DNA from: Hymenobacter yonginensis
GTDB lineage: Bacteria > Bacteroidota > Bacteroidia > Cytophagales > Hymenobacteraceae
Assembly (NCBI RefSeq): GCF_027625995.1
Contig: NZ_CP115396.1
Location: forward strand, 4,402,501 to 4,466,500
Direction: 5' to 3'
DNA: 64,000 bases
This document shows, in pieces, positions 1-64,000 of the stretch; the stretch's first letter is position 1; each line of letters opens with the position of its first letter. The notes below the pieces were generated by a model. The model searched no databases, was not told where the DNA came from, and worked only from the letters and a program-made list of their open reading frames with translations. The position numbers were made by a program, and so were the translations under genes.

Positions 1-3000
1 GCGCCGCGCAGCTTGCTGAGCGGCGACTGGGGGCCGCGCAGCTTCAGGCCGTAGCTCTGGGCCACTTTGGCGCCCACCAGGCCTTGCACCACCACCAGCT
101 CCAGCGAGTCGCCGAGGGGCTGCTGCTGCACCTGTAGGTTGTTGGCGCGGTAGAAGCGGCCGTTGTAAGTGCTGAGCTGCGTCTGCAGGTCTTTCAGAGC
201 AGCGGCCCCTTTCGGGAAAACGAGCACTACGGCATGGCCGGCTACAGCATTGGCAGTATACGGCGAAGCAGGGGCCGCCGGAGCTGGCGCTGCCGGCGCC
301 GGGGTAGCAGGCGCTGGCGCAGTTGAAGTGGCCGGAGTGGTAGAAGCAGGCGCCGGGGAAGCCGGATTGCTGGTAGCAGGTGCTGCCGGAGTAGGAGAGG
401 GGGCCGTAGCCGGCGTTGTGGTAGCCGGGGCAGCTTTCGGTACTTTCTTGCCGCGGGCCCGCGCCTGCGCCGCCGCCATGCGTGCCGCCTTGGCCGGGTC
501 CATGGCCGGCGCTGCCGGTTTGGCGGCCGCCGCCGAATCCGTGGCTGGCGTTGGCGTGGCTGGAGTAGTGGCCGGAGCCGCCGGAGTGGTGGCCGGAGCC
601 GTAGCTGCGGGAGAAGTGCTGGTGGTTGGTGCCGTTTTAGGGCTGGAATCCGTCGGGGCGGGCTGCTTGGTGGCTGGTGCGGGCGCTGGGCGGGGCGCCG
701 GGGTTTCGTTTTCGCCGTACAGGATCCGCATGCGGTTGTTTACCTCGCCGGGCCGGAACATAGACACATCGGGCTTCTGCGTGGAAGCCAGTGCCCCCAC
801 GATTTCGCCAGCCTCATACTTTTTGTAGGAGCCTAGCAGCGTGCGGGCCTCGGTGGCCAGCGGCGAGGAGGCGTAGTCGGTGGCGAACTTCTCCAGCGTG
901 GCCCGGGCCACCAGCGGCGGCTGGGTGCGTAGCGCAATCAGGGCGCGCAGGTAGGCTATCCGGTCGTTGAGGTCGGACTCCGGAAACTGCTTGGTGGTGC
1001 GCGCCAGCACCGCCGACGACTTCTTGAACTCCTGTTCCTTGTAGAGCGCAAACGCCGAATCCACCTTCACCACCACCTGCGCATTTACCAGCGAGGTGCG
1101 GCGCAGATACTCGGGGTCGGCGGCCAGCCGGGCGTAGGCCGAGGTCGGAAACTCCTGGCGGAGCCGCTGGGCGTACACTTCAGCTTTGGCTAGCTCGTTT
1201 TGCTCCTTGTAAATCAGGTACAGGCTGTAATAGGTTTCCGGCAGGTGCTTGCTGGCCGTGTAGCGCTCCAGCAGCTTCTCGTAGGTCTGGGCGGCCGGCA
1301 CGGGCTCCCGTAGCTGCTGGTTGTAGATGCCGCCCAGCGCAAACAGGGCTTCTTCCACCTGGCTGTTTGAGGTCTTCAGCTGCTCACTCGTGAGCGGAAT
1401 GTTTTGCCGGTACTGGGCCACCAGCGCCCGTTGCTGCGCTTCCGGGTCGTCGGCCACCTTGCCCAGCGCCGTGGTGGCGCCGGCCGTGACGTTGGTGCTG
1501 CCGGCCCCCACCGTATTCACGGGCGCCCCACCGTTGCGCGCCGCCACCGGCGACGAGCTGGCCACGCTCACGAAGCGCCAGTTGTCCTGCAGCGGCCGGT
1601 CGCCCCACTTCCGGATAAAGTCGGCGCGGGCCGTGCTCAGGGCCGTCGGGTTGTCGAAGTACCACTTCGCGCCCGTGCTGCCCTCAATGAAGTCGGCCGG
1701 GTCGAGGCCGGTCTGCAGGTCGCGGGAGGAGCTGGGGCCGGTGGCCGTCTGGCGGCGGCTGGCCAGCTCCTGCCGGGCCGCGGCGGCTTCGGCGGCCTTG
1801 CGGCGGGTGGTTAGCTCGGCATCGGCGTAGGCCACAAGGCGGGTGCGCAGGGCGCTGGTGTCCAGCCGGGCTAGCGCCTGCAGGCTGTCCTGGGTTTCAA
1901 TGATGGTGTACTGCGTGGCAAAGTCCTTCAGGATGGCCGCCCGCTCGGCCGTGGCCGCGTAGCCGATGGCCTCTTTGGGCAGGTTCTGCACTGTGCTGTC
2001 GTAGTAGGCGGCCGCCAAGCGGTACTTCTGCAGGTTCTCATAATAGATGCGGCCAGCCAGCAGGTAGGTGTACGACTTCTGGGCCTGGTTGCTGGTAGCA
2101 GCCCGCGCCGACTTCTGCAGCAGCCCCAGCGCCTCCGGGTAGCGCTTCTGCCGGTAGTCGAGCCGCGCCATCTCGTAGTAGATTTTGTCGAGGTACTCCT
2201 TGTTCTTGGAGTCCTTAAGCAGCTTGGCGAAGTACTTGTCCAGCCGGGCCTTGTCGTTGTTGTTGAGGTCCGAAACCTGCCCCAGCATCAGCTTGGCGAA
2301 GAAATCCAACTCGTAGGGCGGGTTCTTCTTCAGAATCTGGTTGAGCTCGGCGTAGGCCTTCTTATCGTCGCCCTGCTCCTGGTAGAGCTGCGCCAGGATA
2401 TAGCGCGTGCGCGACCGTTCGTTTTTCGGTTCAATCAGCGGAATGGCCTTTTCCAGGTTCTCAATCGCCTTGGCTGGCTCCCCCACTTTCAGGTAGTAAT
2501 CGGCCCGCGTCAGAAACAGCTCCTTGGCGTTGGCCTCGCGGCCTTCCTCCTTGTCCAGTAGGTCCGATACAGCTTTGGCGTTTTCCAGCTCCTTGGTGGC
2601 CACAAACGTGCGCATCAGCCAGATCAGGGCCTCGTGCTTGGCATCGGCATCCTTGCTGATGCTGTTGACATACTTAAATGTCTTGGCCGCATCCTCATAC
2701 TCCATCTTATAGAAGCGGCTCTTGCCGATGAGGATGTAGGCATCGTCGGTCCAGTCGGAAGCCGAGCGGTACTGAATCGGCAGCGAGGCCTTCTTCACTA
2801 CCTCGTCCATATCGGCCGTAATGGCCTTGGCGGCGGCCTCGTCCATCGTCGGGAACAGCGGCAGCACGCGGTTGTAGTCGTTCAGGCGGGCCTTGTACAG
2901 CTTGTCTTCCGTTTCGCGCATTTTCTCACGGGCCAGGAAGTAGCCATTGTCGCGCGCTACCACGTTGTCGTAGGCGTGGCCTACAACGCCGCGCCGCTCA

Positions 3001-3101
3001 GAAGCGCAGCCCCCCACGCCTGCTACTACCACCAAAGCGGCCACAGAGCCGGAAAACAGACGAAAAACCGGAGAAGAAGTCAACACAGATGTCGGGAGCA
3101 T
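1..3101 (-). CDS. sprE: SprE/PorW-type T9SS lipoprotein, 3' end outside window
   Basis: The reading frame is open from an ATG at 3101 to the left edge, giving about 1033 residues without a stop, so the C-terminus is missing. The N-terminus has a hydrophobic stretch ending in a lipobox (GVGGC, then ASE), so the product is predicted to be a lipoprotein. The body is made of tetratricopeptide-like helical repeats (for example LYQEQGDDKKAYAELNQIL and YYEMARLDYRQKRYPEALGL). A long Pro/Ala/Thr-rich linker lies at about 230-720 and leads into a short folded segment at the edge. TPR lipoproteins of this kind next to AtpZ match SprE/PorW, needed for type IX secretion and gliding in Bacteroidota. That assignment is from family knowledge and gene order. 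The low-complexity linker makes it longer than the Flavobacterium protein, which is about 870 residues. It is divergent from the ATP synthase genes. Confidence 0.72.
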   Translation of the reverse strand, partial: MLPTSVLTSSPVFRLFSGSVAALVVVAGVGGCASERRGVVGHAYDNVVARDNGYFLAREKMRETEDKLYKARLNDYNRVLPLFPTMDEAAAKAITADMDEVVKKASLPIQYRSASDWTDDAYILIGKSRFYKMEYEDAAKTFKYVNSISKDADAKHEALIWLMRTFVATKELENAKAVSDLLDKEEGREANAKELFLTRADYYLKVGEPAKAIENLEKAIPLIEPKNERSRTRYILAQLYQEQGDDKKAYAELNQILKKNPPYELDFFAKLMLGQVSDLNNNDKARLDKYFAKLLKDSKNKEYLDKIYYEMARLDYRQKRYPEALGLLQKSARAATSNQAQKSYTYLLAGRIYYENLQKYRLAAAYYDSTVQNLPKEAIGYAATAERAAILKDFATQYTIIETQDSLQALARLDTSALRTRLVAYADAELTTRRKAAEAAAARQELASRRQTATGPSSSRDLQTGLDPADFIEGSTGAKWYFDNPTALSTARADFIRKWGDRPLQDNWRFVSVASSSPVAARNGGAPVNTVGAGSTNVTAGATTALGKVADDPEAQQRALVAQYRQNIPLTSEQLKTSNSQVEEALFALGGIYNQQLREPVPAAQTYEKLLERYTASKHLPETYYSLYLIYKEQNELAKAEVYAQRLRQEFPTSAYARLAADPEYLRRTSLVNAQVVVKVDSAFALYKEQEFKKSSAVLARTTKQFPESDLNDRIAYLRALIALRTQPPLVARATLEKFATDYASSPLATEARTLLGSYKKYEAGEIVGALASTQKPDVSMFRPGEVNNRMRILYGENETPAPRPAPAPATKQPAPTDSSPKTAPTTSTSPAATAPATTPAAPATTPATPTPATDSAAAAKPAAPAMDPAKAARMAAAQARARGKKVPKAAPATTTPATAPSPTPAAPATSNPASPAPASTTPATSTAPAPATPAPAAPAPAAPASPYTANAVAGHAVVLVFPKGAAALKDLQTQLSTYNGRFYRANNLQVQQQPLGDSLELVVVQGLVGAKVAQSYGLKLRGPQSPLSKLRG

Positions 3102-3265
3102 AGCTTACGAATACGCCAACGCGCAAAACCAGCCGGAATGTTCAGCTTTGGCGCAATGCAGAGGTCATAACGACGCACGTTGGGTAAAATTACGCCTTTT
3201 TCCCAGCCGCGCCGGTATCTGCCGAAGGAGCGGTTTGCGTACACCCGTTCCAGCCCGTATTCGGT

Positions 3266-3273
3266 TACCTTCG
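3266..3273 (+). promoter_or_regulatory. candidate -7 box upstream of atpZ
   Basis: TACCTTCG matches seven of eight positions of the Bacteroidota -7 consensus TAnnTTTG and lies 21 bases before the AtpZ start codon. No convincing -33 TTG was found at the usual spacing. Confidence 0.3.
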
Positions 3274-3294
3274 CCACTCCCAACCCGCCCCGTC

Positions 3295-3513
3295 ATGCCC
3301 GATACTCCCACTCCCCCCATGCCCCCCGGGGGCAATTTTGCCCGTTTTATGGGCGTCGGCTTTCAGATGCTGGCCACCATCGGCCTGTGTACCTGGCTGG
3401 GCGTCTGGCTGGATGGGCGCTACGGCAGTGAGCCGTGGGGGACGGTGGGGCTCACCCTGTTCGGCGTGTTTGTCGCCATGTATCTGGTCATCCGGGAGGT
3501 ATCGGAGAAGTAG
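3295..3513 (+). CDS. AtpZ-like ATP synthase accessory membrane protein
   Basis: This is a 72-residue protein with two transmembrane helices (about 18-40 and 49-67) separated by a short loop (LDGRYGSEPWG), the pattern of the AtpZ/AtpI family. AtpZ-type proteins sit at the head of ATP synthase operons and are linked to assembly or cation supply. The frame stays open further upstream, but the ATG at 3295 gives the family's usual length and a short Pro-rich cytoplasmic head. It is the first gene of the ATP synthase cluster and is divergent from sprE. Confidence 0.75.
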   Translation: MPDTPTPPMPPGGNFARFMGVGFQMLATIGLCTWLGVWLDGRYGSEPWGTVGLTLFGVFVAMYLVIREVSEK

Positions 3514-3584
3514 CTGCCCGCGGGTGCGCGGTCCGGCCGGCAGCGAAAATACGCTGAATGCGTGGTTGGTAGCCGCGGGCGCCG

Positions 3585-3592
3585 TACCTTTG
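3585..3592 (+). promoter_or_regulatory. Bacteroidota -7 box upstream of the AtpI-like gene
   Basis: TACCTTTG matches TAnnTTTG exactly. A TTG at 3566-3568 could serve as the -33 element, although the 16-base gap is slightly short. Transcription would begin about 20 bases before the TTG start at 3620, giving the ATP synthase subunit genes a promoter separate from AtpZ. Confidence 0.5.
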
Positions 3593-3619
3593 CGGCCCCA
3601 TCCTCTAAATCCCCCCGCG

Positions 3620-4027
3620 TTGCTCCGCTTTTTCCGCCTGCTGCTGCTGCTGGTTTTGCTGCTCTACGGCACGCTCTACCTGCTGAATGCCCGCTACGGC
3701 ACTGCCGTCGTGCATCCGCTGGCGCCATATCTGCTGGGGTTTTTCGCGGCACTCACAGCCCTTATCTATTGGTTCACGGCGCGGCTGGTCCGGGCCAACC
3801 CCAACCACTTCATGGGAGCCTATTTCGGCTCGATGGTAGCGCGCATGCTGCTGTCGGCGGGCTTGGTGCTGGTGTACCTGCTTACGGGAGGCCGCCGCGA
3901 AGGCAACGGGCAGTGGGCATTCGTAGGAAGTTTCTTTGTCTTGTATTTTCTCTTTGCCGGATTTGAAGTCTGGGCCGTTCTGAGTAACTTGCGCCCGTTT
4001 TCAAAACCGGGTGAATCGGCGAAATAA
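3620..4027 (+). CDS. AtpI-like ATP synthase protein I
   Basis: This is a 135-residue, very hydrophobic protein with four predicted membrane helices, starting with a leucine-rich segment and ending in a short charged tail (SNLRPFSKPGESAK). Small four-helix proteins between AtpZ and subunit a are AtpI-like in this phylum and are thought to help assemble the c-ring. No ATG fits: an upstream in-frame ATG at 3338 would overlap AtpZ out of frame by about 170 bases. The TTG at 3620 directly precedes the first membrane helix and sits just behind a good -7 box, so it was chosen. The similarity is in topology and position rather than a clear motif. Confidence 0.6.
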   Translation: MLRFFRLLLLLVLLLYGTLYLLNARYGTAVVHPLAPYLLGFFAALTALIYWFTARLVRANPNHFMGAYFGSMVARMLLSAGLVLVYLLTGGRREGNGQWAFVGSFFVLYFLFAGFEVWAVLSNLRPFSKPGESAK

Positions 4028-4060
4028 GTATTTTGCCATCAAAACCCTAAACCGTTCTGA

Positions 4061-5125
4061 ATGAAGCGCTTACTTGTAGCTCTCTTCTGCTTCCTCTCAG
4101 TTGCTGCTCACGCCAACGAGCCTGCGGCAACAACTGTGGAGGCCACCGATAAGGAGGCGTTTAGTCCCGGCGAGATGATTCTGCACCACATCGGCGATTC
4201 GCACGAGTGGCATTTCGCTACTATCGGCGACGAAGCCCAGGGCAAGCACCTCACCATTCCGCTGCCCGTTATTGCTTACCGCGCCGGCCACGGCCTGAGC
4301 GTATTCTCGTCGTCGCAGCTGGCTGAAGGCAAAGTGTACGACGGCCTGAAGCTGGAGCACGAGCACCTCGAGTCGGAAGACGGCAGCAAGGTATACGATT
4401 TCTCCATTACCAAAAACGTGGCTTCGCTGATGCTGAGCGCTGTGCTGCTGCTGCTGGTGTTCACGGCCGTAGCCCGCGGCTATGCCAAGCGCGGCACCGG
4501 CGCCCCCAAAGGCATTCAGTCGTTCTTCGAGCCGGTTATCGTGTTCATCCGCGACGAAGTAGCCAAGAAGTCCATCGGCCCGAAGTATGAGCGCTACATG
4601 CCGTACCTGCTCACCGTGTTCTTCTTCATCTGGTTCAACAACCTGATGGGCCTGATGCCCGGTGGCGCCAACCTCACCGGCAACATCGCCGTTACGCTCA
4701 CCCTGGCCGTCCTGACGCTGCTCATCACCCTGTTCAGCTCCAACAAAAACTACTGGCACCACATCTTCGCTACGCCCGGCGTACCAAAGGCCCTGCTGCC
4801 CATCATGATTCCGGTGGAACTGATTGGTATTGTGGTAAAGCCGTTCTCGCTGATGGTGCGTCTGTTCGCCAACATCACGGCCGGCCACATCGTAATCCTG
4901 AGCTTTATCTCGCTCATCTTCATCTTTGGCAGCGTGGGCGTAGCTCCCGTAACGCTGGCCTTCGGTTTGTTCATCAACATGCTGGAGCTGCTGGTTGCCA
5001 TTCTGCAGGCCTACATCTTCACGCTGCTGACGGCCATGTACATTGGTGGCGCAGTGGAAGAGCACCACGATGCCGACTACCAGATGGGCGGCGGCGACGG
5101 TGCCGACACGGCCCACACCCATTAA
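4061..5125 (+). CDS. atpB: ATP synthase subunit a
   Basis: This 354-residue protein is the proton half-channel subunit of the F0 sector. Residues 1-18 form a signal peptide (MKRLLVALFCFLSVAAHA), followed by an extended periplasmic region to about 115, a feature of Bacteroidota a subunits. Membrane helices follow from about 120. The essential arginine is R267 in the segment SLMVRLFANITAGH, the counterpart of E. coli R210, and a conserved helix with Q316 (LLVAILQAYIFTLL) follows. The C-terminus is rich in His, Asp and Gly. The gene lies 33 bases after the AtpI-like gene and 60 bases before atpE. Confidence 0.96.
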   Translation: MKRLLVALFCFLSVAAHANEPAATTVEATDKEAFSPGEMILHHIGDSHEWHFATIGDEAQGKHLTIPLPVIAYRAGHGLSVFSSSQLAEGKVYDGLKLEHEHLESEDGSKVYDFSITKNVASLMLSAVLLLLVFTAVARGYAKRGTGAPKGIQSFFEPVIVFIRDEVAKKSIGPKYERYMPYLLTVFFFIWFNNLMGLMPGGANLTGNIAVTLTLAVLTLLITLFSSNKNYWHHIFATPGVPKALLPIMIPVELIGIVVKPFSLMVRLFANITAGHIVILSFISLIFIFGSVGVAPVTLAFGLFINMLELLVAILQAYIFTLLTAMYIGGAVEEHHDADYQMGGGDGADTAHTH

Positions 5126-5443
<318 letters not shown>

Positions 5444-5463
5444 GGATAGAGGTAGTACACGAG

Positions 5464-5520
5464 CAGCCCGCTGCGCGCGTCGCTTCAGCGCACGGCGTAG
5501 CGGGCTGTCTTGGTTTTTCC
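5464..5520 (+). terminator. terminator or attenuator between atpE and atpF
   Basis: Arms at 5464-5476 (CAGCCCGCTGCGC) and 5495-5507 pair over 13 bases with one G-U, and a T-rich stretch (TCTTGGTTTTT) follows. Being inside the operon, it would act as a partial terminator or as an mRNA 3' end stabiliser. Confidence 0.6.
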
Positions 5521-5608
5521 GGGCTGGCCGGCTGAGCAGCTGTGTTATGGCTGCATCATCGTTGCGGCCCGGATTTTACGGATTCACTACTGATTTCTCT
5601 ACTCCCTC

Positions 5609-6103
5609 ATGCAAATTGTAACGCCCGAATTAGGCCTTATCTTTTGGCAGCTGGTGATTTTCGGCATCGTGCTGCTCTTGCTGCGCGCGTTTGCCTGGAA
5701 GCCCATCCTGAGCTCGTTGAAAGAGCGGGAAAGCTCCATCGATGATGCCCTGCGCATGGCCGACCAGGCCAAGCTCGAAATGCAGCAGCTCAAAGCCGGC
5801 AACGAAAAGCTGCTGGCCGACGCCCGCATGGAGCGCGACCGTATTCTGAAGGAAGCCACTGAAGTGTCCAACCAGCTCATCGAGACGGCCAAGACCAAGG
5901 CGACGGAAGAAGGCGGCCGCATGATTGTGCAGGCCCGCGAAGCCATTCAGAACGAGAAAAACGCCGCCCTGGCCGAGGTGAAAAACACCGCCGCCAAGCT
6001 GTCGATTGATATTGCCGAGCGTATCCTGCGCCGTGAGCTGGCCGACCAGCCCGCCCAGCAGCAGCTCGTCGACTCGTACCTGAAGGAAGTAAACCTGAAT
6101 TAG
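5609..6103 (+). CDS. atpF: ATP synthase subunit b
   Basis: This 164-residue protein has one N-terminal membrane helix (about 8-27, LIFWQLVIFGIVLLLLRAFA). A long charged heptad region (35-150) follows, typical of the b subunit that forms the peripheral stalk with delta. The ending ERILRRELADQP is characteristic of the family. It starts 165 bases after atpE, the largest gap among the subunit genes, with the hairpin at 5464-5507 in between. The TAG stop runs straight into the inverted-word element at 6104. Confidence 0.95.
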   Translation: MQIVTPELGLIFWQLVIFGIVLLLLRAFAWKPILSSLKERESSIDDALRMADQAKLEMQQLKAGNEKLLADARMERDRILKEATEVSNQLIETAKTKATEEGGRMIVQAREAIQNEKNAALAEVKNTAAKLSIDIAERILRRELADQPAQQQLVDSYLKEVNLN

Positions 6104-6191
6104 TAGCGAGTATTCAGTATTAAGTAGTGAGATTGGGGATGCCCCAAGCCAACCTGTCTTAATACTTACTACCAACTACTCAATACTACAA
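6104..6191 (+). repeat. inverted-word element 1 (atpF-atpH gap)
   Basis: The gap between atpF and atpH is filled by two arms built from permuted words of the form AGTATT and AGTAGT. The left arm is 6104-6131 and the right arm is about 6158-6190. AGTATTAAG (6116-6124) pairs exactly with CTTAATACT (6158-6166). A small tip hairpin TTGGGG-ATG-CCCCAA sits at 6133-6147. The element starts right after the atpF stop and ends four bases before the atpH ATG. Confidence 0.8.
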
Positions 6192-6194
6192 GCA

Positions 6195-6755
6195 ATGTCT
6201 GAACTACGAGTTGCCTCCCGCTATGCCAAGTCGTTGCTCGATTTGGCCGAGGAGCAGGGTACGCTGGAGCAGGTGAAGGACGACATGGACTTGTTCAACA
6301 AGACGTTGACCGAGAGCCGCGACCTGCGCCTGTTGCTGCGCAACCCCATCGTCAAGCACGACAAGAAGCTGGCCATCCTGCGCGCCGTATTCGGGGGCAA
6401 GGTGTCGAACCTCACCGAGAAGTTCTTCACCATCGTCACCCAGAAAAACCGCGAAAGCGCGCTGGAATTTATTGGTGCCGAGTTTCTGACCCAATACAAC
6501 AGCCTGCGCGGTGTGCAGCTGGCCGAAGTCACGACGGCTATGCCGCTGACGCCGGCCCTGCGCACGGAGCTGGAGTCGCTGGTTCGCCAGCAGACCGGCC
6601 TCCAGCAGGTGACCCTCACCGAGAAGGTGGACGCTTCGCTGATTGGCGGCTTCGTGCTGCGCGTCGGCGACCGGCTCCTCGACGACTCTGTGAGCTTCCG
6701 GTTGCGCAAGCTGCGCACCGAATTCTCGAAGAACCCCTACCAATCTCAACTATAA
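6195..6755 (+). CDS. atpH: ATP synthase subunit delta
   Basis: This 186-residue protein is the delta (OSCP-type) subunit joining F1 to the peripheral stalk. It shows the family layout: a helical N-terminal half ([33 protein letters not shown]) and a C-terminal segment with the signature [20 protein letters not shown] near 147-166. The start codon is only four bases past the inverted-word element, so its ribosome-binding region lies inside the right arm of that hairpin. atpA follows after five bases, suggesting translational coupling. Confidence 0.95.
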
Positions 6756-6760
6756 TCCAC

Positions 6761-8344
6761 ATGGCAGAAGTACGTCCGGATGAAGTATCCGCCATTCTGC
6801 GGGAGCAGTTGTCCAACTTCAAAACCGAAGCCGAACTCGAAGAGGTTGGTACGGTATTGCAGGTTGGCGACGGTGTAGCCCGCATCTACGGCCTGGGCAA
6901 AGCCCAGTCGGGGGAATTGCTCGAATTTGAAAACGGCCTGCAGGCCTTGGTGCTCAACCTTGAAGAAGACAACGTAGGTGCCGTAATGCTCGGCGACTAC
7001 AGCGAAATCCGCGAGGGCGCCACGGTGCGCCGCACCAATAAGATTGCCTCCATTCAGGTAGGCGAGGGCATCGTGGGCCGCGTGGTAAACACGCTGGGCC
7101 AGCCCATCGACGGCCGCGGCCCTATCCAGGGCCAGACCTACGATATGCCCCTGGAGCGCAAAGCACCCGGTGTAATCTTCCGTCAGCCCGTAACGGAGCC
7201 GATGCAGACCGGTATTAAGGCTATCGACGCCATGATTCCGATTGGCCGTGGCCAGCGCGAGCTGATCATCGGTGACCGTCAGACGGGTAAGTCGACGGTA
7301 GCTATTGACACCATCCTCAACCAGCGCGAGTTCTATGAGCGCGGCGAGCCGGTTTTCTGCATCTACGTAGCCGTAGGCCAGAAAGCCTCCACCGTGGCCC
7401 AGGTAGTAAACGCCCTGACCAAGGGTGGTGCTATGGACTACACCGTAGTGGTTTCAGCTTCGGCCTCTGACCCCGCTCCGATGCAGTTCTTCGCGCCCTT
7501 CACGGGTGCCGCCATCGGCGAGTTCTTCCGCGACACGGGCCGTCCGGCTCTGGTAGTGTACGATGACTTGTCGAAGCAGGCTGTGGCCTACCGCGAGGTG
7601 TCGCTGCTGCTGCGTCGTCCTCCCGGACGTGAGGCATACCCTGGTGACGTGTTCTACCTGCACAGCCGCCTGCTGGAGCGTGCCGCGAAGATCAACGCTT
7701 CCGATACCATCGCCAAGGACATGAACGATCTGCCGGACAGCATCAAGCACTTGGTGAAAGGTGGTGGCTCGCTGACCGCTCTTCCACTCATCGAAACCCA
7801 GGCCGGTGACGTTTCGGCGTACATCCCAACCAACGTAATTTCGATTACGGACGGCCAGATCTTCCTCGAAACCAACTTGTTCAACTCCGGTATCCGCCCT
7901 GCTATCAACGTAGGTATCTCGGTATCGCGCGTGGGTGGTAACGCCCAGATCAAGTCGATGAAGAAAGTGGCTGGTACGCTGAAGCTCGATCAGGCCCAGT
8001 TCCGCGAACTGGAAGCCTTCGCCAAGTTCGGCTCCGACCTCGATGCCTCGACCAAGCTCACCATCGAGCGTGGCCGTCGTAACCTCGAAATCCTGAAGCA
8101 GCCCCAGTTCTCGCCCCAGCGCGTGGAAGATCAGGTGGCCGTTATCTACGCCGCTACCAACGGTCTGCTCGACCAGGTGCCCGTAAATAAGGTGCGCGAG
8201 TTTGAGAAGGAGTTTGTGCAGGTACTCAACACCCGCCACCCCGAGGTGCTGCAGGGTCTGAAAGCTGGTAAGCTCGACGACACCATCACCGGCGCCATCC
8301 GCCAGGTTGCCAAAGACCTGTCGGCGGTATACGCTTCGAAGTAA
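6761..8344 (+). CDS. atpA: ATP synthase subunit alpha
   Basis: This 527-residue protein is the non-catalytic nucleotide-binding subunit of F1. The Walker A motif GDRQTGKS is at 171-178. Other alpha signatures include the region near residue 145 ([20 protein letters not shown]) and the segment [15 protein letters not shown] in the second half. The length is usual for the family. It lies five bases after atpH, and an inverted-word element separates it from atpG. The catalytic beta subunit and epsilon are not in the window. In Bacteroidota these two genes commonly sit elsewhere as an atpD-atpC pair. Confidence 0.98.
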
Positions 8345-8345
8345 T

Positions 8346-8446
8346 TCATTAGTTGTCAGTTGTTGGTTGTCAGTTGTCAGGAAGAAGGTGCCGCAAGGCC
8401 GCTTCACTAAAACTGACAACCGACAACTAGCAACTGACAACTCATT
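8346..8446 (+). repeat. inverted-word element 2 (atpA-atpG gap)
   Basis: Arms at 8351-8380 and 8411-8442 are made of the word AGTTGTC and near variants (GGTTGTC, AGTTGCT), tandem in one arm and inverted in the other. The two arms align almost end to end as a 30-bp imperfect stem. The middle (8381-8410) closes as a smaller hairpin (GAAG...CTTC). It begins about five bases after the atpA stop and ends 13 bases before the atpG ATG. Confidence 0.85.
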
Positions 8447-8455
8447 TTCACGAGA

Positions 8456-9346
8456 ATGGCTAGCTTAAAAGAAGTCCGTAACCGCATCGTATCGGTGCAA
8501 AGCACGCAGCAGATCACCAAAGCCATGAAAATGGTGGCGGCGGCTAAGCTGCGGCGGGCGCAGGACAACATCCTGCGTATGCGCCCCTACGCGCAGCGGC
8601 TCAACAGCATCCTGACGAATCTGACGGCCCAGGTCGGCGACGACGTGGTGAGCGAATACGCCGAGCAGCGCGAGGTGAGCCGGGTACTGGTGATTGCCAT
8701 TACCTCGGACCGCGGCCTGGCCGGTGCGTTCAACAGCAACGTGTTCAAGGGCGTGAATGCCCTGGTACAGGAGCGCTACGCCGCGCAGGCCGCCGCCGGC
8801 AACGTCGCCTACATGGCTATCGGCAAGAAGTCGCACGACTACTTCAGCCGCCGTGGGGCAGTGGTAGGCAACTACACGCACGTGTTCGGCAAGCTGTCGT
8901 TTGACACGGTGCGCGAAGCGGCCGAGCAGGCCATGGACGGCTTCCGGGCCGGCCAATACGACGAGGTGGTGATGGTCTACAACGAGTTCCGCAACGTGGC
9001 CACGCAGATCATCCGGACGGAGCAGCTGCTGCCGCTGGTGCCAGCCGAGCCTAACCCGACCGCCGTGCAGACCTCGAACGTGGATTACATCTTCGAGCCC
9101 TCGAAAGAGGAAATCGTGCAGACCCTGATTCCTCAGTCGCTGAAGGTGCAGCTGTATAAAGCTGTACTGGAAAGCAACGCTTCGGAGCACGGCGCCCGCA
9201 TGACGGCAATGGAGAAGGCCACCGAAAATGCCGGTGAGCTGCTCAAGTCGCTGAAGCTGACCTACAACCGGACGCGTCAGGCCGCCATTACCACCGAGAT
9301 TCTCGAAATCGTGGGTGGTGCGGAAGCCCTGGCTGCCAGCCGGTAA
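8456..9346 (+). CDS. atpG: ATP synthase subunit gamma
   Basis: This 296-residue protein is the rotating central stalk of F1. The N-terminal coiled-coil helix carries MASLKEVRNRIVSVQSTQQI and the MKMVAAAKLRRAQ segment. The C-terminal helix has the signature SEHGARMTAMEKATENAGEL and ends TEILEIVGGAEAL. It is the last gene of the cluster and is followed at once by a strong terminator. Confidence 0.97.
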   Translation: MASLKEVRNRIVSVQSTQQITKAMKMVAAAKLRRAQDNILRMRPYAQRLNSILTNLTAQVGDDVVSEYAEQREVSRVLVIAITSDRGLAGAFNSNVFKGVNALVQERYAAQAAAGNVAYMAIGKKSHDYFSRRGAVVGNYTHVFGKLSFDTVREAAEQAMDGFRAGQYDEVVMVYNEFRNVATQIIRTEQLLPLVPAEPNPTAVQTSNVDYIFEPSKEEIVQTLIPQSLKVQLYKAVLESNASEHGARMTAMEKATENAGELLKSLKLTYNRTRQAAITTEILEIVGGAEALAASR

Positions 9347-9363
9347 GACGAGTCGTTTTACAG

Positions 9364-9401
9364 AAAAGCCCCGTGACCGGTTGGTCGCGGGGCTTTTTTT
9401 G
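9364..9401 (+). terminator. terminator of the ATP synthase cluster
   Basis: GCCCCGTGACC and GGTCGCGGGGC form a strong stem with a very short loop, flanked by an A run on the left and seven T bases (9394-9400) on the right. It lies about 20 bases after the atpG stop. Confidence 0.9.
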
Positions 9402-9424
9402 TGCCTGGCGGGGCCTCCTATCAG

Positions 9425-9571
9425 CCAAGGGTCGCATCTCTACACCGTCCCAACGGCGCGCACCACCGGGTGTTGCGGCGCGACCCTTCGCGTCTCGTCG
9501 TTGCTGAGGTTGGTATAGCCCGGCGGCTCTGGTCGAGCGAACAGGAGACGCGAAGGGTTGCGTCTCTACGC
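9425..9571. repeat. dispersed palindromic repeat, copy 1
   Basis: This stretch carries several copies of a word resembling GTAGAGACGCRACCCTT. AAGGGTCGCATCTCTAC (from about 9427) and AAGGGTTGCGTCTCTAC (from about 9553) are direct near-copies. GCGACCCTTCGCGTCTC (9480-9496) is the inverted partner of 9545-9561, with one mismatch in 17 bases. A related copy occurs at 16664-16707 in the opposite orientation. The rest of the 9402-9722 gap shows no gene I can support. Confidence 0.7.
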
Positions 9572-9722
9572 TGCGCCGGCCTATTGTTTCGGGCCTATCG
9601 TTTCGGACGCGTCCGAAATGGTGGTGGCCGTCACCGGGGCGCGGTATGGTGGCCAAGAACGCAGGTGCGCCGGGGCCTGCGGGCCGTGTTTTCTATCCTC
9701 CACCGTTTACCTCGCTTACCAT

Positions 9723-10343
9723 ATGGCAACCCGCCGACTAATTACCAATTTCGATAACTTGCCCAATATGGACATTGGCCCGCTGGCCCAGAACTGCCTG
9801 ACCAATATGGCCGGCAACTCCCGCTACCCCAATGCCAAGCCCCAGACCGATGCCCTGCAGGACGCTCTGACGCCCTACCAGACGGCGGCCAGCGTGCTGC
9901 ACCCGACGCCCACCCAAACCGCCGAGCTGGCCCAGCTGCGCGTCGTCCTCAACCAGAGCCTGGGGGCCGTGGCCAGCATGGCTAACGGCCTGTTCCCTAC
10001 CGACGAGGCCGCGCTGCTCAGCACCGGCCTGCCCCTGAGCAAGGAGCGCGAGCGGCACACCGTGCTGGAAGTGCCCGGCAAGTTTCAGCTCACCGACGGC
10101 CCCCAGCCCGGCACGCTCTGCGCCAAGGCCAAGCGCCCGCCCTACGCCGTGGCCCTCAAGTACCTCTACACCCTCGACGCCACCAAGCCCGACAACCAGT
10201 GGCTGACGGTGGTGGTGCGCGACGGCGACGCCCTGCTCACGGCCTGCAAAACCGCCGACCGGGTGTACTGCAAAGTGGCCGCCGTGGGCGGCGACACCGA
10301 CCAGCAGCCCTACACCGAGGTGCTGAGCCGCTTGGTGCAGTAG
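9723..10343 (+). CDS. unknown protein with helical N-terminal half
   Basis: This 206-residue protein has no catalytic motif that I recognise. The ATG at 9723 (MATRRLITNFDNLP) was preferred over upstream in-frame starts because those read through the dispersed repeat. Residues about 15-110 look helical with a TNMAGNSRYPNAKPQTDAL-like start, followed by a basic/polar middle. The C-terminal part may be beta-rich (VALKYLYTLDATKPDNQWL) and ends in VLSRLVQ. The overall pattern resembles a loose group of roughly 200-residue uncharacterised Bacteroidota proteins with an 'MTGN-F-NPxPTL' style opening, but this is a weak impression. There is no signal peptide. It is a lone transcription unit between two terminators. 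Confidence 0.65.
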   Translation: MATRRLITNFDNLPNMDIGPLAQNCLTNMAGNSRYPNAKPQTDALQDALTPYQTAASVLHPTPTQTAELAQLRVVLNQSLGAVASMANGLFPTDEAALLSTGLPLSKERERHTVLEVPGKFQLTDGPQPGTLCAKAKRPPYAVALKYLYTLDATKPDNQWLTVVVRDGDALLTACKTADRVYCKVAAVGGDTDQQPYTEVLSRLVQ

Positions 10344-10366
10344 GGGAGGCACGCCCCCCGGCCCTG

Positions 10367-10395
10367 GCCCCGCCCCGTTTGGGGCGGGGCTTTTT
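10367..10395 (+). terminator. intrinsic terminator after the 206-residue unknown protein
   Basis: A perfect 10-bp stem (GCCCCGCCCC / GGGGCGGGGC) has a GTTT loop and is followed by five T bases. Confidence 0.9.
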
Positions 10396-10580
10396 GTTGG
10401 CTGGTGGGGCAGAGGGCGGCGGCCGCCGTGGCCCGGCAAGCAAGCCGCCAGCCGGAGGCCGCCCTTCCCAGCTGGCCTGCGCCGGCCACAGCCGGGAGGC
10501 AGCCGGCAGGGGCGGCGGCTACGTAAAAATAATTGTTGAAGTTGTTGTAGTAATCATAGGATAAACTGTCTGCTGCCCGG

Positions 10581-10588
10581 TATCTTTG
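10581..10588 (+). promoter_or_regulatory. -7 box TATCTTTG in the gap before the collar gene
   Basis: It matches TAnnTTTG exactly, downstream of an AT-rich patch. There is no clear TTG at -33. The next start codon is 382 bases away, so either the leader is long or the match is by chance. Confidence 0.35.
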
Positions 10589-10706
10589 CTGGGATATCTT
10601 CTTTGCATACTGCGTATTGGCTAATCTTTTCCACTGCTCTTGCCGGGAGCTTACCTGCCGGAGGCGGCGATCTATTTCCTGCTTTTCAACGGATTGTCTC
10701 CCGGGA

Positions 10707-10743
10707 CCGGCCTAGCCCGGCCCGCTTCGGCCGGGCTAGCCGG
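10707..10743 (+). other. GC-rich hairpin in the leader region
   Basis: CCGGCCTAGCCCGGCC and GGCCGGGCTAGCCGG pair around a CGCTTC loop with a single bulge. There is no T run after it, so it is not an ordinary terminator. Confidence 0.6.
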
Positions 10744-10969
10744 CTGGTACAGCCCCTAGCCGCTGTTGGCAGCCCCGGTTTCGTCTGCCCGGCCCGCCCT
10801 GCCGGCCTGCAAGCTGCCCGGTTTGGCGGCGCTTGGCGCATTGGCCGAGGCTCCGGCAGCTGGCAGGCGCAGCACCGGTAGGAGCGGGGCTGCCGCCGTG
10901 GCGTAGGCCGCCACCCTGCTGCTTTTCTCTTCTGACTTTATCACTTTCCACTTTTTCCTTTTTCTACTT

Positions 10970-11695
10970 ATGCGTCTGAACGCTACTCCCAAAACCCTGA
11001 ACGCAGCTTCCGCGCCGCTCACCCCGGCTTCGGCCAACCAGGAACGCCGCGGCTGGCTGAAAAAGCTGGGCGCCGCCCTGGGCCTGGGCATCATGGCCGG
11101 CCCCGCCGCCGCCGCCCGCGGCACCCGTGGTACCCTCGGGGTGCAGGGGCCCGACGGGGACTATATTGGGCAAATCATCCTGTTCGCCGGCTCCAACTGG
11201 CAGCTTCAGAACTACCTGCCCTGCAACGGGCAATTGTTGCCGATTAATCAATACACGGCGCTATTCTCCGTCATTGGCCCCACCTATGGCGGCAACGGCC
11301 GAGATAACTTCGCATTGCCCGACCTGCGCGGGCGGGTGCCGATGGGCGCGGGCCAGGGGCCGGGCTTATCCAACTACAACGTCGGCCAGGCGGGCGGCAC
11401 CGAGACGGTCACGCTGACCGCTGGTAATCTGCCCACGCACACCCACTGGCTGAACGTGGCGGCCGGGGCAGCCACCACGGCCACGGCCAGCGGCAACTTT
11501 CCGGCCGCCGCCACCGGCCAGACCGCCGGGGGCGAAAACCTGCTGGTGAACAGCTTTAATACCGCCGGCGGCGCTATCGCCAACTCGGCTGCCATCAGTC
11601 CCGCCGGCAGCAGCCTACCCTACCTCAACATGCCGCCCCACCTGGCCATGACCTACTATATCTGCGTGAACGGCTATTACCCGGTGCGGAGCTAA
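10970..11695 (+). CDS. phage-tail-collar domain protein with Tat-like leader
   Basis: Of 241 residues, about 62-130 form the collar domain (DYIGQIILFAGSNWQLQNYL; CNGQLLPINQYTALFSVIG; PDLRGRVPMGAGQGPG). Family signatures TLTAGNLPTHTHW and LPYLNMPPHLAMTYYI follow. Such proteins are called microcystin-dependent or tail-fibre-like, and their function outside phages is unclear. The N-terminus has ERRGWLKKLG followed by a hydrophobic Ala/Gly-rich stretch ending PAAAARG, which resembles a twin-arginine export signal (RRxFLK). No other phage gene is nearby. It is followed after 49 bases by the T9SS cargo gene in the same direction. The domain call is firm; the export route is inferred. Confidence 0.8.
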   Translation: MRLNATPKTLNAASAPLTPASANQERRGWLKKLGAALGLGIMAGPAAAARGTRGTLGVQGPDGDYIGQIILFAGSNWQLQNYLPCNGQLLPINQYTALFSVIGPTYGGNGRDNFALPDLRGRVPMGAGQGPGLSNYNVGQAGGTETVTLTAGNLPTHTHWLNVAAGAATTATASGNFPAAATGQTAGGENLLVNSFNTAGGAIANSAAISPAGSSLPYLNMPPHLAMTYYICVNGYYPVRS

Positions 11696-11718
11696 GCAGC
11701 GCGGGCAGGCGGACTGGG

Positions 11719-11726
11719 TATCTTTC
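11719..11726 (+). promoter_or_regulatory. near-consensus -7 box before the 1602-residue T9SS gene
   Basis: TATCTTTC matches TAnnTTTG at seven of eight positions and lies 18 bases before the ATG at 11745. A pyrimidine-rich leader (TTTTCTTTCTTCT) lies between. Confidence 0.35.
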
Positions 11727-11744
11727 ATCAGTTTTCTTTCTTCT

Positions 11745-14700
11745 ATGCTTTCTTTCTATTCTGCATTTCGCGGCCGGCTGCTGCCATTGCTGGCGGGGCT
11801 GCTGCTGCTGAGCGCCGGCCCGGCCCGCGCCCAGACGGCGGCCACCCGGCTCTACTGGGTACAGAGCAGTACCACGGCCGCCGACGACCAGCTGGCCAGC
11901 AGTACCCTCACCGGCAGCGGCGCCGCCGCGCTGGCTTCGGGCAACTCCGCCACTACCTTCCAGAATCCTAGTGCCCTGTGGGTGGACGTGCCCACCAGCA
12001 CCCTCTACGTAGGCGATGGGGCCGCCACCGGCAGCACGGGCATCTCGCGCTTCTCGCTGAGCGGCACTTACCTCAACACCCTGGTAGCGGGCAGCACTGC
12101 CTATGGCATCAACGCCGTGCAGGTGGTAGGCTCCAAAGTGTACTGGGTGCAAAGCAGTAACACCGCCGCCGACGATAAGCTGTGCGTGATAAACACCGAT
12201 GGCACCGGCCTGACGGTGCTGGCCTCGGGCGCCGCCAGCTTCGACAACCCCCGGTCGCTGTGGGTGGATGCCGCTAACGGCCTCATCTACGTCGGGGACG
12301 GAGCCAACGCCGCCACCACCGGCATTCGCACCTTCACGCTCACCGGCGCGTCGCCCACTACGCTAGTGGCCGGGGTACCGGGTGCCAGCATCAACGGTCT
12401 ACAAGTGGCCGGTGCCAAGCTCTACTGGGTGCAGAGCAGCAATACGCCCGCCAACGACCAGCTGGCCAGCATCAACCTGGATGGCACCAACCAAACGGTG
12501 CTGGCCTCGGGCAACTCGGCCACTACCTTCGCCAACCCCCGGTCGTTGCGGGTAGACGTGCCGAACGGCGCTATCTACGTCGGCGACGGCGCGGTCACGG
12601 GCAGCACGGGTATCTCGCGCTTTTCGCTCGCGGGTGGCGCGGGCAGCTCCCTAGTAGCGGGCAGCGCCACCGTGAGCTACAACGGCGTGGCCACCAATGA
12701 GGCGGCCGTGGCACCCACCGTCACGACGGCGGCGGCCGGTACCATTACGGGCACCAGCGCCGTGCTGGGCGGCAACGCCACGGCCGACGGCGGCGCGGCC
12801 GTGTCGGCGCGCGGCGTGGTGTACAGCACCACCAACACCACGCCCGCCCTCGGCGGCACCGGTGTAACGCAGGACGCCAACGGCACGGGCACAGGCAACT
12901 TCTCTGAAACCATAACGGGGCTCACGGCCGGCACCACCTACTACGTGCGGGCCTACGCCACCAACAGCGCGGGCACCAGCTACGGCACGGTGCAGACGTT
13001 CAGCACCGCCACCACCGTCACGTCCATCGTGCGGGCCGGCACCATCAATCCCGCCAACGCCAGCCAGGTGAGCTTCACTGTGACGTTTGCCAACGCCGTG
13101 TCGGGGATATCCACCAGCAATTTCAGTGTCACGACGACTGGCGCTGTCAGCGGCGCTACCATCAGCAGCCTGGCCGGCTCGGGCACTACCTACACCGTGA
13201 CGGTTAATACGGGCACGGGAGACGGCACGCTGCGGCTGGATCTGACCAACAGCACCGGCATTTCGCCCACGGTAAGCAACGTGCCCTTCACGGGCGGCGA
13301 GCAGTATACCATCGACAAGACGCGCCCCGCCGTGGTCATCAGCAGCACGGCGGGCGCCAGCGGCAGCACCACCACTACCACGCCCATTCCGTTCACAGTG
13401 ACCTTCGCGGAAAACGTGAGCGGCTTCGTGGCCGGCGACGTGACCGTGACCAACGGCTCCATCACGGGCAACGTGGTGAACGGCACCAGCCCCGGCACCA
13501 CGTACACCTTCACGGTGACGCCCGCCGCCGGCGGCACCGCTACCACAGTAGCCGTACCCGCCAACGTGGCCCAGGACGCGGCCGGCAACGGCAACACGGC
13601 CGCGCCTGCGGCGTACGCGCTTACTTACCAGCAGCCCACGGCCACCGTAAGCTCCGTGACGCGGCTGGCGCTGTCGCCCACGGCGGTGAGCACGGTGCAG
13701 TACCGGGTGGTGTTTAGCACCAGCGTGACCGGCGTAACGGTCAGCAACTTCAGTGTGACGACCACCGGCATCAGTGGGGCCAGCGTGGTCAGCACCAGCG
13801 GCTCGGGCACTACCTACACCGTCAACGTGAACACGGGCACGGGCAACGGCACGCTGCGCCTGGACGTGGCCAACAGCGCAGGCACCACGCCCACGATTGC
13901 GAACGTGCCCTACACCGCCGGCGAGGTATACACCATCTCCAAGAGCTTCGCGGCGGCCCCCACCCTGCGCATTCAGTCGGTGGGCAGCGCCAGCGGCAAC
14001 TCCGACGTGACGGCCTTCGTGGACGCGGTGCAGGTGGTGCAAAACGGCACTGCCACTGTGGTGCCCAACGGCCTGCAGAACGGCAGCTTCGAAACCAACA
14101 ACGTAGCGGCTAACACCTTTCTGTATCAGACGCAGGGGGTGATAGCCACGCCCTGGACGTTTACCGGTGCGGGGAGTGGCGTGTCGCGCAACAACAGCGC
14201 CTTCGGCTCGACGGCTATTGACGGCGGCGCGGTAGCGCTGCTGCAAAACAACGATATGGCCATCTCGCAAAACCTGGCCGTGCCTACGGGCAACTACCAG
14301 ATCAACTTCCGGACCATCCAGCGCAACTACACCTCGCTCGACCAGCGCCTGAACGTGTTCGTCAACGACGTGTTCGTGGGCAGCATCCAGCCCAACAACA
14401 TTCCCACGTACGATACCTTCACCTCGGCTTCGTTCAGCGTGACGGCCCCGGCCCTGACGGCCACCGTCAGTAGCACGGCCGCCGCCACGGGCGGTACCAC
14501 CGCTACCACGCCGATTCCGTTCTCGGTGAGCTTCTCGCAGAGCGTAGGCACCAGCTTCACCGCCACCGACCTGACCGTGGGCAACGGCAGTGTGACTGCC
14601 GGCAGCTTTAGCGGCAGCGGCGCGGGGCCTTATTCCTTTACCGTAACACCCACTACGCCCGGCACCGCCACCACGGTGAGCCTGGCGGCCGGCGTAGCGC

Positions 14701-16553
14701 AGGATGCCAACAACACCCTGAACTCGGCCAGCAACGCATACAGCGTTACCTATGTCCCGTCGGCGCCGGTGCTCCTGGCTCCCTCGGGCACGCCCGTGGG
14801 GCTGGGCCAGGCCCTTACGCTCACGGGCAGTGACCTGAGCAGCCCCACGGCCCTGACAATCAACGGCGCCGACGCGCTGTCCGGCATCATCAGCAACACG
14901 GGCAGCAGCTTGGTGGTGCGGGTGCCCGTAACGGCGGCGGCCAGCGGCACCATAAGCCTGAGCACGGCCAACGGCACCAGCAACAGCGTGGCCTTCCAGG
15001 TGCTGGCTGCGCCCGGCAACGCGCTGGCCTTCGACGGCACCAACGATGTGGTGAGCATCCCGTCTGCCCCGGCCCTGAACCTGACTACGGCCTTCACCAT
15101 CGAGGCCTGGATCAACCCGGTGGGCACAGGCAACGCCACGCAGAACGTGGTGTGCAAGTCGTCGCAGGCGCAAAACACCGGCTACATCTTCCCGCGCACC
15201 GACGACACCTGGGCCAGCGTGCGGCTGTGGCTGCACCGCGGCGGCGGCTGGAGCCAGTACACCATCCCGTACGGCCCAAGCAAGCTGGGCCGCTGGCACC
15301 ACCTGGCCGCCACCTACGATGGCACCACCGTGCGCCTCTATCTGGATGGGGAAGAGGTGCCGAATGTCGCCACCGGCAGCATCCAGTCCGGCGCGGTAAC
15401 CACCAACACCAATCCGCTCACGCTGGGCAGCCAGCCGGGCTATACTGAGTTCTACCGCGGCAAATTGGACGAGGTGCGCGTGTACAACGCGGTGCGCACG
15501 GCCGCCCAGATCCAGAACGACATGCGCACGGTGCCCGCCGGGCTGCCGGAAGCCGGGCTGGTGGAGTACCTGAACTTCGACCAGGGCACGCCGGCCACGG
15601 CCAGCACGGGCAACAATACGGGCCTGACTACGCTCTACGACCTGGCGAGTGCCCAGCCTGCCACGCTCACCGGCTTCGCGCTGGCCAGCGGCAACACCAC
15701 CAGCAACTACGTGGGGAGCCTGGCGATGGTAGTGCCTATCGCCACGGCTGCCACCAACCGCCAGCCCAACAGCTTCACGGCCACCTGGACGGCCCCGGCC
15801 GTGGGCACCGTCACCAGCTATGTGCTGGACGTGGCCACCAACGCCACCTTCACGGCGCCTGTGGCTGGCTCGCCTTTCACGGTGGCGGCCCCGGCCACCA
15901 GCTACACCGTAACGGGCCTGGCCAACACGGCCAGCACCTACTACTACCGCGTGCGGGCTCTGGCAGCCCCGTTGGCCGATGAGGGCACGTTCTCCAACAC
16001 CATCACCACGGCGACGCCGCTGCCCGTGGAGTTGACTGCCTTCACGGCCACGGCCACCGGCCCGCAAGTTGTGCGCCTGGCCTGGACGACGGCCACGGAA
16101 GTGAACAGCGCCGCCTTCGGGGTGGAGCGCAGCCTCGACGGCGTGACGTTCCGGACGGTGGGCACGGTGCCCGCCGCGGGCACCAGCGCCACGCCCCGCA
16201 CCTACAGCCTGCTCGACCAGCAGCTGCCAGCCGGCGTGCCGGTGCTCTACTACCGCCTGCAGCAGCTCGACCAGGACGGCACGTTCAGCTACTCGCCGGT
16301 GCGCGCCGTGGCCCTGAGCAACGCGGCCCCCACGCGCCTGACGCTGGCTCCCAACCCCACCACGGGGGCAGCCACGCTGCGCGGAGCCGCCGCCCACGCC
16401 CCCGTGCAGCTCTATGACGCCGTGGGCCGCCTGGTGCTGACGGCCACCGCCGACGCCACCGGCACGGCCCGCTTGGTGTTGCCCGCCGGGCAGCCGCTGG
16501 GCGTGTACGTGGTGCGCACCGGTGCGCAGGCCACGCGCCTCGTGCTGGAGTAG
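11745..16553 (+). CDS. giant T9SS-exported multidomain surface protein
   Basis: This 1602-residue secreted protein has a signal peptide at 1-30. Three near-identical repeats of about 94 residues follow (starting near 39, 134 and 227), each with a YWVQSS opening and a WVDV...YVGDG strand pair like low-density-lipoprotein-receptor propeller repeats. Next come a fibronectin-III-like domain (about 322-420), bacterial Ig-like modules, a jelly-roll-like segment (about 742-900, opening NGSFETNN) and an IPT/TIG-like domain (about 1009-1088). A LamG-type domain (about 1090-1260, LAFDGTNDVVSIPSAPALN) and another fibronectin-III domain complete the body. The end (about 1530-1602, LTLAPNPTTGAATL, then YDAVGRLVL and GVYVVRTG) is a type-A T9SS sorting domain. 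It probably acts as an adhesin or glycan-binding surface protein. No catalytic domain was seen. Confidence 0.88.
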   Translation: MLSFYSAFRGRLLPLLAGLLLLSAGPARAQTAATRLYWVQSSTTAADDQLASSTLTGSGAAALASGNSATTFQNPSALWVDVPTSTLYVGDGAATGSTGISRFSLSGTYLNTLVAGSTAYGINAVQVVGSKVYWVQSSNTAADDKLCVINTDGTGLTVLASGAASFDNPRSLWVDAANGLIYVGDGANAATTGIRTFTLTGASPTTLVAGVPGASINGLQVAGAKLYWVQSSNTPANDQLASINLDGTNQTVLASGNSATTFANPRSLRVDVPNGAIYVGDGAVTGSTGISRFSLAGGAGSSLVAGSATVSYNGVATNEAAVAPTVTTAAAGTITGTSAVLGGNATADGGAAVSARGVVYSTTNTTPALGGTGVTQDANGTGTGNFSETITGLTAGTTYYVRAYATNSAGTSYGTVQTFSTATTVTSIVRAGTINPANASQVSFTVTFANAVSGISTSNFSVTTTGAVSGATISSLAGSGTTYTVTVNTGTGDGTLRLDLTNSTGISPTVSNVPFTGGEQYTIDKTRPAVVISSTAGASGSTTTTTPIPFTVTFAENVSGFVAGDVTVTNGSITGNVVNGTSPGTTYTFTVTPAAGGTATTVAVPANVAQDAAGNGNTAAPAAYALTYQQPTATVSSVTRLALSPTAVSTVQYRVVFSTSVTGVTVSNFSVTTTGISGASVVSTSGSGTTYTVNVNTGTGNGTLRLDVANSAGTTPTIANVPYTAGEVYTISKSFAAAPTLRIQSVGSASGNSDVTAFVDAVQVVQNGTATVVPNGLQNGSFETNNVAANTFLYQTQGVIATPWTFTGAGSGVSRNNSAFGSTAIDGGAVALLQNNDMAISQNLAVPTGNYQINFRTIQRNYTSLDQRLNVFVNDVFVGSIQPNNIPTYDTFTSASFSVTAPALTATVSSTAAATGGTTATTPIPFSVSFSQSVGTSFTATDLTVGNGSVTAGSFSGSGAGPYSFTVTPTTPGTATTVSLAAGVAQDANNTLNSASNAYSVTYVPSAPVLLAPSGTPVGLGQALTLTGSDLSSPTALTINGADALSGIISNTGSSLVVRVPVTAAASGTISLSTANGTSNSVAFQVLAAPGNALAFDGTNDVVSIPSAPALNLTTAFTIEAWINPVGTGNATQNVVCKSSQAQNTGYIFPRTDDTWASVRLWLHRGGGWSQYTIPYGPSKLGRWHHLAATYDGTTVRLYLDGEEVPNVATGSIQSGAVTTNTNPLTLGSQPGYTEFYRGKLDEVRVYNAVRTAAQIQNDMRTVPAGLPEAGLVEYLNFDQGTPATASTGNNTGLTTLYDLASAQPATLTGFALASGNTTSNYVGSLAMVVPIATAATNRQPNSFTATWTAPAVGTVTSYVLDVATNATFTAPVAGSPFTVAAPATSYTVTGLANTASTYYYRVRALAAPLADEGTFSNTITTATPLPVELTAFTATATGPQVVRLAWTTATEVNSAAFGVERSLDGVTFRTVGTVPAAGTSATPRTYSLLDQQLPAGVPVLYYRLQQLDQDGTFSYSPVRAVALSNAAPTRLTLAPNPTTGAATLRGAAAHAPVQLYDAVGRLVLTATADATGTARLVLPAGQPLGVYVVRTGAQATRLVLE

Positions 16554-16573
16554 CCGACGGATGCGGTAAACAC

Positions 16574-16604
16574 AAGAGCCCCGGCGCCTGGCGCCGGGGC
16601 TCTT
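16574..16604 (+). terminator. terminator after the 1602-residue T9SS gene
   Basis: A near-perfect palindrome of 15-base arms (AAGAGCCCCGGCGCC / GGCGCCGGGGCTCTT) lies 21 bases after the stop. The T run is short, so it may act with help or in both directions. Confidence 0.75.
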
Positions 16605-16663
16605 CGCGTGTAGGGGTGCGCCGCCCGGGGTTTCGGCATCCGGGCCGCCGGGGTGGGAGCGGG

Positions 16664-16707
16664 GAACAACGTCAGCAACGGGAAGACACGAAGGGGCGCG
16701 TCTCTAC
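16664..16707. repeat. dispersed palindromic repeat, copy 2 (inverted)
   Basis: On the minus strand this reads GTAGAGACGC, then CCCTTCG-GTCT, then CGTTGCTGA-GTTG. It matches 9480-9516 of copy 1 at most positions over about 35 bases, in the opposite orientation. It also carries the GCGTCTCTAC end seen at 9560-9568. Confidence 0.6.
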
Positions 16708-16729
16708 ATGGGTCTGGGGAGAGAAGCGG

Positions 16730-17431
16730 CTAGGGCTTGCGGGGCTTCGGCGCGTCGGGGTGCTGTTCCAGCAGCTCCAGCAGGTGCTCGGGCGTCAGCT
16801 CCGTGAAATCCTTGATGTAGGCTAATGGCGCCTGAAAGTCGGCGGCTTTGAGGGAGGTGCCCACGGCCACGCAGCGCATGCCGGCCCGGTAGGCGGCCTG
16901 TTCGCCCAGTACGGCATCTTCTAGCACCACGCACCGCTCGGGCGGGATGCCGAGCTTGCGGGCCGTGGTGAGGTAGGTGTCGGGGTGGGGCTTGCCGTGC
17001 TGCACGTCGTCCTTGCCTACTATCACATCGAAGTAGCGGCGTAGGCCCAGGTGGTCGAGGATGTAGCCGATGGTGTCCTCGCCGGAGCCGGTGCCCAGGC
17101 CGATGCGGAAGCCGGCAGCGCGGGCGGCCTGCAGAAACGCGGTGAGGCCGGCCACCTCGCGGCGCTTGTTCCAGTAAAGCACCCGGTAGAGCAGCTCGCG
17201 CTGGGCGGCGTATTCTTCGAGCTGCTTCTTCGGGACGGGATTGGTGAAGACCGTAGCCAGAATCTCGGAGGCCGGCATGCCGTTGAGGCGGCGCAGCAGT
17301 CGGCGGGCGTTGGTGGTGAGGCCCAGGTCACGGAAGAGCAGCTGGAAGGCTCGGGCCTGCTCGGGCGTGTTGTCGATGAGCACGCCGTCCATGTCGAAGA
17401 GCAGGGCGTAGGGGAGGGCAGGCGTAGGCAT
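16730..17431 (-). CDS. HAD hydrolase, beta-phosphoglucomutase-like
   Basis: This 233-residue protein is of the haloacid dehalogenase superfamily. Motif I is DMDGVLID with D13 as nucleophile and D15 as general acid/base. Motif II is LGTGSG, motif III is the lysine in GKDDVQHGKPHPD, and motif IV is VVLEDAVLG. The helical cap between motifs I and II is the type found in beta-phosphoglucomutase and sugar or glycolate phosphatases. The substrate cannot be told from sequence. An earlier in-frame ATG would add 20 residues, but the ATG at 17431 (MPTPALPYALLFDMDG) fits the family start. It is divergent from pafA. Confidence 0.85.
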   Translation of the reverse strand: MPTPALPYALLFDMDGVLIDNTPEQARAFQLLFRDLGLTTNARRLLRRLNGMPASEILATVFTNPVPKKQLEEYAAQRELLYRVLYWNKRREVAGLTAFLQAARAAGFRIGLGTGSGEDTIGYILDHLGLRRYFDVIVGKDDVQHGKPHPDTYLTTARKLGIPPERCVVLEDAVLGEQAAYRAGMRCVAVGTSLKAADFQAPLAYIKDFTELTPEHLLELLEQHPDAPKPRKP

Positions 17432-17530
17432 GGCAGCGGGAAATAATACCAGTGATAGAGCAGCGTATACGGACGCCGCCGGCCCGCGCACGATTTAGGT
17501 GCCGGTGAAGCAATTCCGGCCGGCGGCCTC

Positions 17531-17538
17531 TATCTTTG
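17531..17538 (+). promoter_or_regulatory. -7 box upstream of pafA
   Basis: TATCTTTG matches TAnnTTTG exactly and lies 53 bases before the TTG start codon of pafA. The -33 region has no clear TTG. Confidence 0.5.
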
Positions 17539-17591
17539 GGGCCGCTTCGGCGGGCGGCGGTTTCGTCGTGGGTTTCTAACTGCTTCTCGAT

Positions 17592-19298
17592 TTGAAAAAG
17601 AGCCTGTTATTGTTGCTGGCCGCCACGCTGGCGGGGTCTGCCGTTGGGCAGAAAAAATCCGCCACGCTGGCCCGCCCTAAGCTGGTCGTGGGCATTGTGG
17701 TGGACCAGATGCGCTACGACTACCTCTACCGCTACTGGAGCAAGTACGGCAGCGGCGGCTTCCGGCGGCTGCTGGGCGAGGGGTTCAGCTACGAAAACAC
17801 CCACTACAACTACGTGCCCACCTACACCGGCCCGGGCCACGCCAGCATCTACACCGGCACCACGCCTTCGTTCCACGGCATCGTGGGCAACAACTGGTTT
17901 GAGCGCGAAACCGGCCGCGGCACCTACGTCACCGAGGACAAAACTGTGCAGCCGGTAGGCGGCACGGCTGCCGCCGGGCAGCAGAGCCCGCGCCATATGC
18001 TCACGAGCACCATCACCGACGAGCTGCGGCTGGCCACCAATTTCCAGAGCAAGGTGATTGGAGTCTGCATCAAAGACCGGGGCTCGATTCTGCCGGCCGG
18101 CCACGCCGCCAACGGCGCCTACTGGTACGACGGCGCCAACGGGGCCTTCATCACCAGCACCTTCTACCAGAACACGCTGCCCGAGTGGGTGACGAAGTTC
18201 AACGCCGAGAACCGCGCCGCCCAGTACCTGGATAAGCCCTGGGAAACGCTGTTGCCCATCGGGCAGTACACCGAAAGCTCGCCCGACGACGTGGCCTGGG
18301 AGGCGACGTTCAAGGGCGAAGCCAAGCCGGTGTTTCCGCACAACCTGCCGCAGCTGAGCGGGGCGCTGCCCGCGCCGGTGAAGGGCGCCCTCAAGGCGGA
18401 AGGCGAGAAAACCGCCCCGGCCCGCAACCTCGACCTGATCCGGAGCACGCCCTTCGGCAACTCGCTCACCCTGGACTTTGCCCTGGAAGCCGTGCGCGCC
18501 GAGCAGCTGGGCCAGCGCGGCCAGACCGATTTCCTAGCCCTGAGCTTCAGCAGCACCGACTACGTGGGGCACCAGTTCGGGGTGAATGCCATTGAAACCG
18601 AAGACACCTACCTGCGCCTCGACCAGGACCTGGCTCGCCTGCTCGACTACCTCGACCGGACCGTGGGCAAGGGCCAGGCGCTGGTGTTCCTCTCCGCCGA
18701 CCACGCCGCCGCGCACTCGCCCGGTTTCCTGGCCGACCACCACCTGCCCGGCGGCTCGGTGGGCCCGCGCCTGATGCAGGATTCCATTCAGCAGCAACTG
18801 GTGCGCCGGCACGGGGCCGGCCAGTGGGTGCTCAGCTACGAAAACCAGCAGGTGTACCTCAACCGCCCGCTCATCGCCGAGAAGAAGCTGAACCTGCGCG
18901 TAGTGCAGGATGAGGTGGTGGACATTGCCAGCCAGCTGGCCGGCGTCAACCGCGCCATCACGGCCGACGATCTGCAGAAGTCGCACTGGGAAAGCGGGAT
19001 GCTGATGTACCTGGAAAACGGCTTCTACCCCAAGCGCAGCGGCGACGTAATGGTAGTGCTGCAGCCGGGCTGGCTGGAGTCGTACAGCTACCCCGTGAGC
19101 AAAGGCACCACCCACGGCTCGCTCAACAACTACGACACCCACGTGCCGCTGGTGTTCTGGGGCTGGCGCGTGAAACACGGCGAGTCGAGCCACCCCGCCA
19201 AAATCACCGATATTGCGTCCACGCTGGCCAGCTGGCTCCACATTCAGGAGCCGAACGGCAATACCGGCACGCCCCTGCAGGCCGTGCTGGGCCGATAA
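17592..19298 (+). CDS. pafA: PafA-type alkaline phosphatase
   Basis: This 568-residue periplasmic phosphatase starts at TTG (17592), which gives an ideal signal peptide (MKKSLLLLLAATLAGSAVG). It belongs to the alkaline phosphatase/nucleotide pyrophosphatase superfamily. Active-site residues match those known for Elizabethkingia PafA: D38 (GIVVDQM), nucleophile T79 (YTGPGHAS), N100 (IVGNNWF), and a K161/R163 pair (IKDRGS). The metal-ligand motifs DYVGHQFG, SADHAAAH and TTHGSLNNYDTHVPL follow. PafA-type enzymes release phosphate from many phosphomonoesters and are common in Bacteroidota. The numbering agreement makes the specific call better than generic. It lies 122 bases upstream of ppa, another phosphate-releasing enzyme. 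Confidence 0.87.
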   Translation: MKKSLLLLLAATLAGSAVGQKKSATLARPKLVVGIVVDQMRYDYLYRYWSKYGSGGFRRLLGEGFSYENTHYNYVPTYTGPGHASIYTGTTPSFHGIVGNNWFERETGRGTYVTEDKTVQPVGGTAAAGQQSPRHMLTSTITDELRLATNFQSKVIGVCIKDRGSILPAGHAANGAYWYDGANGAFITSTFYQNTLPEWVTKFNAENRAAQYLDKPWETLLPIGQYTESSPDDVAWEATFKGEAKPVFPHNLPQLSGALPAPVKGALKAEGEKTAPARNLDLIRSTPFGNSLTLDFALEAVRAEQLGQRGQTDFLALSFSSTDYVGHQFGVNAIETEDTYLRLDQDLARLLDYLDRTVGKGQALVFLSADHAAAHSPGFLADHHLPGGSVGPRLMQDSIQQQLVRRHGAGQWVLSYENQQVYLNRPLIAEKKLNLRVVQDEVVDIASQLAGVNRAITADDLQKSHWESGMLMYLENGFYPKRSGDVMVVLQPGWLESYSYPVSKGTTHGSLNNYDTHVPLVFWGWRVKHGESSHPAKITDIASTLASWLHIQEPNGNTGTPLQAVLGR

Positions 19299-19300
19299 AA

Positions 19301-19416
19301 GGGGATTTCGTTTCTGGTTGTTCGTCTTGCGGTTGCGTATAGCCGCCGGGAAATGACGCCAAGCCGAAACGTCCCCTACTAAACACGAAAAACAAACAAC
19401 GAATAACGAACAACCT
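19301..19416 (+). repeat. inverted-word element 3 (pafA-ppa gap)
   Basis: GGTTGTTCGT (19316-19325) pairs perfectly with ACGAACAACC (19406-19415). GGGGATTTCG (19301-19310) pairs imperfectly with CGAAACGTCCCC (19365-19376). The right arm repeats the words AACGAA and AACAAAC. It begins two bases after the pafA stop and ends five bases before the ppa ATG. Confidence 0.75.
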
Positions 19417-19420
19417 GATA

Positions 19421-20002
19421 ATGGCTCATTTTAATCCCTGGCACGATGTGGAGCGCGGCGACGACGCTCCGAAAGTGGTAAACGGCATCATTGAAATCCC
19501 GAAAGGCTCTAAAGGCAAGTACGAGCTGGACAAAACCAGCGGCCTGCTGAAGCTGGACCGGGTGCTGTTCTCCGCCGTGCACTATCCGGCCGCCTACGGC
19601 TTTATTCCGAAAACCTACTGCGACGACAACGACCCGCTGGATATTCTGGTGCTGTGCTCGGTGGACATCGTGCCCATGTGCCTGGTGGAGGCCAAGGTTA
19701 TCGGCGTGATGCAGATGATTGACGGCGACGAGGAAGACGACAAAATCATTGCCGTGGCCGCCCACGATATTTCCGTGAACCACTACAACGACCTAGCCGA
19801 CCTGCCCCCGCACACGCTCAACGAGATGCAGCGCTTCTTCGAGGACTACAAAGCCCTGGAGCACAAGCACGTGAGCGTAGAGCGTTTCATGGGCCGCGAA
19901 GATGCCTACCGCATCATCGAGGAAAGCATCAAGCTCTACAACGAAACCTTCCCAAAAGGCAACCCTGCGGACGAGAAGGACGTGAAGGAAGCCCTGAGCT
20001 AG
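19421..20002 (+). CDS. ppa: family I inorganic pyrophosphatase
   Basis: This 193-residue cytosolic enzyme hydrolyses pyrophosphate to two phosphates. The family I signature [11 protein letters not shown] carries metal-binding aspartates. Other family landmarks are [14 protein letters not shown], the [17 protein letters not shown] run and the later [12 protein letters not shown] segment. Length is usual for bacterial family I enzymes. Its ribosome-binding region falls within the right arm of the inverted-word element. Confidence 0.95.
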
Positions 20003-20030
20003 CCTTCCGCCTCCCTTGCGGGTTTATCAG

Positions 20031-20068
20031 CAGCCCCCGGTCGTCAGGTTCTGGCGCCGGGGGCTGTT
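20031..20068 (+). terminator. probable terminator after ppa
   Basis: CAGCCCCCGG (20031-20040) pairs with CCGGGGGCTG (20057-20066) around a 16-base loop. Only two T bases follow directly. Confidence 0.5.
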
Positions 20069-20125
20069 GCGTGTCGGCTGGTGTGGGCTGGCAGGCGTAT
20101 CTTGCCGTTTCCCTGACCACTTGTT

Positions 20126-21022
20126 ATGTCCGTTGCGCGCGCAATACCCGGGTTTCTGCTGTCGGTGGGGCGGCGTCTGCGGCGCCCGCTCGATGCCGTG
20201 CTTTATAGCAGCGCCTGGCTTTCGGCGGCGGCGCTGGGGCTGATGTGGGCCACGTTTCTGTTCTGGCGGGTGCATATTCCGGGGCGGCTGGGGGTGCTCA
20301 TTTTCGCGGCCACGTTGTGCCTCTACAACCTCGACAGCGTGCTGCCCTACAAGCACAGTCAGCACCCGGGCGTGTCGGGCCGCAAGCGCTGGATGCGGCG
20401 CCACCGCTGGCCACTGGCGGCCGTGGCCCTGGTAGCCGGAGCGGTGGCCGGCGTACTGTTTCTGGCCGATGACCGCCTGCGGCCACTTACCCCGTTTCTG
20501 GTGCACTTGGCCCTCATTTCGGGGCTCTATTCGCTGCCGCTGGTCAGGCGCCATGGCCGCTGGCGCGCCCTCCGCGACCTGCCGCTGCTTAAGGTGTTCC
20601 TGATTGCCTATGTGTGGGCGGGCGTCACCGTCTGGATTCCGGCGCTGTACCTGGGGCGGCCGCTGGCCGAGCCGGCGGTGCTGGCTCTGTTTGCCCGGCG
20701 ATTCCTGTTCGTGCTGGCGCTGGCGCTCGTGTTCGACATCCGCGACCATACCAAGGACCGCCTGATGGGCACCCTCACATTTCCGGGCGTGCTGGGGGTG
20801 CCGGCCACCAAGTATCTGGCGCTGGCGGCGCTGGTGGCGGCCAACGCCTGGCCGCTGCCCCAAATGTTGGCAGGGCAGGTACTGGTGCTGGCGCTGCCCT
20901 CCGTGGCCGGGGCCGCCGTCATCTGGCACGCCCACGAATCCCGCCCCGACTACTATTTCGCCCTACTCACCGACGGCGTTATGCTCCTGCAGTTTCTGGC
21001 CGCATTGGTAGTGAGTATCTAG
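20126..21022 (+). CDS. UbiA-superfamily prenyltransferase-like membrane protein
   Basis: This 298-residue protein has about eight or nine predicted membrane helices. The second aspartate motif of UbiA prenyltransferases is clear (DIRDHTKD, near residue 200). The first is weak (YNLDSVLPYKHSQHP, near 67-81, instead of NDxxDxxxD). It could be a divergent quinone, heme or carotenoid prenyltransferase, or a UbiA-fold protein with another role. The substrate cannot be read from the context. Its last codons (encoding VVSI) and its stop are part of the inverted-word element that follows. It is convergent with the NAD(P)HX repair gene. Confidence 0.6.
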   Translation: MSVARAIPGFLLSVGRRLRRPLDAVLYSSAWLSAAALGLMWATFLFWRVHIPGRLGVLIFAATLCLYNLDSVLPYKHSQHPGVSGRKRWMRRHRWPLAAVALVAGAVAGVLFLADDRLRPLTPFLVHLALISGLYSLPLVRRHGRWRALRDLPLLKVFLIAYVWAGVTVWIPALYLGRPLAEPAVLALFARRFLFVLALALVFDIRDHTKDRLMGTLTFPGVLGVPATKYLALAALVAANAWPLPQMLAGQVLVLALPSVAGAAVIWHAHESRPDYYFALLTDGVMLLQFLAALVVSI

Positions 21023-21141
21023 TAGGGAGTGGTGAGTATGTGGTAGGAATAAAGATTTTGATAATCAGAACATTAGTTGGATTCGGCTTCCCGCTGCTGG
21101 ATTCTTGCCACTGAGTACTCACTACCAAATAATTCCCACTC
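21006..21141. repeat. inverted-word element 4 (convergent gap)
   Basis: GGTAGTGAGTA (21007-21017) pairs perfectly over 11 bases with TACTCACTACC (21116-21126). The arms are permutations of GTGAGTA, GTAGG and GGAGTGG. The left arm contains the final codons and stop of the UbiA-like gene, and the right arm reaches the stop codon of the convergent gene at 21140. The spacer 21050-21108 is AT-rich. It could serve as a two-way transcript end. Confidence 0.8.
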
Positions 21142-22654
21142 AGCCCTCCAGCTCCCGTAGCGCCGGCCCGATAAACTGCACTAGGTCGCCGGCAATCAGG
21201 CCGGCCTCGCCGGTTTCGGCAGCGGCTAGGTCGCCGGCGCGGCCGTGGGCGTACACGGCCAGCAGGGCTGCATCCAGGGGCGAGAGGCGCTGGTCGGCGC
21301 GCAGGGCCAGCAGCAGGCCGGTCAGCACGTCGCCGCTGCCGCCGGTGGACATGCCGGGGTTGCCGGTGCTGTTGAAATACATTGGGCCGTGCGGGGTGCC
21401 TAGGGCGGTGTAGGCACCTTTGAGCACGCAGTAGCAGCGGTGTTCCCGGCAGAAGGCGCGCAGCTGCTCCAGGCGGTGGTAGTCGTCGCGGGCCGGCTCG
21501 CCGGTCAGCCGCTCAAACTCCTTAAGGTGAGGCGTGAGGACGGTGTCGGGCGGCAGCTTGCCCAGCAGCTCGCGGTGCGTGCTCAGCAGGTTGAGGGCGT
21601 CGGCATCGAGCACCAGCGCCCGCCGGCTGCCGGCCTGCCGGAGCAGCTGCCGCAGCACCTCCGCCGAAGACACCTCCTGGCCCAGGCCGGGCCCCATTGC
21701 CACGGCGGCGTAGGGCTGTAGCTCCGGTAGCTCGGTCACGAAGTCGTGGCTCGGGTCGGGGAGGGCCATGGCTTCTGGAACCGACATTTGCAGCACGGTA
21801 TAGCCCACGGCTGGCGTCCGGACCGTGAGCAGGCCCACGCCGCCGCGCAGGCAGGCCCGGGCGGCCAGCACGGCTGCGCCCAGCTTGCCGTAGCTGCCGG
21901 CCAGCAGCAGCGCGTGCCCGAAAGTACCTTTGTGCGAAAACCGCGCCCGCCGCGGCAGCCGGCCCGCCAGCGAAGCGGCATCCACAAAATAGTTATCCAC
22001 ATCTGTGTTGTGGATAAACGACTGGTCCAGCCCGATGGGCAATACCGTCCACTCGCCCACAAAATCCGCGTTTCGCGGCATCAAAAACGCCAGTTTTGGC
22101 AGCTCGAAGCTGAGCGTGTGGTGGGCCCGCACAATGGCCGAGCCAGCAGGTTGGGGCGAGTCGGCGAGCAGGCCCGAGGGCATATCCACAGCCACCACGG
22201 TAGCCTCCGTCTGGTTCAAATGCTTCACGATCGTTGCCGGCAAACCTTCCAGCGGCCGCGTAAGCCCTGTCCCGAACAGCGCATCCAGCACCAGCGCCCC
22301 AGCCGGTAGCATCGGCAGCCGGCGGGCGCTCAGTTCCTGGCAGCGGATGGCTTGGGGCAGTTGCTGCCGGTTGAGCAGGAAGTCGGCGGAGTGCTTGTCG
22401 GCGGGCAGCAGCCAGACCTGCGGCGCGTAGCCTGCCGTGTGCAGCTGCCGCGCCACGGCCAGCCCGTCGCCGCCGTTGTTGCCGGGCCCGCACAGCACGT
22501 GGATTTCGGTGCTGAAGGCCAGCTGCAGCTCGTCGAGCAGCCAGAGGGTGCAGGCCGTGGCCGCGCGCTCCATCAGTTCCAGGGAGGTAATGCCTTGCGC
22601 TTCAACGGTGGCCTGGTCGAGGGCCCGGGTCTGGGCGGCGGTGAGGAGTTTCAT
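21140..22654 (-). CDS. nnr: bifunctional NAD(P)HX epimerase/dehydratase
   Basis: This 504-residue protein repairs hydrated NADH and NADPH. The N-terminal half (about 1-215) is the YjeF/NnrE epimerase, with CGPGNNGGDGLAVARQL near 55-71 and ALFGTGLTRPL. The C-terminal half (about 225-500) is the NnrD ADP-dependent dehydratase of the ribokinase fold, with the ligand loop GNPGMSTGGSGDVLTGLL near its end and AMGPGLG in the middle. Fusion of the two halves is usual in bacteria. The start ATG at 22654 is divergent from the lipoprotein gene, 39 bases away. Confidence 0.95.
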   Translation of the reverse strand: MKLLTAAQTRALDQATVEAQGITSLELMERAATACTLWLLDELQLAFSTEIHVLCGPGNNGGDGLAVARQLHTAGYAPQVWLLPADKHSADFLLNRQQLPQAIRCQELSARRLPMLPAGALVLDALFGTGLTRPLEGLPATIVKHLNQTEATVVAVDMPSGLLADSPQPAGSAIVRAHHTLSFELPKLAFLMPRNADFVGEWTVLPIGLDQSFIHNTDVDNYFVDAASLAGRLPRRARFSHKGTFGHALLLAGSYGKLGAAVLAARACLRGGVGLLTVRTPAVGYTVLQMSVPEAMALPDPSHDFVTELPELQPYAAVAMGPGLGQEVSSAEVLRQLLRQAGSRRALVLDADALNLLSTHRELLGKLPPDTVLTPHLKEFERLTGEPARDDYHRLEQLRAFCREHRCYCVLKGAYTALGTPHGPMYFNSTGNPGMSTGGSGDVLTGLLLALRADQRLSPLDAALLAVYAHGRAGDLAAAETGEAGLIAGDLVQFIGPALRELEG

Positions 22655-22693
22655 ACAATGCCTATACTTACAACCGGCTTTCTCAGATACAGT

Positions 22694-23503
22694 ATGCGTC
22701 GACTTCTCTGGCTGGCGGCGGTAGCGCTGGCTGCCTGCTCCTCCGATCCAGACACCTCCGCTCCCGGCAGTAACACGGCACTCAGCCCGCCCGATTCAAA
22801 CGGGCCGCTGCCTGCCGCCACATCGGCCGCGGCCTTCGATTCGGCCGCCGTAGTCAGTCTGCCACCTGCGCAAATGCCAGCCGGCGTACCTCGTGTGCCG
22901 GGCCAGGTGCTGGAGCTGAAACAGTGGACAGATGCCAATGGCCGAAACCTGCTGGTTGTTGCGCGCACTGCGGCACGCACGGTGCCCGCCCGTGCGGATG
23001 ACCCCAACGACACAAAGTCGGTGAGCCTGTACGCCCGCCAGTTTGTGCAGCGTGCCGGAAACTGGCAGGAGCTCTGGCGGCTGCAGGACGCCGTGGAGCG
23101 GTGTGCGTTCGATACCTGGCTGGGCCCGGTGCCCGGGGCCACGGCCATCACCGACCTGGATGCTGATGGCCAAACGGAAACCACCTTGCTATATCGGCTA
23201 GTCTGCCGCAGCGACGTGAGCCCGGCCCAGCAAAAGCTGATCCTACGCGAAGGAGCGGCCAAATACGCCCTGCGCGGCTATTCAGTGGTGCAGTACGATT
23301 CTGTACCGGCTGCCCAGCGGGTGCCACTCATAGCCTGCTGTCTGGATACGATTCCGCCGGCCCGACTGGAGGCACACTACGAACTGCTGGACGGGCGCTA
23401 TGAAACCGAACGGGAATTCCGGTCGGCCCCGCCTGCTTTTTTAGCCTTCGCCCGCCGGCAGTGGCGGCGCTGGTCGATAGAGGAAGCATTTGGGCAGCTG
23501 TAA
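22694..23503 (+). CDS. lipoprotein of unknown role
   Basis: This 269-residue protein begins [17 protein letters not shown] with a lipobox (ALAAC), so it is probably anchored in the outer membrane or periplasm. A Ser/Pro/Ala-rich linker runs to about 60. The folded part has a calcium-loop-like stretch ([15 protein letters not shown]), then [19 protein letters not shown] and [11 protein letters not shown], and two adjacent cysteines (IACCLD). The segment order recalls a Bacteroidota family annotated as surface polysaccharide biosynthesis (Riemerella M949_RS01915). I recall that only loosely and no function is established. An upstream in-frame extension overlaps the divergent gene and was rejected. 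Confidence 0.65.
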
Positions 23504-23589
23504 AAACCCGGCCGGAAAACTTCCCGGCCCGCTGGTGCGTTTGCTATTCGGGCGATTTACCGCTCCATCCCCGATTAACACTTCGCGAT

Positions 23590-24060
23590 ATGCAAACATG
23601 GAATGATGTAATCCGGCTGGCCAACCACGGCAGCCCCACCCCGCCCCGACGGGTAGAAAAAACCGATGCCGAGTGGCGGCAGCAGCTCACCGCCGAGCAG
23701 TACCACGTTACGCGGGAGCACGGCACCGAGCGGGCCTTCACCGGCGAATACTGCGAAGCCCACGAAGCCGGCCTCTACGCCTGCGTGTGCTGCGGCACCC
23801 CACTCTACGACTCGCGCACCAAGTTCGAAAGCGGCACCGGCTGGCCCAGCTTCACGCAGCCCGTCGACGAAAGCGCCATCCGCTACAAGAAAGACACCAG
23901 CTACGGCATGACCCGCGTGGAAGTGCTCTGCAACGTCTGCGACGCCCACCAGGGCCACGTTTTCCCCGATGGCCCGCCGCCCTCCGGCCTGCGCCTGTGC
24001 ATCAACTCGGCCAGCATCAAGCTGGTGAGTGAGGCCAAAGAATCAGCTCCGGCCGGATAG
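23590..24060 (+). CDS. msrB: peptide methionine (R)-S-oxide reductase
   Basis: This 156-residue enzyme reduces methionine-R-sulfoxide in proteins. The catalytic cysteine is C137 in the motif RLCINSAS. Zinc is bound by C65 and C68 (CVCCGTPLY) and by C114 and C117 ([10 protein letters not shown]). The fold signature [12 protein letters not shown] is at 81-92. C55 in GEYCEAHE is a possible resolving cysteine. The ATG at 23590 ([10 protein letters not shown]) gives the normal length, whereas longer in-frame starts run into the upstream gene. There is no signal peptide, so it is cytosolic. Confidence 0.95.
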
Positions 24061-24087
24061 GATAATTGCCGCAGCCACCATAGTTTA

Positions 24088-24128
24088 GAGGCCGGGGAAA
24101 GGGTTGAAAAACCGCTTTTTCCGGCCTC
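24088..24128 (+). terminator. probable terminator after msrB
   Basis: GAGGCCGG (24088-24095) pairs with CCGGCCTC (24121-24128), with further weak pairing of GGAAA with TTTTT inside. It stands 27 bases after the msrB stop and 17 bases before the M48 start. Confidence 0.55.
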
Positions 24129-24145
24129 TATTTATGTAGTGCTGT

Positions 24146-26014
24146 ATGACTCGTGAACAATTTCTGGCCCGGCTGGGCCAGCTCAGCCCGTTGGCGGAAG
24201 CCGACCCGGCTGCTTACCGTCGGCGCGTGTGGCTGTGGGCGCTGCTGGGCTACGGCTTCATCCTGTTGCTTCTGCTGGGCACCGTCGGGCTGATGGGGGC
24301 CGTGGCCGCCCTGGCCCTGTTCACCAAAGCCGTTGGGCTCATCTGGAAAGTGCTGATAGTGCTGGGCGTGTTTGCGTGGCGGGTGGTGCGCTCCTTGTGG
24401 GTGAAGTTTGAGGCGCCGGAAGGATTGCCGCTCACGGCCACCGAAGCAGCCCCACTCCTGACATTGCTGGAGCAGCAGACGCAGACCCTGAAAGCCCCCC
24501 GGGTGCATCGGGTGCTGCTCACTTCCGACTTCAACGCCGCCGCGGTGCAGGTGCCCCGGCTGGGCATCTTTGGGTGGCCGCGCAACTATGTGCTGGTAGG
24601 GTTGCCGCTGCTGCAGGCCCTTTCGCCAACGCAGGCTGCCGCGGTGGTGGGACACGAGCTCGGACATTTGCGCGGAGGCCATGGCCGGTTTGGGGCGTGG
24701 ATATACCGGGTGAGCCAGACCTGGAGCCAGCTGATCGAGCAGATGGAACAGCAGGCCGGCCGCACTATTTTCTCCCGTTTCACAACGTGGTACGTGCCGC
24801 GCTTCAATGCCTGGTCGCACCCCGTGCGGCGCACCGATGAGTTTGCCGCCGATGCCGCTGCCGCGCAGCTCACCAGCCCGGCCGCCATTGCCGAAGCCCT
24901 CTGCGCCCTCGTCACCCGCGACGCCGCTCTTGATAAGTTGCACTGGGATGTGCTCACGGCTTCGCTGGCCGAGCGACCCACGCCGCCAAGTGACGCCATT
25001 AGCCGTCTGTTGCCGCTGGCAAAAACCAGCCGCCTGCCCGAAGCCGACGAGCAGAAGGCGCTGGCCAATGCCTACGAGGCCGACCCCGACTTATTCAGCA
25101 CGCACCCCAGCCTAGGGGAAAGGCTGAATGCCTTAGGCGAAAAGCCCAGCGTGCCACCGTTGCCGGAAGTTTCCGCGGCCGAAGCCTGGCTGGGCAGCAG
25201 CCTGCCACAGCTGGCGGCCCAACTGGATGCCGCCTGGGCGGCTGATCGGGCGGCCGTGTGGCAGGAGCGGCACGCCGTGTTGCAGCAGCAGCGCGTGCGC
25301 CTGCAGCAACTGCGCGACCAACAAGCCGCCGGCGAAACCCTGCCCCCCGACCAGGCCTGGGAACTGGCCGATCTGACGGAAGACCACGTAGGGGCGGCGG
25401 AGTCGCTGCCGCTGTTTCAGGCATTGATTGAGGATGCCACCTGGGGCACCGCCGCCCGCTTCTCGGTAGGCCGCATCCTGGTCAATCTCGACGATGCCGC
25501 CGGGCTGGCGTGGCTCACGGAGGCTATGGAGCGTGATCCGACGTATGTGGCTCCGGGCCTGGCGCTGCAGGAAGCCTACCACCAGCGCCTCGGCAACCGC
25601 GAAGAGGTGCGGCAACTGGGGGCCAGCCAGCTGCGCCACGCCGATTTGCTGGATGAAGCCATGGCCGAACGCGCAACCATCACGCCGGCCGACCACCTAT
25701 TGGCGCACGAGCTGACGGAAACGCAGCTACAGGCTCTGAGAGGGGAAATAGCGACTCCTGAATACGGAATCGCGCAGGCCTGGCTGGTTCGCAAGCAGGT
25801 GCAGCATTTCGCCAACAAGCCGCTCTACGTACTGGTAGTGGCTCCCTTGCCTGAGAAAAAGCTGACCAAGACAGAAACTATTGGCCACTGGGTACAGGAC
25901 CTGGCCGCCAAGCTGGTGATGCCTGGTGAAGGATTCGTGATAGGCGTTGGGAAAGAGTACCGTTGGCTGGAGAAGAAAGTCAAGGACATGGGAGCTGAAA
26001 TAGAGATGAGGTGA
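24146..26014 (+). CDS. M48-family membrane metallopeptidase
   Basis: This 622-residue protein has two N-terminal membrane helices (about 27-47 and 52-85) and then a peptidase domain. The zinc motif HELGH is at 170-174, with E232 (RRTDEFAADAAA) as the likely third ligand, the M48 (Ste24/HtpX) layout. A helical region after about 330 carries Gln-rich heptads (ERHAVLQQQRVRLQQLRDQQ), and a C-terminal domain may contact substrates or partners. The M48 family handles misfolded membrane proteins or outer-membrane quality control, but this long architecture has no assigned role that I know. Confidence 0.85.
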   Translation: MTREQFLARLGQLSPLAEADPAAYRRRVWLWALLGYGFILLLLLGTVGLMGAVAALALFTKAVGLIWKVLIVLGVFAWRVVRSLWVKFEAPEGLPLTATEAAPLLTLLEQQTQTLKAPRVHRVLLTSDFNAAAVQVPRLGIFGWPRNYVLVGLPLLQALSPTQAAAVVGHELGHLRGGHGRFGAWIYRVSQTWSQLIEQMEQQAGRTIFSRFTTWYVPRFNAWSHPVRRTDEFAADAAAAQLTSPAAIAEALCALVTRDAALDKLHWDVLTASLAERPTPPSDAISRLLPLAKTSRLPEADEQKALANAYEADPDLFSTHPSLGERLNALGEKPSVPPLPEVSAAEAWLGSSLPQLAAQLDAAWAADRAAVWQERHAVLQQQRVRLQQLRDQQAAGETLPPDQAWELADLTEDHVGAAESLPLFQALIEDATWGTAARFSVGRILVNLDDAAGLAWLTEAMERDPTYVAPGLALQEAYHQRLGNREEVRQLGASQLRHADLLDEAMAERATITPADHLLAHELTETQLQALRGEIATPEYGIAQAWLVRKQVQHFANKPLYVLVVAPLPEKKLTKTETIGHWVQDLAAKLVMPGEGFVIGVGKEYRWLEKKVKDMGAEIEMR

Positions 26015-26060
26015 GTTTTCGGCCGGCTTTTGCGTAGGTTCGTAGTCCAGATAAACCGGA

Positions 26061-26089
26061 AAGCTGCTGCACCATATAGCAGCTTTTTT
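26061..26089 (+). terminator. terminator after the M48 peptidase gene
   Basis: AAGCTGCT (26061-26068) pairs with AGCAGCTT (26078-26085), followed by a T run to 26089. Confidence 0.8.
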
Positions 26090-26153
26090 GGTTTTAGCAG
26101 GGCGCTTATGTAACGTTCTGTTGTCGCCCTACTCACCTAATTTCCACCCCCTC

Positions 26154-27056
26154 ATGTCGCTGCTTTTCACTGATTTTGCCTCCTGGCGTGCGCACTGCGC
26201 CGCCACCGGCGAGCCCCTCTACCAACCCGTGCTGGCCTACGAAATCGAGCAGAAAGGCCGCACGGAAGACCAGATCTGGGACGGCCTGCAACGGGCCTAC
26301 GACGTGATGCGCGACGCCGTGCAAACCGGCCTCACCCAGGACATGACTTCCCGCTCGGGCATGATCAACAACGGCGCGAAGAAGATTGCGGCCTCGCCCG
26401 TTACGGTGCTGTCGCCGGAGTTTAAGCAGCTGGTCACGCGGGCCATGGGCGCCAAGGAGGTGAACTCCTGCATGGGCCGGGTGGTGGCCGCGCCCACCGC
26501 TGGGGCTTCGGGCATCCTGCCCGGCGTGCTCGTGACGTTGCAGGAGCTGCATAAGCTCTCCGACCGCCAGATTCTGGAAGGCCTGCTGGTGGCGGCCGGC
26601 GTGGCGCTCATCATCGAGCAGAACGCCTCGCTGGCCGGCGCCGTGGGCGGCTGCCAGGCCGAAACCGGCTCGGCCGCGGCTATGGGCAGCGGCGCCATCG
26701 TCTACTGCCTGGGCGGTACCGTCGATCAGACGTTTGCGGCCGTCGCCGTCACCATCCAATGCATGCTGGGGCTGGTGTGCGACCCGGTGGCGGGGCTGGT
26801 GGAGGTGCCCTGCGTGGTGCGCAACGCCTCGGCCGCCGCCATTGCTTTCAGCTCGGCCCAGATTGCCATTGCCGGCATCGACCCCGTCATTCCGGTAGAC
26901 CAGTGCGTGGCGGCTCTCGGCGAAGTGGGCCAGAGCATGGAAACGCGCTACAAGGAAACCGCCCTCGGCGGCCTCGCCAATACCCCCCGTGGCCGCGAAA
27001 TCGAGAAGATGGTGTTGGTGCAGGACGTCCAGATTCTGCCCGACGAAGGAGAATAA
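26154..27056 (+). CDS. sdaAA: iron-sulfur L-serine dehydratase, alpha subunit
   Basis: This 300-residue protein is the catalytic [4Fe-4S] part of L-serine dehydratase, which converts serine to pyruvate and ammonia. Cluster cysteines C167 (GAVGGCQAETG), C209 (GLVCDPVAG) and C220 (EVPCVVRNA) keep the spacing of 42 and 11 known from type 2 enzymes. SRSGMINNGAKK and AAPTAGASGILPG are further signatures. The ATG at 26154 (MSLLFTDFASW) is preferred over 26088, which would add 22 atypical residues. No beta-subunit gene is beside it, so the partner should lie elsewhere. Confidence 0.92.
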   Translation: MSLLFTDFASWRAHCAATGEPLYQPVLAYEIEQKGRTEDQIWDGLQRAYDVMRDAVQTGLTQDMTSRSGMINNGAKKIAASPVTVLSPEFKQLVTRAMGAKEVNSCMGRVVAAPTAGASGILPGVLVTLQELHKLSDRQILEGLLVAAGVALIIEQNASLAGAVGGCQAETGSAAAMGSGAIVYCLGGTVDQTFAAVAVTIQCMLGLVCDPVAGLVEVPCVVRNASAAAIAFSSAQIAIAGIDPVIPVDQCVAALGEVGQSMETRYKETALGGLANTPRGREIEKMVLVQDVQILPDEGE

Positions 27057-27148
27057 GTAGCAAGTACTGAGCGTCGGGTAGTCAGACATAGGTACTGATT
27101 ATTGAGCTTCTCACTACCCAATACTTATATCCAGCTACTCATCAGAAG
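27057..27148. repeat. inverted-word element 5 (downstream of sdaAA)
   Basis: Left-arm words GTAGC, AAGTACTGA and GGGTAGT (27057-27082) pair in nested order with ACTACCC (27113-27119), CAATACTT and GCTAC (27134-27138). The element begins at the base after the sdaAA stop. A conventional terminator follows at 27158-27189, so here the element and a terminator stand side by side. Confidence 0.75.
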
Positions 27149-27157
27149 CTGCCACAA

Positions 27158-27189
27158 AAAAGGGCCTTCCCAACTGGGAAGGCCCTTTT
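27158..27189. terminator. bidirectional terminator
   Basis: AAAAGGGCCTTCCC and GGGAAGGCCCTTTT form a perfect 14-bp stem with an AACT loop. A and T runs on the two sides let it serve both sdaAA (plus) and the T9SS gene (minus). Confidence 0.92.
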
Positions 27190-27212
27190 CGTTGCGTTTA
27201 TAAGCCTCGGGC

Positions 27213-30200
27213 TTATTCCTTGGTGATGCGGCGCACATCAAGCCCACCTTCGGTGCGGGCACGCAGGATGTAGACGCCGGCCGGCAGCTGGCGCAGATCC
27301 AGCGTAGCGGTCTGCACGCCGGGCTGGCCCGACAGCGTACGCTCCAGCACCTGCTGGCCTACGGCGTTGTAGACACGCAGCTCCGTGGCTTTGGTATAGC
27401 CGCGCAGCTCCACGGTCAGGTTACCGTCGGGCGTAGGGTTGGGGTACACGCTCAGGGCCGCGCCGGCCAGCGGCTTCACGCTGCTGTTGACGAGCAGCGG
27501 GGCCGAGGGCAGCGAGGCGCAGCCCGTGGCAGCGTTGGTTACCACCACCGTGTACTGGCCAAACTGGGCCGTGGTGTTCACCACGTACGTGGGGTTGGTA
27601 GCGCCGGGAATCAGCGTGCCGTTGAGGTACCACTGGTTGCCCGTAGCGCTGGAGCTGGTGAGCGTGGTGGTGGCCCCGTTGTACACCGGCGACACCGTAG
27701 GCTGGGCCGGACGGGCGTTGATGGTTACCGTGAAGGTAGCCGTAGTAGCAGCGCAGGCGCCCGAAGCTGCCACCGTGTTGGTCACAACGTAGGTGCCAGC
27801 CGTGGAAGTGCCTGGCGTGATAACGCCGGTGGTGGCGTTAATGGTCAGGCCGGTAGGGGCGCTGAACGTGCCAGCGGTAGCGCCGGTGGACAGCGTTGGC
27901 GCGGCCGTGCCGGTAGCGCCGGCGCAATAGGCAGCATTCGCGTAGCTGAACGTCGCTACCGGAGCCGCCGTAATCGTCACGCTGAACGTGGCCGTAGCCG
28001 CGGCGCAACCGCCGGATGCCGCTACCGTGTTGGTCACGGTGTAGGTGCCGGGCGTGCTGGTGCTGGGCGTGATGGCGCCCGTGGTGGCATTGATGCTCAG
28101 GCCCGTAGTGGAGCTGAATGTGCCGGCCGTGGCACCCGTGGCCAGCGTAGCAGCGGCCGCAGTGGTCTGCGAGGCGCAGAAGCTGGTGGCTGCGTAGCTG
28201 AAGCCGGCCGTGGCCGGAGCCGTGATGGTCACGCTGAACGTGGCGGAGGCGGGGCAGGCGGTGCCGGCCGTGTACGTCACGGTGTACGTGCCGGGTGTCG
28301 AGGCCGTCAGGTTGATGGCACCGGTGGCAGCGTCAAGGCTCAGGCCGGTAGGAGCGCTGAACGTACCGCCGCTGGTGCCCGTCACGGTAGCTACCGGGTT
28401 GGTGCCGCTCTGGCAGAACGTGGCAGCGCTGTAGCTGAAGGCAGCCGAGGCGGCCGGCGTAATTGTAACCGACTGCGTGGCCGATACTGCCGGGCAGGCG
28501 CCCGAGGCGGCAACAGCGTAGGTCACGGTGTAGGTGCCGGGCGTGCTGGACGAAGGCGTGATGGCGCCCGTGGTGGCGTCAATGGTCAGGCCGGTAGGGG
28601 CGCTGAACGTGCCGCCCGTAGCTGCACCGCTGGCCAGCGTGGCCGCCACCGGAGCAGTGGAGCTGGCGCAGATGGTTCCGGCGGGGTACGAGAAGGCCAC
28701 CGTGCGCGGCGTGCTCACGATGCTCAGCGGCGTAGCCAGGGTGTTGTTGGCGGCGTTTTCGTCGCCGGTTACGGCCACCGTGGCCGTCAGCGAGTACGTA
28801 CCAGCGGCCGACAGGTCGGCGGTGCCAACCGGCACTACCAGTGAGGCGCCGGGAGCCAGCGTGCCGGTGTTTACCGTGGCGGTCAGGGTCTGGGGCGTGG
28901 CGCCGCCCGTTACGGTAGCCGTAATGGTGGCCGGCGTAACGGCGAAGTCCAGCGCGGTAGCAGCGTTGTTGCGGATCGTGACGGACACGGCCTCCGTGGC
29001 CGAGTAGCAGCCGGCGCCGGCCGTAGGGCCGGTAAGAGCGGCCGTGGCCAGGTCGAGCAGCGCGAATTCGTCGGCCCCGATGTCGGGCGTGTTAGCCGCG
29101 CGGGTCTGGCCATCGAAGTCCACCGTGATACCCGCTACGGGTACGCCGGCGTTGTTGAGGGCCGCGCTGGTGCTGTGCAGGTCCGTGGCCGAAACAAACT
29201 GCGGATCGGCAGTTTTCGAGGTGGCCGGATTGTCCTGGCCAGTTTCGGTGTTGAGGTCGGCCAGCGTGGTGCGGGCAATACCTGCCGGCACCAGGCCGCC
29301 GGTCTGGCCTACCAGGAAGGCAGCGCCCGAACCCACAAAGAAGTCGTTGTTGGAAGACGTCAGGCCTGCGTAGGCACCGGTGGTGCTGCTGTAGGCCAGG
29401 CCCAGGGCCACGCTTTTGCCGGTGCCCGTGGTCTGGGTGATGGCCAGCACGTTGTTGCGGATGTCAACGGTAGGCGTGGTGCCGCCCACTGCCAGCGCGA
29501 AGTTGGGCTGGTTGCCGCCGGTCTGGGTGCCGCTCATGTTTACTGAGTTGAAGGCTACCCGGGTGGTCGAGCCGGTTCCGCCGCCCAAGAAGATGCCCGC
29601 CCCGAAGTCGCCGGCCGTGCCGTTCGACGAAACGCCGGCCACCATGTTGTTGCTGATAACCGACGTGCCCGACGTGGCCGCGGCCAGCGCAATGCCGGCG
29701 GCCGAATAGGTATTGGTCTGCTGCACCGTGCCCACATAGTTGCGGTCAATGGTGGCGTTGGTTACCTCGTTGCCGGCATACACGTTGTTGGTGATGCCAG
29801 TGAAGCCCAGGTTGATGCCCCACACGTCGGCGCTAGCCGCCGAGTTGATGCCATCCACCCGGTTCTGCGTCACCTGAATACCGTCCTCGAACAGGCCGGT
29901 GATGCCGTAGCGCCCGATGGCACCGGTACCCGTCACGGTCATGTCGTTCTGGGTGATGATGGTGCCGGTGTTTTTCACGGTAGCGCTGGGGCCTACCGAG
30001 TAGATACCGAAGGTCGCGCCCGATACCGCATTGTTCTGCACCACGTTGTTGGCGTTGCCGACGGTGTTGGTGGTGGCGGAGAGCATCAGAATGCCGGCCT
30101 GCGCCGTAGCGCCGCCGCTGCCGCTCACCGTCAGGTTGCGGAACGTGTTGTTGGAGGCGTTGTCGGCACCGGAGTTGGGTACCGTCAGCACGATGCCGTT

Positions 30201-33200
30201 GCTGGTGGTGGCCGTGCTGGTGTTGCTCAGCGTCCAGTTGCGGCTGGGGCGTGGGTCGGTGCCGGAAATGGTGCCGCCGCTGTTGCCGTCAAGTATTACG
30301 TAGTCGGCGCCTACCAGCGCAATCAGCGCCGTGGCGTTGCTGCCCGTCAGGCTGGTCGAGAGGCCGGACACGGGTTTGATGGTGAGCGTGTTGGTGGCCG
30401 AAGCCGTGGTGTTGTTGGAAATCAGAATCGGGAACGTCTCAGCCGGGCCGTAGCTGGTATCCAGCAGCAGGAACGTCACGGGGCCGGCCAGCAGGTTGTT
30501 GCTGTAGGCCTGCGTGGCCGCCGTCAGGGTGGCGTAGGTGCGGGTGGGGTCAGGCGAAGTGCCCGTGCCCACGTAGTAGGTGCCGCTGAGCTGGCCCTGA
30601 ATCAGGAACTGATACACGCTGGTTGGCGCCGTAGTGAACGTGCCGCCCGCAGGGTTGCTGCTCACGTTGGCGTTGGTGCTGGCATCCTGCGCCACCACGT
30701 AGTACTGAATGGCATCGAAGCCCGAAACGCCGCCCACCAGGGCAAAATCAAACGTGAACGTGTACACGTCGCCGCTCACGCTGCTGGCTGTCACGCTCTG
30801 GAACGCGCCGCTGTTGCCCTTGCGGAAAAACAGCCGCGGGGCGTTGGCGCCGGTGGCAATCCCGCTGGCATCCACAATCGTGACGGACAGAGTCCGGTTG
30901 GCGGTGCTGGTCGTGTTGCTGAGGGGAGTCAGGGTGATGACCGGTACGCTCATGTCAAGCGGCACAAAAGTGCCCTCGTCGGCCCCGATATCGGGTAGCG
31001 TCCCACGGGTTTCGCCGTCGTAGTCCACGGTCAGGCCGCTGATGGGAGCAGCGGCGCTTTCCGCCTGCGTGGGCACGGAAGGACTCAGATGCAGGAAGCC
31101 CGCAGCCGTTCCGGTGGTGCTCACAAACGTCGGGTTTTCCGTCAGCGAGTTCTGCTCGCGCGCGGCCACGTAGGCGCGGTAGGCGGCCAGCGTCTGCTGC
31201 GGGTTGGCCAGGGTGGTTGTGCCCTCGGCGTAAATCAGGTTGGCCGCACCGGGCGTGCCGGCGTAGTAGATGTTGTTGTTGGTGGTGCCAGCCAGGCTGC
31301 TGCCCGGCGCGGCCGTGTAGCGCAGTGCCACCGTAGCGCCGCCCGTGCTGCCCGGCGTGGAGTTGTTCACCACCAGGTTGTTGCGCAGGTCCACTACCGG
31401 CACCAGGGACGCCGCGTAGATGCCCGACGTGCCAAAAGTGGCCGAGGACGACACCGCCGCCAGGTACAGCGTGTTGTAGTACAGGTTGACGTTGGTGCCG
31501 CTGTTGATGAACACCCCGCTCACGGCATTCATGCCGCTGGAAGTCGGGGCCGTCAGGTCGCCGATCAGGTTGTTGCTGGCCGTAATGGCCGAGCCGGTGC
31601 TCAGAAACAGGCCATACACTGTGCCGGCCGTAGCGGCGGCGGAGAGGCCGTAGATCTTGTTGCGCGAAATGCTCACCGAGTTGCCGGCAATCGACTGAAT
31701 GCCGTACACCGTGCCGCCTACCGCTAGACTCAGATTGCCGATGACGTTCTGGCTGACGAGCTTGGTGGTGGTGCTGGCCGGGTTGGTCAGAATACCACTG
31801 ATGGCCGAAGTCGACGAGGACGTGCTGCCCTCCACCGAGAGGTTGGTGATGATGTTGTTGGTCACCGTTTCCGAAGGCGGCGAGCTGAAGTTGTAGTACC
31901 CGTTTAGGGTGGAGCTGCTCGTGCCGCTCGATACAATGCGGTTGTTGCTGATGGTGTTGCCCGAGGCCGTAACGGCCGCCGTGCCCGCACTGATGCAGAA
32001 CATAGTGCCGCTGGTACTGGCCGTCGAGCCACCTTTGGTATTGCCGCTGAGCTGATTGTTGAGGATGTTGAGCGTTGTGGGGCCGCTGCCCGATATCAGG
32101 TAGAATGCCCCCGTGCCCGGCACCGTGTTGTTGCTGACGGTATTGCCCGAGATATTGACCGTGCCCGCCGTGGCTGAGTTATACAGGCCGTAGAAAATGC
32201 CGCTCGTGGCCGTGGTGTAGGTGCAACCCGTCACGGTATTGCCCGTGATGTTGATGGTGTTGGTCGTGCCCGTCGCTCCGATGCCGCTCTCGATGCCCGA
32301 CAGCTGCGACGTGGTGGCGCCGCTGGCCAGGGTCACGGTGTTGTTGAGGAAGTCGAGGCTGGCGGCGGCGCCGGCGTTGCCGTAGATGCCGCGCAGCGTG
32401 CTCGTGACGGTGGAAGCCGCTACCGGCGTCGAGGCCGTGGCCGAAGTGTAGTTGGCCGTGCTGTTGACCAGGTTGTTGGCCACTTTGTAGCCGTTCTGGT
32501 AGTTGCCGCCAATGCCCCATCCCGAAGCCGAGCCGCCGAAGTTGCCGACGGTGTTGCCGGCTGCCGCGCCGGCGGGCGTCAGGCCCACCTGGTTGTTCTG
32601 GTCGAAGTTGGCCAGTGGCGTAGTGGCACTGCCCGCCGAGAAGTCAATGCCTTTCAGAGCATTGCTCACCACGTTGCCGTACACCAGGTTGTTGGAGTTG
32701 GCGCCGGCCGGGCTGGTGGCCGGTATTGCCGTAGCGCTGGCCGTGCCCGAAGCCAGCCCCGCAATACCGATGGTAGCGGCATTGGTCTTGTTGAGCGTCA
32801 CCACGCAGTTGCGGATGATGTTGTTCTGGCAGCCATCCGTAGCCGAAGCCCGAAACAGCCCGTAGCCAAACTCCATCTGCGTGGTTGTGGTGGTATTGGT
32901 GGCGCTTTCCGCCACATCAAGGCCGTCAAACGTCACGTAGTCGGCCCCCGAAAGCCGGATGATGCCATCGGTGGTGGTGCTGGCCCCGGCGCCGGCCGTG
33001 ATGAGCGGATTGGCCCCGGTCCCGGCTTTTTGGAACACGATTGGGTTAGCCGCCGTGCCGCTCGCCGTCAGCGTGAGGTTGGCGGCGGTTTCGGTGTAGC
33101 CCGCCGCAATGTTGATGGTGACCCCGCCCGCCGGCACGCCGTTGGTATTCAGGTCGGTGATGGCCGCCGCTAGGGTGGCATAGTCACCCGGCAGGGTGCG

Positions 33201-33341
33201 CACCGTCTGGGCCTGGGCCGCCGTGGCCCCCAGCAGACCCAGCAGGGCCAGCAGCGGCAGGCGCCGCTGCCAGCGGCCGGTTTGCAGCCCCGGGGCGGGG
33301 TGGGTCCCGTCGGTGGCTGCTGTTAGTAAAGATGTAAGCAT
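27213..33341 (-). CDS. giant beta-helix T9SS-exported surface protein
   Basis: This 2042-residue secreted protein has a signal peptide ending ATAAQAQ at about 45. Two long right-handed beta-helix regions (about 45-800 and 970-1420) consist of Asn/Thr-rich turns such as NNTVTLASGATTSQL and ISGNTVSNNTV. An Ig-like stretch lies between them and a CARDB-like domain follows (about 1430-1540). Four tandem modules of 75-85 residues come next (about 1540-1875), each with a conserved FSY opening, one early and one late cysteine, and GTFSAPTGL then TPGTYTVT. An Ig-like domain and a T9SS type-A sorting domain (about 1965-2042, LSVYPNPTPDGNL, GVYILRART) close the chain. The architecture suggests an adhesin or polysaccharide-binding filament. 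No catalytic residues could be assigned. Confidence 0.88.
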   Translation of the reverse strand: MLTSLLTAATDGTHPAPGLQTGRWQRRLPLLALLGLLGATAAQAQTVRTLPGDYATLAAAITDLNTNGVPAGGVTINIAAGYTETAANLTLTASGTAANPIVFQKAGTGANPLITAGAGASTTTDGIIRLSGADYVTFDGLDVAESATNTTTTTQMEFGYGLFRASATDGCQNNIIRNCVVTLNKTNAATIGIAGLASGTASATAIPATSPAGANSNNLVYGNVVSNALKGIDFSAGSATTPLANFDQNNQVGLTPAGAAAGNTVGNFGGSASGWGIGGNYQNGYKVANNLVNSTANYTSATASTPVAASTVTSTLRGIYGNAGAAASLDFLNNTVTLASGATTSQLSGIESGIGATGTTNTINITGNTVTGCTYTTATSGIFYGLYNSATAGTVNISGNTVSNNTVPGTGAFYLISGSGPTTLNILNNQLSGNTKGGSTASTSGTMFCISAGTAAVTASGNTISNNRIVSSGTSSSTLNGYYNFSSPPSETVTNNIITNLSVEGSTSSSTSAISGILTNPASTTTKLVSQNVIGNLSLAVGGTVYGIQSIAGNSVSISRNKIYGLSAAATAGTVYGLFLSTGSAITASNNLIGDLTAPTSSGMNAVSGVFINSGTNVNLYYNTLYLAAVSSSATFGTSGIYAASLVPVVDLRNNLVVNNSTPGSTGGATVALRYTAAPGSSLAGTTNNNIYYAGTPGAANLIYAEGTTTLANPQQTLAAYRAYVAAREQNSLTENPTFVSTTGTAAGFLHLSPSVPTQAESAAAPISGLTVDYDGETRGTLPDIGADEGTFVPLDMSVPVITLTPLSNTTSTANRTLSVTIVDASGIATGANAPRLFFRKGNSGAFQSVTASSVSGDVYTFTFDFALVGGVSGFDAIQYYVVAQDASTNANVSSNPAGGTFTTAPTSVYQFLIQGQLSGTYYVGTGTSPDPTRTYATLTAATQAYSNNLLAGPVTFLLLDTSYGPAETFPILISNNTTASATNTLTIKPVSGLSTSLTGSNATALIALVGADYVILDGNSGGTISGTDPRPSRNWTLSNTSTATTSNGIVLTVPNSGADNASNNTFRNLTVSGSGGATAQAGILMLSATTNTVGNANNVVQNNAVSGATFGIYSVGPSATVKNTGTIITQNDMTVTGTGAIGRYGITGLFEDGIQVTQNRVDGINSAASADVWGINLGFTGITNNVYAGNEVTNATIDRNYVGTVQQTNTYSAAGIALAAATSGTSVISNNMVAGVSSNGTAGDFGAGIFLGGGTGSTTRVAFNSVNMSGTQTGGNQPNFALAVGGTTPTVDIRNNVLAITQTTGTGKSVALGLAYSSTTGAYAGLTSSNNDFFVGSGAAFLVGQTGGLVPAGIARTTLADLNTETGQDNPATSKTADPQFVSATDLHSTSAALNNAGVPVAGITVDFDGQTRAANTPDIGADEFALLDLATAALTGPTAGAGCYSATEAVSVTIRNNAATALDFAVTPATITATVTGGATPQTLTATVNTGTLAPGASLVVPVGTADLSAAGTYSLTATVAVTGDENAANNTLATPLSIVSTPRTVAFSYPAGTICASSTAPVAATLASGAATGGTFSAPTGLTIDATTGAITPSSSTPGTYTVTYAVAASGACPAVSATQSVTITPAASAAFSYSAATFCQSGTNPVATVTGTSGGTFSAPTGLSLDAATGAINLTASTPGTYTVTYTAGTACPASATFSVTITAPATAGFSYAATSFCASQTTAAAATLATGATAGTFSSTTGLSINATTGAITPSTSTPGTYTVTNTVAASGGCAAATATFSVTITAAPVATFSYANAAYCAGATGTAAPTLSTGATAGTFSAPTGLTINATTGVITPGTSTAGTYVVTNTVAASGACAATTATFTVTINARPAQPTVSPVYNGATTTLTSSSATGNQWYLNGTLIPGATNPTYVVNTTAQFGQYTVVVTNAATGCASLPSAPLLVNSSVKPLAGAALSVYPNPTPDGNLTVELRGYTKATELRVYNAVGQQVLERTLSGQPGVQTATLDLRQLPAGVYILRARTEGGLDVRRITKE
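27717..28720 (-). repeat. four tandem modules within the beta-helix T9SS protein
   Basis: Four successive units of about 230-255 bases encode the same module: FSY, a cysteine within ten residues, GTFSAPTGL or a variant, ATTGAITPSTSTPGTYTVT, a second cysteine and SVTIT. Units three and four share the longest identical runs, suggesting recent duplication. Confidence 0.85.
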
Positions 33342-33731
33342 AGAAAAGAAAAAGAGGGTAAAAAAAGAGGAAGCAAAGCAGGTAGGCGGGTGCGCTCGGC
33401 AAAGCCTCAGCAGCGGGTAGGGCTACTGGGCGGCGGAGCCGGCGAAACGCGTGAACAATCAGAGAAGATGCGGCATAAAGAAGGGCCAGAAGAGGGCGGA
33501 AGTATAATAAAGCCCTGATTGCATATTCATGGGATAAATACAGTATGGGCGGCGTAAAGTACAGGTTTCGCGTCACTATCCAATAGCGTTCTTTGAGGTG
33601 CAACTGCCTGACAGGCTGCCGTAAAATCCAAAGCGGCCCTGGCATACGCCAGGGCCGCTTTGCAGCAATGAAAATGAGGCCGAAGGAGCAGTTTGCGGAG
33701 GCTTCCGCAATAGCCGGCGGTTCAGTTGTAT
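33342..33731. other. 390-base gap upstream of the beta-helix gene
   Basis: Read on the minus strand, the part next to the start codon is a pyrimidine-rich leader (CTTTTTCTTTTCT just before ATG). The middle is moderately AT-rich and holds no consensus -7 box that I trust. The far end holds the terminator of the next minus-strand gene. No gene is supported here. Confidence 0.6.
33630..33661 (-). terminator. terminator after the channel-like gene
   Basis: AAAGCGGCCCTGGC and GCCAGGGCCGCTTT form a perfect 14-bp stem around an ATAC loop, followed on the minus strand by a T-rich stretch. It lies 71 bases past the stop of the minus-strand gene. Confidence 0.8.
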
Positions 33732-34781
33732 CTACAGGTCCTTTACCGCCGGCGCCATGGTGATGCGGCCCAGAAACTCCAGAGCCGTAGTGTAACGGCT
33801 GCGCAGCTCGTGGTAGTGCTGCCAGGCCTCGTCGCGGTTGGCCCGCAATGGCAGGCCGCCTTCCGTCAGCGTGGTATACGCCTCGTTGAAGGCAGTGCGG
33901 GCCGGGTCGTCCAGCGGATCATTATCGGGCAGCAGCTCGCTGGGCTCTGTGTGAATGTCGTCGCTGAAAAAGCGGAAAATCCGGTTTATCGACAGGCAGC
34001 CGGCCTTGAAGGTCAGTTCTGCCTGCTGGTCGTGGGGGCCGTCTGAGGTGCTGAACAGCAGGGCCGCCGAATCCAGAATCAGCGCCGCCGTAGTCACCCA
34101 GGAGCGCCCCGGCTGCGGCGAGCGAAAAAACGACAGAATCGGCAGCGACGTGTGGCTTTCCTCCAACTCCATAAACCAGCCTTCCCAGGCTTCCCACTGG
34201 GCCGTGTCGGGCGCTTGCACATCGCGGCGGTGCAGCCACAGCAGCAGCGCGCTGGCGGTAGGTGGGGCGCCGGCCCGCAGCTCCACCCTAGACACCATCA
34301 TCTCGCGCCGCGAAAAGGCTTGGTAGATGGTAGGTAGGTAGGAGATGAGCAGCGTGAGCAGCAGCAAGCCCAGCGTGGCCTCGGCAAAGGTGAAAACGGT
34401 GACGATGGGGCCGCGCGTTTTGTGGGTGCCCAGCGTGAGCAGAGAGCTGCCGCTGAGCTGAAAACAGTCCAGCCAGTCGCCCTCATTCATGCCCCAGTAG
34501 ATACCGGTAAACCCGACAGCCACTACCGCCAGCCACACCACCGGCAGGGCCACCAGCGCCACGGGCGCGTAGTGGGCCTGCACCCGGTCGCGCCCGCTGA
34601 AGGTTTTGTGCCGGGAGGCGGCCAGGTCGAACACCGTGCGCAGCGCCCGGAACACATAGGCATTCAGCTTCACCACCTCGTTGCGCGGCAGCACAAACGA
34701 GCGGATAGCGGCCGAGAGCGTGAGAATGACCAGGAGCACACCAGCCGCAAAAGCCAGCGCGTGCAGCGCGTAATAGAGCAT
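33732..34781 (-). CDS. ion-channel-like membrane protein
   Basis: This 349-residue protein has predicted membrane helices near 4-24, 72-92 and 128-148. Between the second and third lies a re-entrant-like segment, LDCFQLSGSSLLTLGTHKT (about 105-123), which resembles the pore helix and filter position of two-helix potassium channels but lacks a true TVGYG-type filter. The C-terminal 190 residues are soluble and mostly helical, with a WEGWFMELEESHTSLPIL run. It may be a divergent cation channel or a non-channel relative. A terminator on the same strand separates it from lutB. Confidence 0.6.
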   Translation of the reverse strand: MLYYALHALAFAAGVLLVILTLSAAIRSFVLPRNEVVKLNAYVFRALRTVFDLAASRHKTFSGRDRVQAHYAPVALVALPVVWLAVVAVGFTGIYWGMNEGDWLDCFQLSGSSLLTLGTHKTRGPIVTVFTFAEATLGLLLLTLLISYLPTIYQAFSRREMMVSRVELRAGAPPTASALLLWLHRRDVQAPDTAQWEAWEGWFMELEESHTSLPILSFFRSPQPGRSWVTTAALILDSAALLFSTSDGPHDQQAELTFKAGCLSINRIFRFFSDDIHTEPSELLPDNDPLDDPARTAFNEAYTTLTEGGLPLRANRDEAWQHYHELRSRYTTALEFLGRITMAPAVKDL

Positions 34782-34791
34782 AGAAAAGCAA

Positions 34792-34817
34792 AACCGCCAC
34801 CCAGGCGGGTGGCGGTT
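34792..34817 (-). terminator. terminator after lutB
   Basis: AACCGCCACCC and GGGTGGCGGTT pair perfectly around a four-base loop. On the minus strand TTGCTTTT follows, leading directly to the start of the next gene at 34781. Confidence 0.85.
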
Positions 34818-34875
34818 GTTGTACTGTGTTGTGTGTGATAGGGTTGGCGGGCGGCCATAATGGGCTTGCCCAGCG

Positions 34876-36255
34876 CTACCCCCGCGCCTTCCACATCTTC
34901 CGGAACGACTGCGGGGCCACTTCCAGGGCGTCGCGGCGCTTGCTCCAGCCTACTTGGCTGAGCAGGCGCAGCAGCACCCAGTTTTTGGCGCGGGCCGGCA
35001 ATAGGTCCAGCAGGCGGCGGTTTTTCATGGCCAGCAGCCACAGCCGGATGGCCGTGCGCTCTTCTTTGTCGGTGAGGTTTTCGCGCACGGCCTGCTGGCG
35101 GTTTTGCAGCAGCAGGTTATGAATCGGAATCTTGACCGGGCACACCGAGGTGCAGGCGCCGCACAGGCTGCTAGCGTAGCTCAAGTGCTTATTATCGGCC
35201 ATGCCGGCCAGGTGCGGGCTGATAACCGAGCCGATGGGGCCGGAGTAGGTGGTTTCGTAGGTGTGGCCGCCGATGTTCTTGTACACCGGGCAGATGTTGA
35301 GGCAGGCCCCGCAGCGGATGCAGTGCAGCGCCTCGCGCTGGGCGGGCTGGGCCAGTAGGTTGGTGCGGCCGTTGTCGAGCAGCACCACAATCATTTCGTC
35401 GGGGCCGTCTTTTTCCAGCGGCTGGCGCGGGCCAGTATAGATGGTGTTGTATACCGTCACCTGCTGGCCGGTGCCGCTGGTGCTGAGCAGGGGCCAGAAC
35501 AAAGCTAGGTCCTCCAGCTTCGGAATCACCTTCTCGATGCCCACAATGGCAATATGGGTGCGCGGAAAGGTGGCCGAGAGGCGGGCGTTGCCTTCGTTTT
35601 CGGTTACGGCCACTGCACCGGTATCCGCAATCAGGAAGTTGCCGCCCGTGATGCCCACTTCCGCCGAGGTGTACTTGTTGCGCAGCAGATGGCGCGCCGT
35701 GAGCACCAGCTTCTGGGCGTCGTCGGTGTACTCGATGCCGAGGTGCTTGACGAAGATGTCGGCAATATCGAGCTTGCTCAGGTGCATGGCCGGCGTCACG
35801 ATATGGTAGGGCCGCTCGCCGTTCAACTGCACAATGAACTCGCCCAGGTCCGTCTCCACCGACTCGATGCCGTTCTGCTCCAGAAAGTGGTTGAGGTGGA
35901 TTTCCTCGGTGGTCATGCTCTTGGCCTTCACCACGGTGCGGGCGTGGCGCCGGCTCATGATCTTGCCGATTTCGCGCAGGGCCTCGTCGGCGTCCCGCGC
36001 CCAAATCACCTTGCCGCCGCGGGCCGTGAAGTTGCGCTCAAACTCCAGCAGGTAATCGTCGAGGTGGTTGATGGCCTGCGCCTTCAGGTACGACGCCCGT
36101 TCGCGGGCCAGCTCGTGGTCGTGGTAGAAGCCCAGCCCGGTGGTCACGGCCGCGTTGTACTTCCCGATATTGAAGCGGATTTTGCGGCGGTGCTCCAGGT
36201 CGAAGGCCTTGTTCTCGCTGTCGAGCTGAAACTGACTGGATTTCGTGGCTATCAT
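34876..36255 (-). CDS. lutB: LutB-type iron-sulfur lactate utilisation protein
   Basis: This 459-residue protein belongs to the LutB/LldF family. The N-terminal domain is the LutB-type DUF162 fold (ARDADEALREIGKIMSRR; KSMTTEEIHLNHFLEQNGIE). The C-terminal part carries two [4Fe-4S] motifs, CIRCGACLNICPVY and CGACTSVCPVKIP. LutABC oxidises L-lactate to pyruvate. Here lutB stands alone: neither lutA nor lutC is adjacent. The partner subunits must be elsewhere, or the protein works in another electron-transfer complex. It is divergent from the small gene at 36303. Confidence 0.9.
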   Translation of the reverse strand: MIATKSSQFQLDSENKAFDLEHRRKIRFNIGKYNAAVTTGLGFYHDHELARERASYLKAQAINHLDDYLLEFERNFTARGGKVIWARDADEALREIGKIMSRRHARTVVKAKSMTTEEIHLNHFLEQNGIESVETDLGEFIVQLNGERPYHIVTPAMHLSKLDIADIFVKHLGIEYTDDAQKLVLTARHLLRNKYTSAEVGITGGNFLIADTGAVAVTENEGNARLSATFPRTHIAIVGIEKVIPKLEDLALFWPLLSTSGTGQQVTVYNTIYTGPRQPLEKDGPDEMIVVLLDNGRTNLLAQPAQREALHCIRCGACLNICPVYKNIGGHTYETTYSGPIGSVISPHLAGMADNKHLSYASSLCGACTSVCPVKIPIHNLLLQNRQQAVRENLTDKEERTAIRLWLLAMKNRRLLDLLPARAKNWVLLRLLSQVGWSKRRDALEVAPQSFRKMWKARG

Positions 36256-36302
36256 GGCGGTACGCTGAAATTACTCCTGCAAATTACTCAATCAACCCCA
36301 GC

Positions 36303-36689
36303 ATGACATCTGTCGTCATCCCACAGCCCTTGCCACCCGACGGCTTCCCGGTGCCCATAGCCCGGATCGACAGCGCCTTCCGGCTGCTGGGGTTTCTGCC
36401 CGGCTACTCCCACAACGACCTCACGTGCCGGCTGGTACTGCACGAAACGCACTGGGAAATCAAGATACTGACCACGCAGCAGCATTCCTACCCGGCTATA
36501 AAGCAAGTGGATTTCAAGCCCGAAAGTTTCTGGAGTGGCGCGCGGGTGCTGCTCAGCGTGCAGCCCGACCACCTCGAATACACAATAAAACCCTCGTCCG
36601 GGGCTGTTGCCAGAGCCTTGCTCCGGTTCTGCCTCGAACGAGGGCTAACACTGACGCCGGCTGCCCGCCAGCAGGCGCTGGCCGGCTAG
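36303..36689 (+). CDS. small unknown protein
   Basis: This 128-residue protein has no motif I recognise. It starts with a Pro-rich head (MTSVVIPQPLPPDGFPVP), then a mixed alpha/beta segment with LTCRLVLHETHWEIKILTTQ and a helix near the end (ALLRFCLERGLTLTPAAR). Codon composition matches neighbouring genes, and it fits exactly between lutB (47 bases) and the convergent M28 gene (four bases between stops), which supports its being real. No membrane helix or signal peptide was found. Confidence 0.6.
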   Translation: MTSVVIPQPLPPDGFPVPIARIDSAFRLLGFLPGYSHNDLTCRLVLHETHWEIKILTTQQHSYPAIKQVDFKPESFWSGARVLLSVQPDHLEYTIKPSSGAVARALLRFCLERGLTLTPAARQQALAG

Positions 36690-36693
36690 GGCG

Positions 36694-38403
36694 CTATTTC
36701 TTGTTGGAGTCTACCACAATCCGCGTGTCGCGGTTGGCCAGCTCCCAGGCCGAATGGAACACGAGGCGGGCCCGCTTTTCCATCTTCGGAAACTCGATTT
36801 TCTCTACTTCGTCGCCGGCACCGTGATAGTCGTCGTGCACGCCGTTGAAGAAGAACGCCACCGGAATCTTGTGCTTGGCGAAGTTATAGTGGTCGGAGCG
36901 GTAGTAGAAGCGGTTGGGGTCTTCGGGGTCGTTGAAGCGGAAGTCCAGGTCCATCTTCACGTACTGCGCGTTGGCGTTGAGCACGATTTCGTGCAGCTCC
37001 GACGAGAGCTTGTCGGAGCCGATAACGTACACGTAGTCGCCTTTGCCTTCGTGCTCCTTGTCGGTGCGGCCCACCATGTCGGTGTTCAGGTCGGCCACGG
37101 TCTGGGCCAGCGGAAACACGGGGTGGTCGGTGTAGTACTCCGAGCCGAGCAGGCCTTTTTCCTCGCCCGTTACGGCCAGAAACAGGATGCTGCGGCGCGG
37201 ACCGTGGCCTTCGGCTTTGGCTTTCATGAAGGCCTGGGCCATTTCTAGCACCGTCACGGTGCCGGAGCCGTCGTCGTCGGCGCCGTTGTTTACCTCGCCG
37301 TTAATGATGCCGATGTGGTCGTAGTGAGCCGACAGCACCAGCACTTCATCTTTTTTATCGGTGCCTTCGAGGTAGCCCAGCACGTTTTCGGTGGTGAAGT
37401 CCTCGCGCTTCTTGGGGGCCGTGATGGTGAATTTCACCGGCTTGAAGGGGCTGGCAACGGGCTTGCCGGCTTTGCCGGTGGCATCCATGTACTTGGTTAC
37501 GGCCGCGGCGTTGGAGCCCAGCAGCTGGTAGCCCAGCTTCGGCGACAAAAAGAACGCCGCGCGACGGCCATCGGGCTTGGCATCCTTGAACGAGATGCTG
37601 GGCCGGCGCAGGTACGGCATCATGCGCGGTACCAGCTTGTCGAAGTTGTTGTTGGGGTCGAAGCTGACGAAGAACACGCTGCGGGCGCCTTTCTCGGCGG
37701 CTTTGGCGGCCTTGGCGCGGTAGTCGTTGCCCCACTTGCTGGGGGCGCCGTCTTTGCCCAGCACGGGCTTGCCGTCGGGGCCGGTGGGCTCGCCCAGCAG
37801 AATCAGCACGTCCTTGCCCTGCACGTCTTTGCCGGTGTAGTCGGAGTAGCCATCCTGCTCAATACCGTAGCCCAGAAACACCGGCTGCACGCTGGTAGCC
37901 TGCTGAAACGGCGAGTTGCCCATGGCGTAGAAATCCGTCAGCCACTTGTAGGTCTGAGTGCCGGCCTTGATGGTGGCGGTTTCCTCCCAGGTGCTGCGCT
38001 CCATCGTGAAGTGCTGCAGATACGGGTTGTCGGAGCCCGTAACGGGGCCGGCTAGGCCCAGCTTCTTGAACTCGGTGCTGAGGTAGTCGGCGGCCATTTT
38101 CTGGCCTTTCTCGCCGGTTTCGCGGCCTTCGTAGGCATCAGAGGCCAGCACGGTCAGGTGCTGGCGCAGGTCTTCCTGCGTGATGGTGGCGGCGTAGGTG
38201 CCGGCCCACTCGGTGGGCTTGTCGGTGGCCAGGGTGGGCGTCGTCAGTACGGCGCCGTCGGTGGGCTGCACCACGGCCGGCGCCTCGGTTTTGGCGCCGC
38301 GCTTTTTCTTGACTTTGATTTTGTCGGGAGCCTGCTGGGCTACCGCCGAAACGGTAGCGCCAACCAGCAGCAGCCCGGCCAGAAAGGAGGAGGAGGTGGA
38401 CAT
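36694..38403 (-). CDS. M28-family zinc aminopeptidase, secreted
   Basis: This 569-residue peptidase has a signal peptide (about 1-22, ending AVAQQ) and a basic linker (KIKVKKKRG). The M28 catalytic domain is split by a protease-associated insert (about 150-320). Zinc-site motifs are SAHYDHIG (His), NNGADDDGSG (bridging Asp), the catalytic pair TGEEKGLLGS, LNTDMVGR (Asp) and DDYHGAGDEV (His). The family removes N-terminal residues from peptides in the periplasm or outside. The sequence does not show which lipid or T9SS signals, if any, apply. ispF follows beyond its start side, transcribed in the same direction. Confidence 0.9.
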   Translation of the reverse strand: MSTSSSFLAGLLLVGATVSAVAQQAPDKIKVKKKRGAKTEAPAVVQPTDGAVLTTPTLATDKPTEWAGTYAATITQEDLRQHLTVLASDAYEGRETGEKGQKMAADYLSTEFKKLGLAGPVTGSDNPYLQHFTMERSTWEETATIKAGTQTYKWLTDFYAMGNSPFQQATSVQPVFLGYGIEQDGYSDYTGKDVQGKDVLILLGEPTGPDGKPVLGKDGAPSKWGNDYRAKAAKAAEKGARSVFFVSFDPNNNFDKLVPRMMPYLRRPSISFKDAKPDGRRAAFFLSPKLGYQLLGSNAAAVTKYMDATGKAGKPVASPFKPVKFTITAPKKREDFTTENVLGYLEGTDKKDEVLVLSAHYDHIGIINGEVNNGADDDGSGTVTVLEMAQAFMKAKAEGHGPRRSILFLAVTGEEKGLLGSEYYTDHPVFPLAQTVADLNTDMVGRTDKEHEGKGDYVYVIGSDKLSSELHEIVLNANAQYVKMDLDFRFNDPEDPNRFYYRSDHYNFAKHKIPVAFFFNGVHDDYHGAGDEVEKIEFPKMEKRARLVFHSAWELANRDTRIVVDSNKK

Positions 38404-38477
38404 AGAAGGTCGGTTTAAACGACGGTAAGGACGGAATTTCTGCCGAAGGCTGCACGCGGCGCGCCGCCTTGCGCGGG

Positions 38478-38954
38478 CTACTTGCTGATCAGCACCGAGG
38501 CGTAAGCGGCCACGCCTTCGCGGCGGCCCACGAAGCCCAGCTTCTCGGTGGTGGTGGCTTTGATGCTGATATCGTCGGCGTCGATGCCCATTACTTCGGC
38601 CAGCACGCGCTGCATCTCGGCAATATGCGGGTTGACTTTGGGGGCTTCGAGGCAGATGGTGGAGTCGATGTTGCTGATGCGGTAGCCGCGCTCCGTGAGC
38701 AGGCGCACCACTTCCTTCAGCAGCCGCTTGCTGTCGATGCCCTTGTACTGCGGGTCGGTGTCGGGGAAGTGGAAGCCGATGTCGCGCAGGTTGGCCGCGC
38801 CCAGCAGCGCGTCGCAGATAACGTGGATGAGCACGTCGGCATCGGAGTGGCCGAGGGCGCCGTGGGTGTGCGGTACCTGAATGCCGCCGAGCCAGAAAGG
38901 CAGGCCCTCTTGGAGCTGATGAACGTCATAGCCGAAGCCGGTCCGGATTTTCAT
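38478..38954 (-). CDS. ispF: 2-C-methyl-D-erythritol 2,4-cyclodiphosphate synthase
   Basis: This 158-residue enzyme catalyses the fifth step of the MEP isoprenoid pathway. The zinc and substrate motifs are GFGYDVHQ (D10, H12), GALGHSDADVLIHV and the loop DIGFHFPDTDPQYKG. The C-terminal KATTTEKLGFVGRREGVAA is the CDP-binding signature. The ATG at 38954 (MKIRTGFGYDVH) is the family start. An upstream in-frame start would translate through the inverted-word element and was rejected. The element sits about eight bases upstream. Confidence 0.95.
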   Translation of the reverse strand: MKIRTGFGYDVHQLQEGLPFWLGGIQVPHTHGALGHSDADVLIHVICDALLGAANLRDIGFHFPDTDPQYKGIDSKRLLKEVVRLLTERGYRISNIDSTICLEAPKVNPHIAEMQRVLAEVMGIDADDISIKATTTEKLGFVGRREGVAAYASVLISK

Positions 38955-38959
38955 AGGGG

Positions 38960-39063
38960 TGGGGTTCGTTTTTCGATTTTTCGCGCCTCGTTTTTCGGGT
39001 TTGACTTTTCGGTTTGTGGCGCTGCTGAGGCCAGAAAACGGAAAACGAAGCACGAAAAACCCA
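38960..39063. repeat. inverted-word element 6 (upstream of ispF)
   Basis: The left arm (38962-39016) repeats words such as TTCGTTTTTCG, ATTTTTCGCG and CTTTTCGG. The right arm (39031-39063) holds the inverted words CGGAAAACGAAG and CACGAAAAACCC. The rest of the gap to 39256 holds an A-rich stretch and the promoter of the TetR gene, with no further gene seen. Confidence 0.75.
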
Positions 39064-39237
39064 TTAGGCAGTGCCAAGGTACGGCAACGGCGCGGTTGGG
39101 TGCTCGGAGAAAAAAAACGGGCCGCGGCTAAAGTAAAAACCGCCGCCGTGCGTCGCCAAAGGCACCGGCACTGGAATCGGTGAAAATGGATAGCAAAAAA
39201 TTAATGGAAACTATGGAATCAGTAAAAGTTTCCGCAG

Positions 39238-39245
39238 TACCTTTG
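39238..39245 (+). promoter_or_regulatory. -7 box of the TetR/RND efflux operon
   Basis: TACCTTTG matches TAnnTTTG exactly, only 11 bases before the ATG at 39257, behind an A-rich segment. Transcripts would have a very short leader. Confidence 0.5.
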
Positions 39246-39256
39246 CTGCCGTAATC

Positions 39257-39871
39257 ATGGAAATCAAAGACCGAATCCTACAAGCCGCCATCGGCCTCTT
39301 CACCCGTAACGGGATTAAGAGCGTGTCGATGGACGACATTGCTACCCACCTGGGTATCTCGAAGAAGACGCTCTACAAGTGGTTCGAAAACAAGGACCAG
39401 ATTGTATCAGCCGTCATTCATAACCACCTGACCGGAGTACAGGGCGAGTGCGAAGGCATCATCAGCCACGCCCGCAACGCCGTGGACGAGATGGTGCAGA
39501 TGATGGACTGGGCCAAGCGGCAGTTTGCCAACGTGAACCCCAACGCCATCCACGATTTGCGCAAGTACTACCCTGCCGCCTGGGGCCTGTTTCACGAGCA
39601 CAAGAGCAGCTTCATTCTGCAGCAGATTCAGGCCAACCTGCGCCGGGGCGTGCAGGAAGGCCTCTACCGCGCCGACCTCGACATTGAGGTGCTCTCGCGC
39701 CTGCGCCTGGCCCAGATTGACGTGCTCTTCGACCCGGAAGTATTCCCGCCCGCGCAGTTCGACCAGATGCGGGTGCAGATGGCCTCCAACGAGCATTTTC
39801 TGCTGGGTGTGGTGTCTTTGAAAGGCCACAAACTCATCAACGAGTACCGTCACGTGACGGAAGAAGAATAA
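39257..39871 (+). CDS. TetR/AcrR-family repressor of the efflux operon
   Basis: This 204-residue regulator has an N-terminal helix-turn-helix (about 20-52, MDDIATHLGISKKTLYKWFENK), typical of TetR proteins, and a helical ligand-binding C-terminal part. It lies 23 bases before the TolC-family gene, with adaptor and pump following in the same direction. It therefore most likely represses this operon and is released by a pump substrate. Its own promoter (TACCTTTG) is almost at the start codon, so autorepression is plausible. No palindromic operator could be confidently picked. Confidence 0.88.
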   Translation: MEIKDRILQAAIGLFTRNGIKSVSMDDIATHLGISKKTLYKWFENKDQIVSAVIHNHLTGVQGECEGIISHARNAVDEMVQMMDWAKRQFANVNPNAIHDLRKYYPAAWGLFHEHKSSFILQQIQANLRRGVQEGLYRADLDIEVLSRLRLAQIDVLFDPEVFPPAQFDQMRVQMASNEHFLLGVVSLKGHKLINEYRHVTEEE

Positions 39872-39894
39872 GCTTCATCACCGCTTTTCCTGAT

Positions 39895-41586
39895 ATGAAA
39901 ACCAATCTTCGCGTGTTGTTGCTGGCCGCCGGGCCGGGCCTGCTGGCCCCCGCCGGGGCTGTGCTGGCGCAAACCGCCCCGGCCCAGCAGCCGGCGCTGG
40001 CTACCTCCACGGCCACTGGCCTCATGCCCCTGAGCCTGCAGCAGGCCATCGACTACGCCGTCAAGAACAAGTCGTCGTTGCTGGCCACGCGCCTCAACGA
40101 GCAGACGGCCCGCGCCAAAGTGGGCGAGATTCGGTCGGCCGGCCTGCCGCAGGTGAACGTGGCGGCCAACGTGGCCGACAACTTCAAGCTGCAGAAAAGC
40201 CTCGTGGACTTTGGGGCCCTGGGCGGCGGAAGCTCCGCAACCACCCTCACGCCAGCCGACATTGCTGCCGCTCAAAGCGGCCGGACGGTAAACCTGGGCA
40301 CGGTTTCGTTGCCCTCGGAGCCGGTGCCGCCGCAGGCGTTTGCCTTTGGCCTGCAGTGGGCCGGCAACACCAGCGCCTCGGTGTCGCAGCTGCTGTTTGA
40401 TGGGGCCTACCTCATCGGCCTGAAAGCAGCCAAAGTGTACGAGCAGCTGGCCCAGAAGCAAACCCAGCAGGCCGAAATCGACGTGGTGGAGCAGGTGAGC
40501 AAAGCCTACTACAGCACGCTGGTGGCCCGCGAGCGGCTGCAGCTGCTTTCGCGCAACGTGCAGCGCCTCGACACCATTCTGTACCAGACCAACGAAACCT
40601 TCAAGGCGGGTTTCGCCGAGAAGCTGGACGTGCAGCGCCTGCAGGTGCAGCGCAACAACCTGGTAGTGGAGCAGCAGAAAGCCAGCCGCCTCACCGAGCT
40701 GAGCGTGGCGCTGCTGAAGTTTCAGATGGGCCTGCCGCAAACTCAGGAAGTACAGCTTTCGGACTCGCTCGGGGCGGCCGTGGTCGATGCCGGGGCTTTG
40801 CGCCAGCGTCTGGGCGTGGCCAGCGCCACCACTGGCGGCGGCGTAACCGGCCTGGGCGGCGTACCCACCGGCACGGCTCCGACCTCCGGCAACACCGACG
40901 CCCAGCGCCAGCAGGACCAGCAGACGGCCCTCAGCGGGGCGCGCACCGGCCAGTTGGCCGCGGCTTTCAACTACAACAACCGCATCGAGTTCAGCACCCT
41001 GGAAACCCAGCAGGCCCTGGCTGGCCTGGATCTGGCCAACCGCCGGGCCGGCGCCTACCCGCGCCTGCTGGCTACGGCCGCCTATGGCTTCTCGGGCTCC
41101 GCTAAGAATCCCGGCGACCTGTTCGCCTTCCGCGGGCCTGATTCGCGGTCTGGCAACGGCTTCCCCAACCAGAACTGGTTTGGGTTCGGCAACGTGGGCC
41201 TGAGTTTGCAGATTCCGGTGTTTGACGGCTTCCGCCGCAAGTACCAGGTGCAGCAGGCCCGCATTCAGCAGCAGACCATCGAGAAAGGCTTCGAGACCCT
41301 GCGTCAGAGCATCGATTTACAGGATGCCCAGAGCCGTACCACGCTCATCAACGCCCTGGACGTGCTGGACAATCAGAAAGCCAACCTCGACCTGGCCGCC
41401 GACGTGGCCCGGGTGTCGCGCATCAAGTTTCAGGAGGGCGTGGGCTCGAACCTGGAAGTGGTGACGGCCGAAACCGAGCTGCGCTCGGCCCAAACCAACT
41501 ACTACGCCGCCCTCTACGACGTGCTGGTAGCCAAAGTGGACCGCGACAAAGCCACCGGCGAGCTGTACAGCCAGGCCCGGAAATAA
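39895..41586 (+). CDS. TolC-family outer membrane efflux channel
   Basis: This 563-residue protein has a signal peptide (about 1-25, ending VLAQT) and then two repeated helical hairpins of the outer membrane efflux family. The first includes LSLQQAIDYAVKNKSSLLAT and the second NLGLSLQIPVFDGFRRKYQV. An insert of about 60 residues rich in Gly, Thr and Ala lies near 300-345. It would form the outer membrane exit duct for the RND pump encoded after it. The stop codon is directly followed by an inverted-word element. Confidence 0.9.
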   Translation: MKTNLRVLLLAAGPGLLAPAGAVLAQTAPAQQPALATSTATGLMPLSLQQAIDYAVKNKSSLLATRLNEQTARAKVGEIRSAGLPQVNVAANVADNFKLQKSLVDFGALGGGSSATTLTPADIAAAQSGRTVNLGTVSLPSEPVPPQAFAFGLQWAGNTSASVSQLLFDGAYLIGLKAAKVYEQLAQKQTQQAEIDVVEQVSKAYYSTLVARERLQLLSRNVQRLDTILYQTNETFKAGFAEKLDVQRLQVQRNNLVVEQQKASRLTELSVALLKFQMGLPQTQEVQLSDSLGAAVVDAGALRQRLGVASATTGGGVTGLGGVPTGTAPTSGNTDAQRQQDQQTALSGARTGQLAAAFNYNNRIEFSTLETQQALAGLDLANRRAGAYPRLLATAAYGFSGSAKNPGDLFAFRGPDSRSGNGFPNQNWFGFGNVGLSLQIPVFDGFRRKYQVQQARIQQQTIEKGFETLRQSIDLQDAQSRTTLINALDVLDNQKANLDLAADVARVSRIKFQEGVGSNLEVVTAETELRSAQTNYYAALYDVLVAKVDRDKATGELYSQARK

Positions 41587-41665
41587 GGAGCCAGAAGTCA
41601 GAAGCTAAGAGCTAGAAGCTTCTGACCCGGCCGCGTACCCATGTTCTAGCTCCTCACTCCTTCGC
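41587..41665 (+). repeat. inverted-word element 7 (TolC-adaptor gap)
   Basis: GTCAGAAGCT (41597-41606) pairs perfectly with AGCTTCTGAC (41617-41626). GAGCTAGAA (41609-41617) pairs with TTCTAGCTC (41644-41652), so two alternative hairpins compete for overlapping bases. The words are GAAGCT, GAGCTA and GGAGC. It begins at the base after the stop and ends 18 bases before the adaptor ATG. Confidence 0.75.
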
Positions 41666-41683
41666 TACTATCTTCCTCCAACG

Positions 41684-42808
41684 ATGAAATCGTTTACTTC
41701 TGCCTTTCTGCTGACCCTGGGGCTGCTGACCGCCTGCGGCGGCGAAAAAGATCCTCAGGCCGAACTGGCCAAGCTGAAAAAAGAGCAGGCTGCCAACCAG
41801 GCCAAAATTGCCGAGCTGGAAGCCAAGTCCGGTGCCAAGGCCGAAGGGGCCGCCGCTCAGACCACGCCCGTTTCGGTGATTAAAGTGGCCCCCGAGAGCT
41901 TCAAGAGCTACCTGGAGCTGCAGGGCCGCGTGGACTTCGACCAGAACGCCAACGTATCCGCCCGCGCCGCCGGCACCCTCACCAGCCTGCGCGTGCAGCG
42001 CGGCGACCGGGTGAGCAAGGGCCAGACCCTGGCCACCGTGGACGCCAGCATCCTCGACGCCAGCATTGCCGAGCTGCGCACCCGCATGGATTTGGCCCGC
42101 GTAGTGTACGAGAAGCAGAGCCGCCTCTGGAAGCAGGAAATCGGTACCGAAATCCAGTACCTGCAGGCCAAAAACAACTACCAGGCTCTGCAGCGCAACC
42201 TGGCTACGCTCAACCAGCAGCGTGCCCTCTACACCGTGGTGGCCCCGTTCTCGGGTACCGTGGATGACGTGCTGCCCAAGCTGGGCGAAACCGTAGCCCC
42301 CGGCGCGCCCGTGGTGAAGCTCATCAGCAGCAGCGGTACCGGCAAGATTCTGGCCGATGTATCGGAAGCCTACGCCTCCCGCATCAAAGCCGGCGACCAG
42401 GCCCTGGTAACCATTCCGGACCTGGGTGGCGAGGAGCTGCCCGCCACGGTGCGGGTAGTATCCAGCACCATCAACCCCACCAGCCGCACCTTCACCACGG
42501 AGCTGCGCCTGAGCGGCAGCAAGGCCGGGCAGCTGCGCCCCAACATGGTGGCCAACGTGCGCATCCAGAACTACGCCCGCCAGAGCGCCACGGTGCTGCC
42601 CGTGGACTTGGTGCAGAAAGACGAGCAGAACAGCTACGTGCTGGTGGTGAGCGACAAAGGCGGCAAGAAAGTGGCCGCCAAGCGCATCATCCAGACCGGC
42701 CAGACCTACAACGGCAAGGTGGAAGTAACCGGCGGCCTCCAGGCCGGCGACCAGGTGATTTCGGCCGGCTACCAGACCCTGAACGAAGGCCAGCTGGTGA
42801 CGCTGTAG
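41684..42808 (+). CDS. RND efflux periplasmic adaptor lipoprotein
   Basis: This 374-residue membrane-fusion protein has a lipobox (LLTACGG, C18), so it is anchored as a lipoprotein. A short coiled coil follows ([20 protein letters not shown]). The body has the family's lipoyl-like half-motifs ([20 protein letters not shown] and [19 protein letters not shown]), a helical hairpin between them, and a beta-barrel domain. It connects the inner-membrane pump with the TolC-like duct. Confidence 0.92.
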
Positions 42809-42839
42809 GCGTTGCACAAACCGCCAAAACCCCAACAAT

Positions 42840-45800
42840 ATGCAGGATCTAGAGAAAGAGTTTGGGCCGACCAGTTGGTCGATTAATAACAAAACCAGCA
42901 TCTACATCATCACGGTGCTGCTGTGCGTGGCGGGGATTTTTGCCTACATCAAGCTGGGCAAGGAGAAATTCCCCGACATCGTGATTCCGCGGATTATCGT
43001 GGCCACTATTTACCCCGGTACTTCGCCGGCGGATATCGAAAACCTGGTGACGCGCCAGCTCGAAAAGGAGCTGAAAAGCGTGAACGGGGTGAAGAAAATC
43101 AACTCCACTTCCAACCAGGACTACTGTATCGTCGACATCGAGTTCAACTCGAACGTGGACGTGCAGTACGCCAAGCAGCTGGTGAAGGACGCCGTGGACA
43201 AGGCCGCGCCCGAGCTGCCCAACGATTTGCCCTCGCCGCCTACGGTGAAGGAAATCAACATCTCGGAGCAGCCCATCATGTTTGTGAACCTGAGCGGCAA
43301 CCTGCCCGCCGTGCAGCTCAAAAAGTACGCCGACGACTTCCAGGATAAGATTGAGGCCCTGCCCGAAATCACCCGCGTGGACATCGTAGGCGCCCTCGAC
43401 CAGCAGGTGAACGTGGACGTGGACCTGAACAAGCTGCGGGCCTCGCGCCTGGGCTTCTCCGACATCAGCAACGCCATTGCCCGCGAAAACGTGACCATTT
43501 CGGGTGGCTCCATTGATGTGGGCTCCCAGAAGCGGGCCGTGCGCGTGGCCGGCCAGTACGTGCGCGCCGAAGACATTGCCGACATCCAGGTGAAGAACCT
43601 CAACGGCGCGGCCGTGCGCCTCGGCGACATTGCCACCGTGCAGGACGGCTTCAAGGACCGGGAATCCTACGCCCGCCTCGATGGCAAGCCCGCCATTACC
43701 CTGAACGTGGTGAAGCGCCAGGGCGAAAACCTGATTGATGCCTCCGACAAAATCAAGGCGCTGGTAGCTGAGTCCGAGAAAACGCTGCCCCGGGAGCTGA
43801 AGGTGACCATCACCGGGGACAGCTCCAACGACACCCGCGTAACCCTCCACGACCTGATCAACACCATCGTTATCGGCTTCCTGCTGGTAACGGCCATCCT
43901 GCTGTTCTTCATGGGCACCACCAACGCCATGTTCGTGGGCCTTTCGGTGCCGATTTCGATGTTCCTGGCCTTCCTGATTATTCCGGGCTTCGATTTCTCG
44001 CTGAACATGATTGTGCTCTTCGCCTTCCTGCTGGCCCTAGGCATTGTGGTGGACGACGCCATTGTGGTAATCGAAAACACCCACCGCCTGCTGCACGAGC
44101 ACCCCGAGCTGAGCACCGAAAAGGCCGCCAAATTCGCGGCTGGCGAGGTATTCGTGCCCGTACTGGCCGGTACGCTCACCACGGTGGCGCCCTTCGTGCC
44201 GCTGATGTTCTGGCCCGGCATTGTGGGCTCGTTCATGTACTACCTGCCCGTCACGCTCATCATCACCCTGATGTCGTCGTTGGTGGTGGCCTTCATCATG
44301 AACCCGGTGTTTGCCGTGAGCTTCATGGAGCGCGAGGAGCACTTCGAGGAAGACCTGCACAGCAAACCCAAGCTCACCAAAGGCCTCAAAATTGCCGTGG
44401 GCGTGCTGGTGGTGCTGGGCATCCTGTTCAACGTGCTGGCCCTGGGCGCGACGCCCGAGGTAGGCCCCGACGGCGAAACCAGCGGCCTGATTGGGCACTT
44501 CGTGGGCAACATCTGCCTGGCCCTGGCCGGCTTCATCCTGCTCGACAAGTTTGTGCTGGTGAAGATGATTGCCTGGTTCCAGACCCGCGCGCTGCCCAAG
44601 TTCCAGAACGGCTACGCCAGCCTGGTGCGCTGGTCCATCAACCACCCGGCTTTGGTGATGATCAGCGTAGTGGTGCTGTTCCTGGGCTCGTTTGTGGCCA
44701 TCGGCATGCGCGGCCCGAAGATTGACTTCTTCCCCAAAGGCGACCCGAAATTCATCTATACCTACCTGAAAATGCCGGTGGGTACCCGCGTGGAAATCAC
44801 CGACTCCATCACCAAAGTGCTGGAAAACCGCATCTACGGCGTCATTGGCCGCCAAAACCCCGACGTGGAATCGGTGATTACCAACGTGGCCATCGGTGCC
44901 GGCGACCCGAGCGACGCCTCGTCGTCGAGCGGCACGGCTATGTCGAACATGGGCAAGGTGGCTGTGGCTTTCAAGGAACTAAGCGACCGGACCGGCCCCG
45001 CCACCGGCACCTACATGGATAAAATCCGGGAGGTAGTGAAAGGCATTCCCGGCGCCGAAATTTCGGTGGACCAGGAAGCCAGCGGTCCGCCCCAGGCCAA
45101 GCCCATTGCCATTGAGGTGATTGGCGACGACTATCCCACGCTGGCCAAGCTCAGCAAAAAGGTAACCCGCTACGTCGATTCGCTCAACATTGGCGGCGTG
45201 GAAGCCCTGCGCTCCAACCTGGAGGACCGCAACCCCGAAATTGCCGTGAACATTGACCGGACCCGTGCCAACCGGGAAGGCATCAGCACCGGCCAGATCG
45301 GTCTGGAAGTGCGCACGGCCATCTACGGCTCGGAAGCCAGCAAATTCAAGACCTCCGACGACGAGTATCCCGTGCAGGTGCGCTACGCCAAGCCCTATCG
45401 CAACGACGTGGACGCCATCATCAACGCTCCACTCACGTTCCGCGACGCTACCGGTGCGGTGCGGCAGGTGCCCATTTCGTCCATTGCCCAGGTAACCTAC
45501 GGCAGCACCTACGGCGGTATCCGGCGCAAAGACACCAAGCGCGTCATCACCATCAGCTCCAACGTGCTCAACGGCTACACTGGTCCTGATGTAGTGGCTA
45601 ATATCCGCACCGCGCTCCAGTCGTTCCCCACGCCGGCCGGCTACACCATCAAGATGGGCGGGGCTGAGGAAGACCAGAAGGAAACCACCGACTTCCTGCC
45701 CCTGGCCGGCCTCGGGGCCCTGGCTCTCATCTTCCTGATTCTGGTAACGCAGTTCAACTCGTTCAGCAAGCCGGTTATCATCCTCTCCGAAGTGCTGTTC

Positions 45801-46322
45801 TCCATTGCCGGCGTGTTCTGGGGCCTGGCCATCACGGGCCAGAACATCTCCATTGTGATGACGGGTGTGGGTATCATCGCCTTGGCCGGTATTGTGGTGA
45901 AAAACGGGATTCTGCTGGTCGAGTTCATGGACATCCTGCGGGCGCAGGGTATGCCGCTGCGCGAAGCCATTGTGCTGGCCGGCCGCACCCGCCTCAACCC
46001 GGTAATCCTGACGGCCACGGCCGCCACCCTGGGCCTGATTCCGCTGGCCATTGGTCTCAACATCGACTTCTACGAGCTGTTTGCCAGCGGCGACGCCCAC
46101 TTCTTCATCGGCGGCGAGTCGGTGGTGTTCTGGGGCCCGCTGGCCTGGACCATCATCTTCGGGCTGGTGTTTGCTACCGGCATCACGCTGGTAGTAGTGC
46201 CCGTGATGTACCTGCTGAGCGAAAGCCTGAAGCTGCGCCTGAAAGGTACTCCTGAACCCGTAGCCGACGCCGAAGAGGTGAAGGCCGCCACCCCGCCCAT
46301 TTTTGTAGAGCAGGAGGCATAG
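42840..46322 (+). CDS. RND-family efflux pump with extra membrane segment
   Basis: This 1160-residue inner-membrane proton-driven exporter is of the AcrB/HAE1 type. The proton-relay aspartates lie in helix 4 (ALGIVVDDAIVVIEN, near 405). Porter subdomains and the repeated second half are present. Between the two halves (about 500-590) it carries an insert of roughly 90 residues with two hydrophobic stretches (LKIAVGVLVVLGILFNVLAL and ICLALAGFILLDKFVLV). This is longer than the 1040-1050 residues usual for AcrB. The substrate is not readable; solvent, drug or bile-like compounds are possible. It is the last gene of the operon. Confidence 0.92.
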   Translation: MQDLEKEFGPTSWSINNKTSIYIITVLLCVAGIFAYIKLGKEKFPDIVIPRIIVATIYPGTSPADIENLVTRQLEKELKSVNGVKKINSTSNQDYCIVDIEFNSNVDVQYAKQLVKDAVDKAAPELPNDLPSPPTVKEINISEQPIMFVNLSGNLPAVQLKKYADDFQDKIEALPEITRVDIVGALDQQVNVDVDLNKLRASRLGFSDISNAIARENVTISGGSIDVGSQKRAVRVAGQYVRAEDIADIQVKNLNGAAVRLGDIATVQDGFKDRESYARLDGKPAITLNVVKRQGENLIDASDKIKALVAESEKTLPRELKVTITGDSSNDTRVTLHDLINTIVIGFLLVTAILLFFMGTTNAMFVGLSVPISMFLAFLIIPGFDFSLNMIVLFAFLLALGIVVDDAIVVIENTHRLLHEHPELSTEKAAKFAAGEVFVPVLAGTLTTVAPFVPLMFWPGIVGSFMYYLPVTLIITLMSSLVVAFIMNPVFAVSFMEREEHFEEDLHSKPKLTKGLKIAVGVLVVLGILFNVLALGATPEVGPDGETSGLIGHFVGNICLALAGFILLDKFVLVKMIAWFQTRALPKFQNGYASLVRWSINHPALVMISVVVLFLGSFVAIGMRGPKIDFFPKGDPKFIYTYLKMPVGTRVEITDSITKVLENRIYGVIGRQNPDVESVITNVAIGAGDPSDASSSSGTAMSNMGKVAVAFKELSDRTGPATGTYMDKIREVVKGIPGAEISVDQEASGPPQAKPIAIEVIGDDYPTLAKLSKKVTRYVDSLNIGGVEALRSNLEDRNPEIAVNIDRTRANREGISTGQIGLEVRTAIYGSEASKFKTSDDEYPVQVRYAKPYRNDVDAIINAPLTFRDATGAVRQVPISSIAQVTYGSTYGGIRRKDTKRVITISSNVLNGYTGPDVVANIRTALQSFPTPAGYTIKMGGAEEDQKETTDFLPLAGLGALALIFLILVTQFNSFSKPVIILSEVLFSIAGVFWGLAITGQNISIVMTGVGIIALAGIVVKNGILLVEFMDILRAQGMPLREAIVLAGRTRLNPVILTATAATLGLIPLAIGLNIDFYELFASGDAHFFIGGESVVFWGPLAWTIIFGLVFATGITLVVVPVMYLLSESLKLRLKGTPEPVADAEEVKAATPPIFVEQEA

Positions 46323-46507
46323 TCCGTAATCCAGACCGGCCGCAGCTAGTGCGGCCGGTCCAGAATTTCAACCACCGATAGTTTTTTGCCGGGCCGGTGC
46401 AACCATTCACCGGTGCTGCGGACTCCTCCGCCCGAACGGGCGCCCGCTGGAGTTGGCTGGCCAGGCTGCCGCAATTTTTTTCAGTACCCCACGTTTCCGT
46501 CGTTCCT

Positions 46508-46768
46508 ATGATCACCTCAACGACCTCCGCCGCCAAGTCCATTCAGCAGCAGGTGCTGCGCATCATCAGCAAGCGCAAGGCCATCAAGGCCCGGCGCCTG
46601 CGTATCGGCAGCAACCTCAGCCGCGAGCTGGGCTTCGATACCGTCGACGTGGTCGACATCATCCTGGAGCTGGAGCGCAACTTCCACATCACCATTCCCG
46701 ACGAAGTGCCCCTGGCCACCGTCGGCGACTTCGTGAGCTACGTGGCGTCACACGCCAAAGCCGCCTAG
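46508..46768 (+). CDS. acyl-carrier-like protein lacking the phosphopantetheine serine
   Basis: This 86-residue protein has the acyl carrier four-helix pattern: basic first helix (VLRIISKRKAIKARRLRIG), then LSRELGFDTVDVVDIILELE and a helix after IPDEVPLATVGDFVSYV. In genuine carriers the second helix begins with DSL and the serine carries phosphopantetheine. Here the position is threonine (T45, in GFDTVDV). It may therefore not be modified, or may use an unusual transferase. The frame extends upstream to 46397, but the ATG at 46508 gives the family length. No fatty-acid or polyketide genes are adjacent. Confidence 0.75.
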   Translation: MITSTTSAAKSIQQQVLRIISKRKAIKARRLRIGSNLSRELGFDTVDVVDIILELERNFHITIPDEVPLATVGDFVSYVASHAKAA

Positions 46769-46833
46769 CCCTGCCATATTGCGCAATCAGGAGCCTGTCG
46801 TCCATTACGTAGGCGGCAGCCCGGATAGGCACA

Positions 46834-46867
46834 AAAAAGCCCTGCATCAGCTGATGCAGGGCTTTTT
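46834..46867. terminator. bidirectional terminator
   Basis: A perfect palindrome of 17-base arms, AAAAAGCCCTGCATCAG and its complement, serves the carrier-like gene (plus) and the YkvA gene (minus). Confidence 0.92.
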
Positions 46868-46893
46868 CTATGCATTTCGAAGCAGGTGCTTTT

Positions 46894-47556
46894 CTAGCGG
46901 ACGTTGCCGCCGGCGTCGCCCCCGGCTGGCCGCGAGTCGGCGGATGGGCTTGCTTCACGGCTGCTGTCGGAGGTATGAGCAGGTTCGTCGGAATATGATG
47001 GGCCGGTTGTTGCCGGGCTGTGGCTGCTGGCGGTAGCAGACTGGGTGGACTGCAGAGCGGGGGCTTCCACCGGGGCGGTTTTGGGGGCGCCGGCCGAGGC
47101 TTTATCCTCAAACGGCCGCGACTCCTCTACTACCATCGGGCGGGTTTTCTCCCACTCGGCAAACCGGTCCATTTCTTCCTTGATTGTGGTGCTGAACCAG
47201 GCCACCAGCGCTACGTCGTCGAGCAGGCCCAGTACCGGGATGAAGTCCGGAATCAGGTCGATGGGGCTCAGGAAGTAGATGGTAACGGCTACGGCGCCGA
47301 CCACGGTGCTGGTGGGCAGGCCGGTGTACTCGCCCGAGATGGACGCCCGGATCAGGCGCAGCAGGGTCTGGAGCGTTTCCCAAGCTTCGTGGGCAATGGT
47401 GCCGAGGTCGTTTTTCTCGCTGGCCTTGGTGTACGCGTCGTTCAGCAGCTGCTTCACGCGGGTTGGCTTCTTGATGTATTCTTCGGCCTTGCCAAGAAAT
47501 TTCTTGAAGATGGGGGAGGAGGCAATATGCTCGCCTTTGGGGGTGGACTTATCCAT
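46894..47556 (-). CDS. YkvA/DUF1232 membrane protein with low-complexity tail
   Basis: Of 220 residues, the first part is helical and charged. Then comes the DUF1232 signature (about 88-125), VGAVAVTIYFLSPIDLIPDF followed by IPVLGLLDDVALVAW, a membrane-associated helical hairpin of unknown role. The last 80 residues are rich in Ala, Ser, Pro and Thr and look disordered. The ATG at 47556 (MDKSTPKGEH) was chosen over an upstream one that adds 23 unlike residues. Confidence 0.85.
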   Translation of the reverse strand: MDKSTPKGEHIASSPIFKKFLGKAEEYIKKPTRVKQLLNDAYTKASEKNDLGTIAHEAWETLQTLLRLIRASISGEYTGLPTSTVVGAVAVTIYFLSPIDLIPDFIPVLGLLDDVALVAWFSTTIKEEMDRFAEWEKTRPMVVEESRPFEDKASAGAPKTAPVEAPALQSTQSATASSHSPATTGPSYSDEPAHTSDSSREASPSADSRPAGGDAGGNVR

Positions 47557-47684
47557 CAGGAGGGAAGAGTAAGAAGTAGAAAAGGCTGGGTGGGCTGGTG
47601 GCTGGCCTCTGCACGGTCCGGCCACTGCCTGCCTATACTGTTTCAGCGCAAAATAGTTATCCGGCGCCGCACGCCCGCAAAAGA

Positions 47685-47716
47685 AAACGCCCGACTCCTT
47701 GCGGGGCCGGGCGTTT
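47685..47716 (-). terminator. terminator after the NlpC/P60 gene
   Basis: AAACGCCCG (47685-47693) pairs with CGGGCGTTT (47708-47716). On the minus strand a TTTTCTTTT stretch follows. Confidence 0.75.
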
Positions 47717-47736
47717 ACAGATGCTGGTGCGCAAGG

Positions 47737-48336
47737 CTAGTTGGTAGCAACCCGGCCGGCGGCGTAGAAATTGCGGCTGTAGTAGGCTTGGTTGAGGGAG
47801 CTCACCATCACGCCGCCGTTGCAGGCCGAGTGGGCGAATTTGCCGTCCTTCAGGTAGATACCCACGTGGTAGATGGGCTGGCCCGGACCCCGGCGGAAGA
47901 ATACTAGGTCGCCGGTTTCCATTTCGGTTTTGGCTACATGCTTCACGCTGCTGAACATGGAGCGGGAGCTGCGCTGCAGCGTGATGCCGTACACTTCCTT
48001 GAACACACGGGTAACGAAGCCCGAGCAGTCGGTGCCCTTCTTGGAGTCGGCACCGTAGCGGTAGGGAGTGCCGATCCAGTCGAGGACGGTGCGCAGCAGA
48101 GTGGTGTTTTCGGTGCGGGCGAGGCGCAGGCCCAGGGCCTGCCCGTAGTACTCGTAGGCGGCCGAGTCGCTGGCGGCAGCGGCGGGCTTCTCTTCCTCAT
48201 CGAGAGAGAAACCAGAGAATAAAGACGCTTCGGCAGCAACAGGAGCGGAAGCGGAGGGAGCGGTGGGCGTTTGTTCGAAGAAGAAAGACAGGGCCATGGA
48301 GGCCGCGGCGAGGCAATACAGGAGTGGGTTCTTCAT
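47737..48336 (-). CDS. NlpC/P60 peptidoglycan endopeptidase
   Basis: This 199-residue exported protein has an N-terminal hydrophobic leader and an Ala/Ser/Pro-rich linker (to about 60). The C40 domain follows, with the catalytic cysteine in KGTDCSGFVTRVFKEVYG, the histidine in QPIYHVGIYLKDG and the third polar residue in FAHSACNGGV. The family cleaves D-Glu-diaminopimelate bonds in cell-wall peptides. It is divergent from the DUF4157-like gene, with 300 bases between. Confidence 0.9.
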   Translation of the reverse strand: MKNPLLYCLAAASMALSFFFEQTPTAPSASAPVAAEASLFSGFSLDEEEKPAAAASDSAAYEYYGQALGLRLARTENTTLLRTVLDWIGTPYRYGADSKKGTDCSGFVTRVFKEVYGITLQRSSRSMFSSVKHVAKTEMETGDLVFFRRGPGQPIYHVGIYLKDGKFAHSACNGGVMVSSLNQAYYSRNFYAAGRVATN

Positions 48337-48638
48337 TGTCCGTCGTGGAGTGGCAAAAGTGGCTTTCGGCTAAGGCCGGGAAAACCAGGAAGTACTTCTT
48401 TCGTCTATAGAAGCGGGATGAAAAAGAGGTCGAAAAAACCGTTTGAAACCGAAGAAACAGATGGACTCTGTTTTCCCCTGATGGTTAAAGCTAAGTCTAA
48501 AGTTTGGAAACTGCCTAGCTTGCGCCGCAGGAAAGGTAAAGATTCTTCCTGAAGTTCTACTTTTTATTTAAATAATTTTGGAGTGTAGCACAACCACGCT
48601 GCCGGCCTGCATCGTATAACGCGCCCCACTTTTTGGCT
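48337..48638. other. 302-base divergent gap
   Basis: The part near 48420-48560 is purine-rich with no protein-like frame. An AT-rich core at 48560-48580 ends in the box TAATTTTG. No gene or RNA that I can name is present. Confidence 0.5.
48573..48580 (+). promoter_or_regulatory. -7 box upstream of the DUF4157-like gene
   Basis: TAATTTTG fits TAnnTTTG within an AT-rich run (TTTTTATTTAAATAATTTTG). It lies 58 bases before the ATG. Confidence 0.45.
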
Positions 48639-49001
48639 ATGTCTCAGCCCCGTATCATCGAGAATTCGCCTTTGGCCCGCCTGGCCCGCCTGAAGCTCGG
48701 GACGCGCAGCGTGGCCATGGTACTGGGCCGGCAGATTCACCTGAGCGGCGCCACTAAAGAGGAGTTTCTGAACGACCCCTACTGGGTGGCTCACGAAATG
48801 GAGCACATCCGACAGTTTGAGCAGTATGGCCGGCTGGGGTTTCTGTGGCGCTACCTGCTGGGCTGGGCGCGGCACGGCTACTACAACATCCCGTTTGAGG
48901 CCCAGGCCCGGGAAGCTGGCCGCCGCAACGCGGCCCTCTACGCCCGCGGCCAGCCGCTTCCCGACCCCGCCACCATGCACCAGGGGCCTAAGAATAGCTG
49001 A
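48639..49001 (+). CDS. small DUF4157-like protein with HExxH motif
   Basis: This 120-residue protein has a zinc-protease-like motif HEMEH near 54-58 (WVAHEMEHIRQFEQYGRLGF) and a glutamate about 30 residues later (YYNIPFEAQAREAG) that could complete a metal site. The pattern matches a short Bacteroidota DUF4157-like group, but activity is not shown for it. The ATG at 48639 is preferred to the TTG at 48633. There is no signal peptide. Confidence 0.7.
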   Translation: MSQPRIIENSPLARLARLKLGTRSVAMVLGRQIHLSGATKEEFLNDPYWVAHEMEHIRQFEQYGRLGFLWRYLLGWARHGYYNIPFEAQAREAGRRNAALYARGQPLPDPATMHQGPKNS

Positions 49002-49036
49002 GTAAGTACGGCGCCGCTTTTCGTGTTGCTGCTACG

Positions 49037-49082
49037 CACAACCGCCCGGCCCATCTCATTGGAGAGGAGCCGGGCGGTTGTG
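49037..49082. terminator. terminator between convergent genes
   Basis: CACAACCGCCCGGC (49037-49050) pairs perfectly with GCCGGGCGGTTGTG (49069-49082) around an 18-base loop. Confidence 0.75.
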
Positions 49083-49154
49083 CTGTAAACCCTGCTGCCT
49101 AGTGAGTAGCCCGACGCTCGGAGCCACAGGCGTACTTGCGTATAATACGACTAC

Positions 49155-49889
49155 TTATAGCGCGGCCAAGCGGCCACCGTCGGCTACCAGGGTGGTGCCG
49201 TTGATGAAGCTGGCTTCGGCGGAGGCCAGAAAGCAGATGGCGGCGGCCAGCTCGGCGGGCGTGCCTACCTGGCCGGTAATCTTTTCCTTGCCGCTTTTCA
49301 CGTTGGGGTTGCTCCAGAGCATGGGTGTGTCTACGGCACCGGGCGCCACGGCATTGATGCGGGCGTGGGTGTGCGGAATTTCCTGGCTGAGGCCGCGCAC
49401 GAAGGCTTCCATAGCGCCTTTGCTGGCAGCGTAGGGCACCACGTGCGGCGTGGTTTGGTGGGCATGCACCGAGCTGACGGCCACAATGCTACCCTGCTTC
49501 ATGTGGGGCAAGCACAGCTGCGTGAGCCGGAACAGACTGCGCAGGTTCACGTGCATGAGCGTGTCCCAGTCTTTGGGGTCGAGCTTGAGAATGGGCTCAA
49601 ACGTCATCATGGCGGCATTGCTGACCAGCACATCAATCTGGCCCCAGGCGGCCAGGGTTTTATCGACGGCGGCCACCAGCTGGGCGTCGCGGCCTACGTC
49701 GGTGCGGATGAAGATGGCCTCGCCGCCGGCTGCTTTTATCTCGCGCACTATGGCGCGGCCGTCCTGGGCGTCGCGGCCCAGCACGGCCACCCGGCCTCCT
49801 TCACGGCCCATCTGCAGCGCCACGGCCTGCCCGATGCCCGAAGTGGCACCCGTCACGAAACACACTTTATTCTTGAAACGCTGCTCCAT
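49155..49889 (-). CDS. short-chain dehydrogenase/reductase
   Basis: This 244-residue oxidoreductase is of the classical SDR fold. The cofactor motif is TGATSGIG near residue 14, the structural motif is SNAAM in place of NNAG, and the active site is SSVHAHQTTPHVVPYAASKG, with Ser, Tyr and Lys in the usual order. An aspartate/arginine-rich stretch after the second strand (GRDAQDGRA) suggests NADP or NAD use but does not settle it. The substrate is unknown. The ATG at 49889 (MEQRFKNKVCFVTG) fits the family start. Confidence 0.88.
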   Translation of the reverse strand: MEQRFKNKVCFVTGATSGIGQAVALQMGREGGRVAVLGRDAQDGRAIVREIKAAGGEAIFIRTDVGRDAQLVAAVDKTLAAWGQIDVLVSNAAMMTFEPILKLDPKDWDTLMHVNLRSLFRLTQLCLPHMKQGSIVAVSSVHAHQTTPHVVPYAASKGAMEAFVRGLSQEIPHTHARINAVAPGAVDTPMLWSNPNVKSGKEKITGQVGTPAELAAAICFLASAEASFINGTTLVADGGRLAAL

Positions 49890-50185
49890 ACCAAGTCTGA
49901 GAAGAAGGAAAACAGCGGCCGGTAGCTGGCCGCATCCGCAGAAACGGCCAGTCGGCATAGAAGTTTAGCGCCCGGCCCGAAACGGTCCCGCTGCCCGCCG
50001 CCACCACTGGTGCTAGCCGGCGCGGCAGGATGCATAAACGGCTATGTCCGCAGGAATTACGGCGGCGGCGAAACCGGCGTACCGAATAAAATAGGTAACC
50101 CCGCGTCCGGTTTTTTCGAATACAACCCGGAGGCTGCCGACCGGCAGTCTGTACTCAGTCATCTACTTTCTAACCTTCTACTATC

Positions 50186-50767
50186 ATGGATACCAAGCAA
50201 AATCAGCCGAATGCCGGCCAGAACTCTGCCGCCAACGCCGCCAATAAGCCTGCTTCCACCTCTGCCGCTCCTGCGGCTGCTTCGGCTCCTACCAACTCCA
50301 CCACGCCGGACACGGCCCGCAGCAGCCAGCCCACTCCGGCTGCCGCCGCTACGCCTTCGACTACCACTCCCTCGGCTACTTCGACCTCAACCAGCACCGA
50401 TAGCCGCTCCGAAGGCATCAGCCGCGTAATTGCCGGCGCCGATACAACGGCCGGCCGCAAGTCGTGGCTGGACCAGGAGCAGTGGGCGAAGGGCATCAAC
50501 GAGCTGCCCAAGTCGCTGAAGGATTTCGGCACCAAGGCCCTTGACCAGGTGAATTCGCTGACGCCCACCCAGAAAGTGGTAGGCGGCGCGCTGCTGGTAA
50601 GCGGCCTGAGCTGGCTGGCCCTGCGCAGCAAGAGCAATAAATCGTCGGTAGCGGGCACGCGCTACACGCCCAAAGCCGAATCGAAGTGGAAGCCCAGCAG
50701 CGAGTCGGTGTACCGCGGCAGCACTGCATCGGAGCGCGACACGGACTTTGACAACGACAGCTTCTAG
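50186..50767 (+). CDS. Ala/Ser/Thr-rich protein with one membrane helix
   Basis: This 193-residue protein was not recognised. The first 75 residues are low-complexity Ala, Ser, Thr and Pro. Then comes an amphipathic segment (WLDQEQWAKGINELPKSLKD), a single hydrophobic helix (VVGGALLVSGLSWLALR) and a polar tail ending in acidic residues (SERDTDFDNDSF). The layout resembles small stress- or envelope-associated membrane proteins, but I cannot assign a role. Confidence 0.65.
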   Translation: MDTKQNQPNAGQNSAANAANKPASTSAAPAAASAPTNSTTPDTARSSQPTPAAAATPSTTTPSATSTSTSTDSRSEGISRVIAGADTTAGRKSWLDQEQWAKGINELPKSLKDFGTKALDQVNSLTPTQKVVGGALLVSGLSWLALRSKSNKSSVAGTRYTPKAESKWKPSSESVYRGSTASERDTDFDNDSF

Positions 50768-50768
50768 A

Positions 50769-50809
50769 CAGCCGATCCGCACAAGTTTTGTCTTGTGCGG
50801 ATGAGGCTG
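50769..50809. terminator. terminator-like hairpin after the Ala/Ser/Thr-rich gene
   Basis: ATCCGCACAAG (50775-50785) pairs with CTTGTGCGGAT (50792-50802), extended outside by CAGCC and GGCTG. It lacks a good T run. Confidence 0.6.
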
Positions 50810-50820
50810 CCGTTTAGCTG

Positions 50821-50858
50821 AAAAGCGCCATCTGCCCCGGGCAGATGGCGCTTTTTGT
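50821..50858. terminator. strong bidirectional terminator
   Basis: AAAAGCGCCATCTGCCC (50821-50837) pairs with 50839-50855, followed by a T-rich run. It serves both the gene ending at 50767 and the minus-strand kinase ending at 50892. Confidence 0.88.
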
Positions 50859-50891
50859 TTTGCGGGCTGATAGCTATGTCTGGCCCGGGAG

Positions 50892-53800
50892 TTAGCGGGC
50901 GGGCAGTGGCAGCGTAATCGTGAACCGGGTGCCTGTGCCAGGCTGGCTCTGCACCCCGATGCTGCCCCCGGCGTTTTCCACAATACGCTTCACCATATAC
51001 AGCCCTACGCCCGAGCCCTCCACATGCGTGTGCAGGCGCTGAAACATCACAAACAGCTTGCTCTGCTGCTCCTGCGTCAGCCCCAGCCCGTTGTCCTGTA
51101 CTTCCAGCTGCACGCGGCCGGGCAGACAGATGCTGCGCACCTGCACCACCGGTGGCCGGTCGGGGTGGGCGTATTTGAGGCCGTTGCTGAGCAGATTGTA
51201 GAGGATGCTGCGCAGGTTTTTGGGCGAGAAGTACACTGTGGGACAATCAGCCACCTGCATCAGCAGCTGCCCGCCAGAAGCCAGCAGCATCGGCACCAGG
51301 TCGAGGCGCACGGCCTCGATGTGGGCGGCTAGGTCCAGGGGCTCGGTGGGCTCGGTCTGGGCCAGCTGCAGCATGGCCACGTCGGAGAGGTAGCCCAGGG
51401 TTTGCTGGAAGCGTGCCACCGAGTCCTGCATCAGGTCCAGTACCTGCGTCACCTGGGCGGCGGCCAGCGCTTCGGCGGGCAGCTGCTCGCGCAGGGCCAG
51501 CAGCAGCCCCTCGATATTGGCAATGGGGGCTTTCAGGTCGTGTGACGCCGTGTACACGAAGGTGTCGAGGTCGGTGTTGGTGCGGGTGAGCTGGTCGTTG
51601 GTGGCCTGCAGGGCTTCGGTCAGCTGCTTGAGCTGCTGGGCCGACATTTCCGAGGCCTGCCGCGCCAGCACCTGCGCCGTTACCTCGTTGCCTAGCGCAA
51701 TCAGCCCTGTGGGGCGGTTGTCGCCGTCGTAGAGCGGCTGGAAGATGAAATTGAAATACCCGAGGGTGGGCTGGCCGGTGTGGGCGCGTGCCAGTGTCAC
51801 GGGCATATCGGTGATGGAGTGGGGCGTGCCGCTGGCTACCACATCGGCCAGCACCTGCTCCAGACCCTGGCCGGCCGTGTCGGGCAGCGCTTCAAAGAAG
51901 GGCCGGCCTAGCACCTGCGGCAGCGTCCGGCCCCACAAACGGATAATTTCCTGGTTGGCCAGCTCCAGCACCAAATTTGGGCCGCGCATAATGGCAATGG
52001 CCACCGGAGCCTGCTCGAAAATCCGCTGCAGCTCGGCCTGCTGGGCTTCGCGCTGCTGGCGGGCCAGCACCTGCTCGGTAGCATCAAACGCAAACACTGA
52101 TACGCCGGCCACCTGCCCCTGCTCGCGGTAGGCCTGGTACGTGAAGTTGAAATAGCGAGGCGGCAATACCTGGCCGTCGGGTTGCACCACGCTGAAGGGC
52201 AGCTCGTTGCCGACATACGTTTCGCCGGTCTGAAATACCCGATCGAGCAGCGCCAAAAATCCCTGTTCAACAGCCTCCGGCTGAGCCTCCGCAATGGTGA
52301 GGCCTCGGAGCTGCCGCCCCGGAAACAGGCGCCCGTACGCCGGATTGAAGTACTCGATGACGTGGCCGGGCTGGCGCAGCAGCAGCACGGCCGCCGGCGT
52401 CTGCTCAAATATCTGATACAGATTCTCGCGCTCCAACAGCCGGCGCTGCGCGGCGGCCAGCAGCTCGGCCTGCATGGTGGTCATCTGCTGATGCGCCACC
52501 ACCTTGTCGGTTACGTCGATGATGAAGGCCAGAATTCCCGGCGTCTGCGTGCCGTCATTAAACAGCGGCTGGTAGCTGAAATCCACGTACCGTTGCTCGG
52601 GAAGGCCGGTGGTGGAGTTTTGCAGAAGCAACGGCACTTCAGTACCGATAAATGCCTCGCCGGTAGTAAACACGCCGTCGAGCAGGTTGATAAAACCCTG
52701 TGCTGCGACTTCGGGCAGGGCTTCGGCGACGGCCAGGCCCCGGCGGGCGCGGCCGGTTACCAAGCGTTGGTATTGCTCATTGAAGAACACATACCGGTGC
52801 TCCGGCCCGCTGAGCGTGGCTACGGCGGCCGGTACCTGCTCCAGAATCTGATGCAGCATGGCTTGCTGCAGGCGCAGCAGTTCCCGTTGCTGCTCGGCTT
52901 CGTGCAGGGCCTGCTGCATCTCGTGGGTGCGCTCTGCTACCCGGGCCTCCAACTGCTGATTGAGCAGTTGGAGCTGCTGCTGCGTCTTCGATAGCTCCGT
53001 GTTAGCCAGCAAGAACTCGGCATTGCTGGCGCGCAGCTCGTCGTTGATGGCCGCCAGCTCCTGGTTCAGATCCTGCACTTGCTGGCGGGCCAGCACCTGC
53101 GCCGTTACTTCATAGGCAAAAACGAAAATGCCGTTTATGTCGCCGGCGGCCGTGTGGCGGGCCTTATAGATGAGATTGAAGTAGTGCTTTTCCTGGTTTT
53201 GCAGCTGAGAGCCTTCTTGGTCGAGCTGCACCATCATTTCGGAGGCCCGGAAGGTTTTGCCGGTGCGGTACACGTTGTCGAGCAGATCGAGAATGGCGTG
53301 GCCGGCCAGTTCCGGCACCGCCTCAGCCATGGGCCGGCCTACCAGCAGCCGGTCGCCTACCAGGGCCTGATAGGGCGGGTTCACGAACTGGTAAACGTGC
53401 TGGGGGCCTTCTAAGACGCAGATCATGGCCGGCGCTTCCTGAAACGTGTCGTACAGCTGCTGGCGTTGCAGCGCTACGGCATTGTGCAGTAGCTTCTCCT
53501 GGGTTTGGCTGATCTGCAGGGTTTTTTCGGTACGCACTTTTTCCGTCTCATCGAACACCCCATGGAGGATGTGGCGCACCTGGCCTTCGGCATCCAGCAC
53601 TGGCACATTGCGCGGCAGCCAGTAGCGCTCCAGAAAGTGGTCGGGCTGGTCGGGAGCCGGAATATCGTAGCGCTGGCGCGCCATGGTATGCGGCTGCCGG
53701 GTGGCCAGCACCTGGTTGAATGAAGCCTGCAGATTGACTGCGGCATGGGCTTCGAGTGTTGCCGGGTTTTCAGGAAAGACGTCGAGGATATGTCGCCCCA

Positions 53801-53951
53801 GCAGGTCTTCGCGCTTGGATAAGGACACCAGCAGATATGCCTCGTTTACGGCCTCAATCACCAGCTCGGGCGAGAGCAGCAGATACGGATCGGGCAGTAC
53901 GTCGAAAACCGGTAGGAGGGAAGGTAGATCAGGGGTATAAGCGTCGGGCAT
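50892..53951 (-). CDS. soluble histidine kinase with five PAS domains
   Basis: This 1019-residue protein has no membrane helix. Five PAS domains lie near 13-130, 165-285, 367-490, 509-630 and 640-765. Two to five share the pattern (F/L)EQ-PAAV...GP-H-Y--N, so they look like internal duplications. A coiled coil lies after PAS2 (QLQLLNQQLEARVAERTHEM). The kinase core follows: H804 in TASHDLKAPIANIEGL, N-box NLRSILYNLLSNGLKYAH, and the ATP motifs DNGLGL and GSGVGLYMVK. No receiver domain and no adjacent response regulator were seen. The ATG at 53951 (MPDAYTPDLP) is favoured over a TTG at 54047. A TAGCTTTG box lies upstream. Confidence 0.9.
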   Translation of the reverse strand: MPDAYTPDLPSLLPVFDVLPDPYLLLSPELVIEAVNEAYLLVSLSKREDLLGRHILDVFPENPATLEAHAAVNLQASFNQVLATRQPHTMARQRYDIPAPDQPDHFLERYWLPRNVPVLDAEGQVRHILHGVFDETEKVRTEKTLQISQTQEKLLHNAVALQRQQLYDTFQEAPAMICVLEGPQHVYQFVNPPYQALVGDRLLVGRPMAEAVPELAGHAILDLLDNVYRTGKTFRASEMMVQLDQEGSQLQNQEKHYFNLIYKARHTAAGDINGIFVFAYEVTAQVLARQQVQDLNQELAAINDELRASNAEFLLANTELSKTQQQLQLLNQQLEARVAERTHEMQQALHEAEQQRELLRLQQAMLHQILEQVPAAVATLSGPEHRYVFFNEQYQRLVTGRARRGLAVAEALPEVAAQGFINLLDGVFTTGEAFIGTEVPLLLQNSTTGLPEQRYVDFSYQPLFNDGTQTPGILAFIIDVTDKVVAHQQMTTMQAELLAAAQRRLLERENLYQIFEQTPAAVLLLRQPGHVIEYFNPAYGRLFPGRQLRGLTIAEAQPEAVEQGFLALLDRVFQTGETYVGNELPFSVVQPDGQVLPPRYFNFTYQAYREQGQVAGVSVFAFDATEQVLARQQREAQQAELQRIFEQAPVAIAIMRGPNLVLELANQEIIRLWGRTLPQVLGRPFFEALPDTAGQGLEQVLADVVASGTPHSITDMPVTLARAHTGQPTLGYFNFIFQPLYDGDNRPTGLIALGNEVTAQVLARQASEMSAQQLKQLTEALQATNDQLTRTNTDLDTFVYTASHDLKAPIANIEGLLLALREQLPAEALAAAQVTQVLDLMQDSVARFQQTLGYLSDVAMLQLAQTEPTEPLDLAAHIEAVRLDLVPMLLASGGQLLMQVADCPTVYFSPKNLRSILYNLLSNGLKYAHPDRPPVVQVRSICLPGRVQLEVQDNGLGLTQEQQSKLFVMFQRLHTHVEGSGVGLYMVKRIVENAGGSIGVQSQPGTGTRFTITLPLPAR

Positions 53952-54110
53952 GAGGAGCAGGCTACGGCAGGCAGTATAGTATACGGCGCCCTGACGAAAG
54001 CAGTCCGGCAAGCCCTTGTTGATCTTCTGTAAACCCAGTGACTCCAAAGCGGGCGTCCCGTTGCTTACCGGGATACGCTGCTCAAGCCATAAGCCCGGGT
54101 CGGGTCAGTA

Positions 54111-54118
54111 CAAAGCTA
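54111..54118 (-). promoter_or_regulatory. -7 box upstream of the five-PAS kinase
   Basis: On the minus strand the sequence reads TAGCTTTG, an exact TAnnTTTG match. It lies 160 bases before the chosen ATG. Confidence 0.45.
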
Positions 54119-54231
54119 GTCGGGTAGAAGCAGAATAGTCAGATAAGGCTTGATTACAAGAGACATAAGGGTAGGCGAAACAGGAGTTGCGCCAGCAGCA
54201 GCCGGCGCCGCCACCCGGCGCTGCTGCCGCC

Positions 54232-55311
54232 CTAAGCGCGGTCCGCCGGAGCCGCCAGAAACTCCCGGATTTCATCGACGGTGGCCCGGGCCGAGCGCCC
54301 CACACCAATAAGGGTGGCCGAGGCGAAGCCGGTCCAAGAACCGTAGCCCACCAGCCACAGGCCCGCGGCGGCAGTGGCGCGGGTGCCGGCCGTGGCCACC
54401 CGCCCATCTGCTTGCAGCACGCCCAGGCCGCCCAGAAACGCCAGCGCCGGCCGAAACCCAGTGCACCAGATAACGGCGTCAAAATCTTCTGTTCGGCCAT
54501 CGGGCCACAGCACGCCGGTGGCCGTGAGCTGCCGGAAGGGCCGTACGCTGTGCAGCACCCCGCGCCCCCGGGCCGCGCGCACCGGCTCCACCATCACCAC
54601 GTCGCCGAGGGTAGGGGGCGAGGCGGTCTGGCCGGTGTGGTAGCGCTGGGTGGCTTGTTGGAACAGCACGCGCCCGTCCACGTCGTCGGGCAGGAAGCGG
54701 GGCGCGTGCTCGGTTACCCAAATGGCGCGCGCCACCTCCGATACTTCGGCCAGAATCTGGGCCCCGGAGTTGGCACCGCCCACCACCAGCACCCGCCGGC
54801 CGGCAAAGGGTGTGGCGTGGCGGTACTGGGCCGAATGCACCTGCACGCCGGCAAACAGCTCGCGGCCGGGGTAGGGCGGAATGTAGGGCTGGCTCCAGGT
54901 GCCGGTAGCGCACACCACGGCCCGCGCCGCCCAGGTGCCGTGGCTGGTGCGCACGGCATAGCCGGTGGCCGTGCGGGCTACGTCCTGCACGCGCACGGGC
55001 CGTTGCACCGGCAGGGCGTAGCGCGCTTCGTACTGCGTGAGGTAATCGATGACTGCGTCGCGGGCCGGGAAGCTGTTGTCGGGCGGGCGGGGCATGAGCC
55101 AGCCGGGCAGCGAGCTGGCATCGGCCGGCGAGAACAGGCGCAGCGAGTCCCAGCCGTGGCGCCAGGCGCCGCCCGCCGCCGGTTGCTCATCAAGCAGCAC
55201 AAACGACACGCCGGCCCGCCGCAGGTAGTAGCCCACCGCCAGCCCGCTCTGCCCGGCCCCGATTACCAAAACTTCTACTGCAGTGGGCGTCATCATCAGG
55301 CTGGCCGGCAA
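54232..55311 (-). CDS. ArsO-like flavin-dependent monooxygenase
   Basis: This 359-residue FAD/NAD(P)H enzyme has the FAD dinucleotide motif [20 protein letters not shown] near 15-34, a second GxGxxG-like site ([12 protein letters not shown]) for NADPH, and [15 protein letters not shown] typical of flavin monooxygenases. Similar proteins in arsenic operons are called ArsO. Their reaction is not firmly known, but oxidation of arsenic compounds is suspected. The start at 55311 lies nine bases after the arsC stop. Methionines at residues 6 and 7 are alternatives. It is the last gene of the ars cassette. Confidence 0.82.
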
Positions 55312-55320
55312 ATAGACGGT

Positions 55321-55743
55321 CTACGCAAACTCTTCCTGCACAAAGGCCTGGGCGTAGGCTTTGATCTGGTCGCGCACCTGGCGGAACTGCGCCATCACCT
55401 CCTCGTCGGTACCGGTAGCCTTGGCCGGGTCGGGGAAGTTGTGGTGCCGCTTCCGGGCCGACGACGGAAACACCGGGCACACCTCCTGCGCATGGTCGCA
55501 GACGGTAAGGACGTAGTCGAACGGTACGGCGGCGTACTCGTCCACGTGGTTGCTGGTGTGCTGGCTGATGTCGAGGCCGTCTTCGGCCATAGTGCGCACG
55601 GCGCGTGGGTTGAGGCCGTGCACTTCCACGCCGGCGCTGTATAGGGCCGCGCGTGCGCCCAGCAGGCTGGCCAGGTAGCCGTGCAGCAGCTGGCTACGGC
55701 AGGAATTGCCGGTGCAGAGCACCAGAATGTTTTTCGGGGTCAT
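55321..55743 (-). CDS. arsC: thioredoxin-coupled arsenate reductase
   Basis: This 140-residue enzyme is of the low-molecular-weight phosphatase fold. The P-loop is CTGNSCRS with nucleophile C10. C82 and C89 (TVCDHAQEVC) complete the three-cysteine relay, at exactly the numbers known for Staphylococcus pI258 ArsC, which passes electrons to thioredoxin. The general acid Asp sits in NFPDPAKATG. It reduces arsenate to arsenite. The ATG at 55743 is preferred to one four codons earlier. Confidence 0.95.
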   Translation of the reverse strand: MTPKNILVLCTGNSCRSQLLHGYLASLLGARAALYSAGVEVHGLNPRAVRTMAEDGLDISQHTSNHVDEYAAVPFDYVLTVCDHAQEVCPVFPSSARKRHHNFPDPAKATGTDEEVMAQFRQVRDQIKAYAQAFVQEEFA

Positions 55744-55791
55744 GGGCAGATACAAACAAAGGAGAGGACCGAAAAGAAGCCTGGAGCGCGG

Positions 55792-56250
55792 CTAGCAGCA
55801 CCCGCCGCCCGGCGTGCAGGCGGCCGGCTGCAACTGGCCCAGCGGAATGTAAGCCGCCGGAATGCCGCAGGCATCCTGAGCCAGGCAGGCGGTCTGTTTG
55901 GTGGTCAGCTGGAAGTCGGTGCCGTCGAAGTACAGGCCGAACTTGCCGATGGTGGCTTGCTGGTATTCCACTTCGATGTCCAGATCATCAGGCCCCAGAA
56001 TCTTCTCCGACAGCTGCAGGATGTGCAGAAATTTCTGCGGCGCGAGGCGGTGGTCGTAGTCGCCGGCCTCCCAGAGCTGGAAGTTGGCCACGGTTTCGCG
56101 CCGCTCCACGCCGCCGCAGTCGATGAAGTGCTTGCTCACCAAACCCACCTCCGTTACGTGGAAGTGCGCGGGCAGCTGGGTGCCATCGGGCAGGCGGAAG
56201 CTGACGGCCTCCAGGCCCGCCAGGGCGTGCTTCATTTCAGATATTTTCAT
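55792..56250 (-). CDS. DUF6428 protein of the ars cassette
   Basis: This 152-residue protein is of a family often found next to arsR in Bacteroidota. It has PAHFHVTEVGLVSKHFIDCG and a WEAGDYDHRL segment, with paired histidines that could bind a metal, and ends in a cysteine-rich tail (CTPGGGCC). The role is unknown; metalloid binding or delivery is a guess from the tail and location. The ATG at 56250 is preferred over a TTG three codons upstream. It lies 49 bases after arsR and 48 before arsC. Confidence 0.75.
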   Translation of the reverse strand: MKISEMKHALAGLEAVSFRLPDGTQLPAHFHVTEVGLVSKHFIDCGGVERRETVANFQLWEAGDYDHRLAPQKFLHILQLSEKILGPDDLDIEVEYQQATIGKFGLYFDGTDFQLTTKQTACLAQDACGIPAAYIPLGQLQPAACTPGGGCC

Positions 56251-56299
56251 GGTTTCCAAGGATAAGAAGGTGGAAAAGTCATTCGAAAAGCAGCCGGCG

Positions 56300-56650
56300 C
56301 TAGCAACTGCAGGCGTCGGCGGGGCCGCAGGCAGGGTTGCTGGTTGCCTCGAGGAAGAAGGCGGTGAACTGCTGCTGCACCTCGCGCAGCAGTTCCGTGT
56401 TGAGGCAGTAGCACACGGTCAGCCCGTCAATCTCGCCGCGGATAAGGTCCAGCGCCTTCAGCTCCTGCAGGTGCTGCGATACGGTGGTGCGGCTCAGGGG
56501 CAGCTCGGCGGCAATGTCGCCGGAGATGCACGTGGTTTTGGAGGCCAGCAGCTGCACAATGGCCACCCGGGCCGGGTGCGCCAGCGCCTTGGCCACCCGG
56601 GCCAGCTGCTGCTGCTCCTCGGTGAAAGCAGCGGTTTTGGCGTGCGTCAT
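56300..56650 (-). CDS. arsR: ArsR-family arsenic-responsive repressor
   Basis: This 116-residue winged-helix repressor has the recognition-helix region [20 protein letters not shown]. The usual ELCVCDL metalloid site is replaced by TTCISGDIA with a single cysteine (C41). Other cysteines are C80 and C82 (TVCYCLN) and a terminal group C108, C114, C116 (CGPADACSC). The inducer site is thus probably built from different cysteines, as in several atypical ArsR proteins. A perfect inverted repeat 86 bases upstream is the likely operator. Confidence 0.9.
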
Positions 56651-56735
56651 ACTAAGGATGTTCGGCAGGAAAGAGAAGAGAAAACGAGCCCCGGGCCCGT
56701 GTGGCAGCAGGCGGCGCAGCACAGTGCCGGAGGTT

Positions 56736-56782
56736 CTATGACGTAAACATACGACATACTATGACGTATGTTTACGTCATAG
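56736..56782. promoter_or_regulatory. 18-bp perfect inverted-repeat ars operator
   Basis: Arms CTATGACGTAAACATACG (56736-56753) and 56765-56782 are exact inverses around an 11-base spacer that carries part of a third TATGACGTA copy (56760-56768). Each strand also reads TATGTTTA, one base from the -7 consensus, so the repeat can cover promoters in both directions. It lies upstream of arsR (minus), and 265 bases before the sensor-regulator on the plus strand. Confidence 0.85.
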
Positions 56783-57047
56783 CTATATTTATTGCCGCGC
56801 TGCATCCCAGGTGCAGCCCGGCTGCCGCCGCGCTTCGCCTCAGGAACTGCCGGGAAGGGTGGCGGAAGCAGCCCATCGGGCACCGCGCCAGCCACCGGGC
56901 TCTTCGTGCCGAGGTAGATCCGGCCGAGCCAAGCATTCATCTTCGCGAAAAACGCTTTACATTAACGAATTAGCCAGGGAGTTCCAGCTTGCTCCGCCTT
57001 GACGGCCGGCGGCTGCTGAGCCTTATTACCCGATTCGTTTCTACTGT

Positions 57048-59855
57048 ATGGTTGAATTAGAAGTGGTTACTGGGCGTGCTCAGACTGCCGGATTCCTGAA
57101 GCGTATGGCTGCAGGTGGGTGGTGGGCGATGCTGCTCCTGGTAGCCGGCTGCCAGCCGGTCGCGAAGGAGGCGGTGTACCGCATTGGCTTTTCGCAGTGC
57201 ACCACCAACGACGCCTGGCGCAAGGCTATGCTGGCTGGTATGCAGAAGGAGCTGAGCTTCCACCCGAACGTGGAGTTTCAGATGCTGGACGCGCACAACA
57301 ACAGTGACCTGCAGCGCCGGCAGGTGCGGGAGCTGATCCGGCAGCGCGTAGATCTGCTGCTGATTTCGCCCAACCAGTCGGGCCCGCTGACGGAGCTGGC
57401 CGAGGCCGCCTACAACCAGGGTATTCCGGTCGTGATTCTGGACCGCCGCACCACCTCGCGCCTGTACACAGCCTACGTCGGCGGCAACAACCTGGAAGTG
57501 GGCCGCACGGCCGGCCACTACGCCGCCCAACTGCTGCAGGGCCGCGGGCAGGTGCTCGAAATCACCGGCACGCCCGGCTCGTCGCCCGCCACCGACCGCG
57601 ACAAAGGCTTCCGGCAGGCGCTGGCGGCACACCCGGGTGTGCAGCTGGCCGCGCAGGTGGAAGGCAACTGGCTGCCCGGCTCGGTAATGGAGCAACTGCC
57701 CGCCGTGCTGCGCGCCCATCCCGAAACCAAACTCATCTTCGCCCACAACGACCCCATGGCGCGGGCCGCCTACCAGGTGGCGCGCCGCCTCGGCATCGAG
57801 CGGCGCCTCCGCATCATCGGGGTGGATGGGCTGGCCGGCCCCGGCAACGGCCTGCAGCTGGTGGAAGAGGGCATCATCCAGGCCACGCTGCTCTACCAGA
57901 CCGGGGGCGAGGAAGCCATCCGCACGGCTCTGCGCATCTTACGGCACGAGCCCTTCCTGAAAGACAACGTGCTGGGCACCATGGTCATCGACTCATCGAA
58001 CGTGACCACCATGCGCACCCAGACCGAGCAGCTGGTAGACCAGCAGCAGGACCTGGAGGGGCAGCAGCGCCACCTGCGCGAGCAGCAGCGCCGCTACGCC
58101 AACCAGGAGCTGACCGTGTACCTGCTGCTGGCCAGTTTGCTGGGCGCCGTGGTGCTGGGGGCCCTGGCGTGGCGCTCGTCACGCCTCAACCGCCGTATCC
58201 GGCGCATGGTGGAAGGCCAGAACGCCGAAATCAGCGCCCAGCGCAACCAAATTGCCGAGCTGGCCGAGGAGGCCCGCCGCTCCTCGGAAGCCAAGCTGCG
58301 CTTCTTCACCAACTTCTCGCACGAGCTGCGCACGCCGCTCACCCTCATTCTGGGGCCCGTGGAAGACATGCTGGCCAGCCCCACCGACCTCTCGCCAGCC
58401 CAGCGCCATGACCTGGCTCTGGTGCGCCGCAACACCCAGCGCCTGATGCAGCTGGTAAATCAGCTGCTGGCGTTCCGCAAAATCGACGTGGGCAAGATGG
58501 CCGTGCGGGCCGTGGAAGGCAACCTGGTGGAGTTTGTGCGCGAAATCATGGACGTGTTCGAGAAAACCGCCCAGAAGCGCAACATCACCTTCCGGTTTCT
58601 GCCCGCTCAACCCGTCATCTTTCTGTGGTTTGATGGCGACATCCTCGACAAGGTGTTCTTCAACCTGCTCTCCAACGCCTTCAAGTACACCCCCGACGGC
58701 GGTCGGATTGTGGTGAGCATGCAGCAGGACGTGGCCGCCGACACCGTGCGCATCAGCGTCGAAGACAACGGCCAGGGCATTGCCGAGGCCGACCAGCCGC
58801 ACATTCTGGAGTGGTTCTACCAGGGCCGGCAGCAGTCGGCCAACAGCTCGGGGCTGGGGCTGGCGCTGGCCGAAGGCCTCACGCGCTTGCACCAGGGCAC
58901 GCTTTCATTTCGGAGCCAGCCCGGCCACGGCACCACCTTCGACGTGACGCTGCCGCTCACCAAGCCGGCCACTTTCCTGGATGCCCCGGCCGGCCACACG
59001 CTCACGCCCCTCACTCTCGACACCGAGGAGGAAGTGCCGCTGGCCGCCGTTGCCTCGCCCGCCGACCCCGCCGCTCCCCCGGCCCCCGAGCCCACGGCCC
59101 TTATCATCGAAGACCACGACGAACTGCGCGGCTTTCTGGTGCAGAAGCTGCAGCCCCACTTCCGGGTAAGCACCGCCGCCGACGGCGCCACCGGCCTGCG
59201 CCTGGCCGCCGAAACCATCCCCGACGTGATAGTGTGCGACGTGAACCTGCCTGAGCTCAGCGGCCTGGAGGTGGCCACCGCCCTGAAAGGCGACTGGCGC
59301 ACCAGCCACATTCCGCTGGTGCTGCTCACGGCGCGCAGCGCGCCTGAGCAGCAGGTGGAAGGCGTGCAGGCCGGCGCCGACCTCTACCTTATCAAGCCGT
59401 TCAACCCCACGTTTCTGCTGGAAAGCCTGCGCACACTGCTGCGCAACCGCGACCAGCAGCGCGAGCATTTCCGGCGGCAGCTCTCGGGCGCCACGCCCAC
59501 CGTGGCCCCGCAGCGCGTCGACCAGAAGTTCCTGGCCGACCTCACGGCCATTATCGAAGGCCGCCTCGACCAGCCCGACCTGAGCGTGGATGGCATTGCC
59601 CACAGCCTCGGGGTGTCGCGCACGCAGCTCTACCGCAAGGTGAAGGCGCTGCTGGGCATCGGGGTGAACGAGTACATCCAGGGGCTGCGCCTCACCAAGG
59701 CCCGGCAGCTGCTGCTGCAGGAAGGCAGCACGGTGGCCGAAGTGGCCTACCAGACCGGCTTCTCCTCGCCCTCGTATTTCTCCACGGCCTTCAGGGGCAA
59801 GTACGAGGTGTCGCCCACCGAATTCAAGGCCATGCACACGCCTATGCGCACCTGA
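57048..59855 (+). CDS. one-protein sugar sensor: binding domain, kinase, receiver, AraC
   Basis: This 935-residue hybrid two-component system holds in order: an N-terminal hydrophobic leader with a lipobox-like LLVAGC; a LacI-type periplasmic sugar-binding domain (about 43-330, YRIGFSQCTTNDAWRKAML); a membrane helix (about 362-382); the kinase with H425 (NFSHELRTPLT) and an ATPase domain; a receiver with D731 (VIVCDVNLP); and an AraC DNA-binding domain (about 825-930). The architecture matches Bacteroides BT1754, a fructose sensor that controls fructan use. The genes after it (porter, fructokinase, GH32) fit that role. A later ATG at 57105 is an alternative start. Confidence 0.92.
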   Translation: MVELEVVTGRAQTAGFLKRMAAGGWWAMLLLVAGCQPVAKEAVYRIGFSQCTTNDAWRKAMLAGMQKELSFHPNVEFQMLDAHNNSDLQRRQVRELIRQRVDLLLISPNQSGPLTELAEAAYNQGIPVVILDRRTTSRLYTAYVGGNNLEVGRTAGHYAAQLLQGRGQVLEITGTPGSSPATDRDKGFRQALAAHPGVQLAAQVEGNWLPGSVMEQLPAVLRAHPETKLIFAHNDPMARAAYQVARRLGIERRLRIIGVDGLAGPGNGLQLVEEGIIQATLLYQTGGEEAIRTALRILRHEPFLKDNVLGTMVIDSSNVTTMRTQTEQLVDQQQDLEGQQRHLREQQRRYANQELTVYLLLASLLGAVVLGALAWRSSRLNRRIRRMVEGQNAEISAQRNQIAELAEEARRSSEAKLRFFTNFSHELRTPLTLILGPVEDMLASPTDLSPAQRHDLALVRRNTQRLMQLVNQLLAFRKIDVGKMAVRAVEGNLVEFVREIMDVFEKTAQKRNITFRFLPAQPVIFLWFDGDILDKVFFNLLSNAFKYTPDGGRIVVSMQQDVAADTVRISVEDNGQGIAEADQPHILEWFYQGRQQSANSSGLGLALAEGLTRLHQGTLSFRSQPGHGTTFDVTLPLTKPATFLDAPAGHTLTPLTLDTEEEVPLAAVASPADPAAPPAPEPTALIIEDHDELRGFLVQKLQPHFRVSTAADGATGLRLAAETIPDVIVCDVNLPELSGLEVATALKGDWRTSHIPLVLLTARSAPEQQVEGVQAGADLYLIKPFNPTFLLESLRTLLRNRDQQREHFRRQLSGATPTVAPQRVDQKFLADLTAIIEGRLDQPDLSVDGIAHSLGVSRTQLYRKVKALLGIGVNEYIQGLRLTKARQLLLQEGSTVAEVAYQTGFSSPSYFSTAFRGKYEVSPTEFKAMHTPMRT

Positions 59856-60021
59856 CCCAATTTTGCAAGTGGCGCATCAAAAGTGAATGTGGGGCTGGTG
59901 CGAGGAAGGTGATTGGGATTGTATAGGTTTGATATATAATGTTTTGTCGAGGTGTATAGACCTGCACCAATTCTTAAAGTATTTGGCATGATTGGGCACG
60001 TGGCGGGCTGAGAATAGCCGG

Positions 60022-61368
60022 ATGTTTACGAAAACTTCTTCGGCTATGCTTCCACGCAACGTACTCTTCTGGTCCATCGTCACGGCGCTCGGCGGCTTCC
60101 TGTTCGGCTTCGATACGGCCGTGATTTCGGGCGCCGAGAAAGCCATTCAGCAGCTCTGGCACCTGAGCGCCTTCGAGCACGGCTTCACCATTTCCATTGC
60201 CCTGATCGGGACGGTTATCGGGGCCATCTTCGGCGGTATTCCTTCCGATAAGCTGGGCCGCCGCCAGACACTACGCGGCATTGCGGCGCTGTATCTGGTG
60301 TCGGCAGTGGGCACGGCGCTGGCGCCGGGCTGGGGCCTCTTTATGGTGTGCCGGTTTCTGGGCGGGCTGGGTGTAGGGGCTTCGTCGGTTACGGCGCCGC
60401 TGTATATCTCCGAGATTTCGCCAGCGGCCTCGCGGGGCAAGCTGGTGGGGCTGTTTCAGTTCAACATTGTCACGGGCATTCTGGTCGCCTACCTCTCCAA
60501 CTACCTGCTGGCGGGCCTCGGCGAGCATTCGTGGCGCCTGATGCTGGGCGTGCAGGCCGTGCCCGCCCTGATTTTCCTGCTGCTGCTGTTCCGGGTGCCC
60601 GAAAGTCCCCGCTGGCTGCTGCTACACGGCCGCCTCGACGAAGGCCGGCAGGTGCTGGCCCGCATCAGCCCCGGCACCGTCGATGCCGACGCGGCCGCCA
60701 TCCTCACCAGCCAGGCCGACACGGCCCACCACAGCGAGTCGTTGTGGGCCGGGCAGTACCGCACGCCGGTGCTGCTGGCCGTGGCGTTTGCCTTCTTCAA
60801 CCAGGTGTCGGGCATCAACGCCATCATCTACTACGCTCCGCGCATCTTCGAAATGACGGGGCTGGGCCAGGGCGCGGCCTTGCTGTCGTCGGCCGGTATC
60901 GGGCTTGTGAACTTCATTTTCACGCTACTGGGCGTGAACCTGATTGACCGGTTTGGGCGGCGCACGCTCATGCTGGTAGGCTCCGTGGGGCTGATTGCCA
61001 CACTGGGGCTGGTGGCGCGGGCCTTCTACACCGAGCAGTTTGGGGGCGTGCTGGTGCCGGTGCTGCTGTTCGTGTACATCGCCTTTTTCGCTTTCTCGCA
61101 GGGCGCCGTCATCTGGGTATTTATCTCCGAAATCTTCCCCAACGCCGTGCGGGCCAAAGGCCAGGCGCTGGGCTCGTCTACACACTGGGTGATGGCCACG
61201 GCCATTGCCTTCACCTTCCCCTACTTCGCCGAAAAGCTGGGCGGCGGCAACACCTTCGCCTTCTTCTGCGCCATGATGGTGCTGCAGCTGGTGTTCGTGT
61301 GGCGCTTCATGCCCGAAACCAAAGGCACCAGCCTCGAAAGCGCCGAACGGGTGCTGGTGATGCACTAA
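60022..61368 (+). CDS. MFS sugar porter (probably fructose)
   Basis: This 448-residue, 12-helix transporter is of the sugar porter family. Signatures include GGFLFGFDTAVISGAE in helix 1, DKLGRRQTL and DRFGRRTLM between helices 2-3 and 8-9, PESPRWLLLHGR after helix 6, QVSGINAIIYYAPRIFE in helix 7, and PETKGTSLE at the end. Its place between a fructose-type sensor and a fructokinase suggests it imports fructose across the inner membrane. The ATG at 60022 replaces a TTG ten codons earlier. An AT-rich region in 59856-59991 may hold the promoter. Confidence 0.9.
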   Translation: MFTKTSSAMLPRNVLFWSIVTALGGFLFGFDTAVISGAEKAIQQLWHLSAFEHGFTISIALIGTVIGAIFGGIPSDKLGRRQTLRGIAALYLVSAVGTALAPGWGLFMVCRFLGGLGVGASSVTAPLYISEISPAASRGKLVGLFQFNIVTGILVAYLSNYLLAGLGEHSWRLMLGVQAVPALIFLLLLFRVPESPRWLLLHGRLDEGRQVLARISPGTVDADAAAILTSQADTAHHSESLWAGQYRTPVLLAVAFAFFNQVSGINAIIYYAPRIFEMTGLGQGAALLSSAGIGLVNFIFTLLGVNLIDRFGRRTLMLVGSVGLIATLGLVARAFYTEQFGGVLVPVLLFVYIAFFAFSQGAVIWVFISEIFPNAVRAKGQALGSSTHWVMATAIAFTFPYFAEKLGGGNTFAFFCAMMVLQLVFVWRFMPETKGTSLESAERVLVMH

Positions 61369-61478
61369 CTGGGGTGGGGGATTGGCGGGTTGGTGTATTT
61401 CGAGGCTGCCCATCCACCAACCCGCCTATCCACCAACCCACCACCCCGCCCATCCACCAATCCGCCAACCTCTCAACC
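61369..61478 (+). repeat. inverted-word element 8 (porter-fructokinase gap)
   Basis: GGCGGGTTGGTG (61384-61395) pairs perfectly over 12 bases with CACCAACCCGCC (61415-61426). The right side also contains three near-direct copies of (C/T)ATCCACCAA (from about 61411, 61428 and 61451), each followed by a CCRCC-like word. It begins at the base after the porter stop and ends about nine bases before the kinase ATG. Confidence 0.85.
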
Positions 61479-61486
61479 TACCACAC

Positions 61487-62374
61487 ATGGCTATTACCTG
61501 CTTTGGAGAGATGCTGTGGGACATTCTGCCTACGGGAAAACAGCCGGGCGGGGCCCCGCTGAACGTGGCGGTGCACCTGCACAACTTCGGCTTGGAGGCC
61601 CAGCTCATCAGCCGGCTGGGCCACGACGAGCTGGGGGCGGAGCTGCGCGAATTTGTGGAAGGCAAGGGCCTGAGCACCCGCTACGTGCAGCAGGGCGAAA
61701 CCCACCTGACGGGCGTGGTGAAGGCCAACGTGAGCAACAACCAGGAAGTGACCTACAAGATTGTGCAGCCCGTGGCCTGGGACTACATCCAGTACGCGCC
61801 CGACCTGAGCGCGCTGGTGGAGGCCTCGGAGGTGTTCGTGTACGGCAGCCTGGCCGCCCGCAGCTCCGGCACCCGCGAAACGCTGTACCGGCTGCTGCAG
61901 CAGGCCCGCCTGAAGGTGTTCGACGTGAACCTGCGCGCCCCGCACTACTCCCGCGACGTGGTGACTTACCTGCTGCGCCAGGCCGATCTGGTGAAGCTCA
62001 ACCACCATGAGTTGGCCGAAATAATGGGCTGGTTTGGGGCCAGCGCCGCCGAAGAAACTGCCTTGGAGTGGCTGGCGGCCCGCTTTCAGCTGGAAGCCGT
62101 GTGCGTGACCAAAGGCGCCGACGGCGCCGTGCTCTGGACCGGCGGCCAACTCTACCGCAGCCCCGGCATTGCGGTGCAGGTGCAGGACACCATCGGGAGC
62201 GGCGACGCCTTTCTGGCGGCCCTCATCCGGGGCTGGCGCGGCCGGCAGGCCCCGGCCGAGTACCTGGCCTTTGCCTGCGCGGCCGGCTCGCTGGTGGCCA
62301 GCTGCCGCGGCGCCACGCCCGCCATTACCGAAAGCCAGGTGCGCAGCCTGCTGAATGCCGCGCCGGCCGTCTGA
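61487..62374 (+). CDS. PfkB-family fructokinase
   Basis: This 295-residue sugar kinase starts MAITCFGEMLWDILPTG. The N-terminal ribokinase signature GGAPLNVAVHLHNFG binds the sugar. The C-terminal DTIGSGDAFLAALIRG holds the catalytic Asp and the anion hole. The opening GEMLWD with GKQPGGAP is typical of bacterial fructokinases. It phosphorylates fructose entering through the adjacent porter. An earlier in-frame start at 61382 would translate the inverted-word element and was rejected. Confidence 0.92.
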   Translation: MAITCFGEMLWDILPTGKQPGGAPLNVAVHLHNFGLEAQLISRLGHDELGAELREFVEGKGLSTRYVQQGETHLTGVVKANVSNNQEVTYKIVQPVAWDYIQYAPDLSALVEASEVFVYGSLAARSSGTRETLYRLLQQARLKVFDVNLRAPHYSRDVVTYLLRQADLVKLNHHELAEIMGWFGASAAEETALEWLAARFQLEAVCVTKGADGAVLWTGGQLYRSPGIAVQVQDTIGSGDAFLAALIRGWRGRQAPAEYLAFACAAGSLVASCRGATPAITESQVRSLLNAAPAV

Positions 62375-62398
62375 ACTGCTTTGTCTCTTTTCCTTTCT

Positions 62399-63940
62399 AT
62401 GAAATCCATCCTCTCCTGCGCTCTGGTTCTGCTCGGCACGCTTCCGTGTGCGGCCCAAACCCCTGCGCCCGACCCTTACCGGCCGGTGTACCACTTCACG
62501 GCCCCCAAAAACTGGATCAATGATGCCAATGGCCTGATCTACAGCAACGGGCAGTATCAGCTGTTCTACCAGTACAACCCCTACAGCGCCGACCCCGGCC
62601 ACCTCAGCTGGGGCCACGCCACCAGCCCCGACCTACTGCGCTGGACGCCTCAGCCCGTGGCCCTCACCGAGTACAAGAACCCCGACGGTAGCAATACCAT
62701 GATTTTCTCGGGCAGCGCCGTGGCCGACAAAGACAACACCTCCGGCCTGTTTCCGAAAGGCCAGACCGACGGCCTAGTGGCCTTCTACACCGGCCATGTG
62801 GAGCGCCCGGGCGTGGTGCTGCGCCAGCACCAGAACCTAGCCTACAGCCTCGACCACGGGCAGACCTGGCAGCGCTACGCCCAGAACCCCGTGCTCGACA
62901 TCGACAGCAAGGAGTTCCGCGACCCCAAGGTGTTTTGGTATGCGCCCCAGCAGAAGTGGGTGATGGCCACCGTGAAGGCCGACCGCCAGGAGGTGTACCT
63001 CTACGAGTCGAAAAACCTGAAAAACTGGACCTTCCTGAGCCGCTGGGGCCGGGCCGGCAACACCGTGCGCGAGTGGGAGTGCCCCGACCTGTTTGAGCTG
63101 CCTGTGCCCGGCGGCGGCACCAAGTGGGTGCTGCTGATTTCGGCCGGCAACCCTACCGAGCAGTTCCGGGGCCAGCAGTACTTTCTGGGCAGCTTCGATG
63201 GCCGGAAATTCACGCCCGACCAGCCCTACGAGGAGCCCAGCTACCTCGATTTCGGTAAGGATTTCTTTGCCGGCGTGACCTTCAACGACGCCCCCGGCAA
63301 CCGCCGCATTCTGGTGGGCTGGACCAACGACTGGGCCTACGCCCGCGACGTGCCCACCGGCACCGAGTGGCGCGGCAACTTTGCCGTGCCCCGCGAGCTG
63401 AGCTTGCGCCGCACCGCCCAGGGTTTGGCGCTGGTGCAGCAGCCGGTGCCGGAGCTGCGCAAAATCGGCAAGGAAGCCCTAGCCCTGAAAAACCAGGCCC
63501 TCAAGCCCGGCGCGGACGCCTACGAGCTGCCCTTCAAAAGCGAGTCCTACGACCTGGAGCTGACGCTGAAGCCCGGTGCAGCCAAGGCGCTGACCCTGAA
63601 TGTACTGCAAAGTGAAACCGAGCGCACCACGCTCCGCTATGACGTAGCGCGCCAGGAGCTGACGCTCGACCGCACCCAATCGGGCAATGTTGCCTTTCAC
63701 CCCTTGTTCGCCAGCAGCCTTGAATCGGCGCGCGTGCCCCTGCGCGACGGGCAGCTGCAACTGCGGCTGCTGGTGGACAAGTCGGTGGTGGAGGTATTTG
63801 CCCAGGACGGCGAAGTCACGCTTACCGACCTGGTGTTTCCACGCCAGCACGCCGGCCGCATCACGCTCAGCGCCGACGGTGGCCCGGCCCAGATAACGGC
63901 CCTGCGCCTCACCGACCTCCGCCAGCCCCTTGTGCCTTAG
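62399..63940 (+). CDS. GH32 fructan hydrolase (levanase/invertase-like), exported
   Basis: This 513-residue protein has a signal peptide (1-20, ending PCAAQ). The GH32 five-bladed propeller starts with the nucleophile D42 in WINDANG, where most family members have NDPNG. It continues with the stabiliser D175 in FRDPK and the acid/base E227 in WECPDL. The C-terminal beta-sandwich follows from about residue 350. It should release fructose from levan, inulin or sucrose. The final substrate depends on loops that I cannot judge. It is 24 bases after the fructokinase gene. Confidence 0.92.
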   Translation: MKSILSCALVLLGTLPCAAQTPAPDPYRPVYHFTAPKNWINDANGLIYSNGQYQLFYQYNPYSADPGHLSWGHATSPDLLRWTPQPVALTEYKNPDGSNTMIFSGSAVADKDNTSGLFPKGQTDGLVAFYTGHVERPGVVLRQHQNLAYSLDHGQTWQRYAQNPVLDIDSKEFRDPKVFWYAPQQKWVMATVKADRQEVYLYESKNLKNWTFLSRWGRAGNTVREWECPDLFELPVPGGGTKWVLLISAGNPTEQFRGQQYFLGSFDGRKFTPDQPYEEPSYLDFGKDFFAGVTFNDAPGNRRILVGWTNDWAYARDVPTGTEWRGNFAVPRELSLRRTAQGLALVQQPVPELRKIGKEALALKNQALKPGADAYELPFKSESYDLELTLKPGAAKALTLNVLQSETERTTLRYDVARQELTLDRTQSGNVAFHPLFASSLESARVPLRDGQLQLRLLVDKSVVEVFAQDGEVTLTDLVFPRQHAGRITLSADGGPAQITALRLTDLRQPLVP

Positions 63941-64000
63941 CGGGCGTCACTCTCTGCCACTTCTTTTTTCACTTCACTCACCTTTCTTCTTCCCATGATG
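63941..64000 (+). other. leader and possible start of the next gene at the right edge
   Basis: A pyrimidine-rich run (TTCACTCACCTTTCTTCTTCCC) ends in ATGATG at 63995-64000. A start codon is likely there, but nothing of the product can be read. In fructan loci the next gene is often a SusC-type transporter; this is inference only. Confidence 0.4.

Follow-up and report, generated by a model that had tools for sequence, protein, structure and literature searches.

Short gaps between genes of Hymenobacter yonginensis hold hairpins whose arms look as if assembled from repeated short words, which raises the question of how such elements arise and whether they serve the genes around them. The window analysed here is the whole 64,000-nt stretch of DNA, and the initial annotation had described eight gaps in it as words permuted in one arm and inverted in the other. 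We tested the eight gaps, with exactly the limits drawn in that annotation, against dinucleotide shuffles (200 or 300 per test). The inverted repeat was matched by at most 2 of 200 shuffles in seven gaps (none at 6104, 8346, 21006, 38960 and 61369, one at 19301 and two at 41587) and was weak at 27057 (12 of 200). Tandem words with periods of 5-9 were matched by at most 2 of 300 shuffles in six gaps (none at 6104, 8346, 19301, 41587 and 61369, two at 38960) and were near the shuffle level at 21006 (46 of 300) and 27057 (135 of 300). The described architecture thus holds for six of the eight gaps, the one at 21006 having the inverted repeat only and the one at 27057 neither trait convincingly. 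The best word period was 7 in seven gaps and 8 at 61369. The longest perfect cores measured 9, 12, 10, 12, 7, 8, 10 and 12 bases in gap order, in agreement with the reported range (7-12); taken alone, the cores of 7 and 8 bases are at chance level (68 and 85 of 300 shuffles). No more than 15 of 200 shuffles equalled the fold stability of any of the eight gaps. By the called genes, five gaps are co-directional (6104, 8346, 19301, 41587 and 61369), two convergent and one (38960) divergent.

Two of the elements lie in the ATP synthase operon. E1, in the atpF-atpH gap (6101..6188, arms 6101-6132 and 6157-6188), is a word hairpin of AGTATT/AGTAGTG words; the genomes G001 and G003 have the same sequence, and different words are found in G007, G008 and others. 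E2, in the atpA-atpG gap (8348..8445, arms 8348-8380 and 8413-8445, MFE z -10.6), is built of (A/G)GTTGT(C/T) words and is common to G003, G007, rigui and citatus but not to the nearest relative, G001. The atpE-atpF gap (5444..5608, plus strand) contains an ordinary strong hairpin (MFE z -7.1) with no significant words, following the same positional rule. E3 separates the phosphodiesterase and inorganic pyrophosphatase genes (19307..19410, arms 19307-19334 and 19382-19410, GTTGTTCG words); it is near-identical in G001 and has similar words in G007 and latericoloratus, and its place is taken by other sequence in G003 and gummosus. E4, in a convergent gap (21006..21127), is an inverted repeat with TGGTAGTGAGTA arms (21006-21017 and 21116-21127), the left of which runs into the end of the upstream ORF (called to stop at 21022), so that the view of these elements as filling intergenic gaps needs correcting here. 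E5, also in a convergent gap (27057..27148), consists of GTAGT-type words forming a weak hairpin, with an ordinary terminator-like hairpin after it, and a shorter version is present in G001. E6, in a divergent gap (38960..39063, arms 38977-38997 and 39039-39059, CGTTTTTCG words), adjoins the start of a minus-strand gene and is missing from G001, G003 and G007 despite flanking proteins that are 95-99% identical. E7 lies between the genes for an outer-membrane efflux protein (OEP) and a HlyD-family protein (41587..41665, core 41597-41606 and 41617-41626); its AGAAGCT/AGAAGTC words recur in G007, G001 has other words and G003 has no element. E8, 3' of a sugar transporter gene (61370..61440, arms 61370-61398 and 61412-61440), has TTGGTGG-type words of period 8, with more words as far as 61470; it is shorter in G001 and has no left arm in G003. 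The words differ between loci as first described only in part, since an AGTA/GTAGTGAG family is, by eye, common to the gaps at 6104, 21006 and 27057. The window gave no Rfam match at the gathering threshold, and ARAGORN gave no tRNA in it.

In a census of 836 Hymenobacter gaps, the detector called 80 elements and called none in 836 shuffled gaps, which upholds the class against shuffled sequence; the 80 are not independent, because orthologous elements of related genomes are counted separately. Co-directional gaps hold 72 of the 80, compared with 573 of all 836 gaps, and convergent or divergent gaps hold the other 8. The RGTTGTY word family occurs at 17 places in G003; 15 of these were retrieved (3 of 4 in G001), and word arms were present at 13 of the 15 inspected. 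A backward-read control of this family matched nothing in G003 and G001 and matched 3, 4, 5 and 2 places in G008, G009, G010 and G015, respectively; such a control is uninformative for AATTARG, because the reversed word is a rotation of the same word. Describing the elements as locus-specific and not dispersed was therefore too strong, as word families recur over many loci and species. The loops, however, are unrelated between loci of one word family (by eye), which implies that whole elements are not copied. The word elements are strongly polarized: the 5' arm has more G than C in 77 of 80, with 2 opposite, against 140 to 184 among other hairpins, and the same bias holds over 57 atp clusters (49 to 7). 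A shared phase motif, TNRG-NNN, carried 3.64 bits against a mean of 3.24 and a maximum of 3.49 for shuffled letters (n = 30), a signal too modest to claim and for part of which the C-poverty of the 5' arm may account. Spacer turnover was not significantly faster at word gaps (13 of 26 unrelated, versus 62 of 188 elsewhere; Fisher p = 0.12).

The two atp gaps allowed us to follow single sites across the genus. The locus sample comprised 89 rows, namely the window, ten named loci and 78 of 116 matching genomes, the remaining 38 being mostly more distant. Seven rows whose atpA was within one base of another row's were collapsed, and L020, a long branch, was kept in the tree and excluded from flank tests. 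Among 81 Hymenobacter species, the fold has an MFE z below -2 in 78 at atpF-atpH and in 80 at atpA-atpG. The gap lengths, stop codon included, have interquartile ranges of 90-97 and 96-114 nt, respectively, and the length at atpH-atpA falls below 25 nt in 76 of the 81. Where words were significant in these 81 gaps per site, the period was 7 in 66 of 72 and in 62 of 67. Single-link clustering at 72% identity divided these sequences into 28 unrelated clusters at atpF-atpH and 33 at atpA-atpG, an upper bound on independent replacements because some clusters (e.g., the AATTATG sets) may be diverged kin. On the atpA tree, the 33 states need 49 changes and the 28 states need 45. Even among pairs with 94-97% atpA identity, related gaps were found in only 15 of 37 at atpA-atpG and 13 of 37 at atpF-atpH, and the median gap identity was close to that expected from shuffling (mean 0.48, 99th percentile 0.557). 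Position, length and shape are therefore kept across the genus while the sequence is replaced wholesale between near-identical neighbours, which lets selection on RNA structure be told apart unusually cleanly from selection on sequence; a class of this kind would escape scans based on sequence conservation.

We aligned 8 of 61 allele classes, and in all eight the paired columns were less variable than the loops (minor-letter frequency 0.022 versus 0.250 in AG0 and 0.109 versus 0.397 in AG2), with 88-99% of cells pairing compared with 8-66% once one arm was slid. Two-sided changes occurred in 10 of 34 pairs in AG2 and 12 of 50 in AG3, each above all 200 reshuffles, so that covariation was significant in two of the eight classes. 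It was borderline in AG1 (7 of 200) and FH0 (15 of 200) and at the reshuffle level in FH1 (90 of 200), FH2 (98 of 200) and FH3 (115 of 200), and AG0 has no pair with a two-sided change.

The retention of place and shape while words are exchanged between species suggests a replaceable part that sets the expression of neighbouring genes. We lean towards a reading in which these elements are interchangeable intercistronic hairpins that tune operon stoichiometry, in the manner of the SRPS stem-loops discussed below. The module spans from at or just before the upstream stop codon to about 11 bases ahead of the next start. In the transcript, arms of degenerate 7- or 8-base words would pair into a stem of about 30 bp, which may shield the processed 3' end of the cistron before it, restrain downstream expression, or both, and neighbours in one operon would thereby be made in unequal amounts. 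Repeated templated copying would carry new words through both arms, and spacer exchange would work through very short tracts. In a multi-genus folding of the atp gaps (L018 omitted, as L020 covers the same place), z was below -2 in 85 of 86 folded gaps at atpE-atpF, 35 of 47 at atpF-atpH and 71 of 80 at atpA-atpG, and in 12 of 50 at atpH-atpA and 2 of 8 at atpB-atpE. In a second operon, z was below -2 in 0 of 30 rplJ-rplL gaps and 27 of 28 rplL-rpoB gaps, in a test that was not blind, Escherichia coli having a known attenuator ahead of rpoB, and whose expected direction was not stated beforehand. The rpoB starts were placed with a rough script, no rpoB gap was obtained for 2 of the 30 loci, and z could not be calculated for one rplJ-rplL gap. 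In both operons, the hairpins thus sit mostly at gaps where subunit number falls, given the usual stoichiometries. The rplL-rpoB hairpin is of the ordinary type with a T-rich tail, and 10 of 28 of these gaps passed the inverted-repeat test.

The rule, seen in the atp operon and tried in one further operon, has exceptions. Besides the 12 of 50 folded atpH-atpA gaps, all 5 foldable atpH-atpA gaps of the 81 in Hymenobacter have z below -2, and outside the genus the atpF-atpH gap is mostly short (median 9 nt), with z below -2 in 11 of 23 folded. A stoichiometry role does not apply to the 8 of 80 elements in convergent or divergent gaps; E6 is located in a 5' leader, and E6 and E7 are missing in some relatives. 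Such a function also leaves the word build of the stem unaccounted for. Sister species that differ in their hairpin make the role of intercistronic hairpins in stoichiometry directly testable.

How the spacers are exchanged is a separate matter. A serious candidate, though one we would not bet on, is that homologous recombination through the flanking genes swaps ready-made spacers, as in the intergenic region (IGR) switching already described in E. coli and Staphylococcus aureus (PMC5890482, in the part available to us); exchange of this kind would be compatible with the stoichiometry role. In its favour, distant pairs with a common allele show excess similarity over the final 45 nt of the upstream gene (residual +0.149 at atpA-atpG and +0.060 at atpF-atpH, reached by 0 of 500 label shuffles each), 16 of 50 cases have a donor-like letter ahead of the first sister letter on the upstream side (3 of 50 on the downstream side), and a near-identical donor would leave its flank invisible. 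The upstream signal, however, does not decay smoothly, being +0.099 again at 225-270 nt, and donor-like letters show no enrichment near the gap over the 50 cases, which are partly reciprocal and include L189, misaligned upstream and so inflating the donor-like counts. The edges of the swaps are sharp and fall close to the stop and start codons. L167 and L156 carry elements that are 98% identical at 88.9% atpA identity, yet the flanks of L167 are those of its sister, whose letters resume 4 nt upstream and 21 nt downstream of the element. The excess divergence of switched pairs is concentrated in the last 15 nt upstream and none is seen in the first 30 nt downstream, in a comparison made with no significance test, from which pairs with upstream identity below 75% or downstream identity below 70% were dropped and in which pairs with gap identity of 0.66-0.72 belong to neither group. 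The upstream similarity thus speaks weakly for an imported flank, whereas the sister letters, the donor-like letters and the divergence of switched pairs speak against one beyond about 15 nt. The precise movement of a unit of about 100 nt raises the question of what moves it. Only tentatively, and with doubt, we propose an unrecognized process in Bacteroidota that swaps intercistronic hairpins of about 100 nt as units, with breakpoints near stop and start codons and no further flanks, from a genus-wide pool of heptamer-word hairpins whose polarity is fixed, the 5' arm being G-rich and the 3' arm C-rich. If so, the parts that tune expression in core operons would evolve as interchangeable modules.

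Alternatively, the elements may be selfish MITE-like or REP-like repeats that favour gene 3' ends, the hairpin serving their own mobility and the site being an insertion hot spot. The dispersal of word families and the sharp boundaries of the swaps fit this account, as does the finding that in sister genomes other dispersed palindromes fill the same slots and that, among the relatives compared, E6 is present in the window only. We nonetheless judge it unlikely, given the unrelated loops within one word family, the occurrence at two gaps of a hairpin of almost constant length in nearly all of 81 species, the lower variation of paired columns than of loops, and the plain hairpins of other genera at the same sites. 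Inverted arms, which a MITE would have, are present, but no target-site duplication was noticed when E6 was compared with G001, which offers no clean empty site.

Purely local generation, in which slippage and hairpin-templated copying rewrite elements in place with no transfer between loci or species, is improbable as a general account. Between orthologues, some word changes are repeated in concert across many copies of both arms (CGGATT to CTGATT and AATTAAG to AATGAAG, by eye), which fits local templated homogenization and supports that part of the initial annotation, and the 7-8 base period stays constant while the words change. The same alleles, however, at times including the loop, appear in distant species through sharply bounded replacement (as in L167 and L156), and the number of states and changes on the atpA tree also speaks against it. 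Local slippage alone is insufficient for recurrent alleles, for which we reject it; it may still hold for singletons. Rho prefers C-rich RNA, and a C-rich, G-poor 3' arm with 7-base spacing could be a Rho loading site masked by the G-rich 5' arm; the strong polarity and the mostly missing T tract agree with such an attenuator, which is very unlikely, the 3' arm being predicted to pair. Intrinsic terminators are rejected, as a T tract (6 or more T among the 10 bases past the stem) follows only 3 of 59 word elements, versus 31 of 221 other hairpins.

Searches of PMC found no paper on Hymenobacter intergenic inverted repeats and no name for a word-built hairpin class, which agrees with the initial annotation in so far as a name is concerned, although close relatives exist among heptamer repeats and in the Nostoc trnL P6b hairpin. 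REP, BIME and REPIN elements resemble the Hymenobacter elements in being intergenic palindromes in many copies, and a REP has a role in mRNA stability at malE-malF. As far as the part of the REP literature at hand describes them, however, REPs form families of similar palindromes with GTAG or CGTC tags and a link to a tyrosine transposase, whereas the Hymenobacter elements share no sequence: instead of near-identical short palindromes, we found 28 and 33 clusters and unrelated loops. TAACTGA and related heptamer repeats are intergenic, dispersed and phylogenetically patchy, occurring in Beggiatoaceae, Cyanobacteria and five Bacteroidetes, and in the sections available are direct repeats of one heptamer that lie mostly just 5' of start codons, a single inverted case being described for the main genome studied (PMC4679880). 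The Hymenobacter elements differ from these and from STRR direct repeats in having degenerate words and two inverted arms and in starting at a stop codon. In IGR switching, as outlined in the accessible part of the source, an unrelated spacer replaces the old one while the flanking genes stay (PMC5890482); it is not tied to one structural class, whereas the Hymenobacter atp replacements are nearly always hairpins of similar length. SRPS stem-loops (SLOFE) after selected cistrons set operon stoichiometry in Clostridium and B. subtilis, including the ATP synthase and ribosomal operons, according to the excerpted account (PMC8219983). The Hymenobacter elements likewise form a stable predicted stem-loop downstream of a cistron, in a spacer within the operon, but the same excerpts describe neither word structure nor exchange of hairpin sequence for SRPS. 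A close parallel in build is the P6b stem-loop of the Nostoc tRNA-Leu(UAA) group I intron, where, in the portions of the sources seen, degenerate heptanucleotide repeats (Class I/II) pair into a hairpin (PMC3488679) and replacement of one class by the other has happened repeatedly at a site that stays (PMC4476775). The Hymenobacter elements are similarly degenerate 7-base repeats predicted to pair into a hairpin, but they are intergenic and outside any group I intron. P6b, as there described, is one intron site with two classes, whereas Hymenobacter has many intercistronic sites and dozens of word sets, with G favoured in the 5' arm and C in the 3' arm.

The initial annotation had proposed that eight intergenic gaps of the window (6104-6191, 8346-8446, 19301-19416, 21006-21141, 27057-27148, 38960-39063, 41587-41665 and 61369-61478) consist of short words inverted between two arms. 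At exactly these boundaries, an inverted repeat was borne out in seven gaps (matched in no more than 2 of 200 dinucleotide shuffles) and tandem words in six (no more than 2 of 300), with 27057-27148 weak in both respects and the words of 21006-21141 not significant; seven gaps gave a best word period of 7 and one a period of 8. A detector requiring both traits called 80 word elements, each orthologue being counted on its own, across 836 Hymenobacter gaps (1.30 Mb); the 836 gaps gave no call once shuffled, so the class itself withstood comparison with shuffled sequence. Their periods were 7 in 49, 8 in 24, 9 in five and 6 in two. At 70 further loci, mostly from named Bacteroidota, 35 elements were detected in 701 gaps, a count taken entirely around atpA and not a genome-average rate. 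Nine-base word hairpins (CGGATTTNA and GCAGAGG types) with the design of the heptamer ones also occur in 408-kb stretches of two relatives, G001 and G003.

The 80 elements are preferentially co-directional (72, with six convergent and two divergent), compared with 573 of all 836 gaps (Fisher p about 3e-6). In the atp operon each sequence cluster was represented once, and in the 57 of 61 whose stem scored 9 or more the stem starts, at the median, 5 nt from the stop codon's first base and ends 11 nt 5' of the next start codon, with arms of 30 nt. G outnumbers C in the 5' arm of 77 of the 80 elements, with the reverse in two, against 140 to 184 in other significant hairpins; since the arms are inverted, this polarity is valid on both strands. 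Few stems are followed by a T tract (3/59 word elements, versus 31/221 other hairpins).

The claim that the words are locus-specific did not hold, as they form families instead. Three tandem copies of RGTTGTY occur at 17 separate places in G003 and four in G001, and in none of six genomes outside the genus; the motif read backwards, as a control, matched 3, 4, 5 and 2 times in G008, G009, G010 and G015, for which other heptamer arrays may be the cause. Thirteen of the 15 G003 places read are hairpins carrying these words in their arms, with loops unrelated by eye. In a 408-kb stretch of G001, word sets such as AATGGYTG, AGTGCTTAG and GTGATGAGG each come up three or four times, also by eye.

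Protein matches in the window (63.6% GC) include an F-type ATP synthase operon, efflux genes and a large surface protein with a Por secretion tail (27213-33341, 2042 aa, with a 252-nt internal repeat at 27731-28202). A dispersed repeat with GAGACGCGAAGGG / GCGTCTCTACA motifs lies in inverted and direct copies at 9347-9722 and 16554-16729, and also at locus L233. AtpA has only Hymenobacter species among its ten best named relatives, and the nearest genome compared is G001 (atpA 97.7% identical over 1500 nt). In G006, atpA (L018/L020) is split in two, and its first piece contains a TAA, which reflects either a mistake in sequencing or a genuine lesion.

The atpF-atpH (F-H) and atpA-atpG (A-G) gaps of 81 Hymenobacter differing in atpA fold at an MFE z < -2 in 78 and 80 cases, with interquartile lengths, stop codon included, of 90-97 and 96-114 nt. 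Word periodicity is significant in 72 and 67, and 66 and 62 of those gaps have period 7. The sequences nevertheless fall into 28 clusters at F-H and 33 at A-G, of which 24 and 22 are hairpins with significant words and several others plain or otherwise dispersed palindromes, and even between close species the median gap identity is about that of shuffled sequence. The window and G001 have an identical F-H element but unrelated A-G elements (51%); that of the window is found instead in G003 (99%), G007 (86%), rigui (86%) and citatus (82%). Beyond the operon, the element between the OEP and HlyD-family genes (41587-41665) is switched in G001 and that in a divergent gap (38960-39063) is absent. 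On the atpA tree, the 33 A-G states need 49 changes and the 28 F-H states 45, and therefore some alleles recur. A word element is present in G001, G003 or both at 26 of their 214 orthologous gaps; 13 of these are unrelated, against 62 of 188 other gaps, which falls short of significance (p = 0.12), so spacer turnover is generally common here. At 21 of the 26 gaps with a word element, the second genome likewise carries a significant hairpin, which can belong to an entirely distinct dispersed family; significant hairpins occur in roughly half of all gaps (139/272 and 133/252 in the two 408-kb stretches). Palindromes such as TGTCATCCTGAGC... / ...GCTCAGGATGACA stand in intercistronic slots at A-G in L011, L157 and L030 and in the G003 stretches, and dispersed palindromes of this type occupy slots that hold word hairpins in related species.

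How alleles are replaced was examined at the gap boundaries, comparing switched and unswitched pairs with at least 93% atpA identity. Switched pairs exceed unswitched ones most in divergence over the upstream gene's final 15 nt (A-G 0.183 vs 0.103; F-H 0.133 vs 0.013) and are no more diverged over the 15 nt that open the downstream gene (A-G 0.013 vs 0.028; F-H 0.006 vs 0.010). A-G pairs are alike further out (0.081 switched vs 0.064 unswitched, 30-60 nt upstream); the F-H groups are imperfectly matched, because switched pairs are somewhat more diverged throughout (0.079 vs 0.048, 60-120 nt downstream). Locus L167 belongs to the clade of L004 and L162, which have another allele, and its element is 98% identical, loop included, to that of L156 although atpA is 88.9% identical; its flanks match its sister beyond 4 nt on the upstream side and 21 nt on the downstream side, and no donor-like letter lies within 60 nt of either side. 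Across 50 partly reciprocal cases, donor-like letters were not enriched near the gap (upstream 28% both within 60 nt and at 61-300 nt; downstream 9% and 20%), and at least one preceded the first sister letter in 16 upstream and three downstream. Also against a pure unit swap, far pairs with a common allele are more alike in the upstream gene's last 45 nt, a non-monotonic signal, which we take to reflect kinship together with the upstream boundary of the swapped unit. The initial idea that elements arise locally by templated copying survives in part, as one of two processes beside unit replacement: by eye, orthologous elements of G001 and G003 differ by CGGATT to CTGATT and GCAGAGG to GCAGTG in many copies in both arms, and A-G allele class AG2 varies between AATTAAG and AATGAAG in both arms. 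Such concerted change would support copying within the element.

Paired columns vary less than loop columns in all eight aligned allele classes (A-G: AG0 0.022/0.250, AG1 0.028/0.292, AG2 0.109/0.397, AG3 0.099/0.265; F-H: FH0 0.083/0.308, FH1 0.185/0.359, FH2 0.092/0.302, FH3 0.040/0.163), and 88-99% of cells pair, versus 8-66% after sliding one arm by 1-3 columns, with a bias in favour of pairing since structures were taken from the alignments tested. Two-sided changes are more frequent than in any of 200 reshuffles in AG2 (10/34 pairs) and AG3 (12/50), are borderline in AG1 (2/28; 7/200 reshuffles) and FH0 (4/18; 15/200), stay at reshuffle level in FH1 (9/28), FH2 (3/20) and FH3 (1/29), and are absent from AG0. 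The alignments thus give good support for a putatively selected stem in AG2 and AG3 and are compatible with one elsewhere. This control weakened the covariation claim and therefore lowers our confidence in a functional reading.

ATP synthase contains about 10 c, two b, one delta, three alpha, one gamma and one a subunit. Across up to 96 loci, folded gaps reach z < -2 in 85/86 at atpE-atpF, 35/47 at F-H, 71/80 at A-G, 12/50 at atpH-atpA and 2/8 at atpB-atpE, so that hairpins are found chiefly where subunit number falls (c to b, b to delta, alpha to gamma) and infrequently where it rises (a to c, delta to alpha). As exceptions, all five Hymenobacter atpH-atpA gaps long enough to fold contain a hairpin, and the F-H gap is mostly short outside Hymenobacter. 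The A-G hairpin is ordinary in several other genera and word-built in Hymenobacter and several sphingobacterial genera. In a second operon, rplJ-rplL-rpoB, picked beforehand with no expected direction stated, stoichiometry rises from 1 to 4 between rplJ and rplL and falls towards rpoB; z < -2 was reached by none of 30 rplJ-rplL gaps, one of which could not be computed, and by 27 of 28 rplL-rpoB gaps. The rplL-rpoB gap (L240-L269) carries a hairpin, CCTGGC..GCCAGG followed by TCTTTTCC, in 23 of 30 L12 loci, conserved in sequence in contrast to the switching atp hairpins. From this placement, we lean slightly towards word hairpins tuning operon stoichiometry.

Searches of open-licence PMC papers turned up neither this class of word hairpin in Hymenobacter nor its exchange as a unit. 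In SRPS operons, according to PMC8219983, stem-loops after selected genes set stoichiometry, including that of ATP synthase and ribosomal proteins, and the placement of the atp and rplJ-rplL-rpoB hairpins here mostly agrees with this. PMC4679880 describes heptamer direct repeats in five Bacteroidetes as well as in Cyanobacteria and Beggiatoaceae, and PMC5890482 reports that E. coli and S. aureus switch spacers. The closest structural precedent is the Nostoc trnL P6b hairpin, in which one heptanucleotide class repeatedly replaced the other (PMC4476775, PMC3488679).
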